A DNA stretch of 64,000 bases, taken from NCBI RefSeq assembly GCF_900100155.1, contig NZ_FMTP01000003.1, positions 496,001-560,000 on the forward strand, in the 5' to 3' direction. Below the pieces are notes generated by a model. It saw nothing but the letters and a program-made list of their open reading frames with translations. It did not search any database and was not told the DNA's origin. The position numbers and the translations under genes are program-made. Below, piece after piece: positions 1 through 64,000 of this stretch (the stretch's first letter is position 1; each line of letters starts with the position of its first letter). The stretch comes from Ancylobacter rudongensis (GTDB lineage Bacteria; Pseudomonadota; Alphaproteobacteria; Rhizobiales; Xanthobacteraceae).

Positions 1-32
1 CCTTCCAGCCGGCGGTGCGGGGCGGTGTTCAT
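1..32 (-). CDS. rdgB: RdgB/HAM1 non-canonical purine NTP pyrophosphatase, N-terminal fragment
   Basis: An ATG at 32-30 on the reverse strand overlaps the TGA of rph (ATGA), and reading runs off the left edge as [10 protein letters not shown]. Only ten codons are visible. The assignment rests on the rph-rdgB gene order usual in alphaproteobacteria and on the start resembling RdgB N-termini, which carry a short basic stretch before the IATHN motif. The family hydrolyses dITP and XTP to keep deaminated purines out of DNA. The identity is an inference; the overlapping start codon is seen directly. Confidence 0.5.
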
Positions 33-742
33 GCGACAGCCAGCTTCTGCAGATCGACCAGCTTGGCGACGCCCTTGCGGGCGAGACCGAGCATGGCGTT
101 GAACTCGTCCTCGGAGAACGGCGTCTTCTCCGCCGTGCCCTGCACCTCGACGAAGCCGCCGGAGCCGGTCATGACGAAATTGACATCCGTGTGGGCCTCG
201 GAATCCTCGGCATAGTCGAGATCGAGCCGCGGCTCGCCATCGATGATGCCGCAGGAGACGGCGGCGAGATGATCGCGCAGCGGGATGGCGGGCAGCATGC
301 CGCGCGACTTCATCCAGCTCAGGCAGTCATGCAGCGCGACCCACGCCCCGGTGACGGCGGCGGTGCGGGTGCCGCCATCGGCCTGGATGACGTCGCAATC
401 CACCGTGATCTGCCGCTCGCCGAGCTTTTCCAGGTCGACCACGGCACGCAGCGAGCGGCCGATCAGGCGCTGGATTTCCTGGGTGCGGCCGGATTGCTTG
501 CCGGCGGCGGCCTCACGGCGGGTGCGGTCATGGGTGGCGCGCGGCAGCATGCCATATTCCGCCGTCACCCAGCCGCGCCCCTGGCCCTTGAGCCAGGGCG
601 GCAGGCGCTCTTCCAGCGTGGCGGCGACCAGCACATGGGTCTCGCCGAACTTCACCAGGCACGAGCCCTCGGCATGGCGCAGCACGCCGCGCTCGAAGCT
701 CACGGCACGCATCTCGTCGGGAAGGCGGCGGGAAGGGCGCAT
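29..742 (-). CDS. rph: Ribonuclease PH
   Basis: The 237-residue product matches the usual RNase PH length. This phosphorolytic 3'-5' exoribonuclease trims tRNA 3' ends using inorganic phosphate. Visible family features are the N-terminal RPxxRxxDExR-like stretch, Arg86 in SGRTQEI, the phosphate-binding GGTRT at 123-127 (Arg126), and Asp180/Asp186 near the [12 protein letters not shown] segment. The start at 742 is preceded by AGGAGA at good spacing; longer upstream reading frames lack family similarity. It is divergent from hrcA across about 215 bp and is followed by rdgB with a 4-nt overlap. Divergent rph/hrcA is common in this order of bacteria. Confidence 0.95.
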
Positions 743-957
743 GCGTGTGGTCTCCTGAACGGCGGGTGGCAGGGCATCCTGGCCTCGCCCTGTGGCCGGA
801 CCTTGTAAGGGTGGCGCGGGCCCGGTGCAATCGCCGGGCGCGGACTCTCCGTCCGGCGCCGGGCGGCGCTTCAGCCGCGCCGCTTGTACATGGCTGGCGA
901 ATACCGAGATAATAGCGGCCCATGAACGGGTAGACGACACAAGGGACAAGCCCGGCG

Positions 958-2058
958 ATGCCCCTCGATCCATTTCTGTCCGCCACCGCGCCCTCGCTTG
1001 CCCATCTCGACGAGCGCTCGCGCGAGATCTTCCGGCAGATCGTCGAAACCTATCTCGCCACCGGCGAGCCGGCGGGGTCGCGCAACATTTCGCGGCTTAT
1101 TCCGATGACGCTGTCGCCGGCCTCGGTGCGCAATGTGATGGCGGACCTTGAGGCCGCCGGCCTCATCTTCGCCCCCCATACCAGCGCCGGTCGGCTGCCG
1201 ACCGAGCGCGGGCTGCGCTTCTTCGTCGATGCGCTGCTGGAGATCGGCGACGTCTCGGAGGATGAGCGCAACTCGATCGAGACCCAGGTGCGCGCCGCCG
1301 CCCGCGCCCAGACCGTGGACGGGGTGCTGGCGGAAGCCTCCAACCTGCTTTCCGGCCTGTCGCGCGGCGCCGGCGTCGTCACGACAGGCAAGACCGATGT
1401 GCGGCTCAAGCATATCGAGTTCGTCCCGCTCGACGCCACCCGCGCGCTGCTGATCCTCGTTTCCGACGATGGCGAGGTGGAAAACCGGCTGGTGCCGCTG
1501 CCCAAGGGCCTGCCGCCCTCGGCGCTGGTGGAAGCGACCAATTTCCTCTCCTCGCTGACGCGCGGGCGCACGCTGACCGAACTGCGCGCCGAGGTGGAGC
1601 GCACGCTCGCCGCCCGCCGCGCCGAGCTCGACGAGGTGACGGCGCGGGTGGTGGAAAGCGGCATGGCCAGCTGGTCGGGCGGCGAGAAGGCCGATCGGCG
1701 GCTCATCGTGCGCGGGCAGACGCGGCTGCTGCAGGACCTGCGCGCGATCGAGGATCTGGAGCGGGTGCGCCTGCTGTTCGACGATCTCGACGCCAAGCAG
1801 GAAGTGGTCGATCTGCTCGGCCGGGCCGAGGACGCGCAGGGCCTGCGCATCTTCATCGGCTCGGAGAACAAGCTGTTCTCGCTGTCGGGCTCCTCCACCA
1901 TCGTCGCACCCTATCGCGACGGGCAGGGCAGGGTGGTCGGCGTGCTCGGGGTGATCGGCCCGACACGGCTCAACTATGCCCGCATCGTGCCGATGGTCGA
2001 CTTCACCGCCCGCGTCGTCAGCCGGGTTCTCGGCGGGCCGGGCACCGACGCGGCTTGA
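958..2058 (+). CDS. hrcA: Heat-inducible transcription repressor HrcA
   Basis: The 366-residue protein is of normal family length. The N-terminal winged helix (about 1-100) carries the characteristic segment around [16 protein letters not shown] and [16 protein letters not shown], and the rest is the GAF-like dimerisation domain. HrcA represses groESL and related heat-shock genes by binding CIRCE (TTAGCACTC-N9-GAGTGCTAA). I saw no CIRCE upstream of hrcA or grpE here, so these genes are probably not its targets. grpE follows 80 bp downstream on the same strand, giving a small chaperone and regulator cluster without dnaK or dnaJ in this window. Confidence 0.95.
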
Positions 2059-2138
2059 TTTTTGCGCCGTCCGACCCGATATGGCGGGCGTCCGCGTGGC
2101 CCGATGCCGGGACAAATCCATTCTTCGACGAGGTATTC

Positions 2139-2759
2139 ATGAGCGACGAGAACCGCACTCCGGCTGACCAGCCCGAAATGGCCGATCAGACTGTCGACGC
2201 CGAGAACGGCGCTGCGGGCGCGCCGGACGACCTCGCCGCCGCCTTCGCCGCCGAGAAGGAGCGGCTGGAGGCCGAGATCGTCGCGCTCAAGGACAAGTTC
2301 CTGCGCGCCTTCGCCGAGGCCGACAATGTGCGCCGCCGCGCCGAGCGCGAGGTGGCGGATGCCAAGATTTATGGCATCACCGGCTTCGCCCGCGACGTTC
2401 TCACCGTAGCGGATGATTTCGAGCGCGCGCTGGGCGCCATCGACGCCGATGCCCGCGCCAAGGCCGACGGAACGCTGAAGACGCTGCTGGAGGGCATCGA
2501 CCTCACCGGGCGTGCCCTGGTGCAGGCGCTGACCAAGCATGGCGTGGCGCGGATCGAGGCGGAGGGCGCCAAGTTCGACCCGAACATGCATCAGGCGATG
2601 TTCGAGGTGCCCAATGCCGAGGTGCCGTCCGGCACCGTGGTCCAGGTCATCCAGCCCGGCTACAAGCTCGGCGAACGTGTGCTGCGCCCGGCGCTTGTCG
2701 GCGTGTCCAAGGGCGGCCCCAAGGCGCCGCCGGCGGACGCCCCGGCCGGCGAGGGCTGA
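2139..2759 (+). CDS. grpE: Nucleotide exchange factor GrpE
   Basis: The 206-residue cytosolic co-chaperone promotes ADP release from DnaK. An acidic, Gln-rich N-terminus (1-40) precedes the long dimerisation helix beginning [24 protein letters not shown]. The C-terminal beta domain has [14 protein letters not shown] and the [23 protein letters not shown] signature. The ATG at 2139 is preceded by CGAGG. An in-frame extension upstream is not GrpE-like. It follows hrcA on the same strand and ends 45 bp before a strong hairpin terminator. Confidence 0.95.
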
Positions 2760-2803
2760 GCGGCGGGCGCTCCGGCGTCCAACGCCCCCTCGAACGCGCG
2801 TAA

Positions 2804-2835
2804 AAAAGGGCCCTTGCGAGGGCCCTTTTCCTTTT
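2804..2835. terminator. Bidirectional intrinsic terminator between convergent genes
   Basis: A perfect 11-bp stem (AAAAGGGCCCT, 2804-2814, with AGGGCCCTTTT, 2819-2829) closes a TGCG tetraloop. It is flanked by an A-run on the left and T-rich sequence on the right, so it can end transcripts from grpE on one strand and from the exported-protein gene on the other. Confidence 0.9.
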
Positions 2836-2856
2836 GTCGGCTCATCGCGCCGGCGG

Positions 2857-3819
2857 TCAGCGCAGGGCGACCCCGTCGCGGAGCGCGCGCATGGCGGTAT
2901 AATCGGTGTCGAAATTCTCCGTCGGCGCCACCCCGACCATGCGGAGATAGCCGGTGCGGCCGAAGCTCAGCCACTGCGCCACCTTCACCGGCTTGCCGGT
3001 CTGCTGGTCCACCGCATTGGCGATCAGCTCGAAGCCGGGCTGGCCGCCGACGCGCAGCGGGCCGCCGCGCTCGATACGCAGTTCCTTGATCCCGGGCACG
3101 CTGGTGATCGCCCGCTTGGCCGCGGCCTCGCGCTCTTCTTCGCGAATCTCGCCTGGCCCGACGGCGACGATGAAGAAGGACTGGGTCTGCGGCGCCGCCT
3201 TGTCGGCCTCGCCCGCCTCGCCGGTTTCGGGCTTGGTGAGCAGGACGGCGCTGGCACCGATCACCTTCATCACCTTGTAGCCCTCGGTATCGCCGAGGGT
3301 GAAGGGCAGCTTGGCCAGCATCTCCTCGGTGCTCGGCGGGGCGCGGAAGACCACGGTCTTGAGCGCCTCCTCCACCTTGGCATCGGGATAGGTCGTGCTG
3401 GCGGCCTCGGGGAACTGCACCGTCACCATGCCGGTCTGCTCCTTGCCACCGGCGATCAGGATCCATTTCTTCAAGGTGCCGCCCTTGACGTCCTGGAAGC
3501 CCTTCAGCAACACCGCCGGCACGCCGTCGGCCAGCGCCACGTCGCGCCGCTGCTCCACTGTCACGCCCTGTTTCTTCAGCTCGTCCGACGCCAGGTTCGA
3601 CGTGATCTCGGCGAAAGCGGGCTTGGGCATCTCCAGCACGAGGATCGAGGCGCTGGCGGCGCGGTCCTGGAAGCCGGGCACGCCGGGCACCGGCACCATG
3701 CCCGCCGGCGGGACGATGCCGATCGTGCCGTCATTGGGAAAAACCGTCTGGGCAGAGGCGGGAAGACCGAGCACTGCCAGGGCAAAGGCGGCGGCGGCAA
3801 AGCGGGCAACAAGGCGCAT
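2857..3819 (-). CDS. Exported protein of unknown function
   Basis: I do not recognise a named family. The 320-residue product starts with a clear Sec signal peptide (MRLVARF, hydrophobic Ala/Leu core, ASA-Q cleavage near residue 23). The mature part is soluble and periplasmic, with mixed beta-like segments such as FVPNDGTIGIVPPAGM-type N-terminal sequence and a repeated pattern of lipoprotein-like domains without lipobox. The start at 3819 has AAGGA upstream; a longer frame to 3876 would overlap alkB and lacks a signal peptide at its own N-terminus. It lies 53 bp after alkB and may be the last gene of the coaA-alkB transcript. Confidence 0.75.
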   Translation of the reverse strand: MRLVARFAAAAFALAVLGLPASAQTVFPNDGTIGIVPPAGMVPVPGVPGFQDRAASASILVLEMPKPAFAEITSNLASDELKKQGVTVEQRRDVALADGVPAVLLKGFQDVKGGTLKKWILIAGGKEQTGMVTVQFPEAASTTYPDAKVEEALKTVVFRAPPSTEEMLAKLPFTLGDTEGYKVMKVIGASAVLLTKPETGEAGEADKAAPQTQSFFIVAVGPGEIREEEREAAAKRAITSVPGIKELRIERGGPLRVGGQPGFELIANAVDQQTGKPVKVAQWLSFGRTGYLRMVGVAPTENFDTDYTAMRALRDGVALR

Positions 3820-3872
3820 TCGCAATCCTTCGAGCTTAAGGAAGCCGTAACTTCGCCCTTTCTGCGGGTTCA

Positions 3873-4514
3873 TCAAGGCCGAATTTCGCCCGCCGGCGCC
3901 GCATGCACCCGCCGTAACGTCAGATTGATCCGCCCGGGCTGCTTGAGCAGTGTCGACGTACCGGGATAGATGCGGTCAATCCCGTGAAAGGCCAGCCGGG
4001 CCGGTCCCGCCAGCAGCAGCGCATCGCCCGAGGCGAGGCGGAGCGAGCGCGTCGGGTCCTTGCGCGCCGTGCCGCCGATGCGGAACAGCGCCGTGTCGCC
4101 CAGCGACAGCGACAGCACGGGGGCGGAGAACTCCTCCTCGTCGCGGTCCTGGTGCAGCCCCATGCGGGCCGTGGGGGCATACCAGTTGATCAGGCAGGCT
4201 TCAGGGGCCAGCGCCACGCCGGCGAGCGCGTCCCAGGCGCGGGTTAGCGCCGAGGGGAAGGGCGGCCAGGGCCGGCCGGTGTCGGGATGGGTCGGCTGAT
4301 AGCGATAGCCCGTCACGTCAGACACCCAGCCCAGCGGCCCGCAATTGGACATGCGGACAGAGAAGGGCTTTGCCGTGCGCGGCATAAGCGGGGTGAACAG
4401 TGGCGCCTCGATGAGGATCTGGCGCAGTTCCTCGGCCAGCGCCTCCTGAGCCGCGCGGTCGAGCCAGCCCGGCCAGTAGCGGCAGCCGGGCACGATGTCG
4501 ACCGAGGTCGACAT
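3873..4514 (-). CDS. alkB: AlkB-type 2-oxoglutarate/Fe(II) DNA dioxygenase
   Basis: The 213-residue enzyme oxidatively removes 1-methyladenine and 3-methylcytosine lesions from DNA or RNA. The iron facial triad is visible as His121 and Asp123 in GLHQD and His177 in AFHGIDR. The 2-oxoglutarate-binding arginines lie in RINLTLRR (195 and 201). The preceding NWYAP segment contains the conserved Asn-x-Tyr that contacts 2-oxoglutarate. The start codon abuts the stop codon of coaA with no gap, so the two are probably translated from one transcript. No Ada protein is nearby, so control by the adaptive response cannot be judged. Confidence 0.92.
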   Translation of the reverse strand: MSTSVDIVPGCRYWPGWLDRAAQEALAEELRQILIEAPLFTPLMPRTAKPFSVRMSNCGPLGWVSDVTGYRYQPTHPDTGRPWPPFPSALTRAWDALAGVALAPEACLINWYAPTARMGLHQDRDEEEFSAPVLSLSLGDTALFRIGGTARKDPTRSLRLASGDALLLAGPARLAFHGIDRIYPGTSTLLKQPGRINLTLRRVHAAPAGEIRP

Positions 4515-5474
4515 TTACAGCTTCCTCAGCGAAACCGCCTCGACCTCATGGTCGCCGCCCTTGCGCAGGATGAGGTCGGCCCGCTGGCGGGTGGGCAGGA
4601 TGTTTTCCTGCAAATTCAGCAGGTTGATAGAGCGCCAGATGGCGCGGGCGGTGGCGTCCGCCTCGGCAGCGGTGAGGCTGGAATAGCGGTGGAAATAGGC
4701 TTTCGGGTCGCGGAAGGCGGTCTCGCGCAGCCGCATGAAGCGCTCGACATACCAGCGCTCCAGGATCGTCTCGTCGGCGTCGATATAGACCTTGAAGTCG
4801 AAGAAGTCGGAGACGAAGGGGATGCCCTTGCCGTCCTTGGGCGGGCGGCTGGTCTGCAGCACGTTCAGCCCTTCGACGATGAGGATGTCCGGCTGGTCGA
4901 CCTCCACCGTGAGGTTCGGCGTCACGTCATAGTCGAAATGGCTGTAGACCGGCGCCCGCACCGGCCGGCGACCGGCCTTGATGTCGGTGAGGAAATGCAG
5001 CAGCGCCGGCAAATCGTAGCTCTCGGGGAAACCCTTGCGCCCCATCAGCCCTTCGCGTTCCAGAATGGCGTTGGGCAGCAGGAAGCCGTCGGTGGTGACG
5101 AGCGCCACTTTCGGCGTGTTGGGCCAGCGGGCCAGCAGCGCCTGCAGCACGCGCGCGGTGGTGGACTTGCCCACCGCCACCGAGCCGGCGACGCCGATGA
5201 TATAGGGCATCTTGCCGTTCTGCTCGGGCCCGAGAAACTTCTGCATCTGCCGGAACAGCTTCTGCGTCGCGCCGACATAGATCGACAGCAAACGCGAAAG
5301 CGGCAGGTAGATCTCTTCGATTTCGGGGGTCGACAGCCGGTCGTTGAAACCCTGCAGGCGCTGGATTTCGTCCGTCTTCAGCGGCTGGGGGGTGTCGGCA
5401 CGCAAAGCCGCCCATTCGGCGCGGCTGAAATTACGGAAGGGCGAGAGCCCCGCCCCGTCGAGCTTCAGGTCCAT
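4515..5474 (-). CDS. coaA: Pantothenate kinase, type I
   Basis: The 319-residue CoaA phosphorylates pantothenate with ATP, the committed step of coenzyme A synthesis. The P-loop [11 protein letters not shown] is at 94-104, followed by [17 protein letters not shown] and the SHFDYD segment of the pantothenate site. The length fits the prokaryotic P-loop type rather than CoaX. It lies 132 bp downstream of hisE on the same strand, a gene order common in Hyphomicrobiales, and is followed without a gap by alkB. Confidence 0.96.
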
Positions 5475-5606
5475 GGCAGCGTTTCCCGGCTCGCCCGGAC
5501 ATTCAAAGCGCCAGGCGTTGGTCGACCGTATACCACTAAAGGAGGAGACGTGATACCGCCCGCGCGAGACCCGGGAGCCGCGCCGAGCGCGATCGTCGCG
5601 GCGCCC

Positions 5607-5942
5607 TCAGCCCTTGGGGCGGGACGCCTTTTCCTCCAGGCCGGACTGGTTCGTCCGGCGGCCGAGCTCCGCATACACGTCATCCAGCGACACGCCGCGT
5701 GCCTGAAGCAGCACGGCCAGATGGTAGAGAAGATCGGCGGTTTCGGAAATGACCGCTTTGGTATCGGTGCCGACGGCGGCGAGCGCCGTCTCCACCGCTT
5801 CCTCGCCGAGCTTCTGGGCGCATTTGGCGACGCCCTTGGCGATGAGGGTGCGGGTATAGGAGGCCTCGCCCTCCGCCGCCGCGCGGGCGGCGACGATGGC
5901 GGCGAGGTCTTCCAGCGTCACGCGGCTGGATGCTTCGCTCAT
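5607..5942 (-). CDS. hisE: Phosphoribosyl-ATP pyrophosphatase
   Basis: The 111-residue all-alpha MazG-like enzyme hydrolyses phosphoribosyl-ATP to phosphoribosyl-AMP, step 2 of histidine synthesis. The signature [17 protein letters not shown] with its acidic metal ligands and the [14 protein letters not shown] helix are both present. It is a stand-alone HisE, not fused to HisI. Its ATG overlaps the hisF TGA by 4 nt, and it is the last his gene of this operon. Confidence 0.95.
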
Positions 5943-6739
5943 CGGCCCGCCTCCTCAATGTCCCCACCATGCAGGCGGACGGGAAGCCCGGCCGCGCCGA
6001 GGGCTTCCTTCGCGGCGCCGATGGTGAAGGTGCCGAAATGGAAGATCGAGGCCGCCAGCACCGCCGAAGCGCCGCCCTCGCGAATGCCGTCGACGAGGTG
6101 ATCGAGCGTTCCGACCCCGCCCGAGGCGATAACCGGCACCTTCACCGCGTCGGAAATGGCGCGGGTCAGCTTGAGGTCAAAGCCCTCGCCGGTGCCGTCG
6201 CGATCCATCGAGGTGAGCAGGATTTCGCCGGCGCCCAGCGCGACGACCTCCTTCGCGTACGCGATGGCGTCGATGCCGGTGCGGTTGCGCCCGCCATGGG
6301 TGAAGATCTCCCAGCGGTCGGGCTCGCCCTCGGCGGACACCTTCTTGGCGTCGATGGCGACGACGATGCACTGCTCGCCGAACTTCTCCGCCGCCTCGCG
6401 CACGAAGTCCCGCCGGTTCACCGCCGCCGTGTTGATCGACACCTTGTCGGCGCCGGCATTCAGCAGCGCGCGGATGTCCTCCACCGTGCGCACGCCGCCG
6501 CCGACGGTGAGCGGCATGAAGCACTGCTCGGCGGTGCGGCTCACCACATCGATCAGCGTGCTGCGGGCCTCGACGCTGGCGGTGATGTCGAGGAAGCACA
6601 ATTCGTCGGCGCCGGCCGCGTCATAGGCCTTGGCCGCCTCGACGGGATCGCCGGCATCGCGCAGATCGACGAACTTCACGCCCTTGACGACGCGGCCGTC
6701 CTTCACGTCGAGGCAGGGGATGACGCGAACCTTGAGCAT
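5939..6739 (-). CDS. hisF: Imidazole glycerol phosphate synthase, cyclase subunit HisF
   Basis: The 266-residue TIM barrel uses ammonia delivered by HisH to make imidazole glycerol phosphate and AICAR. The catalytic Asp11 is in PCLDV, and the second catalytic aspartate is in VVAIDAKK. Phosphate-binding loops [10 protein letters not shown] and [10 protein letters not shown] are clear. I chose the ATG at 6739 because GAGG lies 5 nt upstream and the family begins [12 protein letters not shown]. An ATG at 6763 overlaps the hisA stop and would add eight residues but has no ribosome-binding site. Confidence 0.93.
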
Positions 6740-6759
6740 GGACGCCTCGCCTTTTCCGC

Positions 6760-7494
6760 TCATGCCGGCAGGCCGGCGACCAGCGCCAGCGCCGCGCGGG
6801 GATCCAGCCGGCCGTCATAGAGCGCGCGGCCGGTGATGGCGCCTTCCAGCTTCGCCGCGCGCGGCGCGAGCAGCGCCGTCACGTCGTCCATCGAGGCGAG
6901 CCCGCCCGAGGCGATGACCGGAATGGAGATGGCGTCGGCAAGGGCGATGGTGGCGTCGAGATTGAGCCCCTTCAGCAGGCCGTCGCGGGCGATGTCGGTG
7001 TAGATGATGGCGGAAACGCCGGCATCCTCGAAGCGCTGCGCCAGCTCCAGCGCCGTGAGGTCCGAGGTCTCGGCCCAGCCTTCCACCGCCACGCGCCCGT
7101 CCTTGGCGTCCAGCCCCACCGCGACGCGGCCGGGGAAGCGGCGCGCCGCTTGCCTGACGAAGGCCGGGTCGCGCACCGCCGCCGTGCCGAGGATGACGCG
7201 GGTGATGCCCTTTTCCAGCCAGTCCTCGACCCGCGCGATATCGCGAATACCGCCGCCAAGCTGCACCGGCATGCCGACCGCTTCGAGAATGCGCTCCACC
7301 GCAGCCGCATTCACCGGCTGGCCGGCGAAGGCGCCGTCGAGATCGACGATGTGCAAATAGCGGAAGCCCTGTGCCTCGAACTGCGCCGCCTGCTGGGCGG
7401 GGTCATGGTTGAAAATGGTGGCGCGTGCCATGTCGCCCTGCTGCAGGCGCACGCATTTGCCGTCCTTGAGATCGATGGCGGGAAAGAGGATCAC
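6760..7494 (-). CDS. hisA: ProFAR isomerase
   Basis: HisA (244 residues, TIM barrel) converts ProFAR to PRFAR, the fourth step of histidine synthesis. It starts with GTG at 7494, overlapping the hisH stop as GTGA, and reads [18 protein letters not shown]. Catalytic aspartates are Asp8 in PAIDLKDG and the one in YTDIARDG. The phosphate loops QLGGGIR and ASGGLAS are the expected half-barrel pair. A longer open frame upstream (to 8247) runs out of frame through hisH and is a shadow. Confidence 0.95.
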
Positions 7495-8153
7495 GGCGCC
7501 CACTTCAGGAAATTGGCGAGAAGGGCGAGGCCGAGGCGCTGGCTCTTCTCGGGATGGAACTGCGTTCCGGCGAGGTTGTCGCGGCCGACCATGGCGGTGA
7601 CAGTACCGCCATAAGAGGTGGTCGCGATCACATCGTCCGCACGCGCGGCGTTGAGATGATAGGAATGGACGAAATAGGCGTCGAGCCCGTCCTCGCCGGT
7701 GGGAATACCCTCCAGGATCGGGTGCGGGCGCGCCACATCGAGCGAGTTCCAGCCCATATGCGGGATCTTGAGCGTGGGATCGCGCGGCTCGATCTTGACC
7801 ACCTCGCCCTCGATCCAGCCAAGGCCGGCGGTGTCGCCATGCTCGCGGCCGCGCGTCGCCATCAGTTGCAGGCCGACGCAGATGCCGAGAAAGGGCTGGC
7901 CGCGCGTCATCACCGCCTCGGTCAGCGCCTCCACCATCCCCGGCACGGCGTCGAGCCCGCGCCGGCAATCGGCATAGGCGCCGACGCCCGGCAGCACGAT
8001 GCGGTCGGCGCGGCGTACCACGTCGGGGTCGGCCGTCACCAGCACGCTCTTGCCGCTGCCGCCTTCGCGCGCGGCGCGCTCCAGCGCCTTGCCAGCGGAA
8101 TGGAGATTGCCGGAGCCATAGTCGATCAGGACGACGGGCGCGGGGGGGATCAT
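7491..8153 (-). CDS. hisH: Imidazole glycerol phosphate synthase, glutaminase subunit HisH
   Basis: This class-I glutamine amidotransferase (220 residues) supplies ammonia to HisF. The nucleophile Cys92 is in LGICVGLQ, and the His200/Glu202 pair is in TQFHPEKS. The oxyanion segment LPGVGAY is intact. Overlaps of 4 nt at both ends (DUF2628 gene upstream, hisA downstream) indicate translational coupling in the his operon. Confidence 0.96.
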
Positions 8154-8647
8154 CGGGCGGCCTCCGGGAACAGGCCCAGCACGCCGGCCTGCGCCGGCCG
8201 CGCCGCAGCGTTGATGCGGGCGCCGCCCACGGGGGGCAGCGGAACACGGGCGACGGCTATGTCGCCGAGCCGGGCATCGAAATAGCGCTGCTCGGCGGCC
8301 TCCAGCTTCGGTGCCACCACGCAGCCGGCCTCCTCAAAGCCCTTGCCGAGCAGCTTGGCCCGGCGCAGCCCCGGCAGGCCGACCGCCACCGCGATATTGG
8401 CCACCAGCAGCAGGGCGAAGGCCCGGTCGGGAAGGTCGAGCGTGAGAATCGCCGCGATCACCGCACCCTGCGCCAGCACATAGACAATGAACGCCAGCCA
8501 GAGGCGGTGGCGCAGCAGCACCAGCGGGGCGAGCAGCAGCGCGCTCCAGGACAGGCGTTCGGGCACGAAGACGAAGCCGTCCGCCCAGGCGAGGGTGGTG
8601 TGCCGCTCGCCGTCCTCGTCAGGCTCGAAGACCGTCCAGACCGTCAT
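8150..8647 (-). CDS. DUF2628-family membrane protein in the his operon
   Basis: The 165-residue protein starts TVWTVFEPD and has two or three hydrophobic segments (about 32-46, 50-70, 77-95), followed by a soluble, partly basic C-terminal tail. The N-terminal charged stretch before the membrane segments fits DUF2628, a family often found between hisB and hisH in Hyphomicrobiales. No function is established and no catalytic motif is visible. It is 18 bp after hisB and overlaps hisH by 4 nt, so it is made together with the histidine enzymes. Confidence 0.8.
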
Positions 8648-8665
8648 GACTTCTCCAGCCCCGGT

Positions 8666-9259
8666 TCAGCCGCCAAGGCTGCCCTTGGTGGACGGGATTT
8701 CCCCCGCTGCCGCCGGATCGATGGCCACCGCCGCCCGCAGCGCCCGCGCCAGCCCCTTGAAGCAGCTCTCGGCAATATGGTGCGCGTTGGCGCCGTAGAG
8801 AGTCTCGACATGCAGGGTCAGCCCCGCATTCATCGCGAAGGCCTGGAAGAACTCGCGCACCAGTTCGGTGTCGAACTCGCCGATCTTCGCCACCGCGAAT
8901 TCGGTGCGGAACACCAGGAAGGGCCGGCCGGAAATGTCGAGCGCGACGCGGGTCAGCGTCTCGTCCATCGGTAAATGCAGGCTGGCATAGCGGGTGACGC
9001 CGCGCATGTCGCCCAGCGCCGCCTTCACCGCCTGGCCGAGCGCGATGCCGACATCCTCCACCGTGTGGTGGAAATCGATGTGCAGGTCGCCCTTGGCCTC
9101 GATCTCCATGTCGATGCGCGAATGGCGGGCCAGAAGATCCAGCATATGGTCGAAAAAGCCCACCCCGGTCGCGATCGTGCCCTTCCCCGTGCCGTCGAGG
9201 TCGACGGAGAGGCGGATCTGCGTTTCCTTGGTGGCGCGGGTGATGCTGGCCGTGCGCAT
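8666..9259 (-). CDS. hisB: Imidazoleglycerol-phosphate dehydratase
   Basis: HisB (197 residues, monofunctional form) dehydrates imidazole glycerol phosphate in the sixth histidine step. The Mn ligands are in the repeated histidine motifs: [24 protein letters not shown] and the later [11 protein letters not shown]. There is no fused histidinol phosphatase. It is the first gene of the operon. The 145-bp region up to the divergent MFS gene at 9404 must hold its promoter, although I see no convincing -35/-10 pair. Confidence 0.96.
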
Positions 9260-9403
9260 GGCGAGGGGCTCCCGGAAAGAGCGCGCGTCTTAGCAGCTAA
9301 AGTGTTGCGAGGCCATATGCCCAGCCTTTCCCGCCGTGCAAGGCTGGCGCGCGGTAAGAAACGCCGTCATCATTCCGGTCTCCGCGCATGGGAGCATCTC
9401 TTG

Positions 9404-10627
9404 ATGGACCTGGCCACGCTGCGCACGCGCGCGCCCCTGTTCCTCGCCGTCTTCATCGACATCTTCTCCTTCGGCCTGATGTATCCGCTGATCGTTGCGC
9501 TCTTCGAGAGTCCATGGCTGACGAACGCCTATGGTCCGGCGACGCGCGACACGCTGCTGTCGCTGGCCTTCTCCCTGTTCCCGATCGGCATGTTCTTCGG
9601 CTCGTCGCTGCTCGGCGACCTGTCGGACGCGCTGGGCCGCCGGCGCACGCTGATGATCTGCATGGGCGGGCTGGCCGCAAGCTACGCGCTGATGGCGGTG
9701 GCGCTCTCCGTCGGGCATCTCTGGCTGTTCTTCCTCGGCCGCCTTTCCTCCGGGCTGATGGCCGGCACCGCGCCGATCGCCCAGGCGTCGGTCGTGGACG
9801 CCGTGCCGCCGGACCAACGCAGCGCCGCGATGGCGCAGGTCGTGCTGGTCAACACGATCGGTATGGTGGCGGGTCCGGCGATCGGCGGGCTGCTCGGCCA
9901 TTTCGAGCTGCGCCTGCCGCTCATTGTCGCTCTGGCGCTTTGCGTCGTTACACTCGTCAGCCTCAACGCGGCGCATTTTGCCCGGGATGAGTCCCGCCGC
10001 GCCCTCGTGCTCGACTGGCGGCAGCCGTTCCGCCTGCTGGCGCGGATCGGGGACCGGCCGGCGATCCTCATGCCGGCGGCGTCCTTCTTCCTCTTCCAGC
10101 TCGGGTTCCTCATCTACTACACCTTCATCCTCATCGAGATGCAGCGCTCCTATGGCTTCACGACGGCCGGGCTCGGCCTGTTCTCCATGGTGATGGGCAT
10201 CGGCTGCGCCGTCTCCTCCGCCGTCGGATTCGCGCTGGTTCGCGCGCGGCTCGGCAGCGACAAGGCGACCGCCCTCGTCGGCCTCGCTTTGTGCGGCTTC
10301 TGTCTCATCGCCAGCGCGCTGCCCCTGCCGGCCTGGGCCCAGGTGGCGCTCGGCTTCCTGTCGACCGCCAGCAACATTCTCGCCTTCATCACCCTGCTCG
10401 CCGCCATCTCCTCGGCGGTGGACGAGAGCGAGCGGGGCTGGGCGCTCGGCATCGCCAATGCGGGGGTCGCGCTTTCCGTCCTGATCGCCGGGTTGCTGAG
10501 CAGCCTGCTCGTTGTCCTGCCGGCCGATGCGTTCCTCGCGGCCGGGGGCGTCATCGTCCTGATCGCCCTCCTTCCCGGCCTCCGGCTGGCGGGGGCGACG
10601 GCCGCAGCCGGTCCCGAGTTGCGCTGA
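9404..10627 (+). CDS. Major facilitator superfamily transporter
   Basis: The 407-residue protein has about 12 hydrophobic segments. The loop between helices 2 and 3 carries GDLSDALGRRRTL, the MFS motif A (GxLxDrxGRrxxl), and helix 5 has a GPAIGGLLG motif C-like stretch typical of drug/H+ antiporters of the TetA type. The substrate cannot be told from sequence. GGAG lies 9 nt before the ATG at 9404; an in-frame ATG near 9317 is possible but lies inside the hisB promoter region. It stands alone, divergent from hisB and upstream of hslV. Confidence 0.85.
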   Translation: MDLATLRTRAPLFLAVFIDIFSFGLMYPLIVALFESPWLTNAYGPATRDTLLSLAFSLFPIGMFFGSSLLGDLSDALGRRRTLMICMGGLAASYALMAVALSVGHLWLFFLGRLSSGLMAGTAPIAQASVVDAVPPDQRSAAMAQVVLVNTIGMVAGPAIGGLLGHFELRLPLIVALALCVVTLVSLNAAHFARDESRRALVLDWRQPFRLLARIGDRPAILMPAASFFLFQLGFLIYYTFILIEMQRSYGFTTAGLGLFSMVMGIGCAVSSAVGFALVRARLGSDKATALVGLALCGFCLIASALPLPAWAQVALGFLSTASNILAFITLLAAISSAVDESERGWALGIANAGVALSVLIAGLLSSLLVVLPADAFLAAGGVIVLIALLPGLRLAGATAAAGPELR

Positions 10628-10646
10628 CGCGTTGAAGACTTAAGTA

Positions 10647-10667
10647 AGGGCGCATGTGACGCGCCCT
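10647..10667 (+). terminator. Hairpin between the MFS gene and hslV
   Basis: A perfect 7-bp inverted repeat (AGGGCGC, 10647-10653; GCGCCCT, 10661-10667) has the loop ATGTGAC. There is no T-tract, so it may be a weak terminator for the transporter gene or structure in the hslV leader, 16 nt before the hslV ATG. Confidence 0.45.
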
Positions 10668-10683
10668 CGATACAGAGTCCTTG

Positions 10684-11229
10684 ATGACCCATTCCCCCGA
10701 TACGATCTACGGCACCACCATCGTCTCCGTCCGCGCTGACGGGCGTGTCGCCATTGGCGGCGACGGGCAGGTGACGCTCGGCAACACGGTGATGAAATCC
10801 AACGCGCGCAAGGTGCGCCGGCTCGGCAAGGGCGATGTGATCGGCGGTTTCGCCGGCGCCACGGCGGACGCCTTCACCCTGTTCGAGCGGCTGGAAACCA
10901 AGCTGGAGCAGTATCCCGGCCAGCTGCAGCGCGCCTGCGTCGAGCTTGCCAAGGACTGGCGCACCGATCGCTATCTGCGCCGGCTGGAGGCGATGATGAT
11001 CGTGGCCGACGCCAACATCACCCTCGTGCTCACCGGCACCGGCGACGTGCTAGAACCGGAAAACGGCATCGCCGCCATCGGCTCGGGCGGCGGCTTCGCG
11101 CTGGCGGCGGCCCGCGCGCTCGCCGACAGCGGCAGGGACGCCGAGGCCATCGTGCGCAAGAGCCTCGCCATCGCCGCCGAGATCTGCATCTACACCAACC
11201 ACAATGTGGTGGTGGAGACCATCGGGTGA
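10684..11229 (+). CDS. hslV: ATP-dependent protease, peptidase subunit HslV
   Basis: HslV (181 residues) forms the proteolytic double hexamer of the HslUV protease and acts in the cytosol. The catalytic N-terminal threonine is in GTTIVSVR (Thr11), so about ten residues must be removed, as in other alphaproteobacterial HslV proteins with N-terminal extensions. Gly/Asp residues [15 protein letters not shown] and the Lys in KVRRLG follow the proteasome beta fold. The ATG at 10684 is preferred over the TTG directly before it. Its stop overlaps the GTG of the membrane-protein gene by 4 nt. Confidence 0.95.
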
Positions 11230-12320
11230 GGATTTCCGACCGCACCATCCTCATCGCCACCGAGCGCGGCGTCATCACCCCGGACCAGGCGGAGCGCCTG
11301 CGCGCGCTGGAAGTGGAGCTGGCGCCCGGCACCAGCACCGACGCCGCCCTCCCGCCGCCGGAGGACGACGAGCGGCTGCGCTTCATCACCGGCTTCGGCG
11401 ACATCTTCGTCACCATCGGGCTGGCGCTGTTCCTCGGGGCGCTGGGCTATTTCGGCGACGTGCTCGGCGCGGCCGGCATGTGGGCCGTGATCGGCGCAGC
11501 CAGCTGGCTGCTTGCGGAATTCTTCACCCGCGTGCAGCGCATGGCCCTGCCGAGCATCGTGCTGCTGGTGGTGTTCTGCGCCTCGGTGTTCATGGCGGCG
11601 TCCACCTGGCTCGGCAGCACCCTTCCTCTCATTCCGAGCCTCGCGTCGCTCGGCGAGGATCCGCTCACCCTGGCGCTGGCGGGTCTGGCGACGCTGCTCG
11701 CCGTGACCCTGCATTACTGGCGCTTCCGGGTGCCGATCACCCTTGCCGCCGGCGCCGCAGCGGTGGTCGCGATCGTGGTCGGCCTGGTCGCTGCCGCGGC
11801 GCCCGGCGGTATCGAGGCGGCGATCAATCCGGTGCTGATGGTGTGCGGCCTCTGCGTCTTTGCCCTCGCCATGCGCTTCGACATCAGCGATCCGCAGCGG
11901 CTGACGCGGCGGACCGATATCGCCTTCTGGCTGCATCTGCTGGCGGCGCCGCTGATCGTGCACCCGCTGATCCGTGGCTTCATCTGGCCGGACGGCGCGC
12001 CCGGCGAGGCCAGCGCGGTGCCGATGCTGGCGGTGTTCGCCGGGCTCGGCGTGGTCGCGGTGCTGATCGACCGCCGCGCGCTGCTGGTCTCCGGTCTCGC
12101 TTATGCCGGCATCGCCTTCGCCTCGCTGATCAAGGTCAGCGGCTTTGCCGGCAGCTCGACGCCGCTGACCCTCTTCATTCTCGGCGCCTTCATCCTGCTG
12201 CTCAGCGCCCTGTGGCACCCGCTGCGTCGGGCCGTGCTCGCCGTGCTGCCGGCCCGGCTGGCCCGGCGCCTGCCGCATCCGAACGTCCTTCCCACCCCCG
12301 ATATTGCATCATCATCATGA
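11226..12320 (+). CDS. DUF2157-like polytopic membrane protein between hslV and hslU
   Basis: A soluble N-terminal segment (about 1-55; [23 protein letters not shown] is the DUF2157-type start) precedes nine or ten hydrophobic helices over 364 residues. No transporter or enzyme motif is visible. The GTG start overlaps the hslV stop (GTGA) and the TGA stop overlaps the hslU ATG (ATGA), so it is translated between the two subunits of one protease. The family assignment is by general architecture and is moderately sure. An open alternative frame through the same DNA, continuous with hslU, shows no family features. Confidence 0.75.
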
Positions 12321-13624
12321 CCAGCTTCTCGCCCCGCGAAATCGTCTCCGAGCTCGACCGCTACATTGTCGGCCAGCACAAGGCCAAGCGCGCGGTCGCC
12401 ATCGCGCTGCGCAACCGCTGGCGCCGCCAGCAGCTGGAGGGCCAGCTGCGCGAGGAGGTGCTGCCGAAGAACATTTTGATGATCGGCCCCACCGGCGTCG
12501 GCAAGACGGAGATCTCCCGCCGCCTCGCCCGGCTGGCCGGCGCGCCCTTCCTCAAGGTCGAGGCGACCAAGTTCACCGAGGTCGGCTATGTCGGCCGCGA
12601 TGTCGAACAGATCATCCGCGACCTGGTCGAAATCGGCATCGGCCTGGTGCGCGAGGTGCGCCGAAAGGGCGTCGAGGCCAAGGCGCATCTGGCCGCCGAG
12701 GAGCGGGTGCTCGACGCGCTGGTCGGCGCCACCGCCTCGTCAGGCACCCGCGAGAGCTTCCGCAAGAAGCTGCGCGACGGGCTGATGGACGACAAGGAGA
12801 TCGAGATCGAGCTCACCTCCAGCGGCCAGGGCATGCCGATGTTCGAGATTCCCGGCATGCCCGGGGCGCAGATGGGCGCCGTCTCCATCGGCGACATGCT
12901 CGGCAAGGCCTTTGGCGGCCGCTCCAAGCCGCGCCGGGTCACGGTGAAGGACGCCCATCCGCTGCTGCTCTCGGAAGAAGCCGACAAGCTGATCGACCAG
13001 GAAGCCATCGTGCAGGAGGCCATCCGCTCGGTGGAGGAGAACGGCATCGTCTTCCTCGACGAGATCGACAAGATCGCCGGTTCCGAGCGGCGCGGCGGCG
13101 CGGACGTGTCGCGCGAGGGCGTGCAGCGCGACCTGCTGCCGCTGATCGAGGGCACCACCGTCTCGACCAAGCACGGGGCGGTGAAGACCGACCACATCCT
13201 GTTCATCGCCTCCGGCGCCTTCCACGTCTCCAAGCCCTCGGACCTGCTGCCCGAACTTCAGGGCCGGCTGCCGATCCGGGTCGAGCTGGAAGCGCTGACG
13301 CGGGAGGATTTCACCCGCATCCTCACCGAAACCGAGGCGAGCCTGGTCAAGCAGTCGGTGGCGCTGATGGGCACGGAAGGGGTCGAGCTCATCATCACCG
13401 AGGACGCGGTGGCCGCCATCGCCGACATCGCCGTGCAGGTAAATGCCAGCGTCGAGAACATCGGCGCGCGGCGGCTGCAGACGGTGATCGAGCGGGTGCT
13501 GGACGACCTGTCCTTCACCGCCCCGGACCGCGCCGGCGACAAGGTGGTGGTCGATGGCGACTATGTCCGCTCCCGCGTCGCCGACCTCGCCGGCAACACC
13601 GATCTCAGCCGCTACATCCTCTGA
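12317..13624 (+). CDS. hslU: HslU AAA+ ATPase subunit of the HslUV protease
   Basis: HslU (435 residues) unfolds substrates and feeds them to HslV. Walker [10 protein letters not shown] is at 57-64, Walker B is in [12 protein letters not shown], sensor/arginine motifs lie in [12 protein letters not shown] and [14 protein letters not shown]. The intermediate I-domain (about 110-240) has the pore and substrate region with the family segment [10 protein letters not shown]. The C-terminal end SRYIL matches the family and inserts into HslV. The ATG at 12317 overlaps the preceding stop. A parS site lies 34 bp after its stop codon. Confidence 0.97.
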
Positions 13625-13657
13625 TTCGGGCCCGGAACGAGTCCTGAGCCGGCTGAG

Positions 13658-13671
13658 GTTTCACGTGAAAC
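13658..13671. other. parS site (perfect 14-bp palindrome)
   Basis: GTTTCACGTGAAAC is the core of the chromosomal parS consensus TGTTTCACGTGAAACA, the ParB loading site. This copy is intergenic, just after hslU, and about 18 kb from parAB. Confidence 0.9.
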
Positions 13672-13926
13672 GGGAGCAGTCGGATAGTGACGCTGGAAAT
13701 ACCCCCGTCATGCTGAGGAGGCGGGCGGAGCCTGCCGTCTCGAAGCACGCAGGTGGCTAAACCGGCGTTGGCTCGGAAGGCGTCCCACATGCCCAGCAGG
13801 AACGGGATCGGCGATGTTCTGCGTCCTTCGAGGCTCGCTCCGCGAGCACCTCAGGATGACGAGGGGCATCATGCTGAGGAGCGGCCCATTGCCCCGCGTC
13901 TCGAAGCACGCAGGTCCACCGCACCG
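13672..13926. repeat. Cluster of REP-like palindromic repeats
   Basis: There is no gene in 13625-13926. Two direct copies (about 13707-13753 and 13867-13914) share GTCATGCTGAGGAG or a close variant at the start and TCTCGAAGCACGCAGG at the end. An inverted copy with TGCGTCCTTCGAGG and CACCTCAGGATGAC occupies about 13818-13860. This head/tail pattern (CATxCTGAGG ... CGAAGxACGCAG) is the common intergenic palindrome of Hyphomicrobiales genomes. The repeats end just before the stop codon of the Xre gene. Confidence 0.7.
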
Positions 13927-14292
13927 CTACCCCGGCCGCCCCAGAATCTTCAGCCGGCCAAGCAGTTCCGCGACCGCCTCCGGCGGCAGGGTGGCGATCT
14001 CGCGGGCGAGCAGGTTGGCCAGCTCGGTCGCCTCGGGCGAGAGGCCAGATGTGTCCACCACCACGCGCGGATCGGAAAGGTCGGCCAGCGCCCGCAGCGC
14101 CTCCGCCTCGTCCCAGATCACGTTGAAATAGGCCATGATGCGCTGAAGCATCAGCCAGGTCGGCTGGCCGCGCTTGCCATGTTCCAGCGCCGAGAGATAG
14201 GCGGCGGAGACGCCGATCGCTTCCGCCATCTGGCTCAGCGTCACCCCGCGCTCGGCCCGCAGCTCGCGCAGGCGGCGGCCGAACGGCGTCAC
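13927..14292 (-). CDS. Xre-family helix-turn-helix regulator
   Basis: The 121-residue protein begins TPFGRRLRELRAERG and has a Cro/CI helix-turn-helix at about 5-60 (TLSQMAEAIGVSAAYLSALEHGKRG). A C-terminal acidic helical part probably dimerises. The GTG start at 14292 overlaps the Smr-gene stop (GTGA); longer frames upstream run through smr. Family members next to mltA and smr are common in this bacterial order, but their targets are not known. Confidence 0.85.
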   Translation of the reverse strand: MTPFGRRLRELRAERGVTLSQMAEAIGVSAAYLSALEHGKRGQPTWLMLQRIMAYFNVIWDEAEALRALADLSDPRVVVDTSGLSPEATELANLLAREIATLPPEAVAELLGRLKILGRPG

Positions 14293-14897
14293 GGCCGGTC
14301 CCCCCGCAGCCGGCGCACCCGCACATAAAGCGCGCCCTCCCCGCCATGGCCACGCCCGGCGGTCTCGAAGCCGAGCACGATGGCGCGCAGCTCCGGCGCG
14401 CCGAGCCATTGCGGCACCAGCCGGCGCAGCACGCCGCGCCCGCCCTCGCCGGCAAGCATGCTCATCGCCTCGCCCTTGCCTGTGATAACAAGCACCAGCC
14501 CGTGGCCCTCGCCCTGCGCCCCGCGCAGAAAGGCGATCAGCCGTCCATGCGCGGCCGCCTGGGTCATGCCGTGCAGATCGAGCCGCGCATCCACCTCCGC
14601 CCCGCGCGACAGCCGGCGCCGCAGCTTCGGCTCCAGCGGGGCGAGCGGCGGCGGCGCGGGGGGCTTGGGGGCGGTCTTGGCAGCGACGGGTACGGCCTTT
14701 GTCAGCCGGACGGGCTTATCGGCGGCCGGCTCCGCCGCCGCCTCGACCACGCCGCCGGCCTCGGCCGTGAGAGTGGTCCGCTTCACCGGGCGGATCGGCC
14801 GGATCGAGCGGGTCACATGCTCCCACAGCGCCGTCTCCTCGGCATCGAGCGGGCGGCGCCGGCGGGGACGGGGGCGCGGATCGGGCGGCCCGGCCAT
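14289..14897 (-). CDS. Smr/MutS2-type endonuclease domain protein
   Basis: The 202-residue protein has a basic, Pro/Ala-rich N-terminal half (1-95) and a C-terminal Smr domain. DLHG at 107-110 and VITGKG near 138-143 are the signature motifs; LYVRVRRLRG closes the domain. Smr domains nick branched DNA or cleave RNA, and the stand-alone bacterial proteins remain poorly characterised. It sits between mltA and the Xre gene with overlapping codons on both sides, in the usual mltA-smr order of Hyphomicrobiales. A GTG one codon upstream of the ATG at 14897 is an equal alternative. Confidence 0.9.
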   Translation of the reverse strand: MAGPPDPRPRPRRRRPLDAEETALWEHVTRSIRPIRPVKRTTLTAEAGGVVEAAAEPAADKPVRLTKAVPVAAKTAPKPPAPPPLAPLEPKLRRRLSRGAEVDARLDLHGMTQAAAHGRLIAFLRGAQGEGHGLVLVITGKGEAMSMLAGEGGRGVLRRLVPQWLGAPELRAIVLGFETAGRGHGGEGALYVRVRRLRGDRP

Positions 14898-16189
14898 CAC
14901 GGTGTTTCCGACACGGCGGCGGGAAGCAGCGACGCTGCGGGTGCCGGTTCGGGCGCCGTCGCGGGCCTCGGCCTGGGCAGCGGCACACGGGCGCGGGCGG
15001 GATCGAGCGCGCGCGGCAGCAGCAGGGTGAAGCGGCCGGGATGCTGGATCCGTCCGGCCACGGTGCCCGCCTCATCGCCGGCGCCGAAGAAGATATCGGC
15101 CCGCGCCGGGCCGATAATGGCCGAGCCGGTGTCCTGCGCGATCATCAGCCTTTCGAACGGTTCGCTCGCCCCCTCCGGCCCGGTCGGCAGATCAGCGTCG
15201 AGATAGAAGGGCGTGCCGTAGACATGGATCGCCTTGTCCACCGCAATCGAGCGCCCCGCCATCAGCGGCAGGCCCTGTGCGCCCACCGCCCCGTCCTCGG
15301 CCGTCAGCTCATGGGCGATGCGGAAGAAGATGTAGGAACGGTTTTCCCGCATCAGCGCGCGGCCCTCCTCCGGGTGCGCCGCGATATAGGCACGGATGGC
15401 GTCCATCGACATCTTCTCGCGCGGCACCAGCCCGCGCTCGATCAGCAGCCGACCGATCGGCGTATAGGGCTGGCCGTTATGTCCGTCATAGTTCAGCCGC
15501 AGCACCTCGCCATCGGGCAGGCGAACCCGCACCGAGCCCTGAATATGGGCGAAGAAGGCATCCGCCGGGTCGCGGATCCAGGCCACCACCGCGCCCTCAT
15601 CGCCGAGCGCCCCGTCCTCGATGGCGGCACGGTCGTGATAGGGCACCAGAGCGCCGTCCACCTTGCGGAAGGCGCCGCTCTTATTGGTCGGCGGCCCGCC
15701 GCCGGGCGGCGATTCGATGACGAGATCGGCCGGGCGGGCATAGAGCGGGGTGGCGAAGTCGCCCGAGCGGGTGCGCGACCCCTCGACCTCCGGCTCGTAA
15801 TAGCCGGTGAGGAAGCCGTTGGCCTGCTCCAGCGCGGTGATCGTATAGGGGCGGAATTCCTTCTCGAAGAATCGTCGCGCCACCGCGTCGCTCGGCTGCC
15901 TCGGCAGCCGCGCCGCCCGGGCACAGATCGGCCGCAGGGCTGAGAAGACCTGGCGGGGCGGGGTGACACGATCACCCTTGCGGGCAATCGCGCCGCAGCT
16001 GCGGCGGAAGGCGGTGAGAGCCTTGGCGTGGTCGTCCTGCGCCCAGCCGGGCAGCTCGGCAAAGCGGGTCGGCTCAAGCACCGCTTGCGGAAACAGCGGC
16101 GCCGGCGCGGCGCGCGCAGTCCCCGCGCCCAGGAGAAGGGCGCCGGTCAAAGTCCCGGAAAGGGCGATAATGAGAAGGAAAGCGCGCAC
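14897..16189 (-). CDS. mltA: Membrane-bound lytic murein transglycosylase A
   Basis: MltA (430 residues) cleaves peptidoglycan glycan strands, leaving 1,6-anhydro ends. It has an N-terminal hydrophobic signal segment (1-27) without a lipobox cysteine, so it is probably secreted or membrane-anchored rather than a lipoprotein. The MltA domain includes GFLTGYYEPEVEGS, and the C-terminal 3D domain shows AQDTGSAIIGPARADIFFG with the conserved aspartates including the catalytic one. It lies 12 bp after the Tim44-like gene, and its stop overlaps the Smr gene. Confidence 0.93.
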   Translation of the reverse strand: MRAFLLIIALSGTLTGALLLGAGTARAAPAPLFPQAVLEPTRFAELPGWAQDDHAKALTAFRRSCGAIARKGDRVTPPRQVFSALRPICARAARLPRQPSDAVARRFFEKEFRPYTITALEQANGFLTGYYEPEVEGSRTRSGDFATPLYARPADLVIESPPGGGPPTNKSGAFRKVDGALVPYHDRAAIEDGALGDEGAVVAWIRDPADAFFAHIQGSVRVRLPDGEVLRLNYDGHNGQPYTPIGRLLIERGLVPREKMSMDAIRAYIAAHPEEGRALMRENRSYIFFRIAHELTAEDGAVGAQGLPLMAGRSIAVDKAIHVYGTPFYLDADLPTGPEGASEPFERLMIAQDTGSAIIGPARADIFFGAGDEAGTVAGRIQHPGRFTLLLPRALDPARARVPLPRPRPATAPEPAPAASLLPAAVSETP

Positions 16190-16201
16190 CGCGCCATCTT
16201 C

Positions 16202-16930
16202 TCACGAAGCCGCTTCGGTGGCGACAAGCTTCCAGTTGGGATCACGGGCGCCGAGCTCGCGGGCGAAGGTCCACACATCGGTGACGTCGGCGACCTGCTC
16301 GGGATCGCCATCGACCACGCCGCCCGTCTTGTCGCGGGTGACGGAAATCAGCTGCGACAGGAAGCGCACGGTGATCTGCGCCGAGCGGCCGCGGGCATCG
16401 GCCTCGATGATGTCGGCCTTCTCGATGCCGACGAACTGCGTCTCCATCGTCTCGCCACGCTGCTCGCGCTCTGCGATGGCGGCGGCGAAGCCCTCGAACA
16501 CGTCACGCGCCAGCAGGTCCTTGAGCGCGGCGCGGTCGCCATGGGCGAAGGCGACGACGATCATCTCATAGGCGGCGCGGGCGCCGGTGAGGAAGTGCTT
16601 GGCGTCGAAATCGCGCTCCTGCGCGGCAATGGCGTCGAGGCCGTTGGCCACCGCCGAGCCGACCTCGGCCACGCCCGCCCAGCGCGCCGGCGCGGGTTCC
16701 GCGTCCTCCAGCGGCTCGACCGGCGCGGGCACGGCCGGCTTGTCATTGGCGGCGCCGGGGAAATTCACCACCTTGTCGGGAGCGCCCACCGGCGCCTTGG
16801 CGGCATCACGGCGCGAATAGGGGTCGTAGGGCGGCCGCTCGCGCCCTGTCCGCTGCCCCAGCACGCTCCGCAGCCGTATGAAAATGAACACGGCGAGGGC
16901 CAGGAAGATGATCGTATAAATGTCGAACAC
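16202..16930 (-). CDS. Tim44/TimA-like membrane-anchored protein
   Basis: The 242-residue protein has a single N-terminal transmembrane helix (IYTIIFLALAVFIFIRLR), a charged linker with RTGRERPPYDPYS, and a C-terminal Tim44-like domain (about 85-242). The domain is NTF2-like, as in mitochondrial Tim44, and the alphaproteobacterial proteins (TimA) are inner-membrane proteins of uncertain role in protein or envelope assembly. I chose the GTG at 16930, where the family N-terminus FDIYTIIFLAL begins; the ribosome site is weak. It heads the mltA-smr-xre operon and is divergent from secB. Confidence 0.88.
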   Translation of the reverse strand: MFDIYTIIFLALAVFIFIRLRSVLGQRTGRERPPYDPYSRRDAAKAPVGAPDKVVNFPGAANDKPAVPAPVEPLEDAEPAPARWAGVAEVGSAVANGLDAIAAQERDFDAKHFLTGARAAYEMIVVAFAHGDRAALKDLLARDVFEGFAAAIAEREQRGETMETQFVGIEKADIIEADARGRSAQITVRFLSQLISVTRDKTGGVVDGDPEQVADVTDVWTFARELGARDPNWKLVATEAAS

Positions 16931-17382
16931 GTCGCAGTTCGCCGCTGTTGGCCCCGCCGGAGCCGTTCCGGCGCGGGACTGAACATCATGTGGTGCCGGC
17001 GCGGCGGCTTCCAAGGAAGAACCGACCCGTTCACATGACCTATTTACGACGTCTGGCCGATTTCGCCACCCCGTCCCTGCCCCAGGGTCATCACATCGGG
17101 CGGAACAGGGGAAGGCGAACAGCGCGGCCGGACATCCATCCGCACAGTAGAGCAAGCCGGCGGCTTCCGCCAAGCGGCGTGGTTCGAGGTCTGGTCCGGG
17201 GCTTGGCGCCCTGGCATGCCAGAACCCACCGGAAACGGCGCCGCACCGCGCTTGTGAGCCGCATCCAACCGTGTTAGCGACACCCGCCCCTTGAAAGACC
17301 GGCTGAGGCGGGATCCCCGACCCAGCGGCACCATCGCCGGCGCCCCGGATGGCCGATTCCGGCGAACCCCACGGAGAAACCT
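16931..17382. other. 452-bp divergent intergenic region, no gene seen
   Basis: The region separates the Tim44-like gene from secB and must hold both promoters. Open frames crossing it have no start signals or family similarity. The secB side ends with GGAG 8 nt before the ATG. I found no convincing -35/-10 pair or RNA structure. Confidence 0.5.
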
Positions 17383-17847
17383 ATGGCTGAGACCGACAAC
17401 GCCCAGATGCCGACGCTGCAGGTACTGACGCAGTACACGAAAGACCTGTCCTTCGAAAATCCGGGCGCGCCGGAATCGCTGGTCGTGAAGGGCCAGCCGC
17501 AGATCGGCATCCAGATCAACGTCAATGCCAAGCCGATGCGCGAAGGCTCGGAATATGAAGTCGAGCTGAAGGTCGAGGCCAAGGCCGAGCTGAACGGCAA
17601 GACGCTGTTCGCGCTGGAGCTGGTCTATGCCGGCATCTTCCGCGCCCAGAACGTGGCGCAGGAGACCATCCACCCCTTCATCCTGATCGAATGCCCGCGC
17701 ATGCTGTTCCCCTTCGCGCGGCAGATCGTCGCCGACACGGTGCGCAATGGCGGCTTCCCGCCGCTGATGATCGATCCGGTGGACTTCGTCACCCTCTATC
17801 GCCAGCGCATGGCGCAGCAGGCGCCGAGCAACGTGCTCGCCTCCTGA
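17383..17847 (+). CDS. secB: Protein-export chaperone SecB
   Basis: SecB (154 residues) is a tetrameric cytosolic chaperone that keeps preproteins unfolded for SecA. The family signatures are visible: [18 protein letters not shown] at the start, [27 protein letters not shown] in the beta sheet, and [36 protein letters not shown] in the helical C-terminal half. It is monocistronic here, convergent with dnaQ. Confidence 0.97.
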
Positions 17848-17890
17848 CGCAGGCCTTTCGATCCTGAGCCTTACAGCACGGCCGGCGGCG

Positions 17891-18589
17891 TCAGCTTCCG
17901 GCCGTGTAGTCTTTCCAGATGGCGTTCTCGCCCAGCGTGGCGATGAAGGCGGCATGGGCGGCGGCCTCCGCCTCGTGCCGGCGCGGCGCCAGCGGGCGCG
18001 GACGCTGCATCGGGCTCGCCACCTGGCCCTCGATCACGACGACGGTGGCCTCCGAGGCGGTCAGGCTCAGCGCCGTCTGCTTGCCGCCACACAGTTCGGC
18101 ATAGACCTCCGCCAGCAATTCGGAATCCAGCAGCGCTCCGTGCTTGGTGCGGCGCGAGCTGTTGATGCCGTAGCGGTTCATCAGGTCGTCGAGACGATTC
18201 GACGCACCCGGATGCCGCCGCCGCGCCAGCGAGAGCGTGTCGATCACCCGGTCGAAGGTCAGCACCGGCCGGCCTATCTTCGCCAGCTCCGCATTGAGGA
18301 AGCCGATGTCGAAGGCGGCGTTGTGAATCACCAGCGGATCGCCGGCGATGAAGGCGAGGAAATCGTCCACCACCTGGGCGAAGAGCGGCTTGTCGGCGAG
18401 GAATTCGCTCGACAGCCCATGGACGTTGAACGCCTCCACCGGCATGTCGCGCTGGGGGTTGAGATAGACGTGGTAGACCTGCCCCGTCGGGATGCGGTTA
18501 TAGATCTCGACGCAGCCGATCTCGACCAGCCGGTCGCCGGTGAGCGGGTTGAGGCCGGTGGTCTCGGTGTCGAGCACGATCTCACGCAT
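17891..18589 (-). CDS. dnaQ: DNA polymerase III epsilon subunit (3'-5' proofreading exonuclease)
   Basis: DnaQ (232 residues) has a DEDDh exonuclease domain: Exo I DTETTG at 7-12, Exo II in [11 protein letters not shown], and Exo III in [15 protein letters not shown] with the catalytic His. The C-terminal tail (about 190-232) is the region that binds the polymerase alpha subunit. It is the last gene of the ppsR-maf-aroE-coaE-dnaQ operon, and its ATG lies inside coaE (8-nt overlap). Confidence 0.96.
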
Positions 18590-19217
18590 CGCCGTCTTCC
18601 TTGTTCGCGTTCCCGCCGCGCGCCGCCCGCAGCTGGTGCAGCAGCTCTGCCACGGCGGCCCGGGCATGGTCCAGCCCGTGGCGGGTATCGAGCACATGAT
18701 CGGCGCGCCGGCGCTTCTCGGCATCCGGCATCTGCCGGGCGAGGATGGCGGCGAAAGTCTCTTCGCTCATGCCGGGCCGGGCCATCACCCGCGCACGCTG
18801 GACGTCTTCCGGCGCGGTCACGACAAGCACGGCATCGACCCGGTCTTGCGCGCCGGTCTCATAAAGCAGCGGGATGTCGAGCACGGCGATAGGTTCGCCC
18901 GCCTCGGCCGCCTGGTCGAGGAAGGCTTTTTCCCGCGCCCGCACCAGCGGGTGAACGATGGCTTCCAGCCGCTTCATCGCCTCGTCATTGCCGAACACAC
19001 GGGCGCCCAGCAGCGCGCGGTCGACCCGCCCGTCCACCACCACGCCGGGAAAGGCCGCCTCGACCGGGGCGGCCCCTTCCGCGCCATAGAGTGCGTGCAC
19101 CGCCGCATCCGCATCGTGCACCGGCACGCCGAGCTCGCGGAAAATCTGCGCCGTGGTCGATTTGCCCATGCCGATCGAGCCGGTCAGGCCGAGCCGGAAG
19201 GGCAGGCGAGGGCTCAC
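18582..19217 (-). CDS. coaE: Dephospho-CoA kinase
   Basis: CoaE (211 residues) phosphorylates the 3'-OH of dephospho-CoA, the last step of coenzyme A synthesis. The P-loop [11 protein letters not shown] covers 11-21, and the [11 protein letters not shown] and IPLLYETG segments are the family motifs. The GTG start at 19217 overlaps the aroE stop (GTGA). With coaA at 5 kb, two CoA-pathway genes are present in the window. Confidence 0.95.
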
Positions 19218-20059
19218 GCCAGCTGCCCCTTGGCCTTGAGATCGGCGATAACAAGCGCCCGCAGCTCGGCCGTCACCTCCGGGCGCACACCGAACCAGCG
19301 CTCAAAACCCGGCACCGCCTGGTGCAGCAGCATGCCGAGCCCATCCACCGTGGCGAGGCCGCGCGCCTTCGCCGCCTTGAGCAGCGGCGTTTCCAGCGGC
19401 ACATAGACGATGTCGGTCACCAGCGCGTCTGGCGACAGCGGGGAAAGGTCGATGTCGAGCGGCGGCTGGCCCTTCATGCCGAGCGAGGTGGTGTTGACCA
19501 GCAGCCGGCAGCCAACCAGCCGCCCGCCGAGATCGCGCCAGTCGATCGGCAGCACGCGCGGGCCGAAGGTGTCGCGCAACGCCTCGCCGCGCGCCCGTGT
19601 GCGGTTGGCCACCACTACGCGGTCGACGCCGCGCTGCAGCAGCCCATAGACAACAGCCCGCGCCGCGCCGCCGGCGCCGAGCACCACCGCCTCGCCCAGC
19701 GCCCGCGCCCAGTCCGGTTCGGCGGCGTCGAGATTGGCGAGGAAGCCGTGCACATCGGTGTTGGCGCCATGCAGGGCGCCGTCTTCCAGCCACAGCGTGT
19801 TCACCGCGCCGAGCGCCTCCGCCACCGCATCACGCGCTGCGCAGGCGCGGAAGGCGGCTTCCTTGTGCGGCACGGTGACATTGCCGCCGACGAGGCCCGA
19901 GGCGGCGAAAGCGGCGAGAAACGAATCGATATCTCCAGGGGCGACAGCGCGCACGCCATAGGCGCCGTCGATGCCGTGCCGGGCCAGCCAGTAGCCATGG
20001 ATCAGCGGCGAACGGGAATGGCTGACGGGATGGCCGATAATCGCCACGTTGCGGGTCAC
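19214..20059 (-). CDS. aroE: Shikimate dehydrogenase
   Basis: AroE (281 residues) reduces 3-dehydroshikimate with NADPH. Substrate-binding SRSP is at 15-18; the catalytic Lys66 is in NVTVPHK; the catalytic Asp is in GANTDVHGF; the nucleotide fold has [14 protein letters not shown] with NRTRAR; and NTTSLGMKG is present. A GTG start overlaps the maf stop by 4 nt. The order ppsR-maf-aroE-coaE-dnaQ is a hallmark of alphaproteobacterial origin regions. Confidence 0.96.
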
Positions 20060-20688
20060 AGCAGAAATCCCTCAGAGCGTAGAAAACCGAGCAGCGGCAG
20101 CAGCGGCAGCCCCAGTATCACCGAATGGTCGCCCTCGACACGCGCGAACAGATGGATGCCGAGCCCCTCCAGCTGGTAGCCGCCGACGCTGGACAGCACC
20201 GCGTCGCCGGCCGCATCGAGATAGGCCTCGATCGCAGTGTCATCGAGCGGGCGCATGGAGAGATGGGCGCTCTCGACGCACACGAACCGCACCTCTCCGT
20301 CGCGCGCCACCGCCACGGCGGAATGCAGCTCATGGGTGCGCCCGGCCAAGCGGGCGACCTGTGCCTTCGCTGCCGCCCGGTCGGTCGGCTTGTGGAGGGC
20401 TTCGTCGCCCAGCGCCAGCGTCTGGTCGGCACCGATGACCAGCCGACCCGGGTGCGCGGCGGCGCCCGCCAGCGCCTTGGCGCGGGCAAGGGTGAGCGCC
20501 ACGCCCGCGGGATCGGCACCCTCTTCAACGGCCTTCGCCTCGATGGCGCGCTCGTCCACCTCGGCGCTCACCACCTCGAAGGGCAGGCGCGCCGCCTCCA
20601 GCAAGGCACGTCGGGCGGCGCTCTTGGAGGCGAGCAGCAGTGGCGCCGTCCCGCGCCACTGCGGATTTCCGCGCGGTGCGTCAGCCAT
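20056..20688 (-). CDS. maf: Maf-family nucleotide pyrophosphatase
   Basis: The 210-residue protein has the Maf features [21 protein letters not shown]-like N-terminus, VDERAIE, and the catalytic GADQTLAL segment with [12 protein letters not shown]. Maf proteins hydrolyse dTTP, UTP or modified pyrimidine NTPs and are linked to cell-division control. The exact specificity of this paralogue type is not clear from sequence. Its ATG is embedded in the ppsR stop region with an 8-nt overlap. Confidence 0.92.
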
Positions 20689-21547
20689 TGGGATTCTCGG
20701 TCAGCTTGCGCCGGCGCTCCTGCAACAGGGCGATGATCGCCGCCGCCGTCTCCTCGATCGAGCGGCGGGTGACGTCGATCATCGGCCAGCCATGGCGGGC
20801 GCAGAGCCGGCGGGAAAAGGCGATCTCCTCCGCCACCGCCTGGCGGTCGGTATAGGTGTCGGCCGCCTGCGCCGCATTCAGCCCGAGCAGCCGGTTGCGG
20901 CGGATTTCCACCACCCGGTCGGCACTGGCCAGCAGGCCGACGATCAGCGGCCGCTTGAGTTCCGCGAGGCCCGGCGGCACCGGCAGGCTCGGCACCAGCG
21001 GGATATTGGCGGTCTTGATGCCGCGATTGGCGAGATAGATGCTGGTCGGCGTCTTCGACGAACGCGAGATGCCGAGCAGCACGACATCGGCGGCTTCCAG
21101 CCCGTCCACATGCTGGCCGTCATCATGCATCACGGTAAAGTTCATCGCGTCGATGCGGCGGAAATAATCGCCGTCGAGCTGGTGCTGGCCGCCGACGCGC
21201 GGTTCCGGCGCGCCGCCGAGATAGGCCTGGAACAGCTGCACCACAGGCGCCAGCACCGAGAGCACCGGCACGCCATGGTCGCGGCAATAGGTTTTCAGCC
21301 GGTTGCGCAGTTCCGGGTCGGTCAGGGTGTAGAGCACGATGCCGGGAAATTCGTCGATCGCCTGCACCACCTTGTCGAGCTGCTTGTGCGAGCGCACCAG
21401 CGGGTAAATGTGCTCGATCGGCTTCACATCATACTGCGCCGCCGCCGCCCGGCCGACGCTGATCAGCGTCTCGCCGGTGGAATCCGACACGAGATGGAGG
21501 TGGTAGTAGCTCTCCGAGGGGCGGACGGTTTCAGTCACCCCGGTCAT
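20681..21547 (-). CDS. ppsR: PpsR-type kinase/pyrophosphorylase (COG1806, DUF299)
   Basis: The 288-residue protein belongs to the family that regulates PEP synthase or pyruvate phosphate dikinase by ADP-dependent phosphorylation and Pi-dependent dephosphorylation of a threonine. [13 protein letters not shown] at the N-terminus and the P-loop-like [15 protein letters not shown] (about 156-170) are the family signatures. The ATG at 21547 is the natural start; the open frame upstream reaches into the intergenic region. It is the first gene of the operon and faces hemE across the candidate oriC, as the RP001 homologue does in Caulobacter. Confidence 0.93.
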
Positions 21548-21872
21548 CCACAGGCCTGTGCATAGGATGGGAACAAGCCACGCCCTCGGCGCGTTCGCAA
21601 GGGCGCCCTGGGGATAGAGGGCGATTTCCTCCACAGGCGTCACCCTGTGCGCTTTATCAAGGCGGGATCGGCGAACTGCGTGGATAACACTGCAGGCCGC
21701 GTCTAAGCCCTTCATCCGACTGGATTATGGATTCATCCGCGGCCGGCCCGCAGGCGACAAGGCTGGGGGCGTGTTGTGGGCAGGGAGGAACATGTCTAAT
21801 CCCCTGCTCACTACACAGACAACCTTCGATTCAAAGTGCTTAAAGAAGTATGAAGAGGCAGGGGACAAGCGG
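21548..21872. other. Candidate oriC between ppsR and hemE
   Basis: This divergent 325-bp region is where Caulobacter and related genomes have oriC. DnaA-box-like 9-mers are TCATCCACA (21544-21552, one mismatch, overlapping the ppsR start), TCCTCCACA (21627-21635, two mismatches) and, on the reverse strand, TTATCCACG (21679-21687, one mismatch). GANTC sites lie at 21730 and 21828. The 21781-21860 stretch is about 55% A+T by direct count, high for this DNA. Gene orientation switches here from mainly reverse to mainly forward. See also the competing region at 25.4 kb. Confidence 0.55.
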
Positions 21873-22949
21873 ATGGAAAGCGCCGGAATGGAAAGCGCCA
21901 GGGCAGAGGCCAGCGTGAAGAACGAGCCGATCCTGCTGCAAGCGCTGGACGGACGGGTGCCGAACCGCACGCCGATCTGGATGATGCGTCAGGCCGGGCG
22001 CTATCTCCCGGAATACCGGGCGGTGCGCGAGAAGGCCGGTGATTTCCTCACCCTCTGTTACACGCCCGATCTCGCCGTCGAGGTGACGCTGCAGCCGATC
22101 CGGCGCTTCGGCTTCGATGCGGCGATCCTGTTCTCCGACATTCTCGTCGTGCCGCATGCGCTCGGCTGCCCGCTGACCTTCGAGGCCGGGGAGGGACCCC
22201 GTCTGGTGCCTGTCACCACCAGCGCCGAGCTTGCCGCCCTGCGCGAGGAGCTGGACCCGGACAAGATCGACCGGGTGCTGGAAGCGGTCAGCCGCATCCG
22301 GGCCGAGCTTCCCAAAGAGACGGCGCTGCTCGGTTTCTGCGGCGCGCCGTGGACGGTCGCGACCTATATGATCGCCGGGCGCGGCACGCCGGACCAGGCG
22401 CCGGCGCGCCTCGCCTCGCTGCGGGACCCGGCGTTCTTCACCGCGCTGATCGATCGGCTGGTGGAAACTTCGGCCCGCTATCTCGTCGGCCAGCTCAAGG
22501 CCGGCGCCGATGCGGTGCAGATCTTCGACAGCTGGGCCGGGGTGCTGGATCCGACAAGCTTCCGTCGCTGGTCGATCGAGCCGATCCGCCGCATCGTATC
22601 CCTGGTGCGGGCTGAAGTTCCCGGCGCGCGCATCATCGCTTTCCCGAAGGGCGCCACTCTGCCCGGCCTCACCGCGATGGTGCAGGCGACGGGCGTCAAT
22701 GCGGTGGGGCTCGACTGGACCGCCGATCGCCCGGCGACCCGCTATGCGCTGGGGGCGAAATGCGCGCTGCAGGGCAATCTCGATCCGCTCACCCTGATCG
22801 CCGGTGGCCGGGCGCTCGATGCGTCGATCGACGCGATTCTGGCCGATTTCCGCGGCGCCTCGCATGTGTTCAATCTCGGCCATGGCATCCGCCCGGAAAC
22901 GCCGATCGTCCATGTCGAGCAGATGATCGCCCGCATTCGCGGCGTCTAG
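21873..22949 (+). CDS. hemE: Uroporphyrinogen decarboxylase
   Basis: HemE decarboxylates uroporphyrinogen III to coproporphyrinogen III in haem synthesis. The N-terminal substrate loop [18 protein letters not shown], the [12 protein letters not shown] segment with the catalytic Asp, and the [13 protein letters not shown] and NLGHGI motifs are intact. I chose the ATG at 21873, with AGGGG upstream, giving 358 residues; the ATG at 21888 is equally possible, and frames starting further up would run through the candidate origin. hemJ and rho follow on the same strand. Confidence 0.95.
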
Positions 22950-22973
22950 AGGCAGGGCCGGGTTGGGATTGCC

Positions 22974-23399
22974 ATGCTGTATGAGTGGATCAAGGCGCTG
23001 CATGTCATGGCCATCATCTCCTGGATGGCGGCGCTGCTCTACATGCCTCGGCTGATGGTCTATCACTGCGACGCGCCCAAGGGCTCGGCGCAGTCGGAAA
23101 CCTTCAAGGTGATGGAGCGGCGCCTGTTGAAGGCGATCTCCCGCCCGGCCATGGCGGTGAGCTGGCTGGCCGGGCTCTACCTCGCCTGGGAGGGCGGGTG
23201 GTTTGCGTCCGGCTGGTTTCACGTGAAACTGGCGCTGGTGGTCGGCATGACCATCGCGCAGGAATATCAGGCCCGCTGGGTCGCCGATTTCGCCGCCGAC
23301 CGGAATGTCCGGCCGGCGCGTTTCTTCCGCATGATGAACGAGGTGCCGACGCTGTTGATGATCGGCATCGTCATCATGGTCATCGTAAAGCCGTTTTAA
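22974..23399 (+). CDS. hemJ: Protoporphyrinogen IX oxidase HemJ
   Basis: The 141-residue membrane protein oxidises protoporphyrinogen IX and replaces HemG/HemY in many alphaproteobacteria. It has four hydrophobic helices. The residues known to be essential in HemJ can be recognised: His10 in KALHVMAII, Arg26 in MPRLMVYH and Lys85 in HVKLAL. It lies 24 bp after hemE, so the two form a small haem operon. A perfect parS site is embedded in the coding sequence for the stretch WFHVKL. Confidence 0.92.
23216..23229. other. parS site (perfect 14-bp palindrome) inside hemJ
   Basis: GTTTCACGTGAAAC lies within the hemJ coding region and encodes part of WFHVKL. This is the parS copy nearest to the candidate origins. 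Confidence 0.9.
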
Positions 23400-23425
23400 G
23401 CGGGTTAAACCGTCATACGGCAGGC

Positions 23426-23454
23426 TTGCGCCGGTTCGCGGCTTTGCCTATGGT
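23426..23454 (+). promoter_or_regulatory. Possible promoter upstream of rho
   Basis: TTGCGC (23426-23431) and TATGGT (23449-23454) are separated by 17 bp and resemble an alphaproteobacterial housekeeping promoter. It lies in the 244-bp hemJ-rho gap, leaving a leader of about 180 nt. rho leaders are often attenuated by Rho itself, but no attenuator is evident here. Confidence 0.35.
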
Positions 23455-23643
23455 GCGCGAACTCCACGAAGCTGGCTGTCGCTCCGTTCAGACGGGCATC
23501 TCCCCGATGCCGCACGGTGTGCCGGACAAGAAGCCGATCCCCTCGGCCTGGGTCCGCAGACCAGCGCTTCCCACCTTTTGTCGTTTCGGCGGGTGTTTTC
23601 CCGACCGGCTACGTCCACATCAGAAATATCGAGGCCCTTTCCC

Positions 23644-24909
<1,266 letters not shown>

Positions 24910-24944
24910 GGCGTAAAGCCGAAGCAGACCGCGGGGAGGCGGGC

Positions 24945-25349
24945 ATGAGGGCAGGGCAGTTCTACCGGCTTTCCGTCATGGCGCTTCCCCTCACACTGCT
25001 TCTCGCGCTGCCGGTGCAAGCCGGCGTCGCGGAACGCGAGCCGCCGACAGCGGAACTCTGGCTGTTCGTCATCGGCATCGCCGCGCTCAGCTGGGTCATG
25101 GCCTGCCGGCGCTGGTGGCTTCCCCTCGCCGTGTGGCTGCCCACGGCCCTGTTCGTCGCCAGCCTCATCGCCGACTTCGCCGATCCGGTCATCGGGCCGG
25201 CAGTCCGCGAGGAACTCGGGCTCGCCTATGTGCTGCAGGCGGACCTCGCCGGTGCGCTGATGCTGGTGGTGCCGCTGATGCTGGCCAATGTGAAGTTCAG
25301 CCGGCTGGACACGGATAACCGTCCGGGAATGCGGCGCCAGCGACGCTGA
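24945..25349 (+). CDS. Small membrane protein of unknown function
   Basis: The 134-residue product has a signal-like N-terminus (FYRLSVMALPLTLLLALPVQA) and about three more hydrophobic segments, with a basic C-terminal tail (NRPGMRRQRR). A strong GGGGAGG precedes the ATG at 24945 by 6 nt. I recognise no family. It lies 35 bp after rho, in the place where this gene order usually continues towards mnmE, and is followed by an unusual A+T-rich intergenic region. Confidence 0.75.
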   Translation: MRAGQFYRLSVMALPLTLLLALPVQAGVAEREPPTAELWLFVIGIAALSWVMACRRWWLPLAVWLPTALFVASLIADFADPVIGPAVREELGLAYVLQADLAGALMLVVPLMLANVKFSRLDTDNRPGMRRQRR

Positions 25350-25410
25350 GTGCTTTATCGCAATAAAGGCCGCGATATTTTCGATATCTCAGGCGAATTT
25401 GCCAAGATAA

Positions 25411-25434
25411 CATCATTTCGCTGACGAAATGATG
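25411..25434. repeat. Perfect 10-bp inverted repeat with tetraloop
   Basis: CATCATTTCG (25411-25420) and CGAAATGATG (25425-25434) enclose CTGA. It is not followed by a T-tract on either strand, so it is not an obvious terminator. It sits inside the A+T-rich part of the alternative origin region. Confidence 0.7.
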
Positions 25435-25502
25435 GCCTTCAGAAATGACTCAGGACGGGCGAAGAGCTGGTCGTCCGATCCATTCCTCGCAAAAGTGGAA
25501 AC

Positions 25503-25516
25503 GCCCGCCAGCGGGC
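25503..25516. terminator. Short GC hairpin, possible terminator
   Basis: GCCCGC (25503-25508) and GCGGGC (25511-25516) form a 6-bp stem with AAA before it and ATTTCTGTT after it. It could end transcripts of the small membrane-protein gene or, on the other strand, of the thioredoxin-domain gene. Confidence 0.45.
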
Positions 25517-25683
25517 ATTTCTGTTGATTTGACCGGGGGGTGGGGGGTTTCTCCCCAGATTATCCACAGGCTTACCCACAAAGGCCGCCGCGACGGCCGA
25601 TTCGACCCCAACACGCTGCCGGCTGCGCCCAAACCGTCCGCTCCTGCCGGCAAGCCAGGCGAGGGCCTCATCGGCCGCCTCGC

Positions 25684-27714
25684 TCAGCCGCCGCGCAGCA
25701 ATTCCTCCAGTCGATTCACTTCCGTAACGGGCAGCGAGCAACTGCCGCCAGCGCAGACAAAAGCGGCGGGCGCGCCGTTGCCGACATTGCCTCCGCTCGT
25801 CAGGCTTGTCGCCTTCGCGCGCGCGGGGTGATCGGTGGGCAGGGCCGAGGAATCGCTCACGCGCTGCACACTGACATCGACCAGCGGCATCCGGCGGGCG
25901 GCGTCTGCGAGCACGTCAGCCTCCGCACCCGCGCCGATCACCACCACCTCGCGCGCCCTCAGCCTTGTGTCGAGCGCGTTGAGCAGGCCGGCATGGCTGT
26001 AGAGATGCGGCGCGGCACGCGGCAGCAGCGCATCGAACAGACGGTCGGCACGGGCGCGGTAGGCATCATCGCCGGTCAGGATCGCCAGCCGCACCAGGTT
26101 GCGGGCGATCAGCGCCTGCGGGCTGGTCACGGCGTCATCGGCGGTGGCCTCCGGGCGCAGGATCAGCCCTTCCGCGTCATCGGCGGTGAGATAATAGCCG
26201 CCCGCTTCTGTCGCGTGATGCGTTTCCAGCATCGCCTGCCAGGCAATCGCCTGATCGAGATAGGCCCGCTCGCCCGTTGCTTCCGCCAGCGCCAGCGCGG
26301 CGCCGATCATTGCGGCGTAGTCGGCGGAAAGGCCGGGGAACACCAGCCGCCCGGCACGCCAGCTATGGCCGAGCCTGCCGTCTTTCACCATCGATTCGGC
26401 GATGAAACGGAAGGCGCCAGCGGCCAGCTTCACCCATTCCGGCCGTCCGATGCGCGGGGCGACGCCCACCAGCGCCGCGATCATCAGCCCGTTCCAGTCC
26501 GCCAGCACCTTGTCGTCGCGGCCGGGCGGCACGCGCTTTTCGCGCACGGCAAGCAGCTTGTCGCGCAGCATGGCGAGCCGGATTTCGTCGGCGCCCGAGC
26601 GCTCCATCTCCTTCAGCCGGTTGGGAATCGACACGCCTTCCCAATTGCCGAACGGGGCGATGTCATAATGGCGGGCGAAGAACTCGGCGTCCTGCGCGCC
26701 CAGCGCGTCCAGCACCTGCTTCAGCGTCCAGACATAATAGCGGCCCTCATGGCCCTCGGAATCGGCATCGAGGCTGGCGGCGAAGGCGCCGCCCTCGGTC
26801 ATCATCTCGCGCTGCAGCCAGCCAACGGTCTCGATGGCGCGGGCGCGGAACAGCTCCGCACCGGTCTCGGCATAGGCGAGGCCGAGCAGGTCGAGGATCT
26901 GCGCATTGTCGTAGAGCATCTTCTCGAAATGCGGCACCAGCCAGCGGTCATCGACGCTGTAGCGGGAATAGCCGCCGCCAATATGGTCGTAGATGCCGCC
27001 CTCGCTCATGCCGTCGAGCGCGTGCAGCGCCGCGTCGCGCAGTCTCGTTCGCCCGGTGCGCTCCCAGCCGCGCCAGAGCAGTTCGAGGAACGGCGTGTTG
27101 GGGAATTTCGGCGAGCCCTGCAGCCCGCCATGCTCGGTGTCCATGATGCCGAGAATGCGCCCGGCGATGTCGTCGAGCTCATTGGTGCCGATCACCACCT
27201 GGCCGGCCGGGCGGGCCTTCTGCCGCAGCCGTTCCAGCAGGGCGGCGCGGTTCTGGGTGATGCGCGGATCGCCGGAAGCATAGGCGCCGGCCATGGTCTT
27301 CAGCACCTCGGTAAAGGCAGGCTGGCCATAGCGCGGCTCTTTCGGGAAATAGGTGCCGCCCCAGAAGGGCGCGCCCTCGGGGTCGAGGAACATGGTCATC
27401 GGCCAGCCGCCCTGGACGCCCAACTGCTGCAGAGCGGCCATATAGATCTGGTCGACCTCCGGCCGTTCCTCGCGATCGACCTTGATGTTGACGAACAGCT
27501 CGTTCATTACCGCCGCCGTCGCCGCATCCTCGAAGCTCTCATGCGCCATCACATGGCACCAGTGGCAGGCGGCATAGCCGATGGAGAGCAGGATCGGCCG
27601 GTTGCTGCGGCGGGCCTCGTCGAAGGCGTCCGGCGTCCACTCCCACCAGTCGACAGGGTTGTCCTTGTGCTGCAGCAGATAGGGGCTGGCGGCGGCGGCG
27701 AGCTGGTTGGGCAA
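25684..27714 (-). CDS. Thioredoxin-domain (DUF255/YyaL) protein
   Basis: The 676-residue protein starts with the YyaL/SPATA20 signature [18 protein letters not shown] and has a thioredoxin-like fold with the Cys50-His-Trp-Cys53 motif in [11 protein letters not shown]. The C-terminal two thirds form an alpha/alpha toroid like N-acylglucosamine epimerase or six-hairpin glycosidases. The family's substrate is not known. The start is TTG at 27714 with GGAG upstream. It is the only reverse-strand gene between ppsR and parB, and it is divergent from mnmE. Confidence 0.88.
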
Positions 27715-27806
27715 GATGTCGCTCCGGCTTGGGACACAGTATCGTGGCGCGGCGGCAGGCGTTCATTTCAGGAGACGCGGCCGATTCAACAGATAGGGCG
27801 TAGCGG

Positions 27807-29198
27807 GTGGACGTGCAGGAAAAAAGCGCAATCGACAAAAGCGCCATCGAACCTCCCGTGGCCGGCGCCGACACCATCGCGGCCGTTTCCTCCGGCAGCG
27901 GCGGCGCGGTTGCCGTCATCCGCCTGTCCGGCCCGCAGGCCGGGGCTGTTCTCGTGGCGCTGGCCGGCCGGTTGCCCGAGCCGCGCCGGGCGCATCTGGC
28001 GCGGCTGCGCCACCCCACCTCCGGCGAGGTGCTCGACCAGGGGCTGGCGCTCTGGTTCCCCGGCCCGCGCAGCGCGACGGGGGAGGACATGGCCGAACTG
28101 CAGATCCATGGCGGGCGCGCGGTGGTCGCCGCCGTGCTCGGCGCCGTGCTCGCCGTCCCCGGCCTGCGGCCGGCGGAAGCGGGCGAGTTCACCCGGCGCG
28201 CCTTTCTCAATGGGCGGATGGACCTTACCGAGGCGGAGGGCCTGGCCGATTTGATCGGGGCGCAGACGCAGGCGCAGCGCCGGCTCGCCTTCGCCCATGC
28301 CTTCGGCCATCTCGGCCAGCGGGTGGAGGACTGGCGCCGCCGCCTGATTCGCGCCATGGCGCTCATTGAGGCCGGCATCGATTTCGCCGATGAGGACGAT
28401 GTGCCGGCCGGTGCGCGCGCGCTGGCGCGGCCGGAGGTCGAGGCGCTGCAGGCCGAACTGCAGGCGGCGCTGGCCGACCGGCGCGGCGCCCTGGTGCGGG
28501 AAGGGGCGCTCATCGCCATTGCCGGCCTGCCGAATGCCGGCAAGTCGTCGCTGATCAACGCGCTGGCGCAGCGCGACATCGCCATCGTCTCCGACGAGCC
28601 GGGCACCACGCGCGACCTGCTGGAGGTGGCGCTCGACCTCGACGGCCACAAGGCGACACTCGTCGACACCGCCGGCCTGCGCGAGGCCGAGAGCAAGGTG
28701 GAAGCCGAGGGCATACGCCGCGCCCGCGCCCGCATCGCCGATGCCGATCTCGTGCTGTGGGTGCATGATCTTTCCGCCGGGCCGGCGCCTGAGGCCTGCC
28801 CTTCGATCGAGGTCGACGCCCCGCTCTGGCTGGTGGCCAACAAGATCGACCGCGCCGACGCCGCGCCGGCGCCGTCGGCCGGCTGGGCGGTTCAGGACTA
28901 CAATGTCTCGGCGGCGAGCGGGGAGGGGCTGGAGGCGCTGACCCGCGGCATCGGTGGCTTCATCGCCGCACGAACGGAAGGCGAGCACCCGGCGCTGATC
29001 CGCGCCCGTCACCGGGCCAGCGCCGGGCAAGCGGCCGCGCATCTCGCCGTCGCTCTGGGGCAGTGGGAACGGCTGGACGACGAGTTGCTTGCGGAGGAGC
29101 TTCGGCTTGCCGCCCGCGCGCTCGGCCGGATGACCGGGGCGATCGGCGTCGAGGATCTTCTCGATGTCGTGTTCCGCGAGTTCTGCATCGGCAAGTAG
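27807..29198 (+). CDS. mnmE: tRNA modification GTPase MnmE (TrmE)
   Basis: MnmE (463 residues, GTG start) works with MnmG to add the carboxymethylaminomethyl group to the wobble uridine of certain tRNAs. It has an N-terminal formyl-THF-binding domain with TIAAVSSGSGGAVAVIRLSG, a central helical domain, and an inserted G domain: GLPNAGKSS, the EPGTTRD switch, DTAGLRE and NKID. The essential C-terminal CIGK ends the protein. A second GTG six bases downstream could be used. mnmG follows after a 220-bp gap that holds two parS-like sites. Confidence 0.96.
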   Translation: MDVQEKSAIDKSAIEPPVAGADTIAAVSSGSGGAVAVIRLSGPQAGAVLVALAGRLPEPRRAHLARLRHPTSGEVLDQGLALWFPGPRSATGEDMAELQIHGGRAVVAAVLGAVLAVPGLRPAEAGEFTRRAFLNGRMDLTEAEGLADLIGAQTQAQRRLAFAHAFGHLGQRVEDWRRRLIRAMALIEAGIDFADEDDVPAGARALARPEVEALQAELQAALADRRGALVREGALIAIAGLPNAGKSSLINALAQRDIAIVSDEPGTTRDLLEVALDLDGHKATLVDTAGLREAESKVEAEGIRRARARIADADLVLWVHDLSAGPAPEACPSIEVDAPLWLVANKIDRADAAPAPSAGWAVQDYNVSAASGEGLEALTRGIGGFIAARTEGEHPALIRARHRASAGQAAAHLAVALGQWERLDDELLAEELRLAARALGRMTGAIGVEDLLDVVFREFCIGK

Positions 29199-29215
29199 CG
29201 CCGCCGGCGGGCGCG

Positions 29216-29229
29216 GATTCACGTGAAAC
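29216..29229. other. parS-like site, one base from consensus
   Basis: GATTCACGTGAAAC differs from the perfect palindrome at the second base. It lies just after mnmE and is the reverse complement of the site at 29264. Confidence 0.75.
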
Positions 29230-29263
29230 ACAGGGAGTGCCGAGGCCGATTCGTAAACGAAAT

Positions 29264-29277
29264 GTTTCACGTGAATC
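29264..29277. other. parS-like site, one base from consensus
   Basis: GTTTCACGTGAATC differs at the thirteenth base. Its centre is 48 bp from that of the site at 29216, with which it forms an inverted pair between mnmE and mnmG. Confidence 0.75.
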
Positions 29278-29421
29278 AGGCTGCGCTGCTGTCCACAAGT
29301 GGTGAGGGTCTCGCTCCGGCTTGACGGCGGGGCAAATCGCTGGCTGAACAGGCCATCCCTTCGCCCGCCGAGATGCGCGCGCCCGTTGTCACGGCGCGAC
29401 AGAAGCCTGCGAGCCTGCCCG

Positions 29422-31278
29422 ATGACCGCTCACTCTCTCTCCTTCGACGTCGTCATTATCGGCGGCGGCCATGCCGGCACAGAGGCGGCGGCCGCTGCCG
29501 CGCGGCAGGGTGCCCGCACCGCGCTGGTGACGCACAGCCACGCCACGCTCGGCACCATGTCGTGCAACCCGGCGATTGGCGGGCTGGGCAAGGGGCATCT
29601 CGTGCGCGAGATCGACGCGCTGGACGGGCTGATGGGCCGCGTCGCCGACCAGGGCGGCATCCAGTTCCGCCTGCTCAATCGCCGCAAGGGCCCGGCGGTG
29701 CGCGGCCCTCGCGCCCAGGCCGACCGCAAGCTCTACGCCCAGGCGATGCAGCGGGCGATCGATTCGCAGCCGAACCTATTCGTGGTGGAGGGCGAAGCCG
29801 ACAGCCTGATCCTCCAGGAGGGGCGCGTCACCGGCCTGGTTCTGGCAGACGGGAGGCGCCTCGAAGCCGGCGCCGTCGTCGTCACCACGGGCACCTTCCT
29901 CAACGGGCTGATCCATATTGGCGACCAGCAGATCCCGGCGGGGCGGATGGGCGAGGCGCCGGCACGCGGGCTCTCCACCTCGCTCGCCGCGCTGGGGCTT
30001 CGGCTCGGCCGGCTGAAGACCGGCACGCCGCCGCGCCTCGATGGCCGCACGATCGACTGGGCCGGGCTGGAAATGCAGGAGGGCGACACGCCCCCCGAAC
30101 CGTTTTCCTCGCTCACCGCAGCGATCACCAACCCGCAGGTGATGTGCGGCATCACCCGAACGACGCCGGAAACCCATGCGGTGATCCGCGCCAATATCGC
30201 CCGCTCGGCGATGTACTCCGGCAACATCCAGAGCGTCGGCCCGCGCTATTGCCCCTCGATCGAGGACAAGATCGTCCGCTTCGGCGAGCGCGAAGGCCAC
30301 CAGATCTTCCTGGAGCCGGAAGGGCTGGACGATCCCACCGTCTATCCCAATGGCATCTCCACCTCGCTGCCGGAAGAGGTCCAGCGCCTGCTGCTGGCAA
30401 CCATTCCGGGTCTGGAACGGGTGCGCCTCATCCGTCCCGGCTATGCGATCGAATATGACCATGTCGACCCGCGCGAACTGGAGCCGACGCTGGAAGTGCG
30501 CAAGGCGCCCGGCCTGTTCCTCGCCGGCCAGATCAATGGCACGACCGGCTATGAGGAAGCGGCGGCGCAGGGTCTGGTCGCCGGGCTGAACGCGGCGCGC
30601 CGGGCGGGCGGGCAGGACGGCGTCACCTTCGACCGGGCGGAAGCCTATATCGGGGTGATGATCGACGATCTCGTCACCCGCGGGGTGAGCGAGCCCTACC
30701 GCATGTTCACCTCGCGGGCGGAGTATCGCCTGTCGCTGCGGGCTGACAATGCCGACCAGCGCCTCACCGCCAAGGGCGACGGGCTCGGCCTGGTCGGCGC
30801 GGCGCGGCGGGTGCAGTTCGCCGCCCGTCGGGAGGCGCTGGCGCGGGTCTCGGCCTGGAGCCGCTCGGTGTCGATCACTCCGGGGGAGGGCGATGCGCAC
30901 GGTCTCACCCTCAACCGCGACGGCCAGCGCCGCACGGCGTTCGATCTGCTGTCCTACCCACATGTCGGCTGGGCCGATATTTGTCGCATCTGGCCGCAGG
31001 TGGCGGGCGAGGATGCCCGCATCGGCGAGCAGGTGGAGGTCGATGCCAAATACGCGGTCTATCTCCATCGCCAGGAGGCCGACATCGCCTCGTTCCGCCG
31101 CGACGAGGCGGCGGAGCTGGCGGAGATGGATTATCGCGGGCTGGCCGGGCTCTCGAACGAGATCAAGGCCAAGCTGGAATCGATTCGGCCCCGTACCATT
31201 GGCCAGGCCGGTCGCATCGACGGCATGACCCCGGCGGCGCTGGCGCTGCTGGCGGCGCATGCCCGCCGGGTGTCGTGA
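29422..31278 (+). CDS. mnmG: tRNA uridine 5-carboxymethylaminomethyl enzyme MnmG (GidA)
   Basis: MnmG (618 residues) is the FAD partner of MnmE. The dinucleotide fold is at the start, [14 protein letters not shown]; the family segments [37 protein letters not shown] and [16 protein letters not shown] with [15 protein letters not shown] are complete. The C-terminal helical domain contacts MnmE. The ATG at 29422 fits the family; the longer frame from 29299 runs back towards the parS pair and lacks similarity. Confidence 0.97.
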
Positions 31279-31346
31279 GGCGCGCCGGCGGGTTTTGTCG
31301 CGCGCGCTCCGGCTGCTGCGGGGGCGGGGATGCGGTATAAAGCGCC

Positions 31347-32051
31347 ATGTCCAGGAATGATTCGTCCGATCGCGCCCGCGCGCTGAGCCTCACCCCTGTT
31401 TCACGTGAAACGGAACAGCGGCTCGACGTCATTGTCGGTCTGCTGGAGAAATGGCAGCGCACCATCAATCTGGTCGCGGCTGCCTCGCTGCCGCAGGTGT
31501 GGACCCGGCATGTCGCCGATTCGCTCCAGCTGATCCCGCTCGCCGGCGAGGTCAGGCGCTGGGTCGATCTCGGCTCGGGCGGCGGCTTTCCCGGTCTGGT
31601 GGTGGCAGCGGTGCTGGCGGAGCGTCCCGACGCCGATGTGACGCTGGTGGAAAGCGACAGTCGCAAGGCCGCCTTCCTGCGCGAAGCGGCGCGGCTGGCC
31701 GAGCTTCCGGTCACCGTGCTGCCATCGCGAATCGAACAGGTCGCCGCCGTGCTTGCGCCGGGGGTCGAGGTCGTGTCAGCCCGCGCGCTTGCGCCATTGC
31801 CACGGCTGCTGGAGCTGGCGGCTCCCTTCCTTGCGCAGGGAGCGACCGGGCTGTTCCTCAAGGGACAAGATGTTGATAACGAATTGACCCAGGCAGCTAA
31901 ATCTTGGAGAATCGAGGCTGAGATTAGGGCGAGCCTGACCGATGGCGGCGGCCATGTCCTGATCGTCCGCAACGCAGTCCCGCTGGGGCCTGACGGGGCC
32001 GGCGAGTCTTCGGGCGGCAAGGGATTTTCGCAGGGTGGACATCATGGATGA
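31347..32051 (+). CDS. rsmG: 16S rRNA (guanine-527-N7) methyltransferase RsmG (GidB)
   Basis: RsmG (234 residues) methylates G527 of 16S rRNA; its loss gives low-level streptomycin resistance. The SAM-binding glycine motif is WVDLGSGGGFPGLV, followed by LVESDSRKAAFLRE and SARALAPL. The C-terminal tail is somewhat long. The codons for PVSRETE form a perfect parS site. Its stop lies inside the parA start region. Confidence 0.94.
   Translation: MSRNDSSDRARALSLTPVSRETEQRLDVIVGLLEKWQRTINLVAAASLPQVWTRHVADSLQLIPLAGEVRRWVDLGSGGGFPGLVVAAVLAERPDADVTLVESDSRKAAFLREAARLAELPVTVLPSRIEQVAAVLAPGVEVVSARALAPLPRLLELAAPFLAQGATGLFLKGQDVDNELTQAAKSWRIEAEIRASLTDGGGHVLIVRNAVPLGPDGAGESSGGKGFSQGGHHG
31398..31411. other. 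parS site (perfect 14-bp palindrome) inside rsmG
   Basis: TGTTTCACGTGAAACG matches 15 of the 16 bases of the consensus. The site encodes part of PVSRETE and is about 650 bp from parA. Confidence 0.92.
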
Positions 32052-32904
32052 GGCTTTGCTCGCTCCGGCCGCGCCCCGGCCGGTTCCCCGCGTCCTGGCC
32101 CTGGCCAACCAGAAGGGCGGGGTCGGCAAGACCACGACGGCGATCAATCTCGGCACCGCCTTGGCGGCGATCGGCGAGACGGTGCTGATCATCGACCTCG
32201 ACCCGCAGGGCAATGCCTCCACCGGGCTCGGCATCGACCGCCGCAGCCGGCGGGTTTCGACCTATGATGTGCTGACCGGCGAAATCGAGCTGCGCGAGGC
32301 GGTGCTGGAGACGGCGGTGCCGCGGCTGCATATCGCGCCCTCGACCATGGACCTGTCCGGCATCGAGCTGGAACTCGCCAGCCAGCGCGACCGGGCCTAT
32401 CGCCTGCGCGACGCCATCCGCCGGCTGAACGGTCCGGCCGAGCAGTTCGAACGGGCCCGTAACGATATTGATTACACCTACGTTTTGATCGACTGCCCGC
32501 CCTCGCTGAACCTCATCACGGTCAACGCCATGGCGGCGTCGAACGCCATTCTGGTGCCGCTGCAGTGCGAGTTCTTCGCGCTGGAGGGTCTCTCCCAGCT
32601 GCTGAAGACGGTGGAGCAGGTGCGGACCACGCTCAACCCGGAGCTCACCATCCACGGCATCGTGCTGACCATGTTCGACGCGCGCAACAATCTCTCGACC
32701 CAGGTGGTCGACGATGTGCGCCAGTTCATGGGGTCCAAGGTCTATGAGACCATCATCCCGCGCAATGTGCGGGTGTCGGAGGCGCCGTCCTATGGCAAGC
32801 CGGTGCTGCTGTACGATCTCAAATGCGTCGGGTCGCAGGCCTATCTTCGTCTCGCATCCGAAATAATCCAGCGCGAGCGCAGCCTGCGCCTCGCGGCGGC
32901 GTAG
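32044..32904 (+). CDS. parA: Chromosome partitioning ATPase ParA
   Basis: ParA (286 residues) is a deviant Walker ATPase that moves ParB-parS complexes. The KGGVGKTT motif is at 24-31, with DLDPQGNASTGLG (Walker A') and VLIDCPPSLNLIT (Walker B). The absence of an N-terminal regulatory domain marks it as the chromosomal type. I prefer the ATG at 32044 (AGGGTGG upstream), although GTG at 32035 is in frame. It overlaps rsmG by 8 nt and is followed by parB after 11 bp. Confidence 0.96.
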   Translation: MDEALLAPAAPRPVPRVLALANQKGGVGKTTTAINLGTALAAIGETVLIIDLDPQGNASTGLGIDRRSRRVSTYDVLTGEIELREAVLETAVPRLHIAPSTMDLSGIELELASQRDRAYRLRDAIRRLNGPAEQFERARNDIDYTYVLIDCPPSLNLITVNAMAASNAILVPLQCEFFALEGLSQLLKTVEQVRTTLNPELTIHGIVLTMFDARNNLSTQVVDDVRQFMGSKVYETIIPRNVRVSEAPSYGKPVLLYDLKCVGSQAYLRLASEIIQRERSLRLAAA

Positions 32905-32915
32905 GGGAGGGGGCG

Positions 32916-33827
32916 ATGGCCATGGCGGAAGACGGCGGACGCTCGCGGCTCGGGCGCGGCCTTGCGGCGCTGATCGGCGATATGGGCGAGGACAGCGGCG
33001 CGGCCAATGACCGGGGCCGCATCGGCGGCGGGGCGCGCAAGGTGCCGCTCGCCTTTTTGCGGGCCAATCCGCGCAACCCGCGTCGGACCTTCGCCGAGGG
33101 CGATCTCGACGATCTCGCCGCCTCCATCCGCGAGCGCGGCATCATCCAGCCCATCGTCGTGCGCCAGGTCGCCGGCGAGCGCGAGGCCTATGAGATCGTC
33201 GCCGGCGAGCGCCGCTGGCGCGCCGGCCAGCGCGCCGGCATCCATGAAGTGCCGATCGTCGTCGTCGAGGTCGACGATCGCGAGGCGCTGGAAATCGCCA
33301 TCATCGAGAATGTCCAGCGGGCCGATCTCAATCCGCTGGAAGAGGCGGCGGGCTATCAGTCGCTGGCCGACCAGTTCGGCTATTCGCAGAGCGACCTCGC
33401 CCGGGTGATCGGCAAGAGCCGCAGCCATGTCGCCAACACCATGCGGCTGCTGCGCCTGCCGGAGACGGTGAAGCAGTTTCTCGCCGATGGCCGCCTCTCG
33501 GCCGGCCATGCCCGGGCGCTGCTGACCCAGGACGACCCGGAGACGCTGGCGCAGGCCATCGTCGCCCAGGGCATGAATGTGCGGGCGATCGAGGCGCTGG
33601 CGCAGGAGCTCAACGTCGCCAAGGCGGAAGCCGCCGGCAAGCCGCCGAAAAAGGCCAAGCTGCATCCCGCGCTCGACGCCGACACCGCCGCGCTGCAGCG
33701 CCGCCTCTCCGACGAGCTGGGCCTCGCCGTGACGCTGAAGCACGATGGCGAGGCGGGCGAGATCCGCATCCGCTATTCCTCGCTCGACCAGCTGGACGAG
33801 GTCTGCCGGCGTCTGGCGGGGATCTGA
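32916..33827 (+). CDS. parB: Chromosome partitioning protein ParB
   Basis: ParB (303 residues) loads at parS, slides as a CTP-gated clamp and binds ParA. The CTPase/ParB-N domain has GERRWRAGQRAG and EIAIIENVQRADLNPLEEA. The helix-turn-helix that reads parS is around QSDLARVIGKSRSHVANTMRLLRLP. The C-terminal dimerisation region starts after the Lys-rich linker at about 245. GGGGAGGGGG is the ribosome site. It is convergent with holA, with only 18 bp between them. Confidence 0.96.
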   Translation: MAMAEDGGRSRLGRGLAALIGDMGEDSGAANDRGRIGGGARKVPLAFLRANPRNPRRTFAEGDLDDLAASIRERGIIQPIVVRQVAGEREAYEIVAGERRWRAGQRAGIHEVPIVVVEVDDREALEIAIIENVQRADLNPLEEAAGYQSLADQFGYSQSDLARVIGKSRSHVANTMRLLRLPETVKQFLADGRLSAGHARALLTQDDPETLAQAIVAQGMNVRAIEALAQELNVAKAEAAGKPPKKAKLHPALDADTAALQRRLSDELGLAVTLKHDGEAGEIRIRYSSLDQLDEVCRRLAGI

Positions 33828-33845
33828 TTTCCGGCCGTCCGGACC

Positions 33846-34871
33846 TCAGCCCCGCTTCGCCTGTCCCGCCACCTGCAGCAGCGCCCGCTCGGCGATCGCC
33901 GGGCCCAGCGCCGCGTTGCGCCGGGCGGCGAGCAGCGCGTCGTCGAGCGCGAACAGCGCCGCCTCCAGCCGGGCGACGCTCCAGCCGCGCAGCGCTTTTT
34001 CCACGAACGGCTTGCGGCGGAAATGGATCGCCGGCCGAGCGCCGTCCAGCGCCCGCTCGACATTGCCGCCGGCCTCGATGGAAAGGCGCATCTGGTGCAG
34101 CGCCTGCGCGGTGCGGCACACCGCGCCCAGCACGATATCGGCCCGCATGCCCTCGCCGGTCGCCTTGGCGAAGGCGCTCGCCATGTCAGCCGGCTGGCCG
34201 GCGAAGGTGGCGTCGGCAATCTCGTCCAGCGCCAGGCTTGAGGCGTCGCCGACAATGGCGCGCACATGGGCGCTGGTGATGCGCGGCTCGCCGGTGGCGT
34301 AGAGCAGCAATTTGGCGATTTCGCCGCGCGAGGCCATGCGGTCGCCGCCGAGCAGGGCGAGCAACTCGCCGCGCGCGTCGCGGTCCAGCGCCATGCCGGC
34401 CTCCGCCGTCATGGAATCGACCAGCCGGGCGAGATCGCGCTCGCTATCGGCATAGCAGGCGATGGCCAGCGCGTGCGGCGAGGCCTCGCACAGCGCCCGC
34501 AGGCCCATGCCGCGCTTGAGGTCGCCGGCCTCGATGACGATGATCGCCTGTTCCGGCGGCGCCGCCAGCAGCGCCTCGACCGCCGGAACGACGTTTTTGG
34601 AACCGGCCCGCAGCGAGACCACCCGCCGGCCGCCGAACAGCGCCATCGTGCCGGCCTCGTCGACCAGCCGGCCGGGATCGCCTGAGATCTCGTCGCCGTC
34701 GAGCCGGACAATGCCGAACGGGTCGTCGGAGCCGGCGCTGGCGCGGGCGAGATAAGCGCGGGCGCGCTCGCGCACCAGCCCGCTATCGGGCCCGAACAGC
34801 AGCACCACGGGGCGCAGCGGATCGAGGCGGCTCAGCGTCGCCTCGACATCGCCCGGCCGGACAGCGACCAT
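33846..34871 (-). CDS. holA: DNA polymerase III delta subunit
   Basis: HolA (341 residues) is the clamp-loader wrench that opens the sliding clamp. The N-terminal AAA-like domain lacks a functional P-loop, as expected for delta (LLFGPDSGLVRERARAYL). The clamp-binding segment is near GGRRVVSLRAGSKN, and the C-terminal collar helices have GEIAKLLLYA and ALHQMRLSIEAGG. It follows lptE by 7 bp in the leuS-lptE-holA operon, which is standard in alphaproteobacteria. Confidence 0.93.
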   Translation of the reverse strand: MVAVRPGDVEATLSRLDPLRPVVLLFGPDSGLVRERARAYLARASAGSDDPFGIVRLDGDEISGDPGRLVDEAGTMALFGGRRVVSLRAGSKNVVPAVEALLAAPPEQAIIVIEAGDLKRGMGLRALCEASPHALAIACYADSERDLARLVDSMTAEAGMALDRDARGELLALLGGDRMASRGEIAKLLLYATGEPRITSAHVRAIVGDASSLALDEIADATFAGQPADMASAFAKATGEGMRADIVLGAVCRTAQALHQMRLSIEAGGNVERALDGARPAIHFRRKPFVEKALRGWSVARLEAALFALDDALLAARRNAALGPAIAERALLQVAGQAKRG

Positions 34872-34878
34872 GGCCGGT

Positions 34879-35418
34879 TCAGCTCTTGGGCGCGCGGGTC
34901 AGGAAATAGGAGGCGAGCTGGCTCTTGATCGTCTCGGCGACCACCGAGGCGGAGCGGTTCTCGGCGTCGCGAATGGCGCGGGCGCGGGCGAAGCGCTGAT
35001 AGCCGCTGTCCAGCGAGGCCTTGCCGGTGGCGGTGCCGACGCGCAGCGGCGTCTTGGTGTTGCCGGCCTCATAGAGCTGCCATTTGACATCGACCGAGAC
35101 GATCTCGACCTCCGGCAGGCCGGTGAGCGGGCTGACGACGGAAGCCTCGGCGGTCTTGCTGCTCACGTCGAGGATGAGGCGATAAGGGGCGCCCACCGGG
35201 TTTCCGGCGCCGCCCGTCAGCGCGAAGATCAGGTCGTTGCGCACCTCGTCGGCGACCCGGCCGGTGGCGAAGACCACCTCGATCTCGCTGAAGCTCTGCT
35301 GCAGCACCGAGCCCTGGCCCGGGCTCGTCTCGGCATACATGGGCTGGAAGCAGCCGGCCGCAGACAGGGCAAGCAGTCCCGCCCCGGCGAGACCAAGCAG
35401 GCGGCGGCGTGCGGGCAT
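34879..35418 (-). CDS. lptE: LPS-assembly lipoprotein LptE
   Basis: The 179-residue lipoprotein has a basic N-terminus and lipobox LSAAG-Cys near residue 22, so it should be lipidated and sent to the outer membrane. The mature domain has the LptE/RlpB fold (EIEVVFATGRVADEVRNDLIFALT, YRLILDVSS). LptE plugs LptD for LPS insertion. I chose the ATG at 35418, with GGAGGAA upstream, over 35445, which overlaps leuS. Family identity is from the leuS-lptE-holA context plus the fold pattern. Confidence 0.88.
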   Translation of the reverse strand: MPARRRLLGLAGAGLLALSAAGCFQPMYAETSPGQGSVLQQSFSEIEVVFATGRVADEVRNDLIFALTGGAGNPVGAPYRLILDVSSKTAEASVVSPLTGLPEVEIVSVDVKWQLYEAGNTKTPLRVGTATGKASLDSGYQRFARARAIRDAENRSASVVAETIKSQLASYFLTRAPKS

Positions 35419-35431
35419 CGTGTTCCTCCGG

Positions 35432-38065
35432 TCAGGCGACGACATTCACAATCCTTTGCGGCACAACGATGATACGCTTCGGGGCGCGCCCGTCGAGTGC
35501 CTGCGCGATGAGATCGAGCGCGAGCACCGCCTTCTCCACCTCGGCGGGGCTGGCCGCCTTCGGCACCACGATCTCGCCGCGCCGCTTGCCGTTGATCTGA
35601 ATCGGCAGCGTAACGGTATCGTCGACCAGCAGCTCGTCCTCGACCTGCGGCCAGCCGGCCTCGGCCATCAGCCCGCTGCCGGCCAGCACCAGCCGGCATT
35701 CCTCGGCCAGATGCGGCACCATCGGCGCCACCACGGCGGTGAGGAAGGTGGCAGCCTCGCGCAGCGCGAAAGCAAGGTCGGGCGCCACCGGGCCCGCCGC
35801 CGCGCCGGTACGGGCGCCGGTGAGCGATTCGGCGAACACATTGGCGAAGGCGTGCACCCGCGCCACCGCGACGTTGAAGCGAAGGCGCTCGATATCCTCC
35901 GCCACCTGAGCTGCCAGCCGGTGGGAGGCGCGGCGCAGGGCAATCGATTCGGCACCGAAATCAGCCGGCCGCGTCACCTCTTCCGGCGCCAGCGCCACGG
36001 TGTCGCCCACCAGCCGCCACAGCCGCTGGACGAAGCGCCAGGCGCCCTCGATGCCGGCGCTGGTCCATTCGCTGTCGCGCTCGGGCGGGGTGTCGGCGAG
36101 CATGAACCAGCGGGCGCAGTCGACGCCATAGGTGTCGGCGACGATCTCCGGCGGCACCACGTTCTTCTTCGACTTCGACATCTTCTCCGGCGCGCCGATG
36201 GTCACGGGCTCACCCGTGCCCACCTTCACCGGCCGGCCCTCGCCGTCGCGCTCGACCTCCTCGGGGAACAGCCAGCGGCCTTCCGCGTCCTTGTAGGTCT
36301 CGTGGACGATCATGCCTTGGGTGAACAGCCCGGCGAAGGGCTCGGCCACGGAGACGCGGCCGAGCTTCTTCAGCGTGCGGATGAAGAAGCGGGAATAGAG
36401 CAGGTGCAGGATCGCGTGCTCGATGCCGCCAATATACTGGTCGACCGGCAGCCAATGGTCGGCGGCGCCCTTCTGCAGCGGCGCTGTGCCGGGCTCGGCG
36501 GCGAAGCGGGCGAAGTACCAGGACGAATCGACGAACGTGTCCATGGTGTCGGTCTCGCGCCGGGCCGGCGCGCCGCACTGCGGGCAGTTCACATGCTTCC
36601 AGCTCGGGTGCCGGTCCAGCGGGTTGCCCGGCTGGTCGAAGGTCACGTCCTCCGGCAGCTGCACGGGCAGCTGGTCCTCGGGCACCGGCACCGGGCCGCA
36701 GGAATCGCAATGGATGATCGGGATCGGGCAGCCCCAATAGCGCTGGCGCGAAATGCCCCAGTCGCGCAGCCGGTAGTTCACCGCCCGCTCGCCCACCGGC
36801 GCGTTGCCGAGAATCTCGTTCTCCAGCCGCAGCGCCACCTTCTCCTTCGCCGCCGGCACCGTGAGGCCGTCGAGGAAGCCAGAATTGAACAGCGTGCCCT
36901 CGCCCTCATAGGGCGCCTCCGCCACCGAGAAGCTGGCGGGGTCGACATCGGGCGGCAGAACGACCGGGGTGATCGGCAGGGCGTATTTGCGGGCGAAGTC
37001 GTGGTCGCGCTGGTCATGCGCCGGGCAGCCGAAAATGGCGCCGGTGCCGTAGTCCATCAGCACGAAATTGGCGACATAGACCGGCAGGTCCGGTCCGCCG
37101 AGCGGGTGGCGCACCTTCAGCCCGGTGTCGAAGCCCATCTTTTCCTGGGTCTCGATCTCGGCGGTGGAGGTGCCGCCGCGCCGGCATTCCTCGACAAAGC
37201 TCGCCAGGGCCGGGTTCGCCGCCGCGAGCTTCTCGGTCAGCGGATGGCCGGGGGAGAGTGCGAGGAAGGCGGCGCCGAACAGCGTGTCCGGCCGGGTGGT
37301 GTAGACCTTGATCGCGGCGGGCAGGTTCTCGGCGACCCCGGCGGGCGCATCCGCCAGCACGAAGCGCACATGCAGGCCCTCGGAGCGGCCGATCCAGTTG
37401 CGCTGCATCAGGCGCACCTTGTCGGGCCAGCGCTCCAGCGTGTCGAGCCCGGCCAGCAGCTCCTCCGAGGCGTCGGAAATGCGGAAGAACCATTGCGCCA
37501 GCTTGCGCCGCTCCACCAGCGCGCCCGAGCGCCAGCCGCGGCCGTCGATCACCTGCTCATTGGCGAGCACGGTGTTGTCGACCGGGTCCCAATTGACCTC
37601 GCTCTCGCGGCGATAGGCGAAGCCGCCCTTGAGGAAGTCGAGGAAGATGCGCTGCTGCTCGCCATAATAGGAGACGTCGCAGGTGGCGATCTCGCGCGAC
37701 CAGTCGAGCGAGAGGCCGAGCAGCTTCAGCTGCTCGCGCATGGTGGCGATGTTCTCGTAGGTCCACTTGCCCGGATGGGTCTTGCGCTCGATGGCGGCGT
37801 TTTCCGCCGGCAGGCCGAACGCATCCCAGCCCATGGGGTGGAGGACGTTGAAGCCCTTCATCCGCTTGAAGCGCGCCACCACGTCGCCCATCACATAATT
37901 GCGGCCATGGCCGATATGGATGCGCCCCGACGGGTAGGGAAACATTTCGAGCACATAGTATTTGGGACGCGGATCGTCGTTGCGGGTGCGGTAGATGCCG
38001 CGTTCGTCCCAGATCTTCTGCCAGCGGGGCTCGGCCTCGCGGGCGTTGTAGCGCTCGGTGCTCAT
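35432..38065 (-). CDS. leuS: Leucyl-tRNA synthetase
   Basis: LeuRS (877 residues, class I) charges tRNA-Leu. HIGH is at 50-53 in [11 protein letters not shown], and KMSKS is in [12 protein letters not shown]. The editing domain (CP1) shows TRPDTLFGA and [16 protein letters not shown] with the universal Asp. The zinc-like Cys cluster CDSCGP and [25 protein letters not shown] is present. The start at 38065 gives the family N-terminus [15 protein letters not shown]. It is the first gene of the leuS-lptE-holA operon and is divergent from the yggS gene across 233 bp. Confidence 0.97.
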
Positions 38066-38298
38066 GGACAGGCTTCTTGGATCGGCAAACATCTGACAAA
38101 GGGGCGTGAACCTTCAGGAAAAAGGTTCACGGATGGCGCCGGACTAGGCACCAAACCGCGTTCCTGGTCAACCTTTTCGCTGCATTGCGGGGAAGGGCGG
38201 GCGCGGCAGAGGCGGCCCGGCGCTTTTCCCCCGCGCCCGCATTCCCGCGCGGGCGCGATTGGCGTATCGAGGGCGGCGGGATCAGCAGGAGAGCCAGG

Positions 38299-39012
38299 AT
38301 GGAGCCGGACCGGACCGAGGACGTCATTGCGCAGGAGCTCGCGGCCCGCGAGGTCACCGCACGTTTCGTCGAGGTGCGCGCGCGCATCGCCCAGGCCTGC
38401 GAGGATGCCGGGCGCGATCGCGCCAGCGTCCAGCTGGTCGCCGTCTCCAAGACCTTCGGGGCCGAGCACATCGCGCCCGTCATCAAAGCCGGCCAGCGCG
38501 TCTTCGGCGAGAACCGGGTGCAGGAGACGGCGGGCAAATGGCCGGCGCTGCGCGCGGCCCATCCCGATCTCGAACTGCATCTGATCGGCCCGCTGCAGAC
38601 CAACAAGGTGCGCGAGGCGCTCAGCCTTTTCGATGTGATCCAGACGCTGGACCGCCCGTCTCTCGCCGCCGCGCTGGCGAAGGAGCTGCGCCGCGAGGGC
38701 GCCGCGCCCGCGCCGCGCCTGCTGGTGCAGGTCAATACCGGCGAGGAGCCGCAAAAGGCCGGCGTCGCCCCCGGCGAGGTCGATGCCTTCCTCGCCGAAT
38801 GCCGCGACACGCACGGGCTGGCGATCGACGGGCTGATGTGCATTCCCCCGGCCGACGAGCCGGCCGCGCCGCATTTCGCCCTGCTGGCCAAGATCGCCGC
38901 CCGCCACGGGCTGAAGACGCTCTCCATGGGCATGAGCGGCGATTTCGAGACCGCCATCGCGCTGGGGGCGACCCATGTGCGGGTCGGCAGCGCCATTTTC
39001 GGCGGCCGCTAG
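38299..39012 (+). CDS. YggS/PLPBP-family pyridoxal phosphate-binding protein
   Basis: The 237-residue protein has a TIM-barrel alanine-racemase-like fold without racemase activity. PLP binds Lys51 in VAVSKTFG. The family segments GENRVQE, HLIGPLQTNKV, QVNTGEEPQKAG, LMCIPP and SMGMSGDFETAIALGATHVRVGSAIFG are all intact. The family maintains PLP and amino-acid balance. AGGAGA lies 6 nt before the ATG at 38299. It is convergent with the acyltransferase gene. Confidence 0.95.
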   Translation: MEPDRTEDVIAQELAAREVTARFVEVRARIAQACEDAGRDRASVQLVAVSKTFGAEHIAPVIKAGQRVFGENRVQETAGKWPALRAAHPDLELHLIGPLQTNKVREALSLFDVIQTLDRPSLAAALAKELRREGAAPAPRLLVQVNTGEEPQKAGVAPGEVDAFLAECRDTHGLAIDGLMCIPPADEPAAPHFALLAKIAARHGLKTLSMGMSGDFETAIALGATHVRVGSAIFGGR

Positions 39013-39045
39013 ATCATTTGAGCGGACCGGGTTCCGGGGGGCAGC

Positions 39046-40164
39046 CTAGGCGGCGACGGTCCGCCGCCGGCGCACCAATGCCCGGCCCATCTCGATGCCG
39101 GGCTTCTCGATATAGGTGAAGCTCAGCCATGCCAGCGGCAGGGTCAGCCCGCACACCGCGACGATGAAGGCGAGGCCCTCGGCAAAGGGGTGCACGAGCC
39201 CCATGACGATCGGGTGCAGCAGGTACACCGAAAAGCTGATCCGCCCGAGAAACAGGAGGCCCTGCCCGATCCAGGAGGGCGGCGACGCCAGCTTGATGCG
39301 GAACAGCGCGACGAAGAACAGCAGCGAGGCGAGCGCCCAGGGCATCAGCGCATGGTGCAGCTTGATGTTGGGGTGGGAGAAATGCCCGAACGCCACCCAG
39401 TTCGCCACCATCATCAGCCCCACGAACACGCCGCACGACACCAGGATCTCGCGGCGCCCGATCTCCCCGCCGGCGAAGCGGAAGCACTGCATGCCGATAA
39501 GGGCGGCGTAGAGCATGCCGATCCGGCCGAAGGGCAGGCGGATCTCCAGCAGAAGCGACAGCGCGATCAGCCCCACCATGCCGATCGGATAGGCAAGGCT
39601 GAGCAACCGCAGCCCCCGGCGGCCCAGCAGGAAGAAGCTCAGCCCGAACAGCGTGTACCAGGCGAATTCGATCGGCAGCGTCCAGGTCACGCCGAGCAGG
39701 GCGGGCACCCGGACGAAATCCTGCAGCAGCAAAAGGTTGGCCAGCCACACATACCACGGGGCGTCGGCGGGCGGCAGCGCGCCCAGCAGCATCAGCGCCG
39801 CCAGCAGGGCGAAGGCGAACAAGGTGAGCGGGTAGATCCGGAACACCCGCCGCAGCGCGTAGGCCCGCCAGTCCGAGACTCCCCGGACGGAGAGCGGGAT
39901 GACGAAGCCGCTGATGAGGAAGAACAGCACGACGCCGAACACGCCGGGCGCCAGTTCCAGCAGGTACCACAGCCCCGGCAGGCCGGAGGATTCCGCCACA
40001 TGCTGCACCACCACGGCGCTCGCCGCGATGCCGCGCAGCACGTCGACAATGTCGATGCGGACCTCGCCGCGGCCGGCGGGTTGACTGCGTTCCTGCGCGT
40101 TCAAATCGTTCTGCCCCCGCCCGCGACCGCCCGCATGCCCAATCGAGGGCCGCCGCGCGTCCAT
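39046..40164 (-). CDS. Acyltransferase-3 family membrane protein (OafA/YrhL type)
   Basis: The 372-residue protein has about ten hydrophobic helices. The acyltransferase-3 signature IDIVDVLRGIAASAVVVQHV contains the conserved Arg and the catalytic His, and the family feature FFLISGFVIPLS follows. The family O-acetylates polysaccharides, LPS or small molecules at the inner membrane. No SGNH domain follows. The ATG at 40164 gives a 35-residue hydrophilic N-terminus; a TTG further in, just before LNAQERSQ, may be the true start. The substrate cannot be predicted. Confidence 0.82.
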   Translation of the reverse strand: MDARRPSIGHAGGRGRGQNDLNAQERSQPAGRGEVRIDIVDVLRGIAASAVVVQHVAESSGLPGLWYLLELAPGVFGVVLFFLISGFVIPLSVRGVSDWRAYALRRVFRIYPLTLFAFALLAALMLLGALPPADAPWYVWLANLLLLQDFVRVPALLGVTWTLPIEFAWYTLFGLSFFLLGRRGLRLLSLAYPIGMVGLIALSLLLEIRLPFGRIGMLYAALIGMQCFRFAGGEIGRREILVSCGVFVGLMMVANWVAFGHFSHPNIKLHHALMPWALASLLFFVALFRIKLASPPSWIGQGLLFLGRISFSVYLLHPIVMGLVHPFAEGLAFIVAVCGLTLPLAWLSFTYIEKPGIEMGRALVRRRRTVAA

Positions 40165-40240
40165 TGTGCCGCGTCGCGCCGGGCGGCGCCACGCCGATCT
40201 GCGCGGGGAGGCGGCGTTTTCCCGGGCCCCGGCACGGCCG

Positions 40241-41137
40241 TCAGCCGGCGCTTTCGGGCGCCGCCGTCGCCAGGTCGAGAAAGGCCTGCGCCGCCTTGGT
40301 GGCGTAGCGCTCGCGGTGGCGCAGCGAGAGGAAGGGGCGCGAGGGCAGGGGGTAGTCGATCAGCGCCATGGTGCCGGCGCGGATCGCCTCCTCCACCACG
40401 CGGCGCGAGATCACCGTCACCCCGCTGCCCGCCTCCACCGCCGCCCGCACCGCCTCATTGGAGGGATATTCCAGCACGACGCGCAGCGCGCCGGGGGCGA
40501 GGCCGGTCTCTTGCAGATAGGATTCGAAAATGGCCCGGGTGCCCGAGCCCGGCTCGCGCAGCACCCACGGGCCGTCGGCCAGCTCGGCCGGGGAGGTGGG
40601 CGCGCGCCAGTGCCAGGGATGCGTCACCGGCGCCACCAGCACCATCTCGTCATCGGCGACGGGCGCGGCCACCAGCACCGGCGCCTCGACCTCGCCCTCG
40701 ATGAAGCCGAGATCGGCGGCGCCGTCCTGCACCCGTGCGGCGACGAAATCGGTGTTGCCGATGACGAGGCTCACCGCGACGCCGGGATAGCGGCGGCGGT
40801 AGCGCTCGATCAGCGGCGGCAGCCAGTAATTGGCGACCGTCTGGCTCCCCGCCAGCGCCAGCGCGCCGTGCACCAGCCCGGCAAGGTCAGCCAGCACCTT
40901 CTCGGCGGCGCTGGCGCGGGCGAGCACGGCGCGCGCTTCCGGCAGGAACAGCCGCCCCGCCTCGGTGAGCACGATGCCCCGGCCGACCCGGTCGAACAGC
41001 CGTGTCGCGTGGCGCGCCTCCAGCGCCGCGATCGCCGCGCTGGTGGCCGAGGGGGTGAGATGGATGTCGCGCGCGCCTTGCGTGATGTGTTCACGCTCCG
41101 CCACGGCGACGAAGATGCGCAGCTGCTCCAGGGTCAT
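40241..41137 (-). CDS. LysR-type transcriptional regulator
   Basis: The 298-residue protein has the LysR helix-turn-helix at 2-60 (QLRIFVAVAEREHITQGARDIHLTPSATSAAIAALEA), followed by a CysB/CbbR/YeiE-like effector domain. The HTH motif ITQGARDIHLTPSATS is close to YeiE/CbbR-type regulators. It lies 19 bp downstream of yeiH on the same strand and is probably cotranscribed with it. An inverted repeat typical of LysR operators sits at the yeiH promoter, so it probably controls this pair. Confidence 0.9.
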   Translation of the reverse strand: MTLEQLRIFVAVAEREHITQGARDIHLTPSATSAAIAALEARHATRLFDRVGRGIVLTEAGRLFLPEARAVLARASAAEKVLADLAGLVHGALALAGSQTVANYWLPPLIERYRRRYPGVAVSLVIGNTDFVAARVQDGAADLGFIEGEVEAPVLVAAPVADDEMVLVAPVTHPWHWRAPTSPAELADGPWVLREPGSGTRAIFESYLQETGLAPGALRVVLEYPSNEAVRAAVEAGSGVTVISRRVVEEAIRAGTMALIDYPLPSRPFLSLRHRERYATKAAQAFLDLATAAPESAG

Positions 41138-41156
41138 CCACCGTCCTCGGCCTCGC

Positions 41157-42194
41157 TCAGGCGGTCATCTTTACCAGAGCGAGGCTGAACAGGGCGATGA
41201 AGACGAAGCCGGCCAGGCCGAGCAGGAACGGCCGCAGCCCCTTGGCGCGCAGCTTGGCGATGTCGGTTTCCAGCCCCATCGCCGCCAGCGCCATGGAGAG
41301 CATGAAGGTGGTGGCCAGCACCAGCGCGGCCTTCATCTCCGCCGGCATCGTCACCACGCTGTTCAGCCCCACCATGGCGAGAAAGCCGAGCACGAACCAC
41401 GGCATGGGCGGGCGGGCGCGGCTGGCGCCGTGGCCGTGCCGGGTGGCGCGGCGGGCGGCGACGAGCCCGAGCCCGATCACCATCGGCGCCAGCAGCATCA
41501 CGCGGGAGAGCTTGGCGATGGTGCCGAACTCGCCGGCCGCCGGCCCGCCCTGATAGGCGGCGGCCACCACCTGGGCGATCTCGTGGATCGAGGCGCCGGC
41601 CCAAAGCCCATAGGCATGCGGCGAGAGGCCGAGCACGACAGGAAGCAGCGGATAGAGGAACATCGCCACCGAGCCGAACACGGTGACGCAGGCCACCGCA
41701 TAGGCGACATCCTCGTCCGGGGCGCGCGTCACCGTATTGGTGGCGATCACCGCCGAGGCGCCGCAGATCGAGGTGCCGGCGGCGATCAGCTCGGCCAGCC
41801 CGCGCTCGACCCCGATCAGCCGGCCGAGCCAGGTGATGAAGAGGAAGGTGGCGACCAGGGTGAGGGCGATCACCGCGATGCCGGTCGCGCCCACTTCGGC
41901 GATCTGCGCGGCGGTGAGCTGCAGGCCCAGCAGCACGATGGCGGCGCGCAGAATGCGGCGCATGGCAAACGCCACGCCGGGCTTGGCCCGCGCCGGCGTG
42001 CCGATGAGATTGTGGAAGCCGATGCCGATCATGATGGCGAGGATCATCGGGCTCAGCACCCCGACCATCGGCAGCTGGCGCAGGCCGAAGGCGAGGCCGG
42101 CAATGCCCGCCGTCAGCGCGAGGCCGGGCAGGATCGCGGTGGGGCGCGCCTTCGCCACCCTGTGGCCCTCGGCCATTTCGACATGCGCGACCAT
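41157..42194 (-). CDS. YeiH/Cons_hypoth698 family putative sulfate exporter
   Basis: The 345-residue membrane protein has about ten helices and the PSE family signatures [39 protein letters not shown] and the [14 protein letters not shown] segment. YeiH homologues are annotated as putative sulfate exporters and are often next to YeiE-type LysR genes; direct transport data are scarce. I chose the ATG at 42194 (GGAG 8 nt upstream); a longer frame to 42266 would include the promoter and operator. Confidence 0.88.
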
Positions 42195-42254
42195 GATACG
42201 TCTCCATTCCGGCAACGTCCTCTGATCGCAGGCGATGATCGTTCGATCCAGCGC

Positions 42255-42260
42255 ATTATA
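42255..42260 (-). promoter_or_regulatory. -10 element upstream of yeiH
   Basis: On the reverse strand this reads TATAAT, the full consensus, 61 bp upstream of the yeiH ATG. The -35 region 17 bp away is poor (ATTTTA), as expected for a promoter that needs an activator. Confidence 0.5.
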
Positions 42261-42279
42261 TCGCACAAATCATTCGATA
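42259..42279. promoter_or_regulatory. LysR-type operator (T-N11-A inverted repeat)
   Basis: TATCG-N11-CGATA is a perfect 5-bp inverted repeat with LysR-type spacing. It touches the -10 element of the yeiH promoter and is probably a site for the regulator encoded in the same transcript. Confidence 0.5.
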
Positions 42280-42403
42280 AAATCGGAGAGTTGAACGCGT
42301 CGCCGCTGTCATCCCATGAGCGACGAAGGTCAGGCTTGGCACTGACCATTGGCGGCGAGGGCGGTCTGGGGCGCGGTCAATGCCCGGCGCTGACCCGCGA
42401 CGT

Positions 42404-42530
42404 GCCTCTCCCCGTGGGGGAGAGGTGGCCCGCGAAGCGGGTCGGTGAGGGGGGCGCCGGGGCGGAGGGACAAAGCCCCTCACCCCAACCCTCTCCCCCA
42501 GGGGGAGAGGGAGAAGGATGCGGCCTGCCA
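42404..42530. repeat. Palindromic GC-rich intergenic element
   Basis: GCCTCTCCCCGTGGGGGAGAGG (two halves, 42404-42425) is followed by a long imperfect palindrome to GGGGGAGAGGGAGAAGG near 42516. It is the common processing/REP-type element seen in many Hyphomicrobiales intergenic regions; both ends form stem-loops. No gene is present. Confidence 0.6.
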
Positions 42531-42748
42531 TGAGGGCTGAAAGGTATCGAAGCGCGCTGCCGTGTCCCGGACGCCTGCAGCGGTAGCGGAAGGCGATCCG
42601 GGACCCAGCGCCAAGCTCTTCGGCTCTTTACCGAACAGGGGAGCGCGGCTCCCGGTACCCTTGGCCCCGGAGCGGCGCCGCGCTGCGCGCGGCTGGTCCG
42701 GGGAACGGGGTTGTGCAGCGGAAATACACGTACGAGCGAAGGGCCGAG

Positions 42749-43313
42749 CCCTCATGGCCGGGCGTGACCCGGCCACCCAGGCTTGCCTCCGCACCGGTGC
42801 GCAAACTGGGTTCCCCGGTCACGCCCGGGGATGAGGGCGCGCGTATGGCCAGTCGCTCCCCGGAAAGACCCGCCGCGCGTCGCGGAGAAGGGCGTGCGGC
42901 CGAGAGGGCGGGGCGTGTGGCGCGAGTTAGGCGCGCGCGGCGAGGAGGAAGCGCATGCGGCGGGGAGTGAGGGCGCGCGGTATCCTTCAGCCCGTCCCAC
43001 CCGTTCCCCCCCTCATGGCCGGGCTTGACCCGGCCACCCAGGCTTGGACTGAGAGGCAGCGAGACGGCTGGATCCTCGGGTCAGGCCCGGGGATGAGGGT
43101 GTGCGTGTGGTCCGCCGCGCTCCACTGAAAGACGAGCCGCGCGTCGCGCAGAAGGGGCATGCGGCGGCGAGGGAAAGCCTGCAGCGGCGCGTGCGACAGC
43201 CATCAGCCCGTCCCACCCGTTCCCCCTCATGGCCGGGCTTGACCCGGCCACCCAGGCTTGGACTGAGAGGCAGCGAGACGGCTGGATCCCCTGGTCAGGC
43301 CCGGCGATGAGGG
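42749..43313. repeat. Three copies of a palindromic intergenic repeat
   Basis: Copies at 42749-42837, 43010-43099 and 43224-43313 each start CCCTCATGGCCGGGC, contain TGACCCGGCCACCCAGGCTTG, and end with a near-inverse of the start (GGxCxxGCCCGGxGATGAGGG). The last two also share their left flank (CAGCCCGTCCCACCCGTTCCCC) and internal sequence, with a 214-bp period, so a larger unit was duplicated. The whole region 42195-43480 holds no supported gene. Confidence 0.8.
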
Positions 43314-43480
43314 CGGCTCTGCTTCACGTCCGGCCTCCTCTGCTAGAGGGCACGGCAGGAGACACGGACAGCGGCGGGACACGGCGGCACGAAACGGCGG
43401 CGATGCCGATAGGGCGCGAGTCTACTACGGGGAAGGGCTTGGCGGCCATAAGGCGCCAGAACGGCGCGGAGGCGGAGGAA

Positions 43481-43556
43481 TGGTGCCGCTTGTCAGACTC
43501 GAACTGACGACCTCCGCATTACGAATGCGATGCTCTACCAACTGAGCTAAAGCGGC
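43481..43556 (-). tRNA. tRNA-Thr(CGT)
   Basis: On the reverse strand a 73-nt cloverleaf begins GCCGCTT and ends AAGCGGC plus A73, and CCA is encoded. D-arm GCTC-GAGC, anticodon loop TTCGTAA (anticodon CGT) and T-arm GTCAG-TTCGAGT-CTGAC all pair. It lies just after the repeat region and convergent with nothing; the next gene is htpX on the same strand. Confidence 0.96.
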
Positions 43557-43689
43557 ACGCGCGGCTCTGATAGCTGCGAAGCGCGGCTTTTTCAAGCGGC
43601 GCGGCGGCCTCAGGCGCGCGCATTGCCGGCGAAAGTGACTCCGCCGGCCCCTGCCGGTCTTTTCTGCCAAGCCCGGCGACAGCCTCGCT

Positions 43690-44676
43690 TCAGCCCCAGG
43701 GGCCGCGCCGCTCGCCGCCACCGCTGCGCCCCCAGGGATTGCCCGGCCGGCGACTGGCCGGCCGCGCCGCGCCGGAGCCCGCCCACGGCCCGCCCTGCGG
43801 CGCGGCGGCAGAGGGATAACCGCCGCTGGCGCCCATCTGCTGCGCCAGCGCCTGCAGCGCGGCGATGCGGTTCTCGGTGGCGGGGTGGGTGGAGAACAGG
43901 CTGTCCATCCGCTCGCCCGAGAGCGGGTTGATGATAAACATGTGCGCGGTGGCCGGGTTGTGCTCGGCCGGCATGTTCGGCACGGCGTGCGCCGCATTGG
44001 AAATCTTCGCCAGCGCCGAGGCGAGCCACATGGGCTGGCCGCAGATCTGCGCACCGAGCTTGTCGGCCTCATATTCGCGCGAGCGCGACACCGCCATCTG
44101 CACCACCATGGCGGCGAGCGGGGCGAGGATCATCATCGCGATGGTGCCGATCACGCCGAAGCCGCTGTTGTTGTTGCGGTTGCCGCCAAAGATCATGGCG
44201 AAATTGGCCAGCATCGAGATCGCCCCCGCCAGCGTGGCGGTGATGGTCATGGTCAGCGTGTCGTAGTTCTTCACATGCGCCAGCTCATGCGCCATGACGC
44301 CGGCGACTTCCTCGCGCGACAGCGAATTGAGCAGCCCCGTGGTGGCGGCGACCGCCGCGTTTTGCGGGTTGCGGCCGGTGGCGAAGGCGTTGGGCTGCGG
44401 GTTGTCCATGATGTAGACGCGTGGCATCGGCAGCTGCGCCCGCGCGGCCAGCTCCTCCACCATGGCGTAATAGTCAGGCGCGCTGGCACGGTCGACCTCG
44501 CGGGCGCCGTACATGGAGAGCACCATCCGGTCGGAATTCCAGTAGCTGAACACATTCATGCCGGCCGCCACCAGCAGCGCGATCAGCATGCCGCCCTGGC
44601 CGCCGATCATGAAGCCGACGCCCATGAACAGCGCTGTCATGCCCGCGAGCAGGATCGCCGTACGGAAATAGTTCAT
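43690..44676 (-). CDS. htpX: Membrane zinc metalloprotease HtpX
   Basis: HtpX (328 residues) is an M48 protease that degrades misfolded membrane proteins. The two N-terminal transmembrane helices are at about 5-25 and 29-46. The zinc motif HELAH is at 130-134, with the third ligand in EYEADKLGA. The C-terminal tail is Gly/Pro-rich, ending [15 protein letters not shown] chose the ATG at 44676 (GAGG 5 nt upstream) over the adjacent 44679. Confidence 0.95.
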
Positions 44677-44872
44677 CATTGCCTCATCCGCCGCAGGTTG
44701 CGGCCTGTCGGTGGGGAAAATGGGATGGGTCCGGCGGCCGCGCAAGATTGGAGCGCGGCGGCAAGGGGAGTGTCACGGCGGGCGATCCGGCGCATGTGAG
44801 CGGCCCGCGCGTCGCGCGCTCGTGAGCGGGCCTGTCTTGACGCGGGCGGGCGGCGGGTGGTTCCAATAGCGC

Positions 44873-45121
44873 ATGAGCCAGATCGATCCGATCGCACCGA
44901 CACTCCACCCAACCGGCCTCACCGGCCCGTCCGATGGCGCCGATGCGCCGGCCCCGCGCCGGCCGCTCACACCTGCCGCCGAGCGGGCGCTGGCCGAGGC
45001 CGCCGCCCGCCGCGCCGCTGCGGCCCCGGTGGCCGGGCCTAGGGAAATCGACGGCCGAAACGGGCCCGAGCCGGTGCGCTATGGCGACTGGGAAGTGAAG
45101 GGAATAGCGACGGATTTCTAA
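44873..45121 (+). CDS. Succinate dehydrogenase assembly factor 4-like protein (DUF1674)
   Basis: The 82-residue protein ends with the DUF1674/SDHAF4 signature, REIDGRNGPEPVRYGDWEVKGIATDF; the N-terminal half is low-complexity. The mitochondrial homologue helps flavinylated SdhA mature, and the bacterial protein is thought to do the same. It lies 11 bp from the end of the convergent arfB gene. Divergent from htpX. Confidence 0.9.
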   Translation: MSQIDPIAPTLHPTGLTGPSDGADAPAPRRPLTPAAERALAEAAARRAAAAPVAGPREIDGRNGPEPVRYGDWEVKGIATDF

Positions 45122-45132
45122 GGGGTTAGCGC

Positions 45133-45561
45133 CTATTCGTCCGGCGCGCCCGGCCGGTCGCGGCGCAGTGATTTGACCCCCGCCCGCTTGGCCTTGCCCT
45201 CCAGCCGGCGGATCTTCGAGCCCAGAGTCGGCCGGGTCGGGCGGCGGGTAATCGGCACGATTGCCGCCTCGCGCACCAGTTCCACCAGCCGGGCCAGCGC
45301 ATCGGCGCGATTCTGCTCCTGCGTCCGGTAGCGCTGCGCCACCAGAACCAGCACGCCGTCCTTGGTCAGGCGCCGCCCGGCGAGGCGGGACAAGCGCTCT
45401 TTTACGTGGTCTGCCAAGGTCTTGGAGCCGCGCACGTCGAAGCGCAGCTGCACCGCGCTCGACACTTTGTTAACGTTCTGGCCGCCCGGACCGGAGGCGC
45501 GAATGAAGGTTTCCTCGATCTCGTCCTCGTCGAGCCAGACCCGGGGCGTGACCGGAATCAT
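45133..45561 (-). CDS. arfB: Peptidyl-tRNA hydrolase ArfB (YaeJ)
   Basis: The 142-residue protein has the catalytic GGQ at 26-28 in ASGPGGQNVNKVSS and a long basic C-terminal tail (KIRRLEGKAKRAGVKSLRRDRP) that enters the empty mRNA channel. ArfB rescues non-stop stalled ribosomes. The lack of a codon-recognition domain separates it from release factors. Its ATG overlaps the stop of the cNMP-binding gene by 4 nt. Confidence 0.94.
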   Translation of the reverse strand: MIPVTPRVWLDEDEIEETFIRASGPGGQNVNKVSSAVQLRFDVRGSKTLADHVKERLSRLAGRRLTKDGVLVLVAQRYRTQEQNRADALARLVELVREAAIVPITRRPTRPTLGSKIRRLEGKAKRAGVKSLRRDRPGAPDE

Positions 45562-46043
45562 GGCCGCCGCACGTCCTCGATCGCCTCCAGCCGCTCCCGC
45601 ACGCGGTCCAGATCGGCCAGCGTCGCCGCCACCCGCTCGCTCAACCGCTGCGTCAGCTCGCGGGCGGCGTCAGGATAGCTCTCCAGCGTGCGCAGGAAGA
45701 CGTTGCGGGGAATGCGCAAAACCTCCGCCGGCTCCAGCGCGGTGGCGGTGGCGGGCCGCCGCGTCTCGGTCAGCAACGCCATTTCGCCGATCAGCGCGCC
45801 TTCGCCGACGCGCGCGCTCTGGCCCGGCCGCGCCGCCAGATGCGGGTCGTCCGGCGCGATCGCCAGGCTGCCGTCCTGCACCACATAGGCGCAATCGGCC
45901 GGCTCCCCCTCGTGGAAAAGCACCTGCCCGCGCGCCAGCGCGAAATGCTCGACGCTGATGGCGATGACGCGCAGAGCCTCACGCCCCATCAATGCGAGCG
46001 TCGGCACACGTTCCAGAAAGGCGATGTCGTCCTCGATGGACAT
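45558..46043 (-). CDS. Cyclic-nucleotide-binding domain protein without HTH
   Basis: The 161-residue protein is a single CRP-type beta-roll (about 10-125; FHEGEPADCAYVVQDGSLAI, GEMALLTETRRPATATALEP phosphate-binding cassette-like). It lacks the Crp DNA-binding helix-turn-helix and ends in a charged alpha helix (VAATLADLDRVRERLEAI). The Arg usually contacting the cyclic phosphate may be in ETRRPATA. It lies 42 bp downstream of the OmpR-type regulator and overlaps arfB, so the three may form one operon. The ligand is not known. Confidence 0.85.
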   Translation of the reverse strand: MSIEDDIAFLERVPTLALMGREALRVIAISVEHFALARGQVLFHEGEPADCAYVVQDGSLAIAPDDPHLAARPGQSARVGEGALIGEMALLTETRRPATATALEPAEVLRIPRNVFLRTLESYPDAARELTQRLSERVAATLADLDRVRERLEAIEDVRRP

Positions 46044-46085
46044 TCGGCGGGCGAAACTCCAAGGCAGGACGAATCAATCGGCCTG

Positions 46086-46772
46086 TCAGGGCAGCAATTT
46101 GTACCCCCCAGCCTCGGTGGCAAGCAGGCTGGGGTGGGACGGGTCCTTCTCAATCTTCTGGCGCAGGCGATATATATGCGTCTCAAGGGTATGAGTCGTC
46201 ACGCCCGAATTATAGCCCCAGACTTCCTGCAGCAGTATTTCGCGCGCCACCGGCTTCTTTCCAGCCCGGTAGAGGTATCGAAGTATGGCGGTCTCTTTCT
46301 CGGTGAGCCGAATCTTCGAATTGCGCTCGGTCACCAGCATCTTGGCACCGGGCCGGAACGTGTAGGGTCCGATGGTGAAGACCGCGTCCTCGCTCGCTTC
46401 ATGCGAGCGCATCTGAGCGCGGATGCGGGCGAGCAGCACGGCGAAGCGGAACGGCTTGGCCACGTAGTCATTGGCGCCGGCTTCCAGCCCCATGATGGTG
46501 TCGCTGTCGGTATCGTGGCCGGTGAGCATGATCACCGGCGCCTTGAAGCCGTTCTGCCGCATCACGCGCACCGCTTCGCGCCCATCCTTGTCCGGCAGGC
46601 CGACATCCATCAGCACGAGATCGACCCGCGTCGTCTCCACCTCGCTGATGGCGGCATTGGCGCTGTCGACCGACACCACCTCGAATTCGTCATAGAGCGA
46701 GAGCTGTTCGACCAGCGCCTCGCGCAGGTCCTTGTCGTCATCGACCACCAAAACTCGCAGAGCGTTCGCCAT
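46086..46772 (-). CDS. OmpR/PhoB-family response regulator (CenR-like)
   Basis: The 228-residue regulator has a receiver domain with the phospho-acceptor Asp56 in LVLMDVGLPDKDG, acidic pocket VVDDDKD and Lys in VAKPFRF. A winged-helix domain follows (KIRLTEKETAILRYLYRAGKKPVAREILLQEVWGYNSGVTTHTLETHIYRLRQKI). No sensor kinase is next to it. The sequence and orphan setting resemble CenR, an essential envelope regulator of alphaproteobacteria; that name is an inference. An L,D-transpeptidase gene is divergent, consistent with an envelope role. Confidence 0.85.
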   Translation of the reverse strand: MANALRVLVVDDDKDLREALVEQLSLYDEFEVVSVDSANAAISEVETTRVDLVLMDVGLPDKDGREAVRVMRQNGFKAPVIMLTGHDTDSDTIMGLEAGANDYVAKPFRFAVLLARIRAQMRSHEASEDAVFTIGPYTFRPGAKMLVTERNSKIRLTEKETAILRYLYRAGKKPVAREILLQEVWGYNSGVTTHTLETHIYRLRQKIEKDPSHPSLLATEAGGYKLLP

Positions 46773-47043
46773 ATCGCTTTCCCGAATATCCGCGTTCCCG
46801 AGAGGCCGCTGGCCGAAGCCCTTGTTCCTGGCGCCTCGCGCGTCCACTCTCACGCAAGGCTGGAGTGAAATGCCGTATGTCCCGAGTAGGCAGGCGAAAC
46901 GCATTCGGCAAGCGTTGAGCACTTGCGAGACGAAGGTGCTGCCGGTTCGTGACGTGATCGTGAACGGAAATGGCGTGAAGAAGAAGACCCTTCGCACAGA
47001 AACGCACGGGAAATCCCGCTTTGCCTCCCGCCTGCGTGTCGCC

Positions 47044-47550
47044 ATGCGGCCGGCCGGTCACCTCCACGGACGCCAGCGCGGCTACCTCATCCTCGATGGA
47101 CGCCTGATCCCCGTCGCCTTGGGACGCACCGGCATTCGCGCGGACAAGCGCGAAGGCGACGGCGCCACGCCACGGGGAACCTGGCATGCGCGCGAGGTTC
47201 GCTACCGGGCCGATCGCGGCCCGCGCCCGATTACCGGCCTGCCGGTGCTCCGCACTCGCCGCGGGGATGGCTGGTGCGACGATCCCCGCGACGGGCGCTA
47301 CAACCGCCCGGTAAGCCTGCCGATGCGCGCCTCGCATGAGGAGATGTGGCGGGATGACGGGCTCTACGATCTGGTCGTCGTGCTCGACCACAACAGCCGA
47401 CCCCGCCGTTCCCGGCGCGGCTCCGCGGTCTTTCTGCACATTGCCCGGGGGACCTTTGAACCTACGGCGGGCTGCGTCGCTTTTCGGCCCACGGATCTTC
47501 GGCGCCTGCTGGCGCGGCTTAGCCCGAAGACGGCCATCGAGATCAAATAG
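47044..47550 (+). CDS. YkuD-fold L,D-transpeptidase family protein
   Basis: The YkuD-like domain covers nearly all of the 168 residues. The catalytic pair is His132 in FLHIARG and Cys144 in PTAGCVAF; the region GIRADKREGDGATPRGTW is typical of a cell-wall transpeptidase subgroup without a signal peptide. L,D-transpeptidases make 3-3 peptidoglycan links or attach proteins. The start is unsure: the frame extends up to GTG 46975 or ATG 46870, which would add up to 58 residues. Confidence 0.8.
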   Translation: MRPAGHLHGRQRGYLILDGRLIPVALGRTGIRADKREGDGATPRGTWHAREVRYRADRGPRPITGLPVLRTRRGDGWCDDPRDGRYNRPVSLPMRASHEEMWRDDGLYDLVVVLDHNSRPRRSRRGSAVFLHIARGTFEPTAGCVAFRPTDLRRLLARLSPKTAIEIK

Positions 47551-47626
47551 ACGAACGGCCGCGACGGAAGTGGCTTCCGTCGCGGCCGGCGTCATCCCGT
47601 TCGCACCAATCTGGCTGGATCAGGCG

Positions 47627-47935
47627 CTAACGGTAGACATACCAGCAGCGGCGCACCGGTCGGCCCCACCTGTCCCGCCGCACGGCGCAAACCCGCCGAC
47701 GCCGGCGCCGACGGTGACGCCGACCCGGGGGCACGCCGGGAGGGCCCCACTGAGTCGTATCGACAGGGGTGCCATCGGGCGTGTGGCCCGCCGGCCCCGC
47801 GCCGGGCGGGGCCTCGGGGGCGATATCCTTGAGCTGGTCCAGGACCATTGCCTGGGCGGGCGTGAGCAGCGTCCCGATGGCGACGCCCGCTCCCAACGCC
47901 CCGGCAAGGCCGAGTAAAAAGCCTCGTCTGTCCAT
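47627..47935 (-). CDS. Small exported protein with Tat-like signal and basic tail
   Basis: The 102-residue product starts MDRRGFLLGLAGALGAG, a twin-arginine-like signal, with a TPAQA cleavage site near 30. The mature part is Pro/Gly-rich and carries WGPPGVPPGRRHRRRRRRR, ending in a Trp/Cys-containing tail. Similar small proteins with WGPP and Arg clusters are seen in Hyphomicrobiales, with no known role. The ATG at 47935 follows AGAGTGG. Nothing else identifies it. Confidence 0.6.
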   Translation of the reverse strand: MDRRGFLLGLAGALGAGVAIGTLLTPAQAMVLDQLKDIAPEAPPGAGPAGHTPDGTPVDTTQWGPPGVPPGRRHRRRRRRRVCAVRRDRWGRPVRRCWYVYR

Positions 47936-48140
47936 GTCGTTCTCCACTCTTCCACCCCGTGCGCGCCACGATGGGCTGCCGGCCCGGATCAACGCAGCGC
48001 GGGGCAGATGGTTCGCCGACCATGGACAGGGTGGACGGCAATCGCGGCGCCCGCGCGGCGGCACGACGACGGCCGTATCGGCACTTGCCGGCTGCGGGGG
48101 CGCGCGCGATAGTCAACGAAGCGAATCGCAGAGGTCGGAC

Positions 48141-48458
48141 ATGACAGTCTTCGGCACCAAGGTCTTGAAGTGGATGATGCGCGCGGCGCTCGCCGTCGCC
48201 GTCGCCCTGCCTCTGCTGGCGGTGAGCCCGCCCGCTCAGGCGAGCAATTCGACCGGGGCGCTGATTGGCGGCCTGGTGGCCGGCGCGCTGGTGGGATCGG
48301 TCGTCACGTCCGCCGTAAACCAGCCGAAGACCTATTATTATGCGCCGCCCCCGCCGCCCCCGCCGGCCTATTACCCGCCGCCGCCGCCCCGGCCGGTCTA
48401 CGGCCCGGGCTATTGCGGCGCGCCGCCCTACCCGCCATGCCGCACGCCGGTCTATTGA
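48141..48458 (+). CDS. Small exported Pro/Tyr-rich protein with glycine zipper
   Basis: The 105-residue product has a signal peptide (cleavage after PAQA near 34), a glycine-zipper helix (GALIGGLVAGALVGSVV) and a C-terminal tail of polyproline with tyrosine (YYYAPPPPPPPAYYPPPPPR), ending PCRTPVY. Such proteins are probably anchored in the envelope by the glycine zipper, but no function is known. The ATG at 48141 has GAGG upstream. Confidence 0.7.
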   Translation: MTVFGTKVLKWMMRAALAVAVALPLLAVSPPAQASNSTGALIGGLVAGALVGSVVTSAVNQPKTYYYAPPPPPPPAYYPPPPPRPVYGPGYCGAPPYPPCRTPVY

Positions 48459-48502
48459 GACGCATCGTTCCGTTCCTTCCGGTCACGCACCAGGGCACTC
48501 CC

Positions 48503-48967
48503 ATGCTGAAGACGGCCGCTACCGCGCTCTGCCTTATCCTTGGCCTCGCCGCCGCACAGGCACAGGATGCTTCCGGCGCCACCTCCGGGCCTTCCGCCGC
48601 CGTGCCGCCGCCGGCCCCGTCGGACGACGCGCTTCCGGCTCCGATCGCCTGCACCTTCGAGAAGGTGTTCGTCTGCGAGGCGTCGGGCTGCAATCCCTCT
48701 CAGGAACTCGGCACGATCGACCTGCCCGCGCGCTTCCTGATCCATTTCGGCGAGCAGATCATCGCCAGCGTCTCGGATGACGACCTTCCGCATATCAGCT
48801 CGATCCAGAGCGTGATCGGCGATGGCGACACGCTGATCCTGGACGGCAATGACAACATGGCCGCCTGGGCGATCGAGCTGTCTCCGTCCAAGCCGGAGGC
48901 GACGCTGACGACGCTGGCGGGCGGAAAGGTGCTGACCGCCTTCGGCACCTGCAAGCCGGCATCCTGA
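48503..48967 (+). CDS. Exported protein of unknown function
   Basis: The 154-residue product has a signal peptide (LILGLAAAQAQ, cleavage near 21), a Pro/Ala-rich linker to about 45, and a soluble domain containing two Cys in FVCEASGC and one near the end (FGTCKP). The cysteines suggest disulfides in the periplasm. The ATG at 48503 has no strong ribosome site. It may be cotranscribed with the preceding small gene (44-bp gap) and is followed by a terminator hairpin. Confidence 0.7.
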   Translation: MLKTAATALCLILGLAAAQAQDASGATSGPSAAVPPPAPSDDALPAPIACTFEKVFVCEASGCNPSQELGTIDLPARFLIHFGEQIIASVSDDDLPHISSIQSVIGDGDTLILDGNDNMAAWAIELSPSKPEATLTTLAGGKVLTAFGTCKPAS

Positions 48968-49013
48968 AGGCTCACGGCGGCACTTCATCCGGCCGCCCAT
49001 GACGAAGATCGCC

Positions 49014-49039
49014 AAGGGCCGCTTTCGGAAGCGGCCCTT
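49014..49039 (+). terminator. Terminator hairpin
   Basis: A perfect 11-bp stem (AAGGGCCGCTT, 49014-49024; AAGCGGCCCTT, 49029-49039) has the stable loop TCGG. A second palindrome GAAAAGCCGGCTTTTC follows at 49047-49062. They separate the exported-protein gene from tRNA-Leu. Confidence 0.75.
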
Positions 49040-49104
49040 CCGCCTTGAAAAGCCGGCTTTTCACTTGGCGGCGCGGTTCATTTCGTTATAGAGAACCGCA
49101 CCGC

Positions 49105-49190
49105 GCGGGCGTGGCGGAATGGTAGACGCGACGGACTCAAAATCCGTTTCTGGTGACAGAGTGTCGGTTCGAGTCCGACCGCCCGCACCA
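49105..49190 (+). tRNA. tRNA-Leu(CAA)
   Basis: The acceptor arm GCGGGCG pairs with CGCCCGC; the anticodon arm ACGGA-CTCAAAA-TCCGT gives anticodon CAA. A long variable arm marks it as class II, and CCA is encoded at 49188-49190. It is convergent with cysNC. Confidence 0.96.
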
Positions 49191-49257
49191 GCCCCCGACC
49201 TCGGGACGCCGCCCTTCCCGAGAGATGACGCCCCGCCTCGGGGCGTCGGGGCTCCCA

Positions 49258-51153
49258 TCAGCCGAGATACCCGTTCTGCAGCAGAAACGCGAAGATGCGC
49301 TCGGCCGCCGCCTCGGCGGCGAGGGCGCCGCTTTCGATGGTGATCTCGGGGTCGAGCGGTGGCTCGTAGGGGCTGTCGATGCCGGTGAAGTTCTGGATCA
49401 GGCCGGCGCGGGCCCGCTTGTAGAGCCCCTTCACATCCCGCTCCTCCGCGACGGCCAGCGGGGTGTCGACGAAGATCTCGATGAACTCCCCGGCCTCCAG
49501 AAGCTCCCGTGCCATCTGCCGTTCGGCGCGGAAAGGCGAGATGAAGGAAACCAGCACGATCAATCCGGCATCCACCATCAGCCGGGCCACTTCCGCCACG
49601 CGGCGGATGTTCTCCACGCGGTCGGCATCAGTGAAGCCGAGGTCCTTGTTGAGGCCATGGCGCACATTGTCGCCATCGAGCAGGTAGGTGTGCCTGCCCA
49701 GCGCGTTGAGGCGCTTCTCGACAAGGTTGGCGATGGTGGACTTGCCCGCGCCGGAGAGGCCGGTGAACCACAGGACGGCCGGCTTCTGCTGCTTGAGCCC
49801 GGACCGGCTCGCCTTGGAGACGTCCAGAGCCTGCCAATGCACATTGGTCGCCCGCCGCAGGCCGAAGTCGACCATGCCGGCACCGACCGTCTGGTTGGTC
49901 ATGCGGTCGATGACGATGAAGGCCCCGGTCTGGGGAATTTCGGCGAACGGATCGAGGGCGATGGGATCGTGGGTGGCGATGTTGACGACGGCCACATCGT
50001 TCAGCGCCAGCGTCTTGGCGGCGAGCTTCTGGAAGCTGTTCACGTCGACGCGGTGCTTGATCTCCGTCACCGACATCACGACGGTGCGTGTCCCGATCTT
50101 CATCAGATAGGGCCGGCCGGGCAGGAGGGAATCCTCATGCATCCAAATCAGGTGCGCGGCGAACTGGTCGGAAACGTCCGGCCGGGCATTCGCCGCCGCG
50201 ATCACGTCGCCGCGTGAGGCGTCGATTTCGTCTTCCAGGGTGAGGGTCACGGCCTGGCCCGCACCGGCCTGCGGCAGCTCGCCATCGGCGGTGACGATCG
50301 AGGCGACGCGCGAGGTCGCGCCGGAACCGGCCACGACCACCGCTTCGCCGACCCGCACCGTGCCGGACGCGACCGTGCCGGAAAAGCCGCGGAAATTCAG
50401 GTTGGGACGGTTCACCCACTGCACCGGCAGGCGGAACGGGCGCGTCTGCGCCACGCTTTCCACGTCCAGCGTGTCCAGATGATCCAGCAGCGAGGGGCCC
50501 TCATACCAGGGCGTGTGGACGCTGCGGGCGATGACATTGTCGCCGTGGCGGGCGGAGATCGGGATCGGCACGAGGGTGCGGAAACCGAATTCCGCGGCGA
50601 AGGCGCGGTAGTCGGCGACGATCTGATCGAAGACGGACTGGGAATAGTCCATGAGGTCGATCTTGTTCACCGCCAGCACCACATCCTTCAGCCCCAGCAG
50701 CGAGACGATGAAGGAATGGCGGCGCGTCTGGGTGAGGATGCCCTTGCGGGCATCGACCAGGATCACGGCGACATCGGAATTCGAGGCGCCGGTCGCCATG
50801 TTGCGGGTGTACTGTTCATGGCCGGGCGTGTCGGCAACGATGAACTTGCGCCGTTCGGTGGCGAAGAAGCGGTATGCGACGTCGATGGTGATGCCCTGTT
50901 CGCGCTCGGCGGCCAGCCCGTCGACCAGCAGCGCGAAGTCGAGCTCATCTCCCGTGGTGCCGTGCTTGCGCGAATCGGAGGCGAGCGTCGCCAGCTGGTC
51001 CTCGAAGAGCAGCTTGGTGTCGTAGAGCAGGCGGCCGATGAGGGTTGACTTTCCGTCATCCACGCTGCCGCAGGTCAGGAAGCGCAGCAGGCCCTTGGCC
51101 TCATGCCGCGCGAGATAGTCGGCGGCACTGACGGGCGCGATTGCCTCGGTCAT
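49258..51153 (-). CDS. cysNC: Bifunctional sulfate adenylyltransferase subunit 1/APS kinase
   Basis: The 631-residue fusion has an N-terminal GTPase CysN: P-loop GSVDDGKST at 29-37, [19 protein letters not shown] and beta-barrel domains. From about residue 445 it continues as CysC APS kinase: [24 protein letters not shown], and [14 protein letters not shown]. With CysD it activates sulfate to APS, and the kinase part makes PAPS. Fusion is typical of Hyphomicrobiales. It starts at the cysD stop codon (1-nt overlap). Confidence 0.96.
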
Positions 51154-52061
51154 CAGAAATATCCCTCGCGCTTCTTCTTTTCCATCGAGGCGGCCTCGTC
51201 ATGGTCGATGAGGCGGCCGGCGCGCTCCGAGGTGCGCGCCAGAAGCATCTCGCCGACAATCGCCTCCAGCGTGTCGGCGTCGCTCTCGATGGCGGCGGTC
51301 AGGGGATAGCAGCCCAGCGTGCGGAAACGCACGCGCTTCATCAGCGGCACCTCGCCGGGCGCCAGCGGAAGACGCTCATCGTCCACCATGATCAGCTGGC
51401 CGTCACGTTCCACCACCGGCCGCTCGGCGGCGAGATAAAGCGGCACGATAGGGATGTTCTCGGCCAAGATGTATTGCCAGATGTCGAGCTCGGTCCAGTT
51501 GGAGAGCGGAAACACCCGGATCGATTCACCCGGCCGGATGCGGGCATTATAGAGGTTCCACAGTTCGGGGCGCTGGCTCTTCGGGTCCCAGCCATGATTG
51601 GCGGTGCGGAAGGAGAACACCCGCTCCTTGGCGCGGCTCTTCTCCTCGTCGCGCCGCGCCCCGCCAAAGGCGGCGTCGAAGCCGTGCAGCGTCAGCGCCT
51701 CCTTCAGCGCTTCGGTCTTCATCACATGGGTGTAGAGCGAGGAGCCATGGTCGAACGGGTTGATGCCCTTGGCGACGCCGTCCTGGTTGGTGTGTACGAG
51801 CAATTTGAAGCCGAGACGCGCTGCCATCGCGTCGCGGAAGGCGATCATCTCGCGAAATTTCCACGTCGTGTCGATGTGCATCAGCGGAAAGGGCGGCAGT
51901 GAGGGATAAAACGCCTTAGCTGCTAGATGCAGCATGACGGCGGAATCTTTGCCGATCGAATAGAGCATCACCGGGTTGGCGAATTCGGCTGCCACCTCCC
52001 GCATGATGAAGATGGATTCCGCTTCCAGACGCCTAAGGTGCGTCATCCGTTCTGACGACAT
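51153..52061 (-). CDS. cysD: Sulfate adenylyltransferase subunit 2
   Basis: CysD (302 residues) is the PP-loop ATP-pyrophosphatase that forms APS from sulfate and ATP. The signature [20 protein letters not shown] and the motif [20 protein letters not shown] are intact. I chose the ATG at 52061; the next ATG at 52046 is possible. cysH, cysG and a sulfate transporter are not in the window. The 293-bp region upstream must hold the promoter; it is relatively A+T-rich, and I found no clear box. Confidence 0.96.
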
Positions 52062-52354
52062 CAAATCCGCCTATCTCTCAAGACTTTCCGTCGCCCGGCC
52101 CGGTGAGCGCATGACGATTTTTCCGCCCGTGGCGCCGGCGGGCCACGCCCGTCCGTCGACGAGAACGATGCCTGAGCCGCCTCTCGCGGCACGGCGCGGA
52201 ACGCGTGCCAGATGGACGGGCTGAGACAATCCTCATGCCGCCGTTCTTAGACAGGCGGAAAGGCGGGGTCAATATCTCACAGGGATCAATCGGAAACTCG
52301 AAAATGTACAAGACAAGGTCGTGTTTTATTCCGACTTCCAGATCTAGGTCCTGC

Positions 52355-55300
52355 TTAGAAGCGCCAGCTCAGGCCGGCCTCAAAACCGTTGTCGACGAGG
52401 CCTGAGCCGAAGGCACCGGTATAGGACACAGCGAGCTCTGCGGTTGAGGACAGCGGCAGCGACAGGCCGCCCTCCAGCACCAGCACATCCTCCGCGACCG
52501 GCACGCCGAGCACGGAGAAGGGGGCGCCGCCGGCAAAGCCAAGAATGGCCTGCGGATCCGTGTCGCCGAAGGCGTGGCGCCATCCGGCCATCCCGGTCAG
52601 GTGACCCTGAACGGCACCCATCGAGGCATCGGCCGATGCGCGAAGTCCCAGCGTGGTGAAGGTCACCCCGGCGTCTCCTGTCGCGCCCGAAAGCGCCGCC
52701 ACTCCTCCGCTCTCGCTGAAGCCGCCATTGGAGACGTTGACATAGGCCAGGCCGGCAAAGGGCTCCAGCTCGGCCGAACCGATCGCCAGCCGCCAGCCGG
52801 CTTCCAGAAATGCCTGCGCCGTGTGGCCGTCATAGGTGCCGCTCAGGCGTTCGGCGAAACCGGGAAAGGCGATCTGCCGCGTGGTATCCACCTCCTGGTA
52901 AGTGTAGGCCGCGCCGAGACGGAGGGCCAGATCGCCAAACTGGCCGCCGCCATAGAGCCCCGCATGCACATCGTCGCTCTCAGCGGAGGTACCGCCCGAA
53001 GCGAGACGGTAGCGGCTCTGTCCATAGCCGGCAAAGCCACCGATCCGGAAGCTGTCGCCGATGGTGCGATCAGCGCCAATGACGAAGCCGCCGATCGTGC
53101 GGTCGAACCCGGCTGCGTTGCCATCGCCGTCGAAGGTGCCCCACGACCCATAGGCCTGGCCCCAAAACGCCGCGGCCGGGTCAGCGAAGGCCTGCTGCAG
53201 CCGGCCGAGCACGGCGTCACGCACGAAGCGGCTGTCTTCGAGCGCGGCGCTTTGGGCGCTGGCATAGAGATCGCCCGACAGCTGGTCGAAGGCGAGACGG
53301 GCGGCGGAATCGGACATTTGCGAGCCGACCGCCTCGCGCAAGAAGCTTGCACCGGGCAGCCCGTCCAGCGCCGCCGCGGTGGCCAACTGGTTCGGCGACC
53401 AGGCGGCGGCGGTGAAGGCGCGATCCTGTATCACGTCGAGATACACTGCCGTATCGTCCGCGCTGCCCTCCACTGCATAAAAGGTCGAGATCGAGGTATC
53501 GCCCACCAGCATATAGCTGCCGGTGAGGCCGCCGTCGGCGGTGAGCACGGTGAAACGTGTGCCGACAGGCGTGACGCCGCCGAGACCACCGACGCTGAGC
53601 TGCGCGCCGTCCGCGATGCTGGCGGTGCCGCCGACGGCAATGAGGTCAGCCCGGCCGCCCGCAACCTCCACGGCGTAAAGCGCACCCGCCGCCTGATCGA
53701 AATCGCCGGCCACGGTCAACGTTCCGACCGAGGTGCCCGGTGCCACCGTGGCACCCGAGGCGAGGCCAAGCGCGCCGACGCTGCCCGTTCCGGCCAGCAC
53801 GGCGCCTTCCGCCACGCTGACGGCCCCGCCGAGCGACCCTGCCAGCGCCAGCGTGCCGGCCTCGATATTGGTCGCACCGGTGAAGGCGCTGGCGTCGCCG
53901 GCATAGGTCAGCATGCCGCTTCCGGTCTTCACCAGCGTTCCACTGCCGCTCAGCGTACTGCCGAGCCGGCCGGTCTCGGTCTGGTCGAGCACCAGCGTTC
54001 CCTCATTGACGATCGCCCCGCTGCCGAAGCTTGACGCCGATCCGATCAGGGTCCCGTCGTGGATGGTGGTGGTGCCGGTGTGGGTGTTGAGGCCGGTCAG
54101 GGTGGTGAGGCCGGCATAGGCATCAATCGTCAGCGCCCCGGAGAGGTCGGCGGCGATCAGGGTCTCGTCCGTGTGGTTCAGCACCAGCTGCGCGCTGGCG
54201 CCCTCCTGCACGGTGAGCGTCCCGGCCTGCAGCGTTCCCGCCGCCGTTGCCGCATCACCCGCTGCGGCGCCGACAATGATGACGGCGGAGATGCCGGCAT
54301 TGCCGTCCTGATCGGTATCGCCGACCCAGACACGATCGGCGACCACGGTTCCGCCGTCGGAAAGGGTCAGTACGCTCGGCGTCACCCCGCCAAGCGCGAG
54401 GATGCTGCCGGCCTCCAGCCGCGACCCGCTGCCGGTCACGGTGATTTCGGACGTGCCGCCGAGGGCGTCGACGAAGGAGGCGACGACGCGCCCGCCATTC
54501 TCGACCTCAAGCGTGCCGCGCCCGCCCTCGCTGGCGATCGACAGCTCTCCCCCGACGGTCCAGCTCGAACCAGTGCCCGCGATACTGACGAAGCCGTCGG
54601 AACCGGGGCCGGCGCCCAGCGCCGTGGCGCCGGTGACGAGCGTTCCGCCGGCCTCGACCACCACCTCGCCGCTGCCGCCGAAGCCGACATAGAACGTGTC
54701 GGCGACCGTGAGCGAAGCGCCGGCGCCGATGCCGATGGCGCCGTGGCTCTGCGCCTGATAGCCCACCACCGCGACAGTGGCGCGGACCGAGGCGCCATCG
54801 CCGATTCCGAGTTCACCGTCGCCGCCATCGCCGACATACAGCGCGCCGTCGACGTTCCAGCTGGAGGCGTTGCCGGAGAGGTCGACAATGCCGATCGTGC
54901 CGAAGTAAGCGCCGATCACGCCATCGCCGGAACGTAGCGAGGCGCCATCCGTCACGCTCAGCGAGCCATAGCCGCCATAGCCGACGGCAACCGCCTGCGA
55001 GGCGGTCCAGCTGGAGCCCGGCCCGGTGATCTCGACCCGCGCCGGGTCAAAGAGATCGACGCCGACCAGAAGCTGCGCACTCGTGGCGGTGGCGCCATCA
55101 AAGACGGAGACGGTGCCGCCGGTCTCGACGCGGACCGTGCCGCGGCTGTCCCAGCGTGAGCCCTCGCCCCCGACCTCCACAAGGCCGGTCGAAAATTCGT
55201 CGCCGACTACGGCGTTGCCATTGGAGACCTGGCCGCCGTCGCTGATCGCCAGGGTTCCTTGCCCGCCTTCCGTCGCCACTGTGAGGTCGCCGGCGATCTC

Positions 55301-56302
55301 CCAGAGCGATCCGGCGCCCTGCACGGCGGCTTGCCCGTTACTGTTGGCGTTGCCGATCAGAGCGCTGGTGGCGGTAACGACGCCGCCCGAGGCCACCACC
55401 AGCGAGCCCGCGCCCAGCGCGCCGACGGTGAGGGCGCCGTCGACGTCCCAGCGCGAGCCCACGCCGTCCACGGTGACATTGCCGGTTGCCGCACTGACGC
55501 CGTCGCCGATGTTGGCATGGCCCGAGGTCATCGCCGCCCCGTCGAGAATCGAGACGCTGCCATTGGTGCCGATGGCGAGGGAGCCCTCGACCCGGAACGC
55601 CGAGCCGGCACCGCTGACCAGGACCTCGCCGCTGGGTGACAGCAGGCCGGCCACCACCGTGTCGCCGGTGGTGACGACGCCGCCATCCGCGATCGTCAGC
55701 CGGCCGGATCCCAGCCCGCCCAGCGCCAGGCTGCCTTCATTGCGCCATTGCGAGCCGATGCCCGTGACCTCGACCGAGCCGGTGGCGTTGGAGCCGGCCA
55801 CGCCAAAGCTGGCGTCGGCGGAGGTGAGAAGCCCGCCTTGCTCCACCACGAGACTGGCATCGGCGTCAATGGCCACGGAGAGGGTACCGGCCGTGTCCCA
55901 ACGGGAGCCGGCGCCCGCTATCAGCACCTGCCCCGCTGCCGCCTGTCCCACCGTGCCAGTTGCGCCGGAAACGGAGGCGCCGGCCAGAACGTTCAGCGTG
56001 CCGTCGCCGCTGGCGCCGACGACAACGGCCCCAGCGTTGGACAGCGCGGTACCGGGGTCGGTAACGGTCAGGGTTCCCGCCATCCCGGCAAGACCGATGC
56101 GCGTAGTGTCATAGGAAGGGGTGGCGCCCTGGTCGATCTGGACCGCGCCGGTGACGTTGAGCTCCTGCGCGCGTGCAGGAGCTGCGACGAGGCACAGGGT
56201 CGGCAGGGAGATGGCGGCCATCAGGGCGCTCTTTGCGCCGATACGACCAGCGTGAAGGCTCGTTCGCCCTGCGCGTGCGGGCCTCGTCTCGTCCCTGCCC
56301 AT
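52355..56302 (-). CDS. Autotransporter with T5SS/PEP-CTERM-type passenger repeats
   Basis: The 1315-residue type Va protein starts with an extended basic N-terminus and Sec signal (cleavage near ARA-Q at 45). About ten imperfect repeats of roughly 50 residues follow (45-620), each G-x-GS-x-W ... G-x-L-x-V-G ... GG-x-V; they match the T5SS/PEP-CTERM-associated repeat pattern. A PATR-like segment (GTTTIHDGTL, about 760-800) and an autochaperone-like region precede the C-terminal barrel, about residues 1045-1315, ending in SWRF with terminal Phe. GGAGG lies 5 nt upstream of the ATG. The ligand is not known. The AraC gene upstream is on the same strand. Confidence 0.92.
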   Translation of the reverse strand: MGRDETRPARAGRTSLHAGRIGAKSALMAAISLPTLCLVAAPARAQELNVTGAVQIDQGATPSYDTTRIGLAGMAGTLTVTDPGTALSNAGAVVVGASGDGTLNVLAGASVSGATGTVGQAAAGQVLIAGAGSRWDTAGTLSVAIDADASLVVEQGGLLTSADASFGVAGSNATGSVEVTGIGSQWRNEGSLALGGLGSGRLTIADGGVVTTGDTVVAGLLSPSGEVLVSGAGSAFRVEGSLAIGTNGSVSILDGAAMTSGHANIGDGVSAATGNVTVDGVGSRWDVDGALTVGALGAGSLVVASGGVVTATSALIGNANSNGQAAVQGAGSLWEIAGDLTVATEGGQGTLAISDGGQVSNGNAVVGDEFSTGLVEVGGEGSRWDSRGTVRVETGGTVSVFDGATATSAQLLVGVDLFDPARVEITGPGSSWTASQAVAVGYGGYGSLSVTDGASLRSGDGVIGAYFGTIGIVDLSGNASSWNVDGALYVGDGGDGELGIGDGASVRATVAVVGYQAQSHGAIGIGAGASLTVADTFYVGFGGSGEVVVEAGGTLVTGATALGAGPGSDGFVSIAGTGSSWTVGGELSIASEGGRGTLEVENGGRVVASFVDALGGTSEITVTGSGSRLEAGSILALGGVTPSVLTLSDGGTVVADRVWVGDTDQDGNAGISAVIIVGAAAGDAATAAGTLQAGTLTVQEGASAQLVLNHTDETLIAADLSGALTIDAYAGLTTLTGLNTHTGTTTIHDGTLIGSASSFGSGAIVNEGTLVLDQTETGRLGSTLSGSGTLVKTGSGMLTYAGDASAFTGATNIEAGTLALAGSLGGAVSVAEGAVLAGTGSVGALGLASGATVAPGTSVGTLTVAGDFDQAAGALYAVEVAGGRADLIAVGGTASIADGAQLSVGGLGGVTPVGTRFTVLTADGGLTGSYMLVGDTSISTFYAVEGSADDTAVYLDVIQDRAFTAAAWSPNQLATAAALDGLPGASFLREAVGSQMSDSAARLAFDQLSGDLYASAQSAALEDSRFVRDAVLGRLQQAFADPAAAFWGQAYGSWGTFDGDGNAAGFDRTIGGFVIGADRTIGDSFRIGGFAGYGQSRYRLASGGTSAESDDVHAGLYGGGQFGDLALRLGAAYTYQEVDTTRQIAFPGFAERLSGTYDGHTAQAFLEAGWRLAIGSAELEPFAGLAYVNVSNGGFSESGGVAALSGATGDAGVTFTTLGLRASADASMGAVQGHLTGMAGWRHAFGDTDPQAILGFAGGAPFSVLGVPVAEDVLVLEGGLSLPLSSTAELAVSYTGAFGSGLVDNGFEAGLSWRF

Positions 56303-56437
56303 CAGAGCCTCCCCATGCGAATTCGGGTGTCAGCCGGCACCGGCTCTCCCGCCTAACAGTTGGAGATGCGCCCTGTTTGATCGTTCTTGCTATTGGCCGG
56401 CGCGCCTTCGGCGGCGATGCGCGGCGACAACAGTTGA

Positions 56438-57505
56438 TCAGGGCGAGCACGGCACGAGGACGCTGGCCCGGACGCTGCCGGTCCGCAGCCAGGGCGGGGT
56501 GCGGTACATCTCATAGGCAGGGGCCTCGCCCAGCGCCCGACGGTGCCGCGGCATCCACACCGCGCACACGCCGAACACGGCTTCCGGTATGAGCGTATAA
56601 GCTCCCTCCACATCCAGCCGCACGAACGAGCCGGCGCGCACGTTCAGGCGCCGCAGCGGCGCGCGCAGGGTGGGGAACGTCGAGTGCGTGTCCACGATGG
56701 TGCAGTCATAGCGGATCTGCCCGGGCGCGGTGAAACCCGGATCGTCGTGGAGAATGCCCACCGCTGTCACCGCTTCCAGCGGCAGTCCAGCGGCCATGAG
56801 GGCTGAGGCGAAGTGCTGCCAATGGGCGGGGACTTGGGTCAGCGGCCCGTGAAAGCGCATGCCGATGAGAGGTACGGCGCCCAGCCGCACGGGGGCCGCC
56901 GCCTCGACGAGATCGACGTGCAGCCGTTGGGGATGCGGCGTCTGGGCCAGCGCCATGGCCCGCAGACGGTTCGGCGCCACGGCGAACTGCCGGGAGAAGG
57001 CGCGCGTGAACGCTGCCTGGCTGCCATAGCCGCTGCGCAGGGAAGCCTCGATGATGGAGGTGGACGACCGGCAGATCAGCGCGGCCGCATGAGCAAGCCG
57101 GGTGCGGCGCACATAGGCGCCGTAGGTCTCGCCCATGAGCTCGGCGAACCGGCGGTGGAAATGAAACGGGCTCATGCCTACGCGCTCGGCCGCGGCCTCG
57201 ATTGTGCGCGGTGCGCCGGTATCGCTCTCGATCCAGTCGAGCGTTGACAGCACAAAGCCGGTTTCAACCCGCGCCGGCGGCGCAAGTGGCAGCGGATCGG
57301 TCCAGATCTCGGTGAGTGCCGATGCCGCGCTGGCGCCGGATGGCGCGCCCCTCGACGGCGCGGCCAAGCCGCTCGCCCCATTCATCCGGCGCGCGAACAG
57401 GCTGGAGAGCGAAGACCCGGCGGCCGCGTCTTCCATAGGCACCGGAGCGGATGCGCCAGTCGGCGGCTCTGCTGCCCGGCAAAGATGGCCTCGTCCATCC
57501 GGCAT
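56438..57505 (-). CDS. AraC-family regulator with GyrI-like effector domain
   Basis: The 355-residue protein has an AraC double helix-turn-helix at about 115-215 (AAERVGMSPFHFHRRFAELMGETYGAYVRRTRLAHAA and SIIEASLRSGYGSQAAFTRAFSRQF) and a C-terminal GyrI-like ligand-binding domain (about 225-355; VRLGAVPLIGMRFHGPLTQV). This arrangement resembles Rob and related multidrug-sensing regulators. The N-terminal 110 residues are low-complexity, so the start (57505) may be too far upstream. The autotransporter follows 135 bp downstream. Confidence 0.82.
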   Translation of the reverse strand: MPDGRGHLCRAAEPPTGASAPVPMEDAAAGSSLSSLFARRMNGASGLAAPSRGAPSGASAASALTEIWTDPLPLAPPARVETGFVLSTLDWIESDTGAPRTIEAAAERVGMSPFHFHRRFAELMGETYGAYVRRTRLAHAAALICRSSTSIIEASLRSGYGSQAAFTRAFSRQFAVAPNRLRAMALAQTPHPQRLHVDLVEAAAPVRLGAVPLIGMRFHGPLTQVPAHWQHFASALMAAGLPLEAVTAVGILHDDPGFTAPGQIRYDCTIVDTHSTFPTLRAPLRRLNVRAGSFVRLDVEGAYTLIPEAVFGVCAVWMPRHRRALGEAPAYEMYRTPPWLRTGSVRASVLVPCSP

Positions 57506-57694
57506 GCGCTCCGTGTGAGCTTCGACCTTGATAGAGCTAAATGAACCCTGGTCCGGGCGGAGGTAATAATCGCGCAAAATCGACCGTGCCGGCCGATCGG
57601 CAGCCCTCATGCTCGGCATCGCTGCCACTTCGGCGACCCCGGAGGTCAAGGTGATGAGCCAGTAGCCGCGCGGCGCTGAGCTGCCCGGACGAGA

Positions 57695-58378
57695 TCAGTT
57701 GGCGGGGAGAACCACCACCTTCGTCCCGTCGGGGATCCGCTGATAGAGGTCGATCACGTCCTGGTTCATCATGCGGATGCAACCCGACGAGACCGCCTCG
57801 CCGATCGACCAGGGCTCGTTGGTGCCGTGGATGCGGTAGAGCGTGTCCTTGCCGTCCTTGAACAGGTAGAGCGCGCGGGCGCCGAGCGGGTTGGTCTCCC
57901 CGCCTTCCATGCCGCCGGCCCATTGCCGGTATTTTTCCGGCTCGCGGGCGATCATGTTCTGCGTCGGCGTCCAGCGCGGCCAGGCGCGCTTGTGAGCGAC
58001 CTCGGCGGTGCCGCTGAATTCCAGACCTTCCCGGCCGACGCCGACGCCATAGCGCAGCGCCTTGCCGTTTTCCTGCACGAGATAGAGGAAACGGCTGGCG
58101 GGATCGACCACCAGCGTGCCCGGCGGCTGGCCGGTGGGGTCGTCGACCAGTGTACGGCGGTTGCGGTCCTTCATTGCGTCGGCGGGCACGCCGGGCACGC
58201 GGAAGCCGCCATCCTCCAGCGCGCCATAGCGCGCGGCGAAGGGAGAGGCCACGGGCGCAGGCGCCGGCTGTGGCCGGCGGGTGGCGCAGGCGCCGAGCGC
58301 AAGGGGAAGCAGGCAGAGGAGGCCGCGGCGCGACAGGCCGGCGCGCGCCCGCGAATAACGCATGTCCATCCAGCTCAC
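57695..58378 (-). CDS. L,D-transpeptidase lipoprotein (YkuD)
   Basis: The 227-residue enzyme cross-links peptidoglycan stems in the periplasm. The catalytic motif is clear: His184 in RIHGTNEPWS and Cys200 in SSGCIRMMNQD. The N-terminus has a signal with RRGLLCLLPLALGAC, a lipobox (Cys near 31), so it is probably membrane-anchored. The GTG start at 58378 overlaps the dsbA stop by 4 nt; ATGs at 58369 and 58363 are alternatives. It is the last gene of the dsbD-dsbA-ldt operon. Confidence 0.92.
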   Translation of the reverse strand: MSWMDMRYSRARAGLSRRGLLCLLPLALGACATRRPQPAPAPVASPFAARYGALEDGGFRVPGVPADAMKDRNRRTLVDDPTGQPPGTLVVDPASRFLYLVQENGKALRYGVGVGREGLEFSGTAEVAHKRAWPRWTPTQNMIAREPEKYRQWAGGMEGGETNPLGARALYLFKDGKDTLYRIHGTNEPWSIGEAVSSGCIRMMNQDVIDLYQRIPDGTKVVVLPAN

Positions 58379-58992
58379 TCCGCCGCCTGCCGGCGTCGCG
58401 CTTCCGCAAAGGCCTGCTTGGAGCCGGCATAGTCCAGCGTCGAGGTACGGAACGGGCCGATCAGATAAGTCGGGGTGCCCTGCAGTCCAATCGATTCCGC
58501 CTGGGCGAGGTTGCGCTTGAGCAAGGTGGAGATGTCGCCGGCATGGGCCGTGAGGTCGGCCTCCAGCCGGGCGAGGTCGATGCCGGATGCGCGGACCGCT
58601 GCCGCCATCTGCTCCTTGCTGACGCCGCGCCCGGGGATCGCCATCAGCGCGTGATGGACCCTGGAATAGCCGCCCTGGTACTTGGCCGCGAGCGCCATCT
58701 GCGCGCCATAGACCGAGGCTTCGGTGAGGATCGGCCAGTCCTTGTAGACGAGGCGGATTTTGCCATCCTCCTTCACCGTGCGCTCCAGGTCCGGCGCCGC
58801 CTTCTTGCAGAACGGGCAGTTGTAATCGAGGAAGGCGACGACGGTGACGTCGCCCTTCGGGTTGCCGGCGGTCGGCGCGGCCGGATCGCGCAGGATGGCG
58901 TCCACATCGACGCCCTGCGCGAGGAGCCGAGAACCCGCGAGGGCACCGGCCGCAACGGCGCCGGCAAGCGTTAGGAAATGTCGGCGCTGCAT
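58375..58992 (-). CDS. DsbA-family thiol:disulfide protein with Tat-like signal
   Basis: The 205-residue protein has a thioredoxin fold with the Cys59-Pro-Phe-Cys62 motif in FLDYNCPFCKKAAP and the cis-Pro loop GTPTYLIG. The N-terminus MQRRHFLTLAGAVAAGALAG has a twin arginine and a hydrophobic core, suggesting Tat export. It is the DsbA/ScsC-like type (longer than thioredoxin, helical insertion). Being sandwiched between dsbD and an L,D-transpeptidase gene suggests it is kept reduced and acts as reductase or isomerase, but this is inference. It lies 43 bp after dsbD. Confidence 0.9.
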   Translation of the reverse strand: MQRRHFLTLAGAVAAGALAGSRLLAQGVDVDAILRDPAAPTAGNPKGDVTVVAFLDYNCPFCKKAAPDLERTVKEDGKIRLVYKDWPILTEASVYGAQMALAAKYQGGYSRVHHALMAIPGRGVSKEQMAAAVRASGIDLARLEADLTAHAGDISTLLKRNLAQAESIGLQGTPTYLIGPFRTSTLDYAGSKQAFAEARRRQAAE

Positions 58993-59035
58993 GGGAGCTC
59001 CTGAGCGTTCAAGGGTGTGAAGGGGCGAGGCGAAT

Positions 59036-60889
59036 TCAGGCGCCGGCGGCGTCGAGCCGGCGGGTGATCTCCTCGACGGTCACGGGACCGATGATGCGCG
59101 AACCGGGAATCTCGCGGCCCTGCGCATCGACGAGGAACAAAGCGGGCGGGCCGACGATGCGGAACCGCTCCATCAGGGCGCGGGTCTCGGCGTTGGTGTG
59201 GGTCACATCGGCGGTCACTTGCGGCAGATGCGAGAGCCGGGCGCGCAGTTCCGGGCCGGCGAGCACCTGTTCATTCGACCTGCAAACGGAGCACCACGCG
59301 GCGGTGACGTCGACGAGGATGGGCCGGCCGTTGGCGGGCCCGGCGGCCGCCTCGGCCACCGCCCGGTCAAAGCCGTCGGAGGAGGCGACGGTGACGGCGG
59401 TGTCTTCCCCTTGGCTCGCGGCCGGGGCGCTGGCGAAGACCAGCGGACGCAGCGGATCCTGCGCGCCGCCGGCGGCGCCGATGATGAGCGTCGCGCCATA
59501 AAGCGCCGCCGCCATGCCGCCGCCGCGGGCGAGGCGGGCGGCCGCACCGCTCGCCGCGGTGAGGCGGTCAAAGCCGCCGAAGAACGCCGCCGAGCCGACC
59601 AGCAGCACGCCGAGCAGGGCGAGCGTCGCCGGCGGTGGCAGAAGCCGGCCGGCGAGCAGGATGGCGACGGCGAGGAAGACCACGCCGAACAGCTGTTTCG
59701 TGCGCTCCAGCCAGACGCCGCCGCGTGGCAGCAGCGCCGGGCCGAACGCCCCGACCAGCATCAGCGGCAGGCCCATGCCGAGGCCGAGCATGAACAGCGC
59801 GGCCGCGCCGGTGGCAGCATCGCCGGTTGCGGCGGCGTAGAGCATGGCGCCGGCCAGCGGAGGGGTCACGCAGGGCCCGACGATGAGCGCCGAGCCGAAG
59901 CCCACCAACGCCGCGCCACCGAGCGACCCGCCGGTGCCGCGCCCGGTCAGCCGGGCGGAGAGCCCCGCTGGAAGCGCAAGGTCGAACAGGCCGAACATGG
60001 AGAGGGCCAACAGGGTGAAGATCGCGGCGCTCACGCCAAGCGCCAGCGGGGTCTGCAGCGCCGCCTGCAGGCTCGCCCCCGACCAGCCGGCCACCGCGCC
60101 GACCAGCCCATAGGCGCCAGCCATGGCCAGCACATAGGCGCCGGTGAGCACAAGGCTGCGCCGTGCCGTCAACGCTTGGCCCGAACGGGTGAGCATGCCG
60201 GCGAGGATGGGAATCATCGGAAACACGCAGGGCGTGAGTGCCAGCAGCAGGCCGAAGCCAAGAAAGGCCAGCATCGTCCAGCCCAGGCTCCCCTGGAACA
60301 GCGACGCGATGCCGTCGCTTTCGTCGAGCGAAGCGGGCATGGCCGCTGCGCCGGTCGAGGCCACGCTGTTCCGGCCGGACCCATCTGCCGGGGAAGACAT
60401 CAGGCCGGCGGGCGCCTGCTCGATGGCGAGGCTCGCGAGATCGACGAGGCGTGCCTGCGGGGGAAAGCAGATTCCCGTCTCCGAGCAGCCCTGATAGGCG
60501 ACCCTGAGCGTGCCGGTCCCCTCAAGCCCGCCGGCGCTGGCCTCGACATCCCGGGGGAAGATCTGCACGACGCCGAAAGTGGGATCGTCCTTCACCTCGC
60601 CGGCCGGCCGCTCCAGAGGCACGGGCGCGCCGTCGCGCGTTGCCTCCAGGCTGTCGCGATAGAGATAATTGCCGGGTTCGACCGTCCAGCGCAGCAGCAG
60701 CGCGCCGGAGGCCGCGCGCGCGGCCTCAAGCGTGAACGGCTCGCCGGTGGCCGAGGGCGCAAAAAGCGAGGTGAAGCCGGCGGCCTCGGTGGCGCCGGCC
60801 TTCAGGGGCGAAAGGCACGCCAGCGCAAGAACTCCCCAGCGCAGCGCCTTTGCCAGTGAGTGCCCCGTCATCCCGTCTTGCCCTGCCAT
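59036..60889 (-). CDS. dsbD: Thiol:disulfide interchange protein DsbD
   Basis: The 617-residue protein has all three DsbD parts. The periplasmic N-terminal domain carries Cys135 and Cys141 (YQGCSETGICFPP). The membrane part has about eight helices, with redox cysteines in LTPCVFPMIPIL and VGPCVTPPL. The C-terminal thioredoxin domain has Cys533-Ser-Val-Cys536 in AAWCSVCRSNE. DsbD moves electrons from cytosolic thioredoxin to periplasmic partners. I chose the ATG at 60889, with AGGAG 10 nt upstream, over 60907. It heads the operon, next to the 25-bp operator. Confidence 0.93.
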   Translation of the reverse strand: MAGQDGMTGHSLAKALRWGVLALACLSPLKAGATEAAGFTSLFAPSATGEPFTLEAARAASGALLLRWTVEPGNYLYRDSLEATRDGAPVPLERPAGEVKDDPTFGVVQIFPRDVEASAGGLEGTGTLRVAYQGCSETGICFPPQARLVDLASLAIEQAPAGLMSSPADGSGRNSVASTGAAAMPASLDESDGIASLFQGSLGWTMLAFLGFGLLLALTPCVFPMIPILAGMLTRSGQALTARRSLVLTGAYVLAMAGAYGLVGAVAGWSGASLQAALQTPLALGVSAAIFTLLALSMFGLFDLALPAGLSARLTGRGTGGSLGGAALVGFGSALIVGPCVTPPLAGAMLYAAATGDAATGAAALFMLGLGMGLPLMLVGAFGPALLPRGGVWLERTKQLFGVVFLAVAILLAGRLLPPPATLALLGVLLVGSAAFFGGFDRLTAASGAAARLARGGGMAAALYGATLIIGAAGGAQDPLRPLVFASAPAASQGEDTAVTVASSDGFDRAVAEAAAGPANGRPILVDVTAAWCSVCRSNEQVLAGPELRARLSHLPQVTADVTHTNAETRALMERFRIVGPPALFLVDAQGREIPGSRIIGPVTVEEITRRLDAAGA

Positions 60890-60932
60890 CGCGTCACCGC
60901 TCCTCATTCGTCGCGGTGCAGCGCTCTACTCC

Positions 60933-60957
60933 CCACCTTAAGCCAGGCTTAAGGTGG
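60933..60957. promoter_or_regulatory. 25-bp perfect palindrome, operator of the divergent dsbD and two-component genes
   Basis: CCACCTTAAGCC (60933-60944), central A and GGCTTAAGGTGG (60946-60957) are exact inverse halves. Within it, CTTAAG-N5-CTTAAG is the direct-repeat layout of PmrA/QseB-type OmpR regulators; the same bases are also TTAA-N7-TTAA as in CtrA boxes. It is 44 bp from the dsbD start and 47 bp from the regulator start. Confidence 0.8.
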
Positions 60958-61003
60958 CGCCTGATGATGGCCGGCGGCGACAAGCGGAGATGAACAGGGC
61001 GTG

Positions 61004-61666
61004 ATGCGTATTCTTCTGGTCGAGGACGACCCGGTGCTGGCGGATGGAATCCGCGCCGGCCTCGGGCTGGCCGGCCTGACGGTCGACGCCGTGACCAGCG
61101 GCGCCGACGCGCAGGCGGCCCTCGCCGGCTTGCGATTCGACGCCGTCGTGCTCGACCTCATGCTGCCTGATGGCTCGGGGCTGGACGTGCTGGCGGCGTT
61201 GCGGGCGCAGCAGGACGCGACGCCGGTGCTGCTGCTGACGGCTCTGGACGAGACCCCGGACCGCATTCGCGGGCTCGACGCCGGCGCCGACGACTATCTC
61301 GGCAAGCCGTTCGATCTCGACGAACTGGCGGCGCGCCTGCGCGCCCTTGTCCGTCGCGGCGTTGGGCGGGCAAGCCCGCTGCTCACCCATGGTGGCCTCG
61401 CGCTTGACCCCGCCATGCTCTCGGTGAACCTGGATGGCCACGCCGTGCCGGTGTCGCGGCGGGAGTTCGCCGTGCTGTCCATGCTGGTGGAGCGGCCGGG
61501 CGTCATCCGCTCGAAGGGCGAGCTGGAAGAGCGGCTCTATGGCTGGCAGGAGGAGGTGGAGAGCAACACGGTCGAGGTCTATGTGCACAATCTGCGCGCC
61601 AAGCTGGGCCGCGACGTGATCGAAACCGTGCGCGGGCTGGGCTATCGCCTGCGGGTGCCGGCATGA
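61004..61666 (+). CDS. OmpR-family response regulator (QseB/PmrA-like)
   Basis: The 220-residue regulator has a receiver with Asp51 in VVLDLMLPDGSG, acidic pair in LVEDDP and Lys in LGKPFDLDEL, then a winged helix ending EVYVHNLRAKLGRDVIETVRGLGYRL. It belongs to the TctD/QseB/PmrA branch. The kinase overlaps by 4 nt. The palindrome upstream fits autoregulation. A GTG three bases before the ATG is an alternative start. Confidence 0.94.
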   Translation: MRILLVEDDPVLADGIRAGLGLAGLTVDAVTSGADAQAALAGLRFDAVVLDLMLPDGSGLDVLAALRAQQDATPVLLLTALDETPDRIRGLDAGADDYLGKPFDLDELAARLRALVRRGVGRASPLLTHGGLALDPAMLSVNLDGHAVPVSRREFAVLSMLVERPGVIRSKGELEERLYGWQEEVESNTVEVYVHNLRAKLGRDVIETVRGLGYRLRVPA

Positions 61667-63057
61667 GCTCGTTGCGCCGCCGGCTTTTCCTCATCCTGCT
61701 CGCGGCAACGGGGCTGATCTGGCTGTGCGCCGTCGCCTGGATCAGCATGGGCAGCCGCAGCGAGCTGGAGCATGTGCTCGACACGCGCCTCAAGGAGGCG
61801 GCCCGCATGGTCCATTCGCTCGTGATGGCGGGCGATCCGGTGCAGGGGGCCGAAAAATCGGCCCAAAAGCCGGCCAAAGACCCGCCCGTACAGCCCCGGG
61901 ACCTTGCCGACGCGGTGCCCTCCGAGCCCGGCGGCTATGAGCGCCAGCTGTCCTGCCAGATCTGGTCGTTCGACGGCCGGCTCCTTGCCCGCTCCTCCGG
62001 CGCGCCCGACGCGGTGCTCGCCGAGGAGCGGGAAGGCTTCGCCGACCGCGAGGTGGGCGGCGAGACATGGCGCGTCTACACGATCGTCGATCCCGAAAAG
62101 AACGTCCGGGTCGTGGTCGGCGACCGGATCGGCCTGCGCGACCGGCTGGTGCGCGACCTCGTCGCCGGGCTTGCGGCCCCGGCGCTGCTGGCCATGCCGC
62201 TGCTGGGGCTGCTGATCTGGTGGAGCCTGGGGCGGGGCCTGCGCCCGCTCAACCGGGCGGCCGAGCAAATCGCGGCGCGCGAGGGCGAGGACATGCGGCC
62301 GATCCCGCCGGACGGCGCGCCGGATGAAATCCAGCCGCTCATCACGGCCCTGAACGGGCTGTTCGCCAAGGTGGAAGCGGCACGCGCGCATGAGCGCGAC
62401 GTCACCGCCTTCGCCGCGCACGAGCTGCGCACGCCACTGGCCGGGCTGAAGACGCAGGCGCAGGTTGCCCTCGCCGCCGGCGAGACCGGAGTGCGCGAGA
62501 ATGCCCTGCGGCAGATCCTCGTCTCGGTCGACCGGAGCACCCGCCTCGTGCGGCAGCTTCTGGCGCTGGCGCGGCTCGATGCGGGAGCTCCTGTCGATAC
62601 GCGAGACGTCTCGATCGGCGCGCTCATTCGCGACATGGTGGCCGCGGTGCCGCACCCGCCGGAGGTCATCACCGTCATCGACCCCGATCTGGACCCTATG
62701 GTGCGGCAGTTGGACCCCGATACGCTCACTCTCCTGCTGCGCAACCTTCAGGAGAACGCCGTCCAGAACATGACGGCCGGCACCATCCGCTGGCGCGGGG
62801 AGGGGGCGGGCAGGCTGGTGGTGGAGGATGAAGGCCCCGGGATTCCCGCGGAGGAGCTTGGCCTGGTGCGCCAGCGCTTTTACCGCGGGCGCATGACGAC
62901 CGCTGCCGGTTCGGGTCTCGGCCTCGCCATCGCCGACGCCGCTGCCCGTCGGCTCGGTGCTCAGCTCGACATTGCCAACCGCACGGACCGGCCCGGGGTG
63001 CGCGCCAGTGTCGACTTCGGCTCGGGCAGCTGGAGCGCTTCCGCGCCGATCAGGTGA
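61663..63057 (+). CDS. Sensor histidine kinase (QseC-like)
   Basis: The 464-residue kinase has transmembrane helices at about 8-28 and 165-187 flanking a periplasmic domain with one Cys (LSCQIWSFDG). A HAMP linker follows. The H-box is AAHELRTPLAG with His253; N-box NLQENAVQN and G-boxes EDEGPGIP and GSGLGLAI follow. The sensed signal is unknown; because the system faces a thiol-redox operon, an envelope redox or stress signal is a plausible guess. The stop is 43 bp from the convergent acyltransferase gene. Confidence 0.92.
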   Translation: MSSLRRRLFLILLAATGLIWLCAVAWISMGSRSELEHVLDTRLKEAARMVHSLVMAGDPVQGAEKSAQKPAKDPPVQPRDLADAVPSEPGGYERQLSCQIWSFDGRLLARSSGAPDAVLAEEREGFADREVGGETWRVYTIVDPEKNVRVVVGDRIGLRDRLVRDLVAGLAAPALLAMPLLGLLIWWSLGRGLRPLNRAAEQIAAREGEDMRPIPPDGAPDEIQPLITALNGLFAKVEAARAHERDVTAFAAHELRTPLAGLKTQAQVALAAGETGVRENALRQILVSVDRSTRLVRQLLALARLDAGAPVDTRDVSIGALIRDMVAAVPHPPEVITVIDPDLDPMVRQLDPDTLTLLLRNLQENAVQNMTAGTIRWRGEGAGRLVVEDEGPGIPAEELGLVRQRFYRGRMTTAAGSGLGLAIADAAARRLGAQLDIANRTDRPGVRASVDFGSGSWSASAPIR

Positions 63058-63100
63058 ATCCACCCGATCGGGAAAGGGCGCTGGAGCCCGGCGCGAGGCG

Positions 63101-64000
63101 CTACTTGATGGCGGCGAGTTCTTGGTCGATCGCGGCCATCAGGCCGGGAAGGGCAAGGTCGGCACCGTGTCCACTGATGTGGTTGCTGTCGAAGTAAAGA
63201 GGGCGAGCGTCGATCGACACCCGACATGCGCCCTCCTGCGCGGCCGGGCACAGCGCGGCGGCCGGCTGATAGAACCGGACATCGGGCACCAGGCTCTCCA
63301 GGGTCCGGAAACGCGCCATGGCCTCGCGGTCAATCACCGGCCGCTGGGCGAGGTCCGTCCACGCCTGGCCGTGCAGGCGTCGCGCCTGCAGCTCGCGCGG
63401 CACGTCCCAGGGCATGGATGGGAACGGGCCGACGACGATCACCTTTTTGCCCGCCTGCCGGTACAGCTCGATTTCCTCGGCCATCTTTTTGGCGGCGCCG
63501 TCGAGGAACGCGCAGTCCGCTAGCGCCGCCCGGCCGGTTCTGGAGCCCTCGCAATCCAGATGGCCCTGCCAGGCCGCGCCGATCACCACGATCTTGATGT
63601 CTGGATTGGCCAGAATGTAGTCACGCGCCCGCGCATGAAAGACATTGCAGCTGTCCCCCGGTGTCTCGATGCTGGCAAAGGGAAGGCACGCATTCCAGAG
63701 AAAGGGCTGGACGCGGTAGGTCGAGCCGGGATCGTGCTTCAGTTTTTCCGACAGCCGCCAGAACATTTCCTTGCCGTGACTGTCACCGAGATAGGCGACA
63801 ATCGGGCTGGCCGGTGCTGCCGCGCCGATGATGCAGTAATCATCGAACGTGTCCGGCAGCACATTGCCGCAACTGTCGCGCATCGGGCTGATGTCGATCT
63901 GGCCGGCAGCCAGGAGCTGCCCCTGCGCGTCCAGCCGCCACCAGGCGCCCCTGGTGATGTGAAGTCCAAGTCCCGCCGCGGCAAACAGGCAGATTCCGGT
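63101..64000 (-). CDS. Acyltransferase-3 with C-terminal SGNH hydrolase domain, partial
   Basis: The frame is open to the right edge, so the N-terminal membrane part is missing. The visible 299 residues start with the last membrane helix (ICLFAAAGLGLHI) and contain a periplasmic SGNH domain: GDS motif in AYLGDSHGKEM, block with VVIGAAWQGHL, and the catalytic Asp/His in FDSNHISGHG. Such fusions O-acetylate LPS or other surface polysaccharides. An internal ATG at 63883 would miss the membrane domain and is not the true start. Confidence 0.88.
   Translation of the reverse strand, partial: TGICLFAAAGLGLHITRGAWWRLDAQGQLLAAGQIDISPMRDSCGNVLPDTFDDYCIIGAAAPASPIVAYLGDSHGKEMFWRLSEKLKHDPGSTYRVQPFLWNACLPFASIETPGDSCNVFHARARDYILANPDIKIVVIGAAWQGHLDCEGSRTGRAALADCAFLDGAAKKMAEEIELYRQAGKKVIVVGPFPSMPWDVPRELQARRLHGQAWTDLAQRPVIDREAMARFRTLESLVPDVRFYQPAAALCPAAQEGACRVSIDARPLYFDSNHISGHGADLALPGLMAAIDQELAAIK

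What the first reader, a model, noticed from the sequence alone, without database searches (positions are those of the whole stretch)
13658..31411. Cluster of five parS-like sites around the origin
Perfect GTTTCACGTGAAAC palindromes occur at 13658, 23216 and 31398, with single-mismatch copies at 29216 and 29264. parAB lies at 32-34 kb. The cluster centres near 22-25 kb and gives independent evidence that this part of the chromosome is the centromere-like region.
Basis: partly seen in the sequence, partly recalled or inferred. Interest (0 to 1): 0.7.

Follow-up and report, generated by a model that had tools for sequence, protein, structure and literature searches.

The report
Chromosome centromere sites with methylation tags
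Five copies of the short DNA signal that bacteria use to pull their newly copied chromosomes apart cluster around this chromosome's likely replication start, and two of them carry one fixed base change that recurs in related bacteria and creates a target for the enzyme that marks DNA during the cell cycle.

Summary
The five sites are real: the only parS-like sites at up to 1 mismatch in the 4.5-Mb genome, all within 17.8 kb (0.04 expected in the window even at 2 mismatches). They flank the candidate oriC (ppsR-hemE gap) and sit beside rsmG-parA-parB.

The unexpected part is the two 'mismatched' copies, exact reverse complements (GATTCACGTGAAAC / GTTTCACGTGAATC) in the mnmE-mnmG spacer. In 157 relatives' loci, 147 of 197 one-mismatch parS are this class (C at that base: 10; G: 0). 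The change creates GANTC, the CcrM methylation site. Of 15 with a second mismatch, 10 changed the free N (GACTC). Both halves are changed in 1 site (20.5 expected).

I read these as selected hybrid parS/CcrM sites. That GANTC itself is selected is supported but not proven; an effect of methylation on ParB is inferred (about 0.4). Against it: other alphaproteobacterial orders have hardly any (1 hybrid, 83 perfect, 40 loci), stop codons overlap 22 of the 147, and neither ParB binding nor methylation was measured.

In passing: two genomes of a related genus hold 43 and 60 parS; most of 16 copies fetched lie on a ~130-bp dispersed repeat.

The parts
13658..13671 (.). perfect parS, intergenic, 33 bp past the end of hslU
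   Evidence: sequence
23216..23229 (.). perfect parS inside hemJ (codons for W-F-H-V-K-L)
   Evidence: HemJ TIGR00701; codon choice TTT CAC GTG AAA has joint probability 0.003 under the codon use of 18 window genes
29216..29229 (+). hybrid parS: left half GATTC (GANTC, CcrM target), right half intact
   Evidence: class analysed
29248..29252 (.). third GANTC (GATTC), between the two hybrid sites; also present in the spacers of L007 and L008
29264..29277 (-). hybrid parS: left half intact, right half GAATC (GANTC); exact reverse complement of the site at 29216
31398..31411 (.). perfect parS inside rsmG, encoding V-S-R-E-T
   Evidence: codon choice GTT TCA CGT GAA has joint probability 2e-5; VSRET in 117 of 154 relatives' RsmG
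21548..21869 (.). candidate oriC: ppsR-hemE gap (start codons approximate)
   Evidence: DnaA-like boxes (1 mismatch each) at 21544, at the edge, and 21679; in 88 relatives' ppsR-hemE gaps 4.35 boxes per kb against 0.20 background
32035..32904 (+). parA
   Evidence: ParA/MinD-type matches (all below their curated cut-offs) and position
32916..33827 (+). parB (searches used 32913-33827)
   Evidence: TIGR00180 above cut-off; Caulobacter ParB 6t1f E 4.8e-72
31347..32051 (+). rsmG (gidB), carries a parS
   Evidence: TIGR00138 above cut-off
29422..31278 (+). mnmG (gidA)
   Evidence: TIGR00136 above cut-off
27807..29198 (+). mnmE; its TAG stop lies 17 bp before the hybrid site at 29216, so the stop codon does not force the change
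   Evidence: NF003661 above cut-off; sequence
22974..23399 (+). hemJ, carries a parS
   Evidence: TIGR00701 above cut-off
12317..13624 (+). hslU, left edge of the cluster
   Evidence: TIGR00390 above cut-off

Best explanation
The cluster is the chromosomal centromere (parS region) of a ParABS system around oriC. ParB loads on the sites and spreads, and ParA then moves the replicated origins apart (established for the family, inferred here). Three sites are perfect palindromes. The other two belong to a recurrent class of hybrid parS that I take to be selected: one half-site is kept intact for ParB, and in the other T2 is changed to A, turning GTTTC into GATTC, a GANTC target of CcrM. Shown here: the sites, their uniqueness in the genome, the recurrence of the class across the order, the extra freedom at N, the near absence of doubly changed sites, and a CcrM gene in the genome. 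Inferred: that CcrM methylates these sites or that ParB shields them, and that the changing methylation after replication tunes ParB loading or timing.
For: Sites and genome-wide uniqueness. The same-genus genome G022 has five sites with the same types and nearly the same spacing, including the 48-bp pair. Class: in 157 mnmG loci, 323 perfect, 197 one-mismatch and 42 two-mismatch sites. Of the 197, 147 are GATTCACGTGAAAC, 10 have C2, 0 have G2, although GCTTC (11,231) and GGTTC (5,857) are commoner than GATTC (4,908) in the same loci. Intergenic only: 72 of 88 one-mismatch sites, in 41 loci. N freedom: of 15 A2 sites with a second mismatch 10 are GACTC, against 2 of 50 non-A2 one-mismatch sites with C3 alone (Fisher 9e-7, counting sites). 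One half only: 1 double site against 20.5 expected, 0 of 5000 permutations as low; intergenic 0 against 9.8. With three questionable loci left out (154 loci) the figures are 140 of 190, 9 of 13 against 2 of 50 (1.4e-6), and 1 against 18.8. GANTC is avoided in the loci (6,774 against 16,519 expected). At least 22 changes of the trait on an MnmG tree of 156 loci. In the second sample 20 of 43 families have a site of the class that overlaps no stop codon. CcrM: L110:1357-2532, PDB 6pbd E 9.8e-150. In ParB positions 132-241 no residue separates loci with and without the class; K168, S169, R170, N175 and R178 are the same in 57 of 57 and 92 of 92.
Against: No ParB binding or methylation data for this organism. 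The class is nearly absent from other alphaproteobacterial orders: 83 perfect, 9 one-mismatch, 1 of this class (and one two-mismatch GATTC site) in 40 loci; exact matches in 0 of 48 genomes. CcrM is reported as conserved in most Alphaproteobacteria, so its presence alone does not explain the class. Stop codons overlap 22 of the 147 and 3 of the 10 GACTC sites. Sites in related genomes are not independent; in changes on the tree the gap to C2 is smaller (22 against 8). GAATC and GAGTC versions were not seen (0), so N is not fully free. GANTC in the flanks is only mildly raised (112 against 80 expected; other intergenic gaps 666 against 582). A. lacus (L019) has C2 instead of A2 at the left site of the pair. 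In relatives the outer sites are mostly hybrids (71 hybrid to 21 perfect, by subtraction), but in this window the outer sites are perfect.
Confidence: 0.8

Rival explanations
1. ParB of this order simply tolerates A at position 2 in one half-site. The hybrid sites are slightly weaker, near-neutral parS, and GANTC is a by-product with no role for CcrM.
For: The class is largely confined to the order, as a clade-specific ParB preference would be. Tyrosine at window ParB position 157 occurs in 57 of 57 loci with the class and 55 of 92 without, and in 12 of 39 other Alphaproteobacteria.
Against: Position 3 changes almost only when A2 is present (10 of 15 against 2 of 50), which fits GANTC as a unit. 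Freely tolerated A2 would give about 20 double sites; 1 was seen. Key residues of the recognition helix are the same in both groups. GANTC is otherwise avoided in these loci.
Confidence: 0.35
2. The change is forced by overlapping code: the A2 base supplies a TGA stop codon (mnmE, maf) or a codon.
For: 22 of 147 A2 sites and 3 of 10 GACTC sites overlap a stop codon, against 1 perfect site; a further 26 A2 sites lie inside genes.
Against: 72 of the A2 sites, in 41 loci, are intergenic without stop overlap. In the window the mnmE stop is TAG, 17 bp before the site.
Confidence: 0.05
3. The GANTCs in the mnmE-mnmG spacer serve a CcrM/GcrA-controlled mnmG promoter, and overlap with parS is incidental.
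For: 53 of 147 A2 sites are in that spacer. The spacer has further GANTCs, and in the Brucella/Ochrobactrum loci TTGACTC and GAGTC elements.
Against: About 71 A2 sites lie elsewhere, for example rho-mnmE, hemE-hemJ and the gap after rho.
Confidence: 0.1
4. Chance or decayed palindromes.
For: None beyond the single mismatch.
Against: 0.04 expected in the window; no other site in the genome at up to 1 mismatch; a like pair, 47-48 bp apart, in G022, L007 and L008.
Confidence: 0.01

Closest known systems
Chromosomal ParABS centromere of Caulobacter crescentus (parS1-7; PMC5815017, passages and section 17 seen)
   Same: Clustered parS about 8 kb from the origin and a homologous ParB (6t1f E 4.8e-72). 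That paper notes that one half (GTGAAA) of the parS sites is conserved and draws it with a thicker arrow.
   Different: GANTC, CcrM and 'methylat' have 0 occurrences in its text. Here the second half departs by one specific base that makes GANTC. The window's sites span 17.8 kb; the five strongest Caulobacter sites lie within 5 kb.
GANTCs at the C. crescentus parS locus (PMC5172544, passages and section 7 seen)
   Different: The passages seen do not say whether the level is high or low, nor whether a GANTC lies inside a parS. No position in the 4031-4039 kb parS region is in its top-50 table. No comparative claim.
GANTC-rich repABC replicons (PMC9040568 and PMC11514494, passages seen)
   Same: CcrM sites near partition sites of secondary replicons, with a suggested role in partitioning.
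   Different: The GANTCs described are near those parS, not in them, and the parS are RepB sites of another sequence (the latter recalled). Here the GANTC is in the primary-chromosome parS itself.
Noc binding sites (NBS) (PMC7383237, passages seen)
   Same: A dispersed parS-like palindrome is the nearest analogue of the dispersed parS repeats in genus g2.
   Different: NBS differs from parS at two bases per half (passages). In g2 the sequence is the unchanged parS, and most copies fetched sit on a ~130-bp repeat. The dispersal of NBS is recalled, not taken from a call.

Membership tests
Chromosomal ParABS system | ParB with N-terminal nuclease-like/CTPase fold and helix-turn-helix | tested here: met
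   By sequence: TIGR00180 above its cut-off; 6t1f and 1vz0 matched over most of their length. GERRWRA and ENVQRADL stretches read in the sequence (motif meaning recalled).
Chromosomal ParABS system | ParA ATPase next to parB | tested here: met
   32035-32904: ParA/MinD-type matches, all below their curated cut-offs, and KGGVGKTT near the start (motif meaning recalled)
Chromosomal ParABS system | parS palindromes clustered near oriC and rare elsewhere | tested here: met
   oriC itself is inferred
Chromosomal ParABS system | ParB binds and spreads from the sites in vivo | not testable with these tools
   needs ChIP-seq
CcrM (GANTC) target sites | GANTC sequence | tested here: met
   29216-29220 GATTC and 29273-29277 GAATC
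CcrM (GANTC) target sites | CcrM-type methyltransferase in the genome | tested here: met
   L110:1357-2532, 391 aa, 6pbd E 9.8e-150 over residues 30-386
CcrM (GANTC) target sites | adenine actually methylated, with cell-cycle change | not testable with these tools
   needs SMRT or nanopore methylomes
Noc/NBS nucleoid occlusion | Noc-type protein and Noc-type dispersed sites | tested here: not met
   Window ParB scores 215.6 against the Noc cut-off of 315; the sites have the parS sequence and are clustered

The most novel reading that the evidence does not exclude
In Hyphomicrobiales the primary centromere is an epigenetic switch. Hybrid parS sites carry exactly one CcrM half-site, so that passage of the replication fork (hemimethylation) and later CcrM activity change ParB loading, or ParB protects the sites from methylation, coupling chromosome segregation directly to the methylation clock.
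Probability: 0.4. Interest if true: 0.8.

Novelty: new variant of a known kind. Interest (0 to 1): 0.6.

Why it matters
How segregation is timed against replication in Alphaproteobacteria is, as far as I know, not settled. A CcrM target built into the ParB loading site would be a direct physical link between the methylation cycle and the centromere. It can be checked by overlaying published ParB ChIP-seq and CcrM methylomes. It would also change how parS sites are annotated: single-mismatch sites of this class should not be discarded as decayed.

Tried and rejected
Chance: rejected by shuffles and the whole-genome search. Stop-codon or coding overlap as the general cause: rejected; it explains a minority. 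GANTC enrichment around parS as strong support: tried with Markov expectation and other palindromic pentamers; only mild, so not used as an argument. A raw density comparison looked stronger but was confounded by intergenic composition. A consistent orientation of hybrid pairs: looked for in the listings; both outward and inward pairs occur, so dropped. A ParB substitution that tracks the class: none found in positions 132-241; Y157 is the nearest.

Sampling, told in full. The 80 named loci are the best MnmG matches of one scan. The 78 further loci were picked by hand, mostly one per genus: 77 from the 150 of 160 genomes with a match, and one (L182, G323) that was not and that I took knowing that it holds hybrids; L181 (G130) was a second pick of its genus, likewise known to hold them. 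One search repeats the main counts without L061, L181 and L182; the conclusions stand. L119 was dropped as a duplicate of L048. The 40 other-alpha loci were picked by hand. Of the 20 non-alpha loci, two (G079, G163) were picked because one search had shown the variant there, and they account for both of its occurrences; the other 18 have none, too few sites for weight.

Literature: ten searches. No paper in that library holds the hybrid sequences as text (four strings, 0 papers). Sequences in figures, supplements and subscription papers are not covered. Papers were seen as listings, or as passages and single sections where named; none was read whole.
Full report
WHAT IS THERE. The five sites are as described. 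In the whole 4.5-Mb genome they are the only matches at up to one mismatch, and one more site appears at two mismatches. All five fall in 17,754 bp; by my own arithmetic five sites placed at random would do so with probability near 1e-9. Gene calls: hslU, hemE, hemJ, rho, mnmE, mnmG, rsmG and the ppsR subfamily are above NCBIfam cut-offs, then parA (matches below cut-offs) and parB. ParB matches Caulobacter ParB best among PDB sequences. The host is probably an Ancylobacter-like bacterium (MnmG 95% to A. aquaticus L007; one same-genus genome, G022).

ORIGIN. In 88 relatives' ppsR-hemE gaps DnaA-like boxes stand at 4.35 per kb against 0.20 per kb in all loci, the highest of the 15 gap types with at least 15 examples. 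The window's gap (about 21,548-21,869) has boxes, one mismatch each, at 21544 (its edge) and 21679. The parS sites then lie about 8 kb to one side and 1.5, 7.5, 7.5 and 9.7 kb to the other. A perfect DnaA box at 25560, outside that gap, is not explained. GC skew over the chromosome could not be obtained.

SELECTION ON THE PERFECT SITES INSIDE GENES. The rsmG site encodes V-S-R-E-T with codons whose joint probability under the codon use of 18 window genes is 2e-5. The hemJ site encodes F-H-V-K with joint probability 0.003. VSRET is present in 117 of 154 RsmG of relatives, VSRES in 8 and VSHET in 6, with 23 without the motif. So the DNA signal, not the protein alone, appears to be kept. In relatives the hemJ place holds a perfect site in only 3 loci, one mismatch in 3 and two mismatches in 14.

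THE TWO IMPERFECT SITES. They are exact reverse complements of each other, 48 bp apart. A like pair is in G022 (48 bp), L007 (48 bp) and L008 (47 bp). L019 (A. lacus) has a C2 variant at the left site, which is against strict conservation of the pair.

A RECURRENT CLASS. The first 80 mnmG loci had 199 perfect and 80 one-mismatch sites, 63 of the latter GATTCACGTGAAAC, in 27 loci. A second set of 78 loci, mostly one per genus, had 126 perfect and 119 one-mismatch sites, 86 of that class, in 36 loci. Merged without the one duplicate there are 157 loci, 323 perfect, 197 one-mismatch and 147 of the class. C2 occurs 10 times and G2 never, although GCTTC and GGTTC are commoner pentamers in the loci. 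Leaving out two loci picked with knowledge and one outside the order, it is 140 of 190 in 154 loci, in 60 of them. In the second set 21 of 43 families have the class or its GACTC form, 20 of 43 a GATTC site without stop overlap. On a FastTree MnmG tree of 156 loci, possession of a non-stop site of the class needs at least 22 changes, C2 at least 8.

WHY GANTC. The change makes GATTC, a CcrM target, in loci where GANTC is avoided (6,774 seen, 16,519 expected). If only position 2 were tolerated, position 3 should vary no more in hybrids than in perfect sites. Instead 10 of the 15 hybrids with a second mismatch have GACTC, while C3 alone occurs in 2 of 50 other one-mismatch sites (9 of 13 in the reduced set). 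Excluding stop overlaps, GACTC is in 6 loci with at least 5 changes. GAATC and GAGTC were not seen. The two halves are hardly ever changed together: 1 double site against 20.5 expected by within-locus permutation, and 0 against 9.8 in intergenic DNA. So A2 is probably not neutral for the site, yet it is by far the commonest departure.

WHERE. Hybrids make 53 of 208 hybrid-or-perfect sites in the mnmE-mnmG spacer and 9 of 155 in rsmG or the mnmG-rsmG gap. At mnmE stop codons they make 14 of 15, and elsewhere 71 of 92, which includes 8 at other stop codons (from and, by subtraction, the totals). The window does not follow the outer-site trend: its outer sites are perfect.

CONTROLS AND LIMITS. 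Other alphaproteobacterial orders: 40 loci, 83 perfect, 9 one-mismatch, 1 hybrid, and one two-mismatch site with GATTC. An exact search over 299 genomes of the phylum found the hybrid in 19 of 38 of the order, 0 of 48 other Alphaproteobacteria and 7 of 213 others. Since CcrM is widespread in Alphaproteobacteria (PMC3973325, passage seen), CcrM alone does not predict hybrids. ParB residues of the recognition helix do not separate the groups, but Y157 is present in all 57 ParB of hybrid loci and in 55 of 92 others, so a ParB-side cause is not excluded.

LITERATURE. The nearest published facts seen are the methylation of GANTCs at the Caulobacter parS locus, which extra methylases do not significantly alter (PMC5172544, passages and section 7), and the GANTC-rich surroundings of repABC partition sites (PMC9040568, PMC11514494, passages). 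No listing or passage that I saw reports GANTC inside chromosomal parS.

MECHANISM. Most likely: ParB loads on all five sites. The hybrid sites load less strongly, or only when their GANTC is in a given methylation state, because the adenine marked by CcrM lies in the stretch read by the ParB helix. Replication makes them hemimethylated and CcrM later restores full methylation. Whether methylation changes ParB, or ParB keeps CcrM off, is not decided by sequence. All of this paragraph is inference.

A SECOND FINDING, OUTSIDE THE WINDOW. Of 61 family genomes, 59 have 1-7 sites at up to one mismatch, while G001 and G048 of one genus have 60 and 43. In G048 41 of 43 are perfect, 12 of them in one array within 1.8 kb. 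The 16 copies fetched as loci from the two genomes all hold perfect parS (they were listed first as perfect matches); most share a ~130-bp conserved body next to AAAAT-parS, with L108 the clearest exception. A search with one copy scored 14 matches in each of the two genomes (a cap), 78-95% identical besides the query itself, and found the repeat in no other of the 61 genomes; G014 matched over 21 bases, the parS itself. Copies were found through the core, so lost cores could be missed; but a core decaying like its body should give many one-mismatch copies, and only 2 of 43 sites in G048 have one. In G001 the mapped array has 11 perfect parS in about 1.6 kb, some 4-5.5 kb before parB.

Noticed in passing
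G001, G048 (unnamed genus g2, same family); L094-L109, L259: 60 and 43 parS-like sites per genome instead of 1-7: many single copies on a ~130-bp interspersed repeat with the parS core kept (41 of 43 perfect in G048), plus an array of 11 perfect parS in about 1.6 kb near parB in G001. Chromosome-wide copies of unchanged parS would be new to me; ParB binding unknown.
   Followed up: partly
25560-25580: Perfect DnaA box TTATCCACA followed by TTACCCACA, close to one of the most AT-rich 100-bp stretches of the window (25341-25460), before the gene at 25684-27714; a second possible DnaA-binding place 4 kb from the candidate oriC.
   Followed up: partly
29240-29263; L007, L008, L048, L057, L062, L070, L074: A further GATTC-containing motif (CGATTC, then in several loci GGAAT or a variant) lies before the second parS or inside the mnmE-mnmG spacer in several lineages; seen by eye, not tested.
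   Followed up: no
L079:4303, L121:1123, L132:5584: A GAGTC-type hybrid parS (two mismatches) inside the ppsR-hemE gap, that is, in the candidate oriC itself.
   Followed up: no
31347-32051: The parS inside rsmG appears to fix a V-S-R-E-T stretch in the protein in most relatives (117 of 154), a case of a DNA signal shaping a protein.
   Followed up: partly
G148:C414:8699, G163:C14:26570: Outside Alphaproteobacteria two genomes of one genus have the hybrid parS about 4.8-4.9 kb upstream of mnmG, so it may have arisen there too.
   Followed up: no
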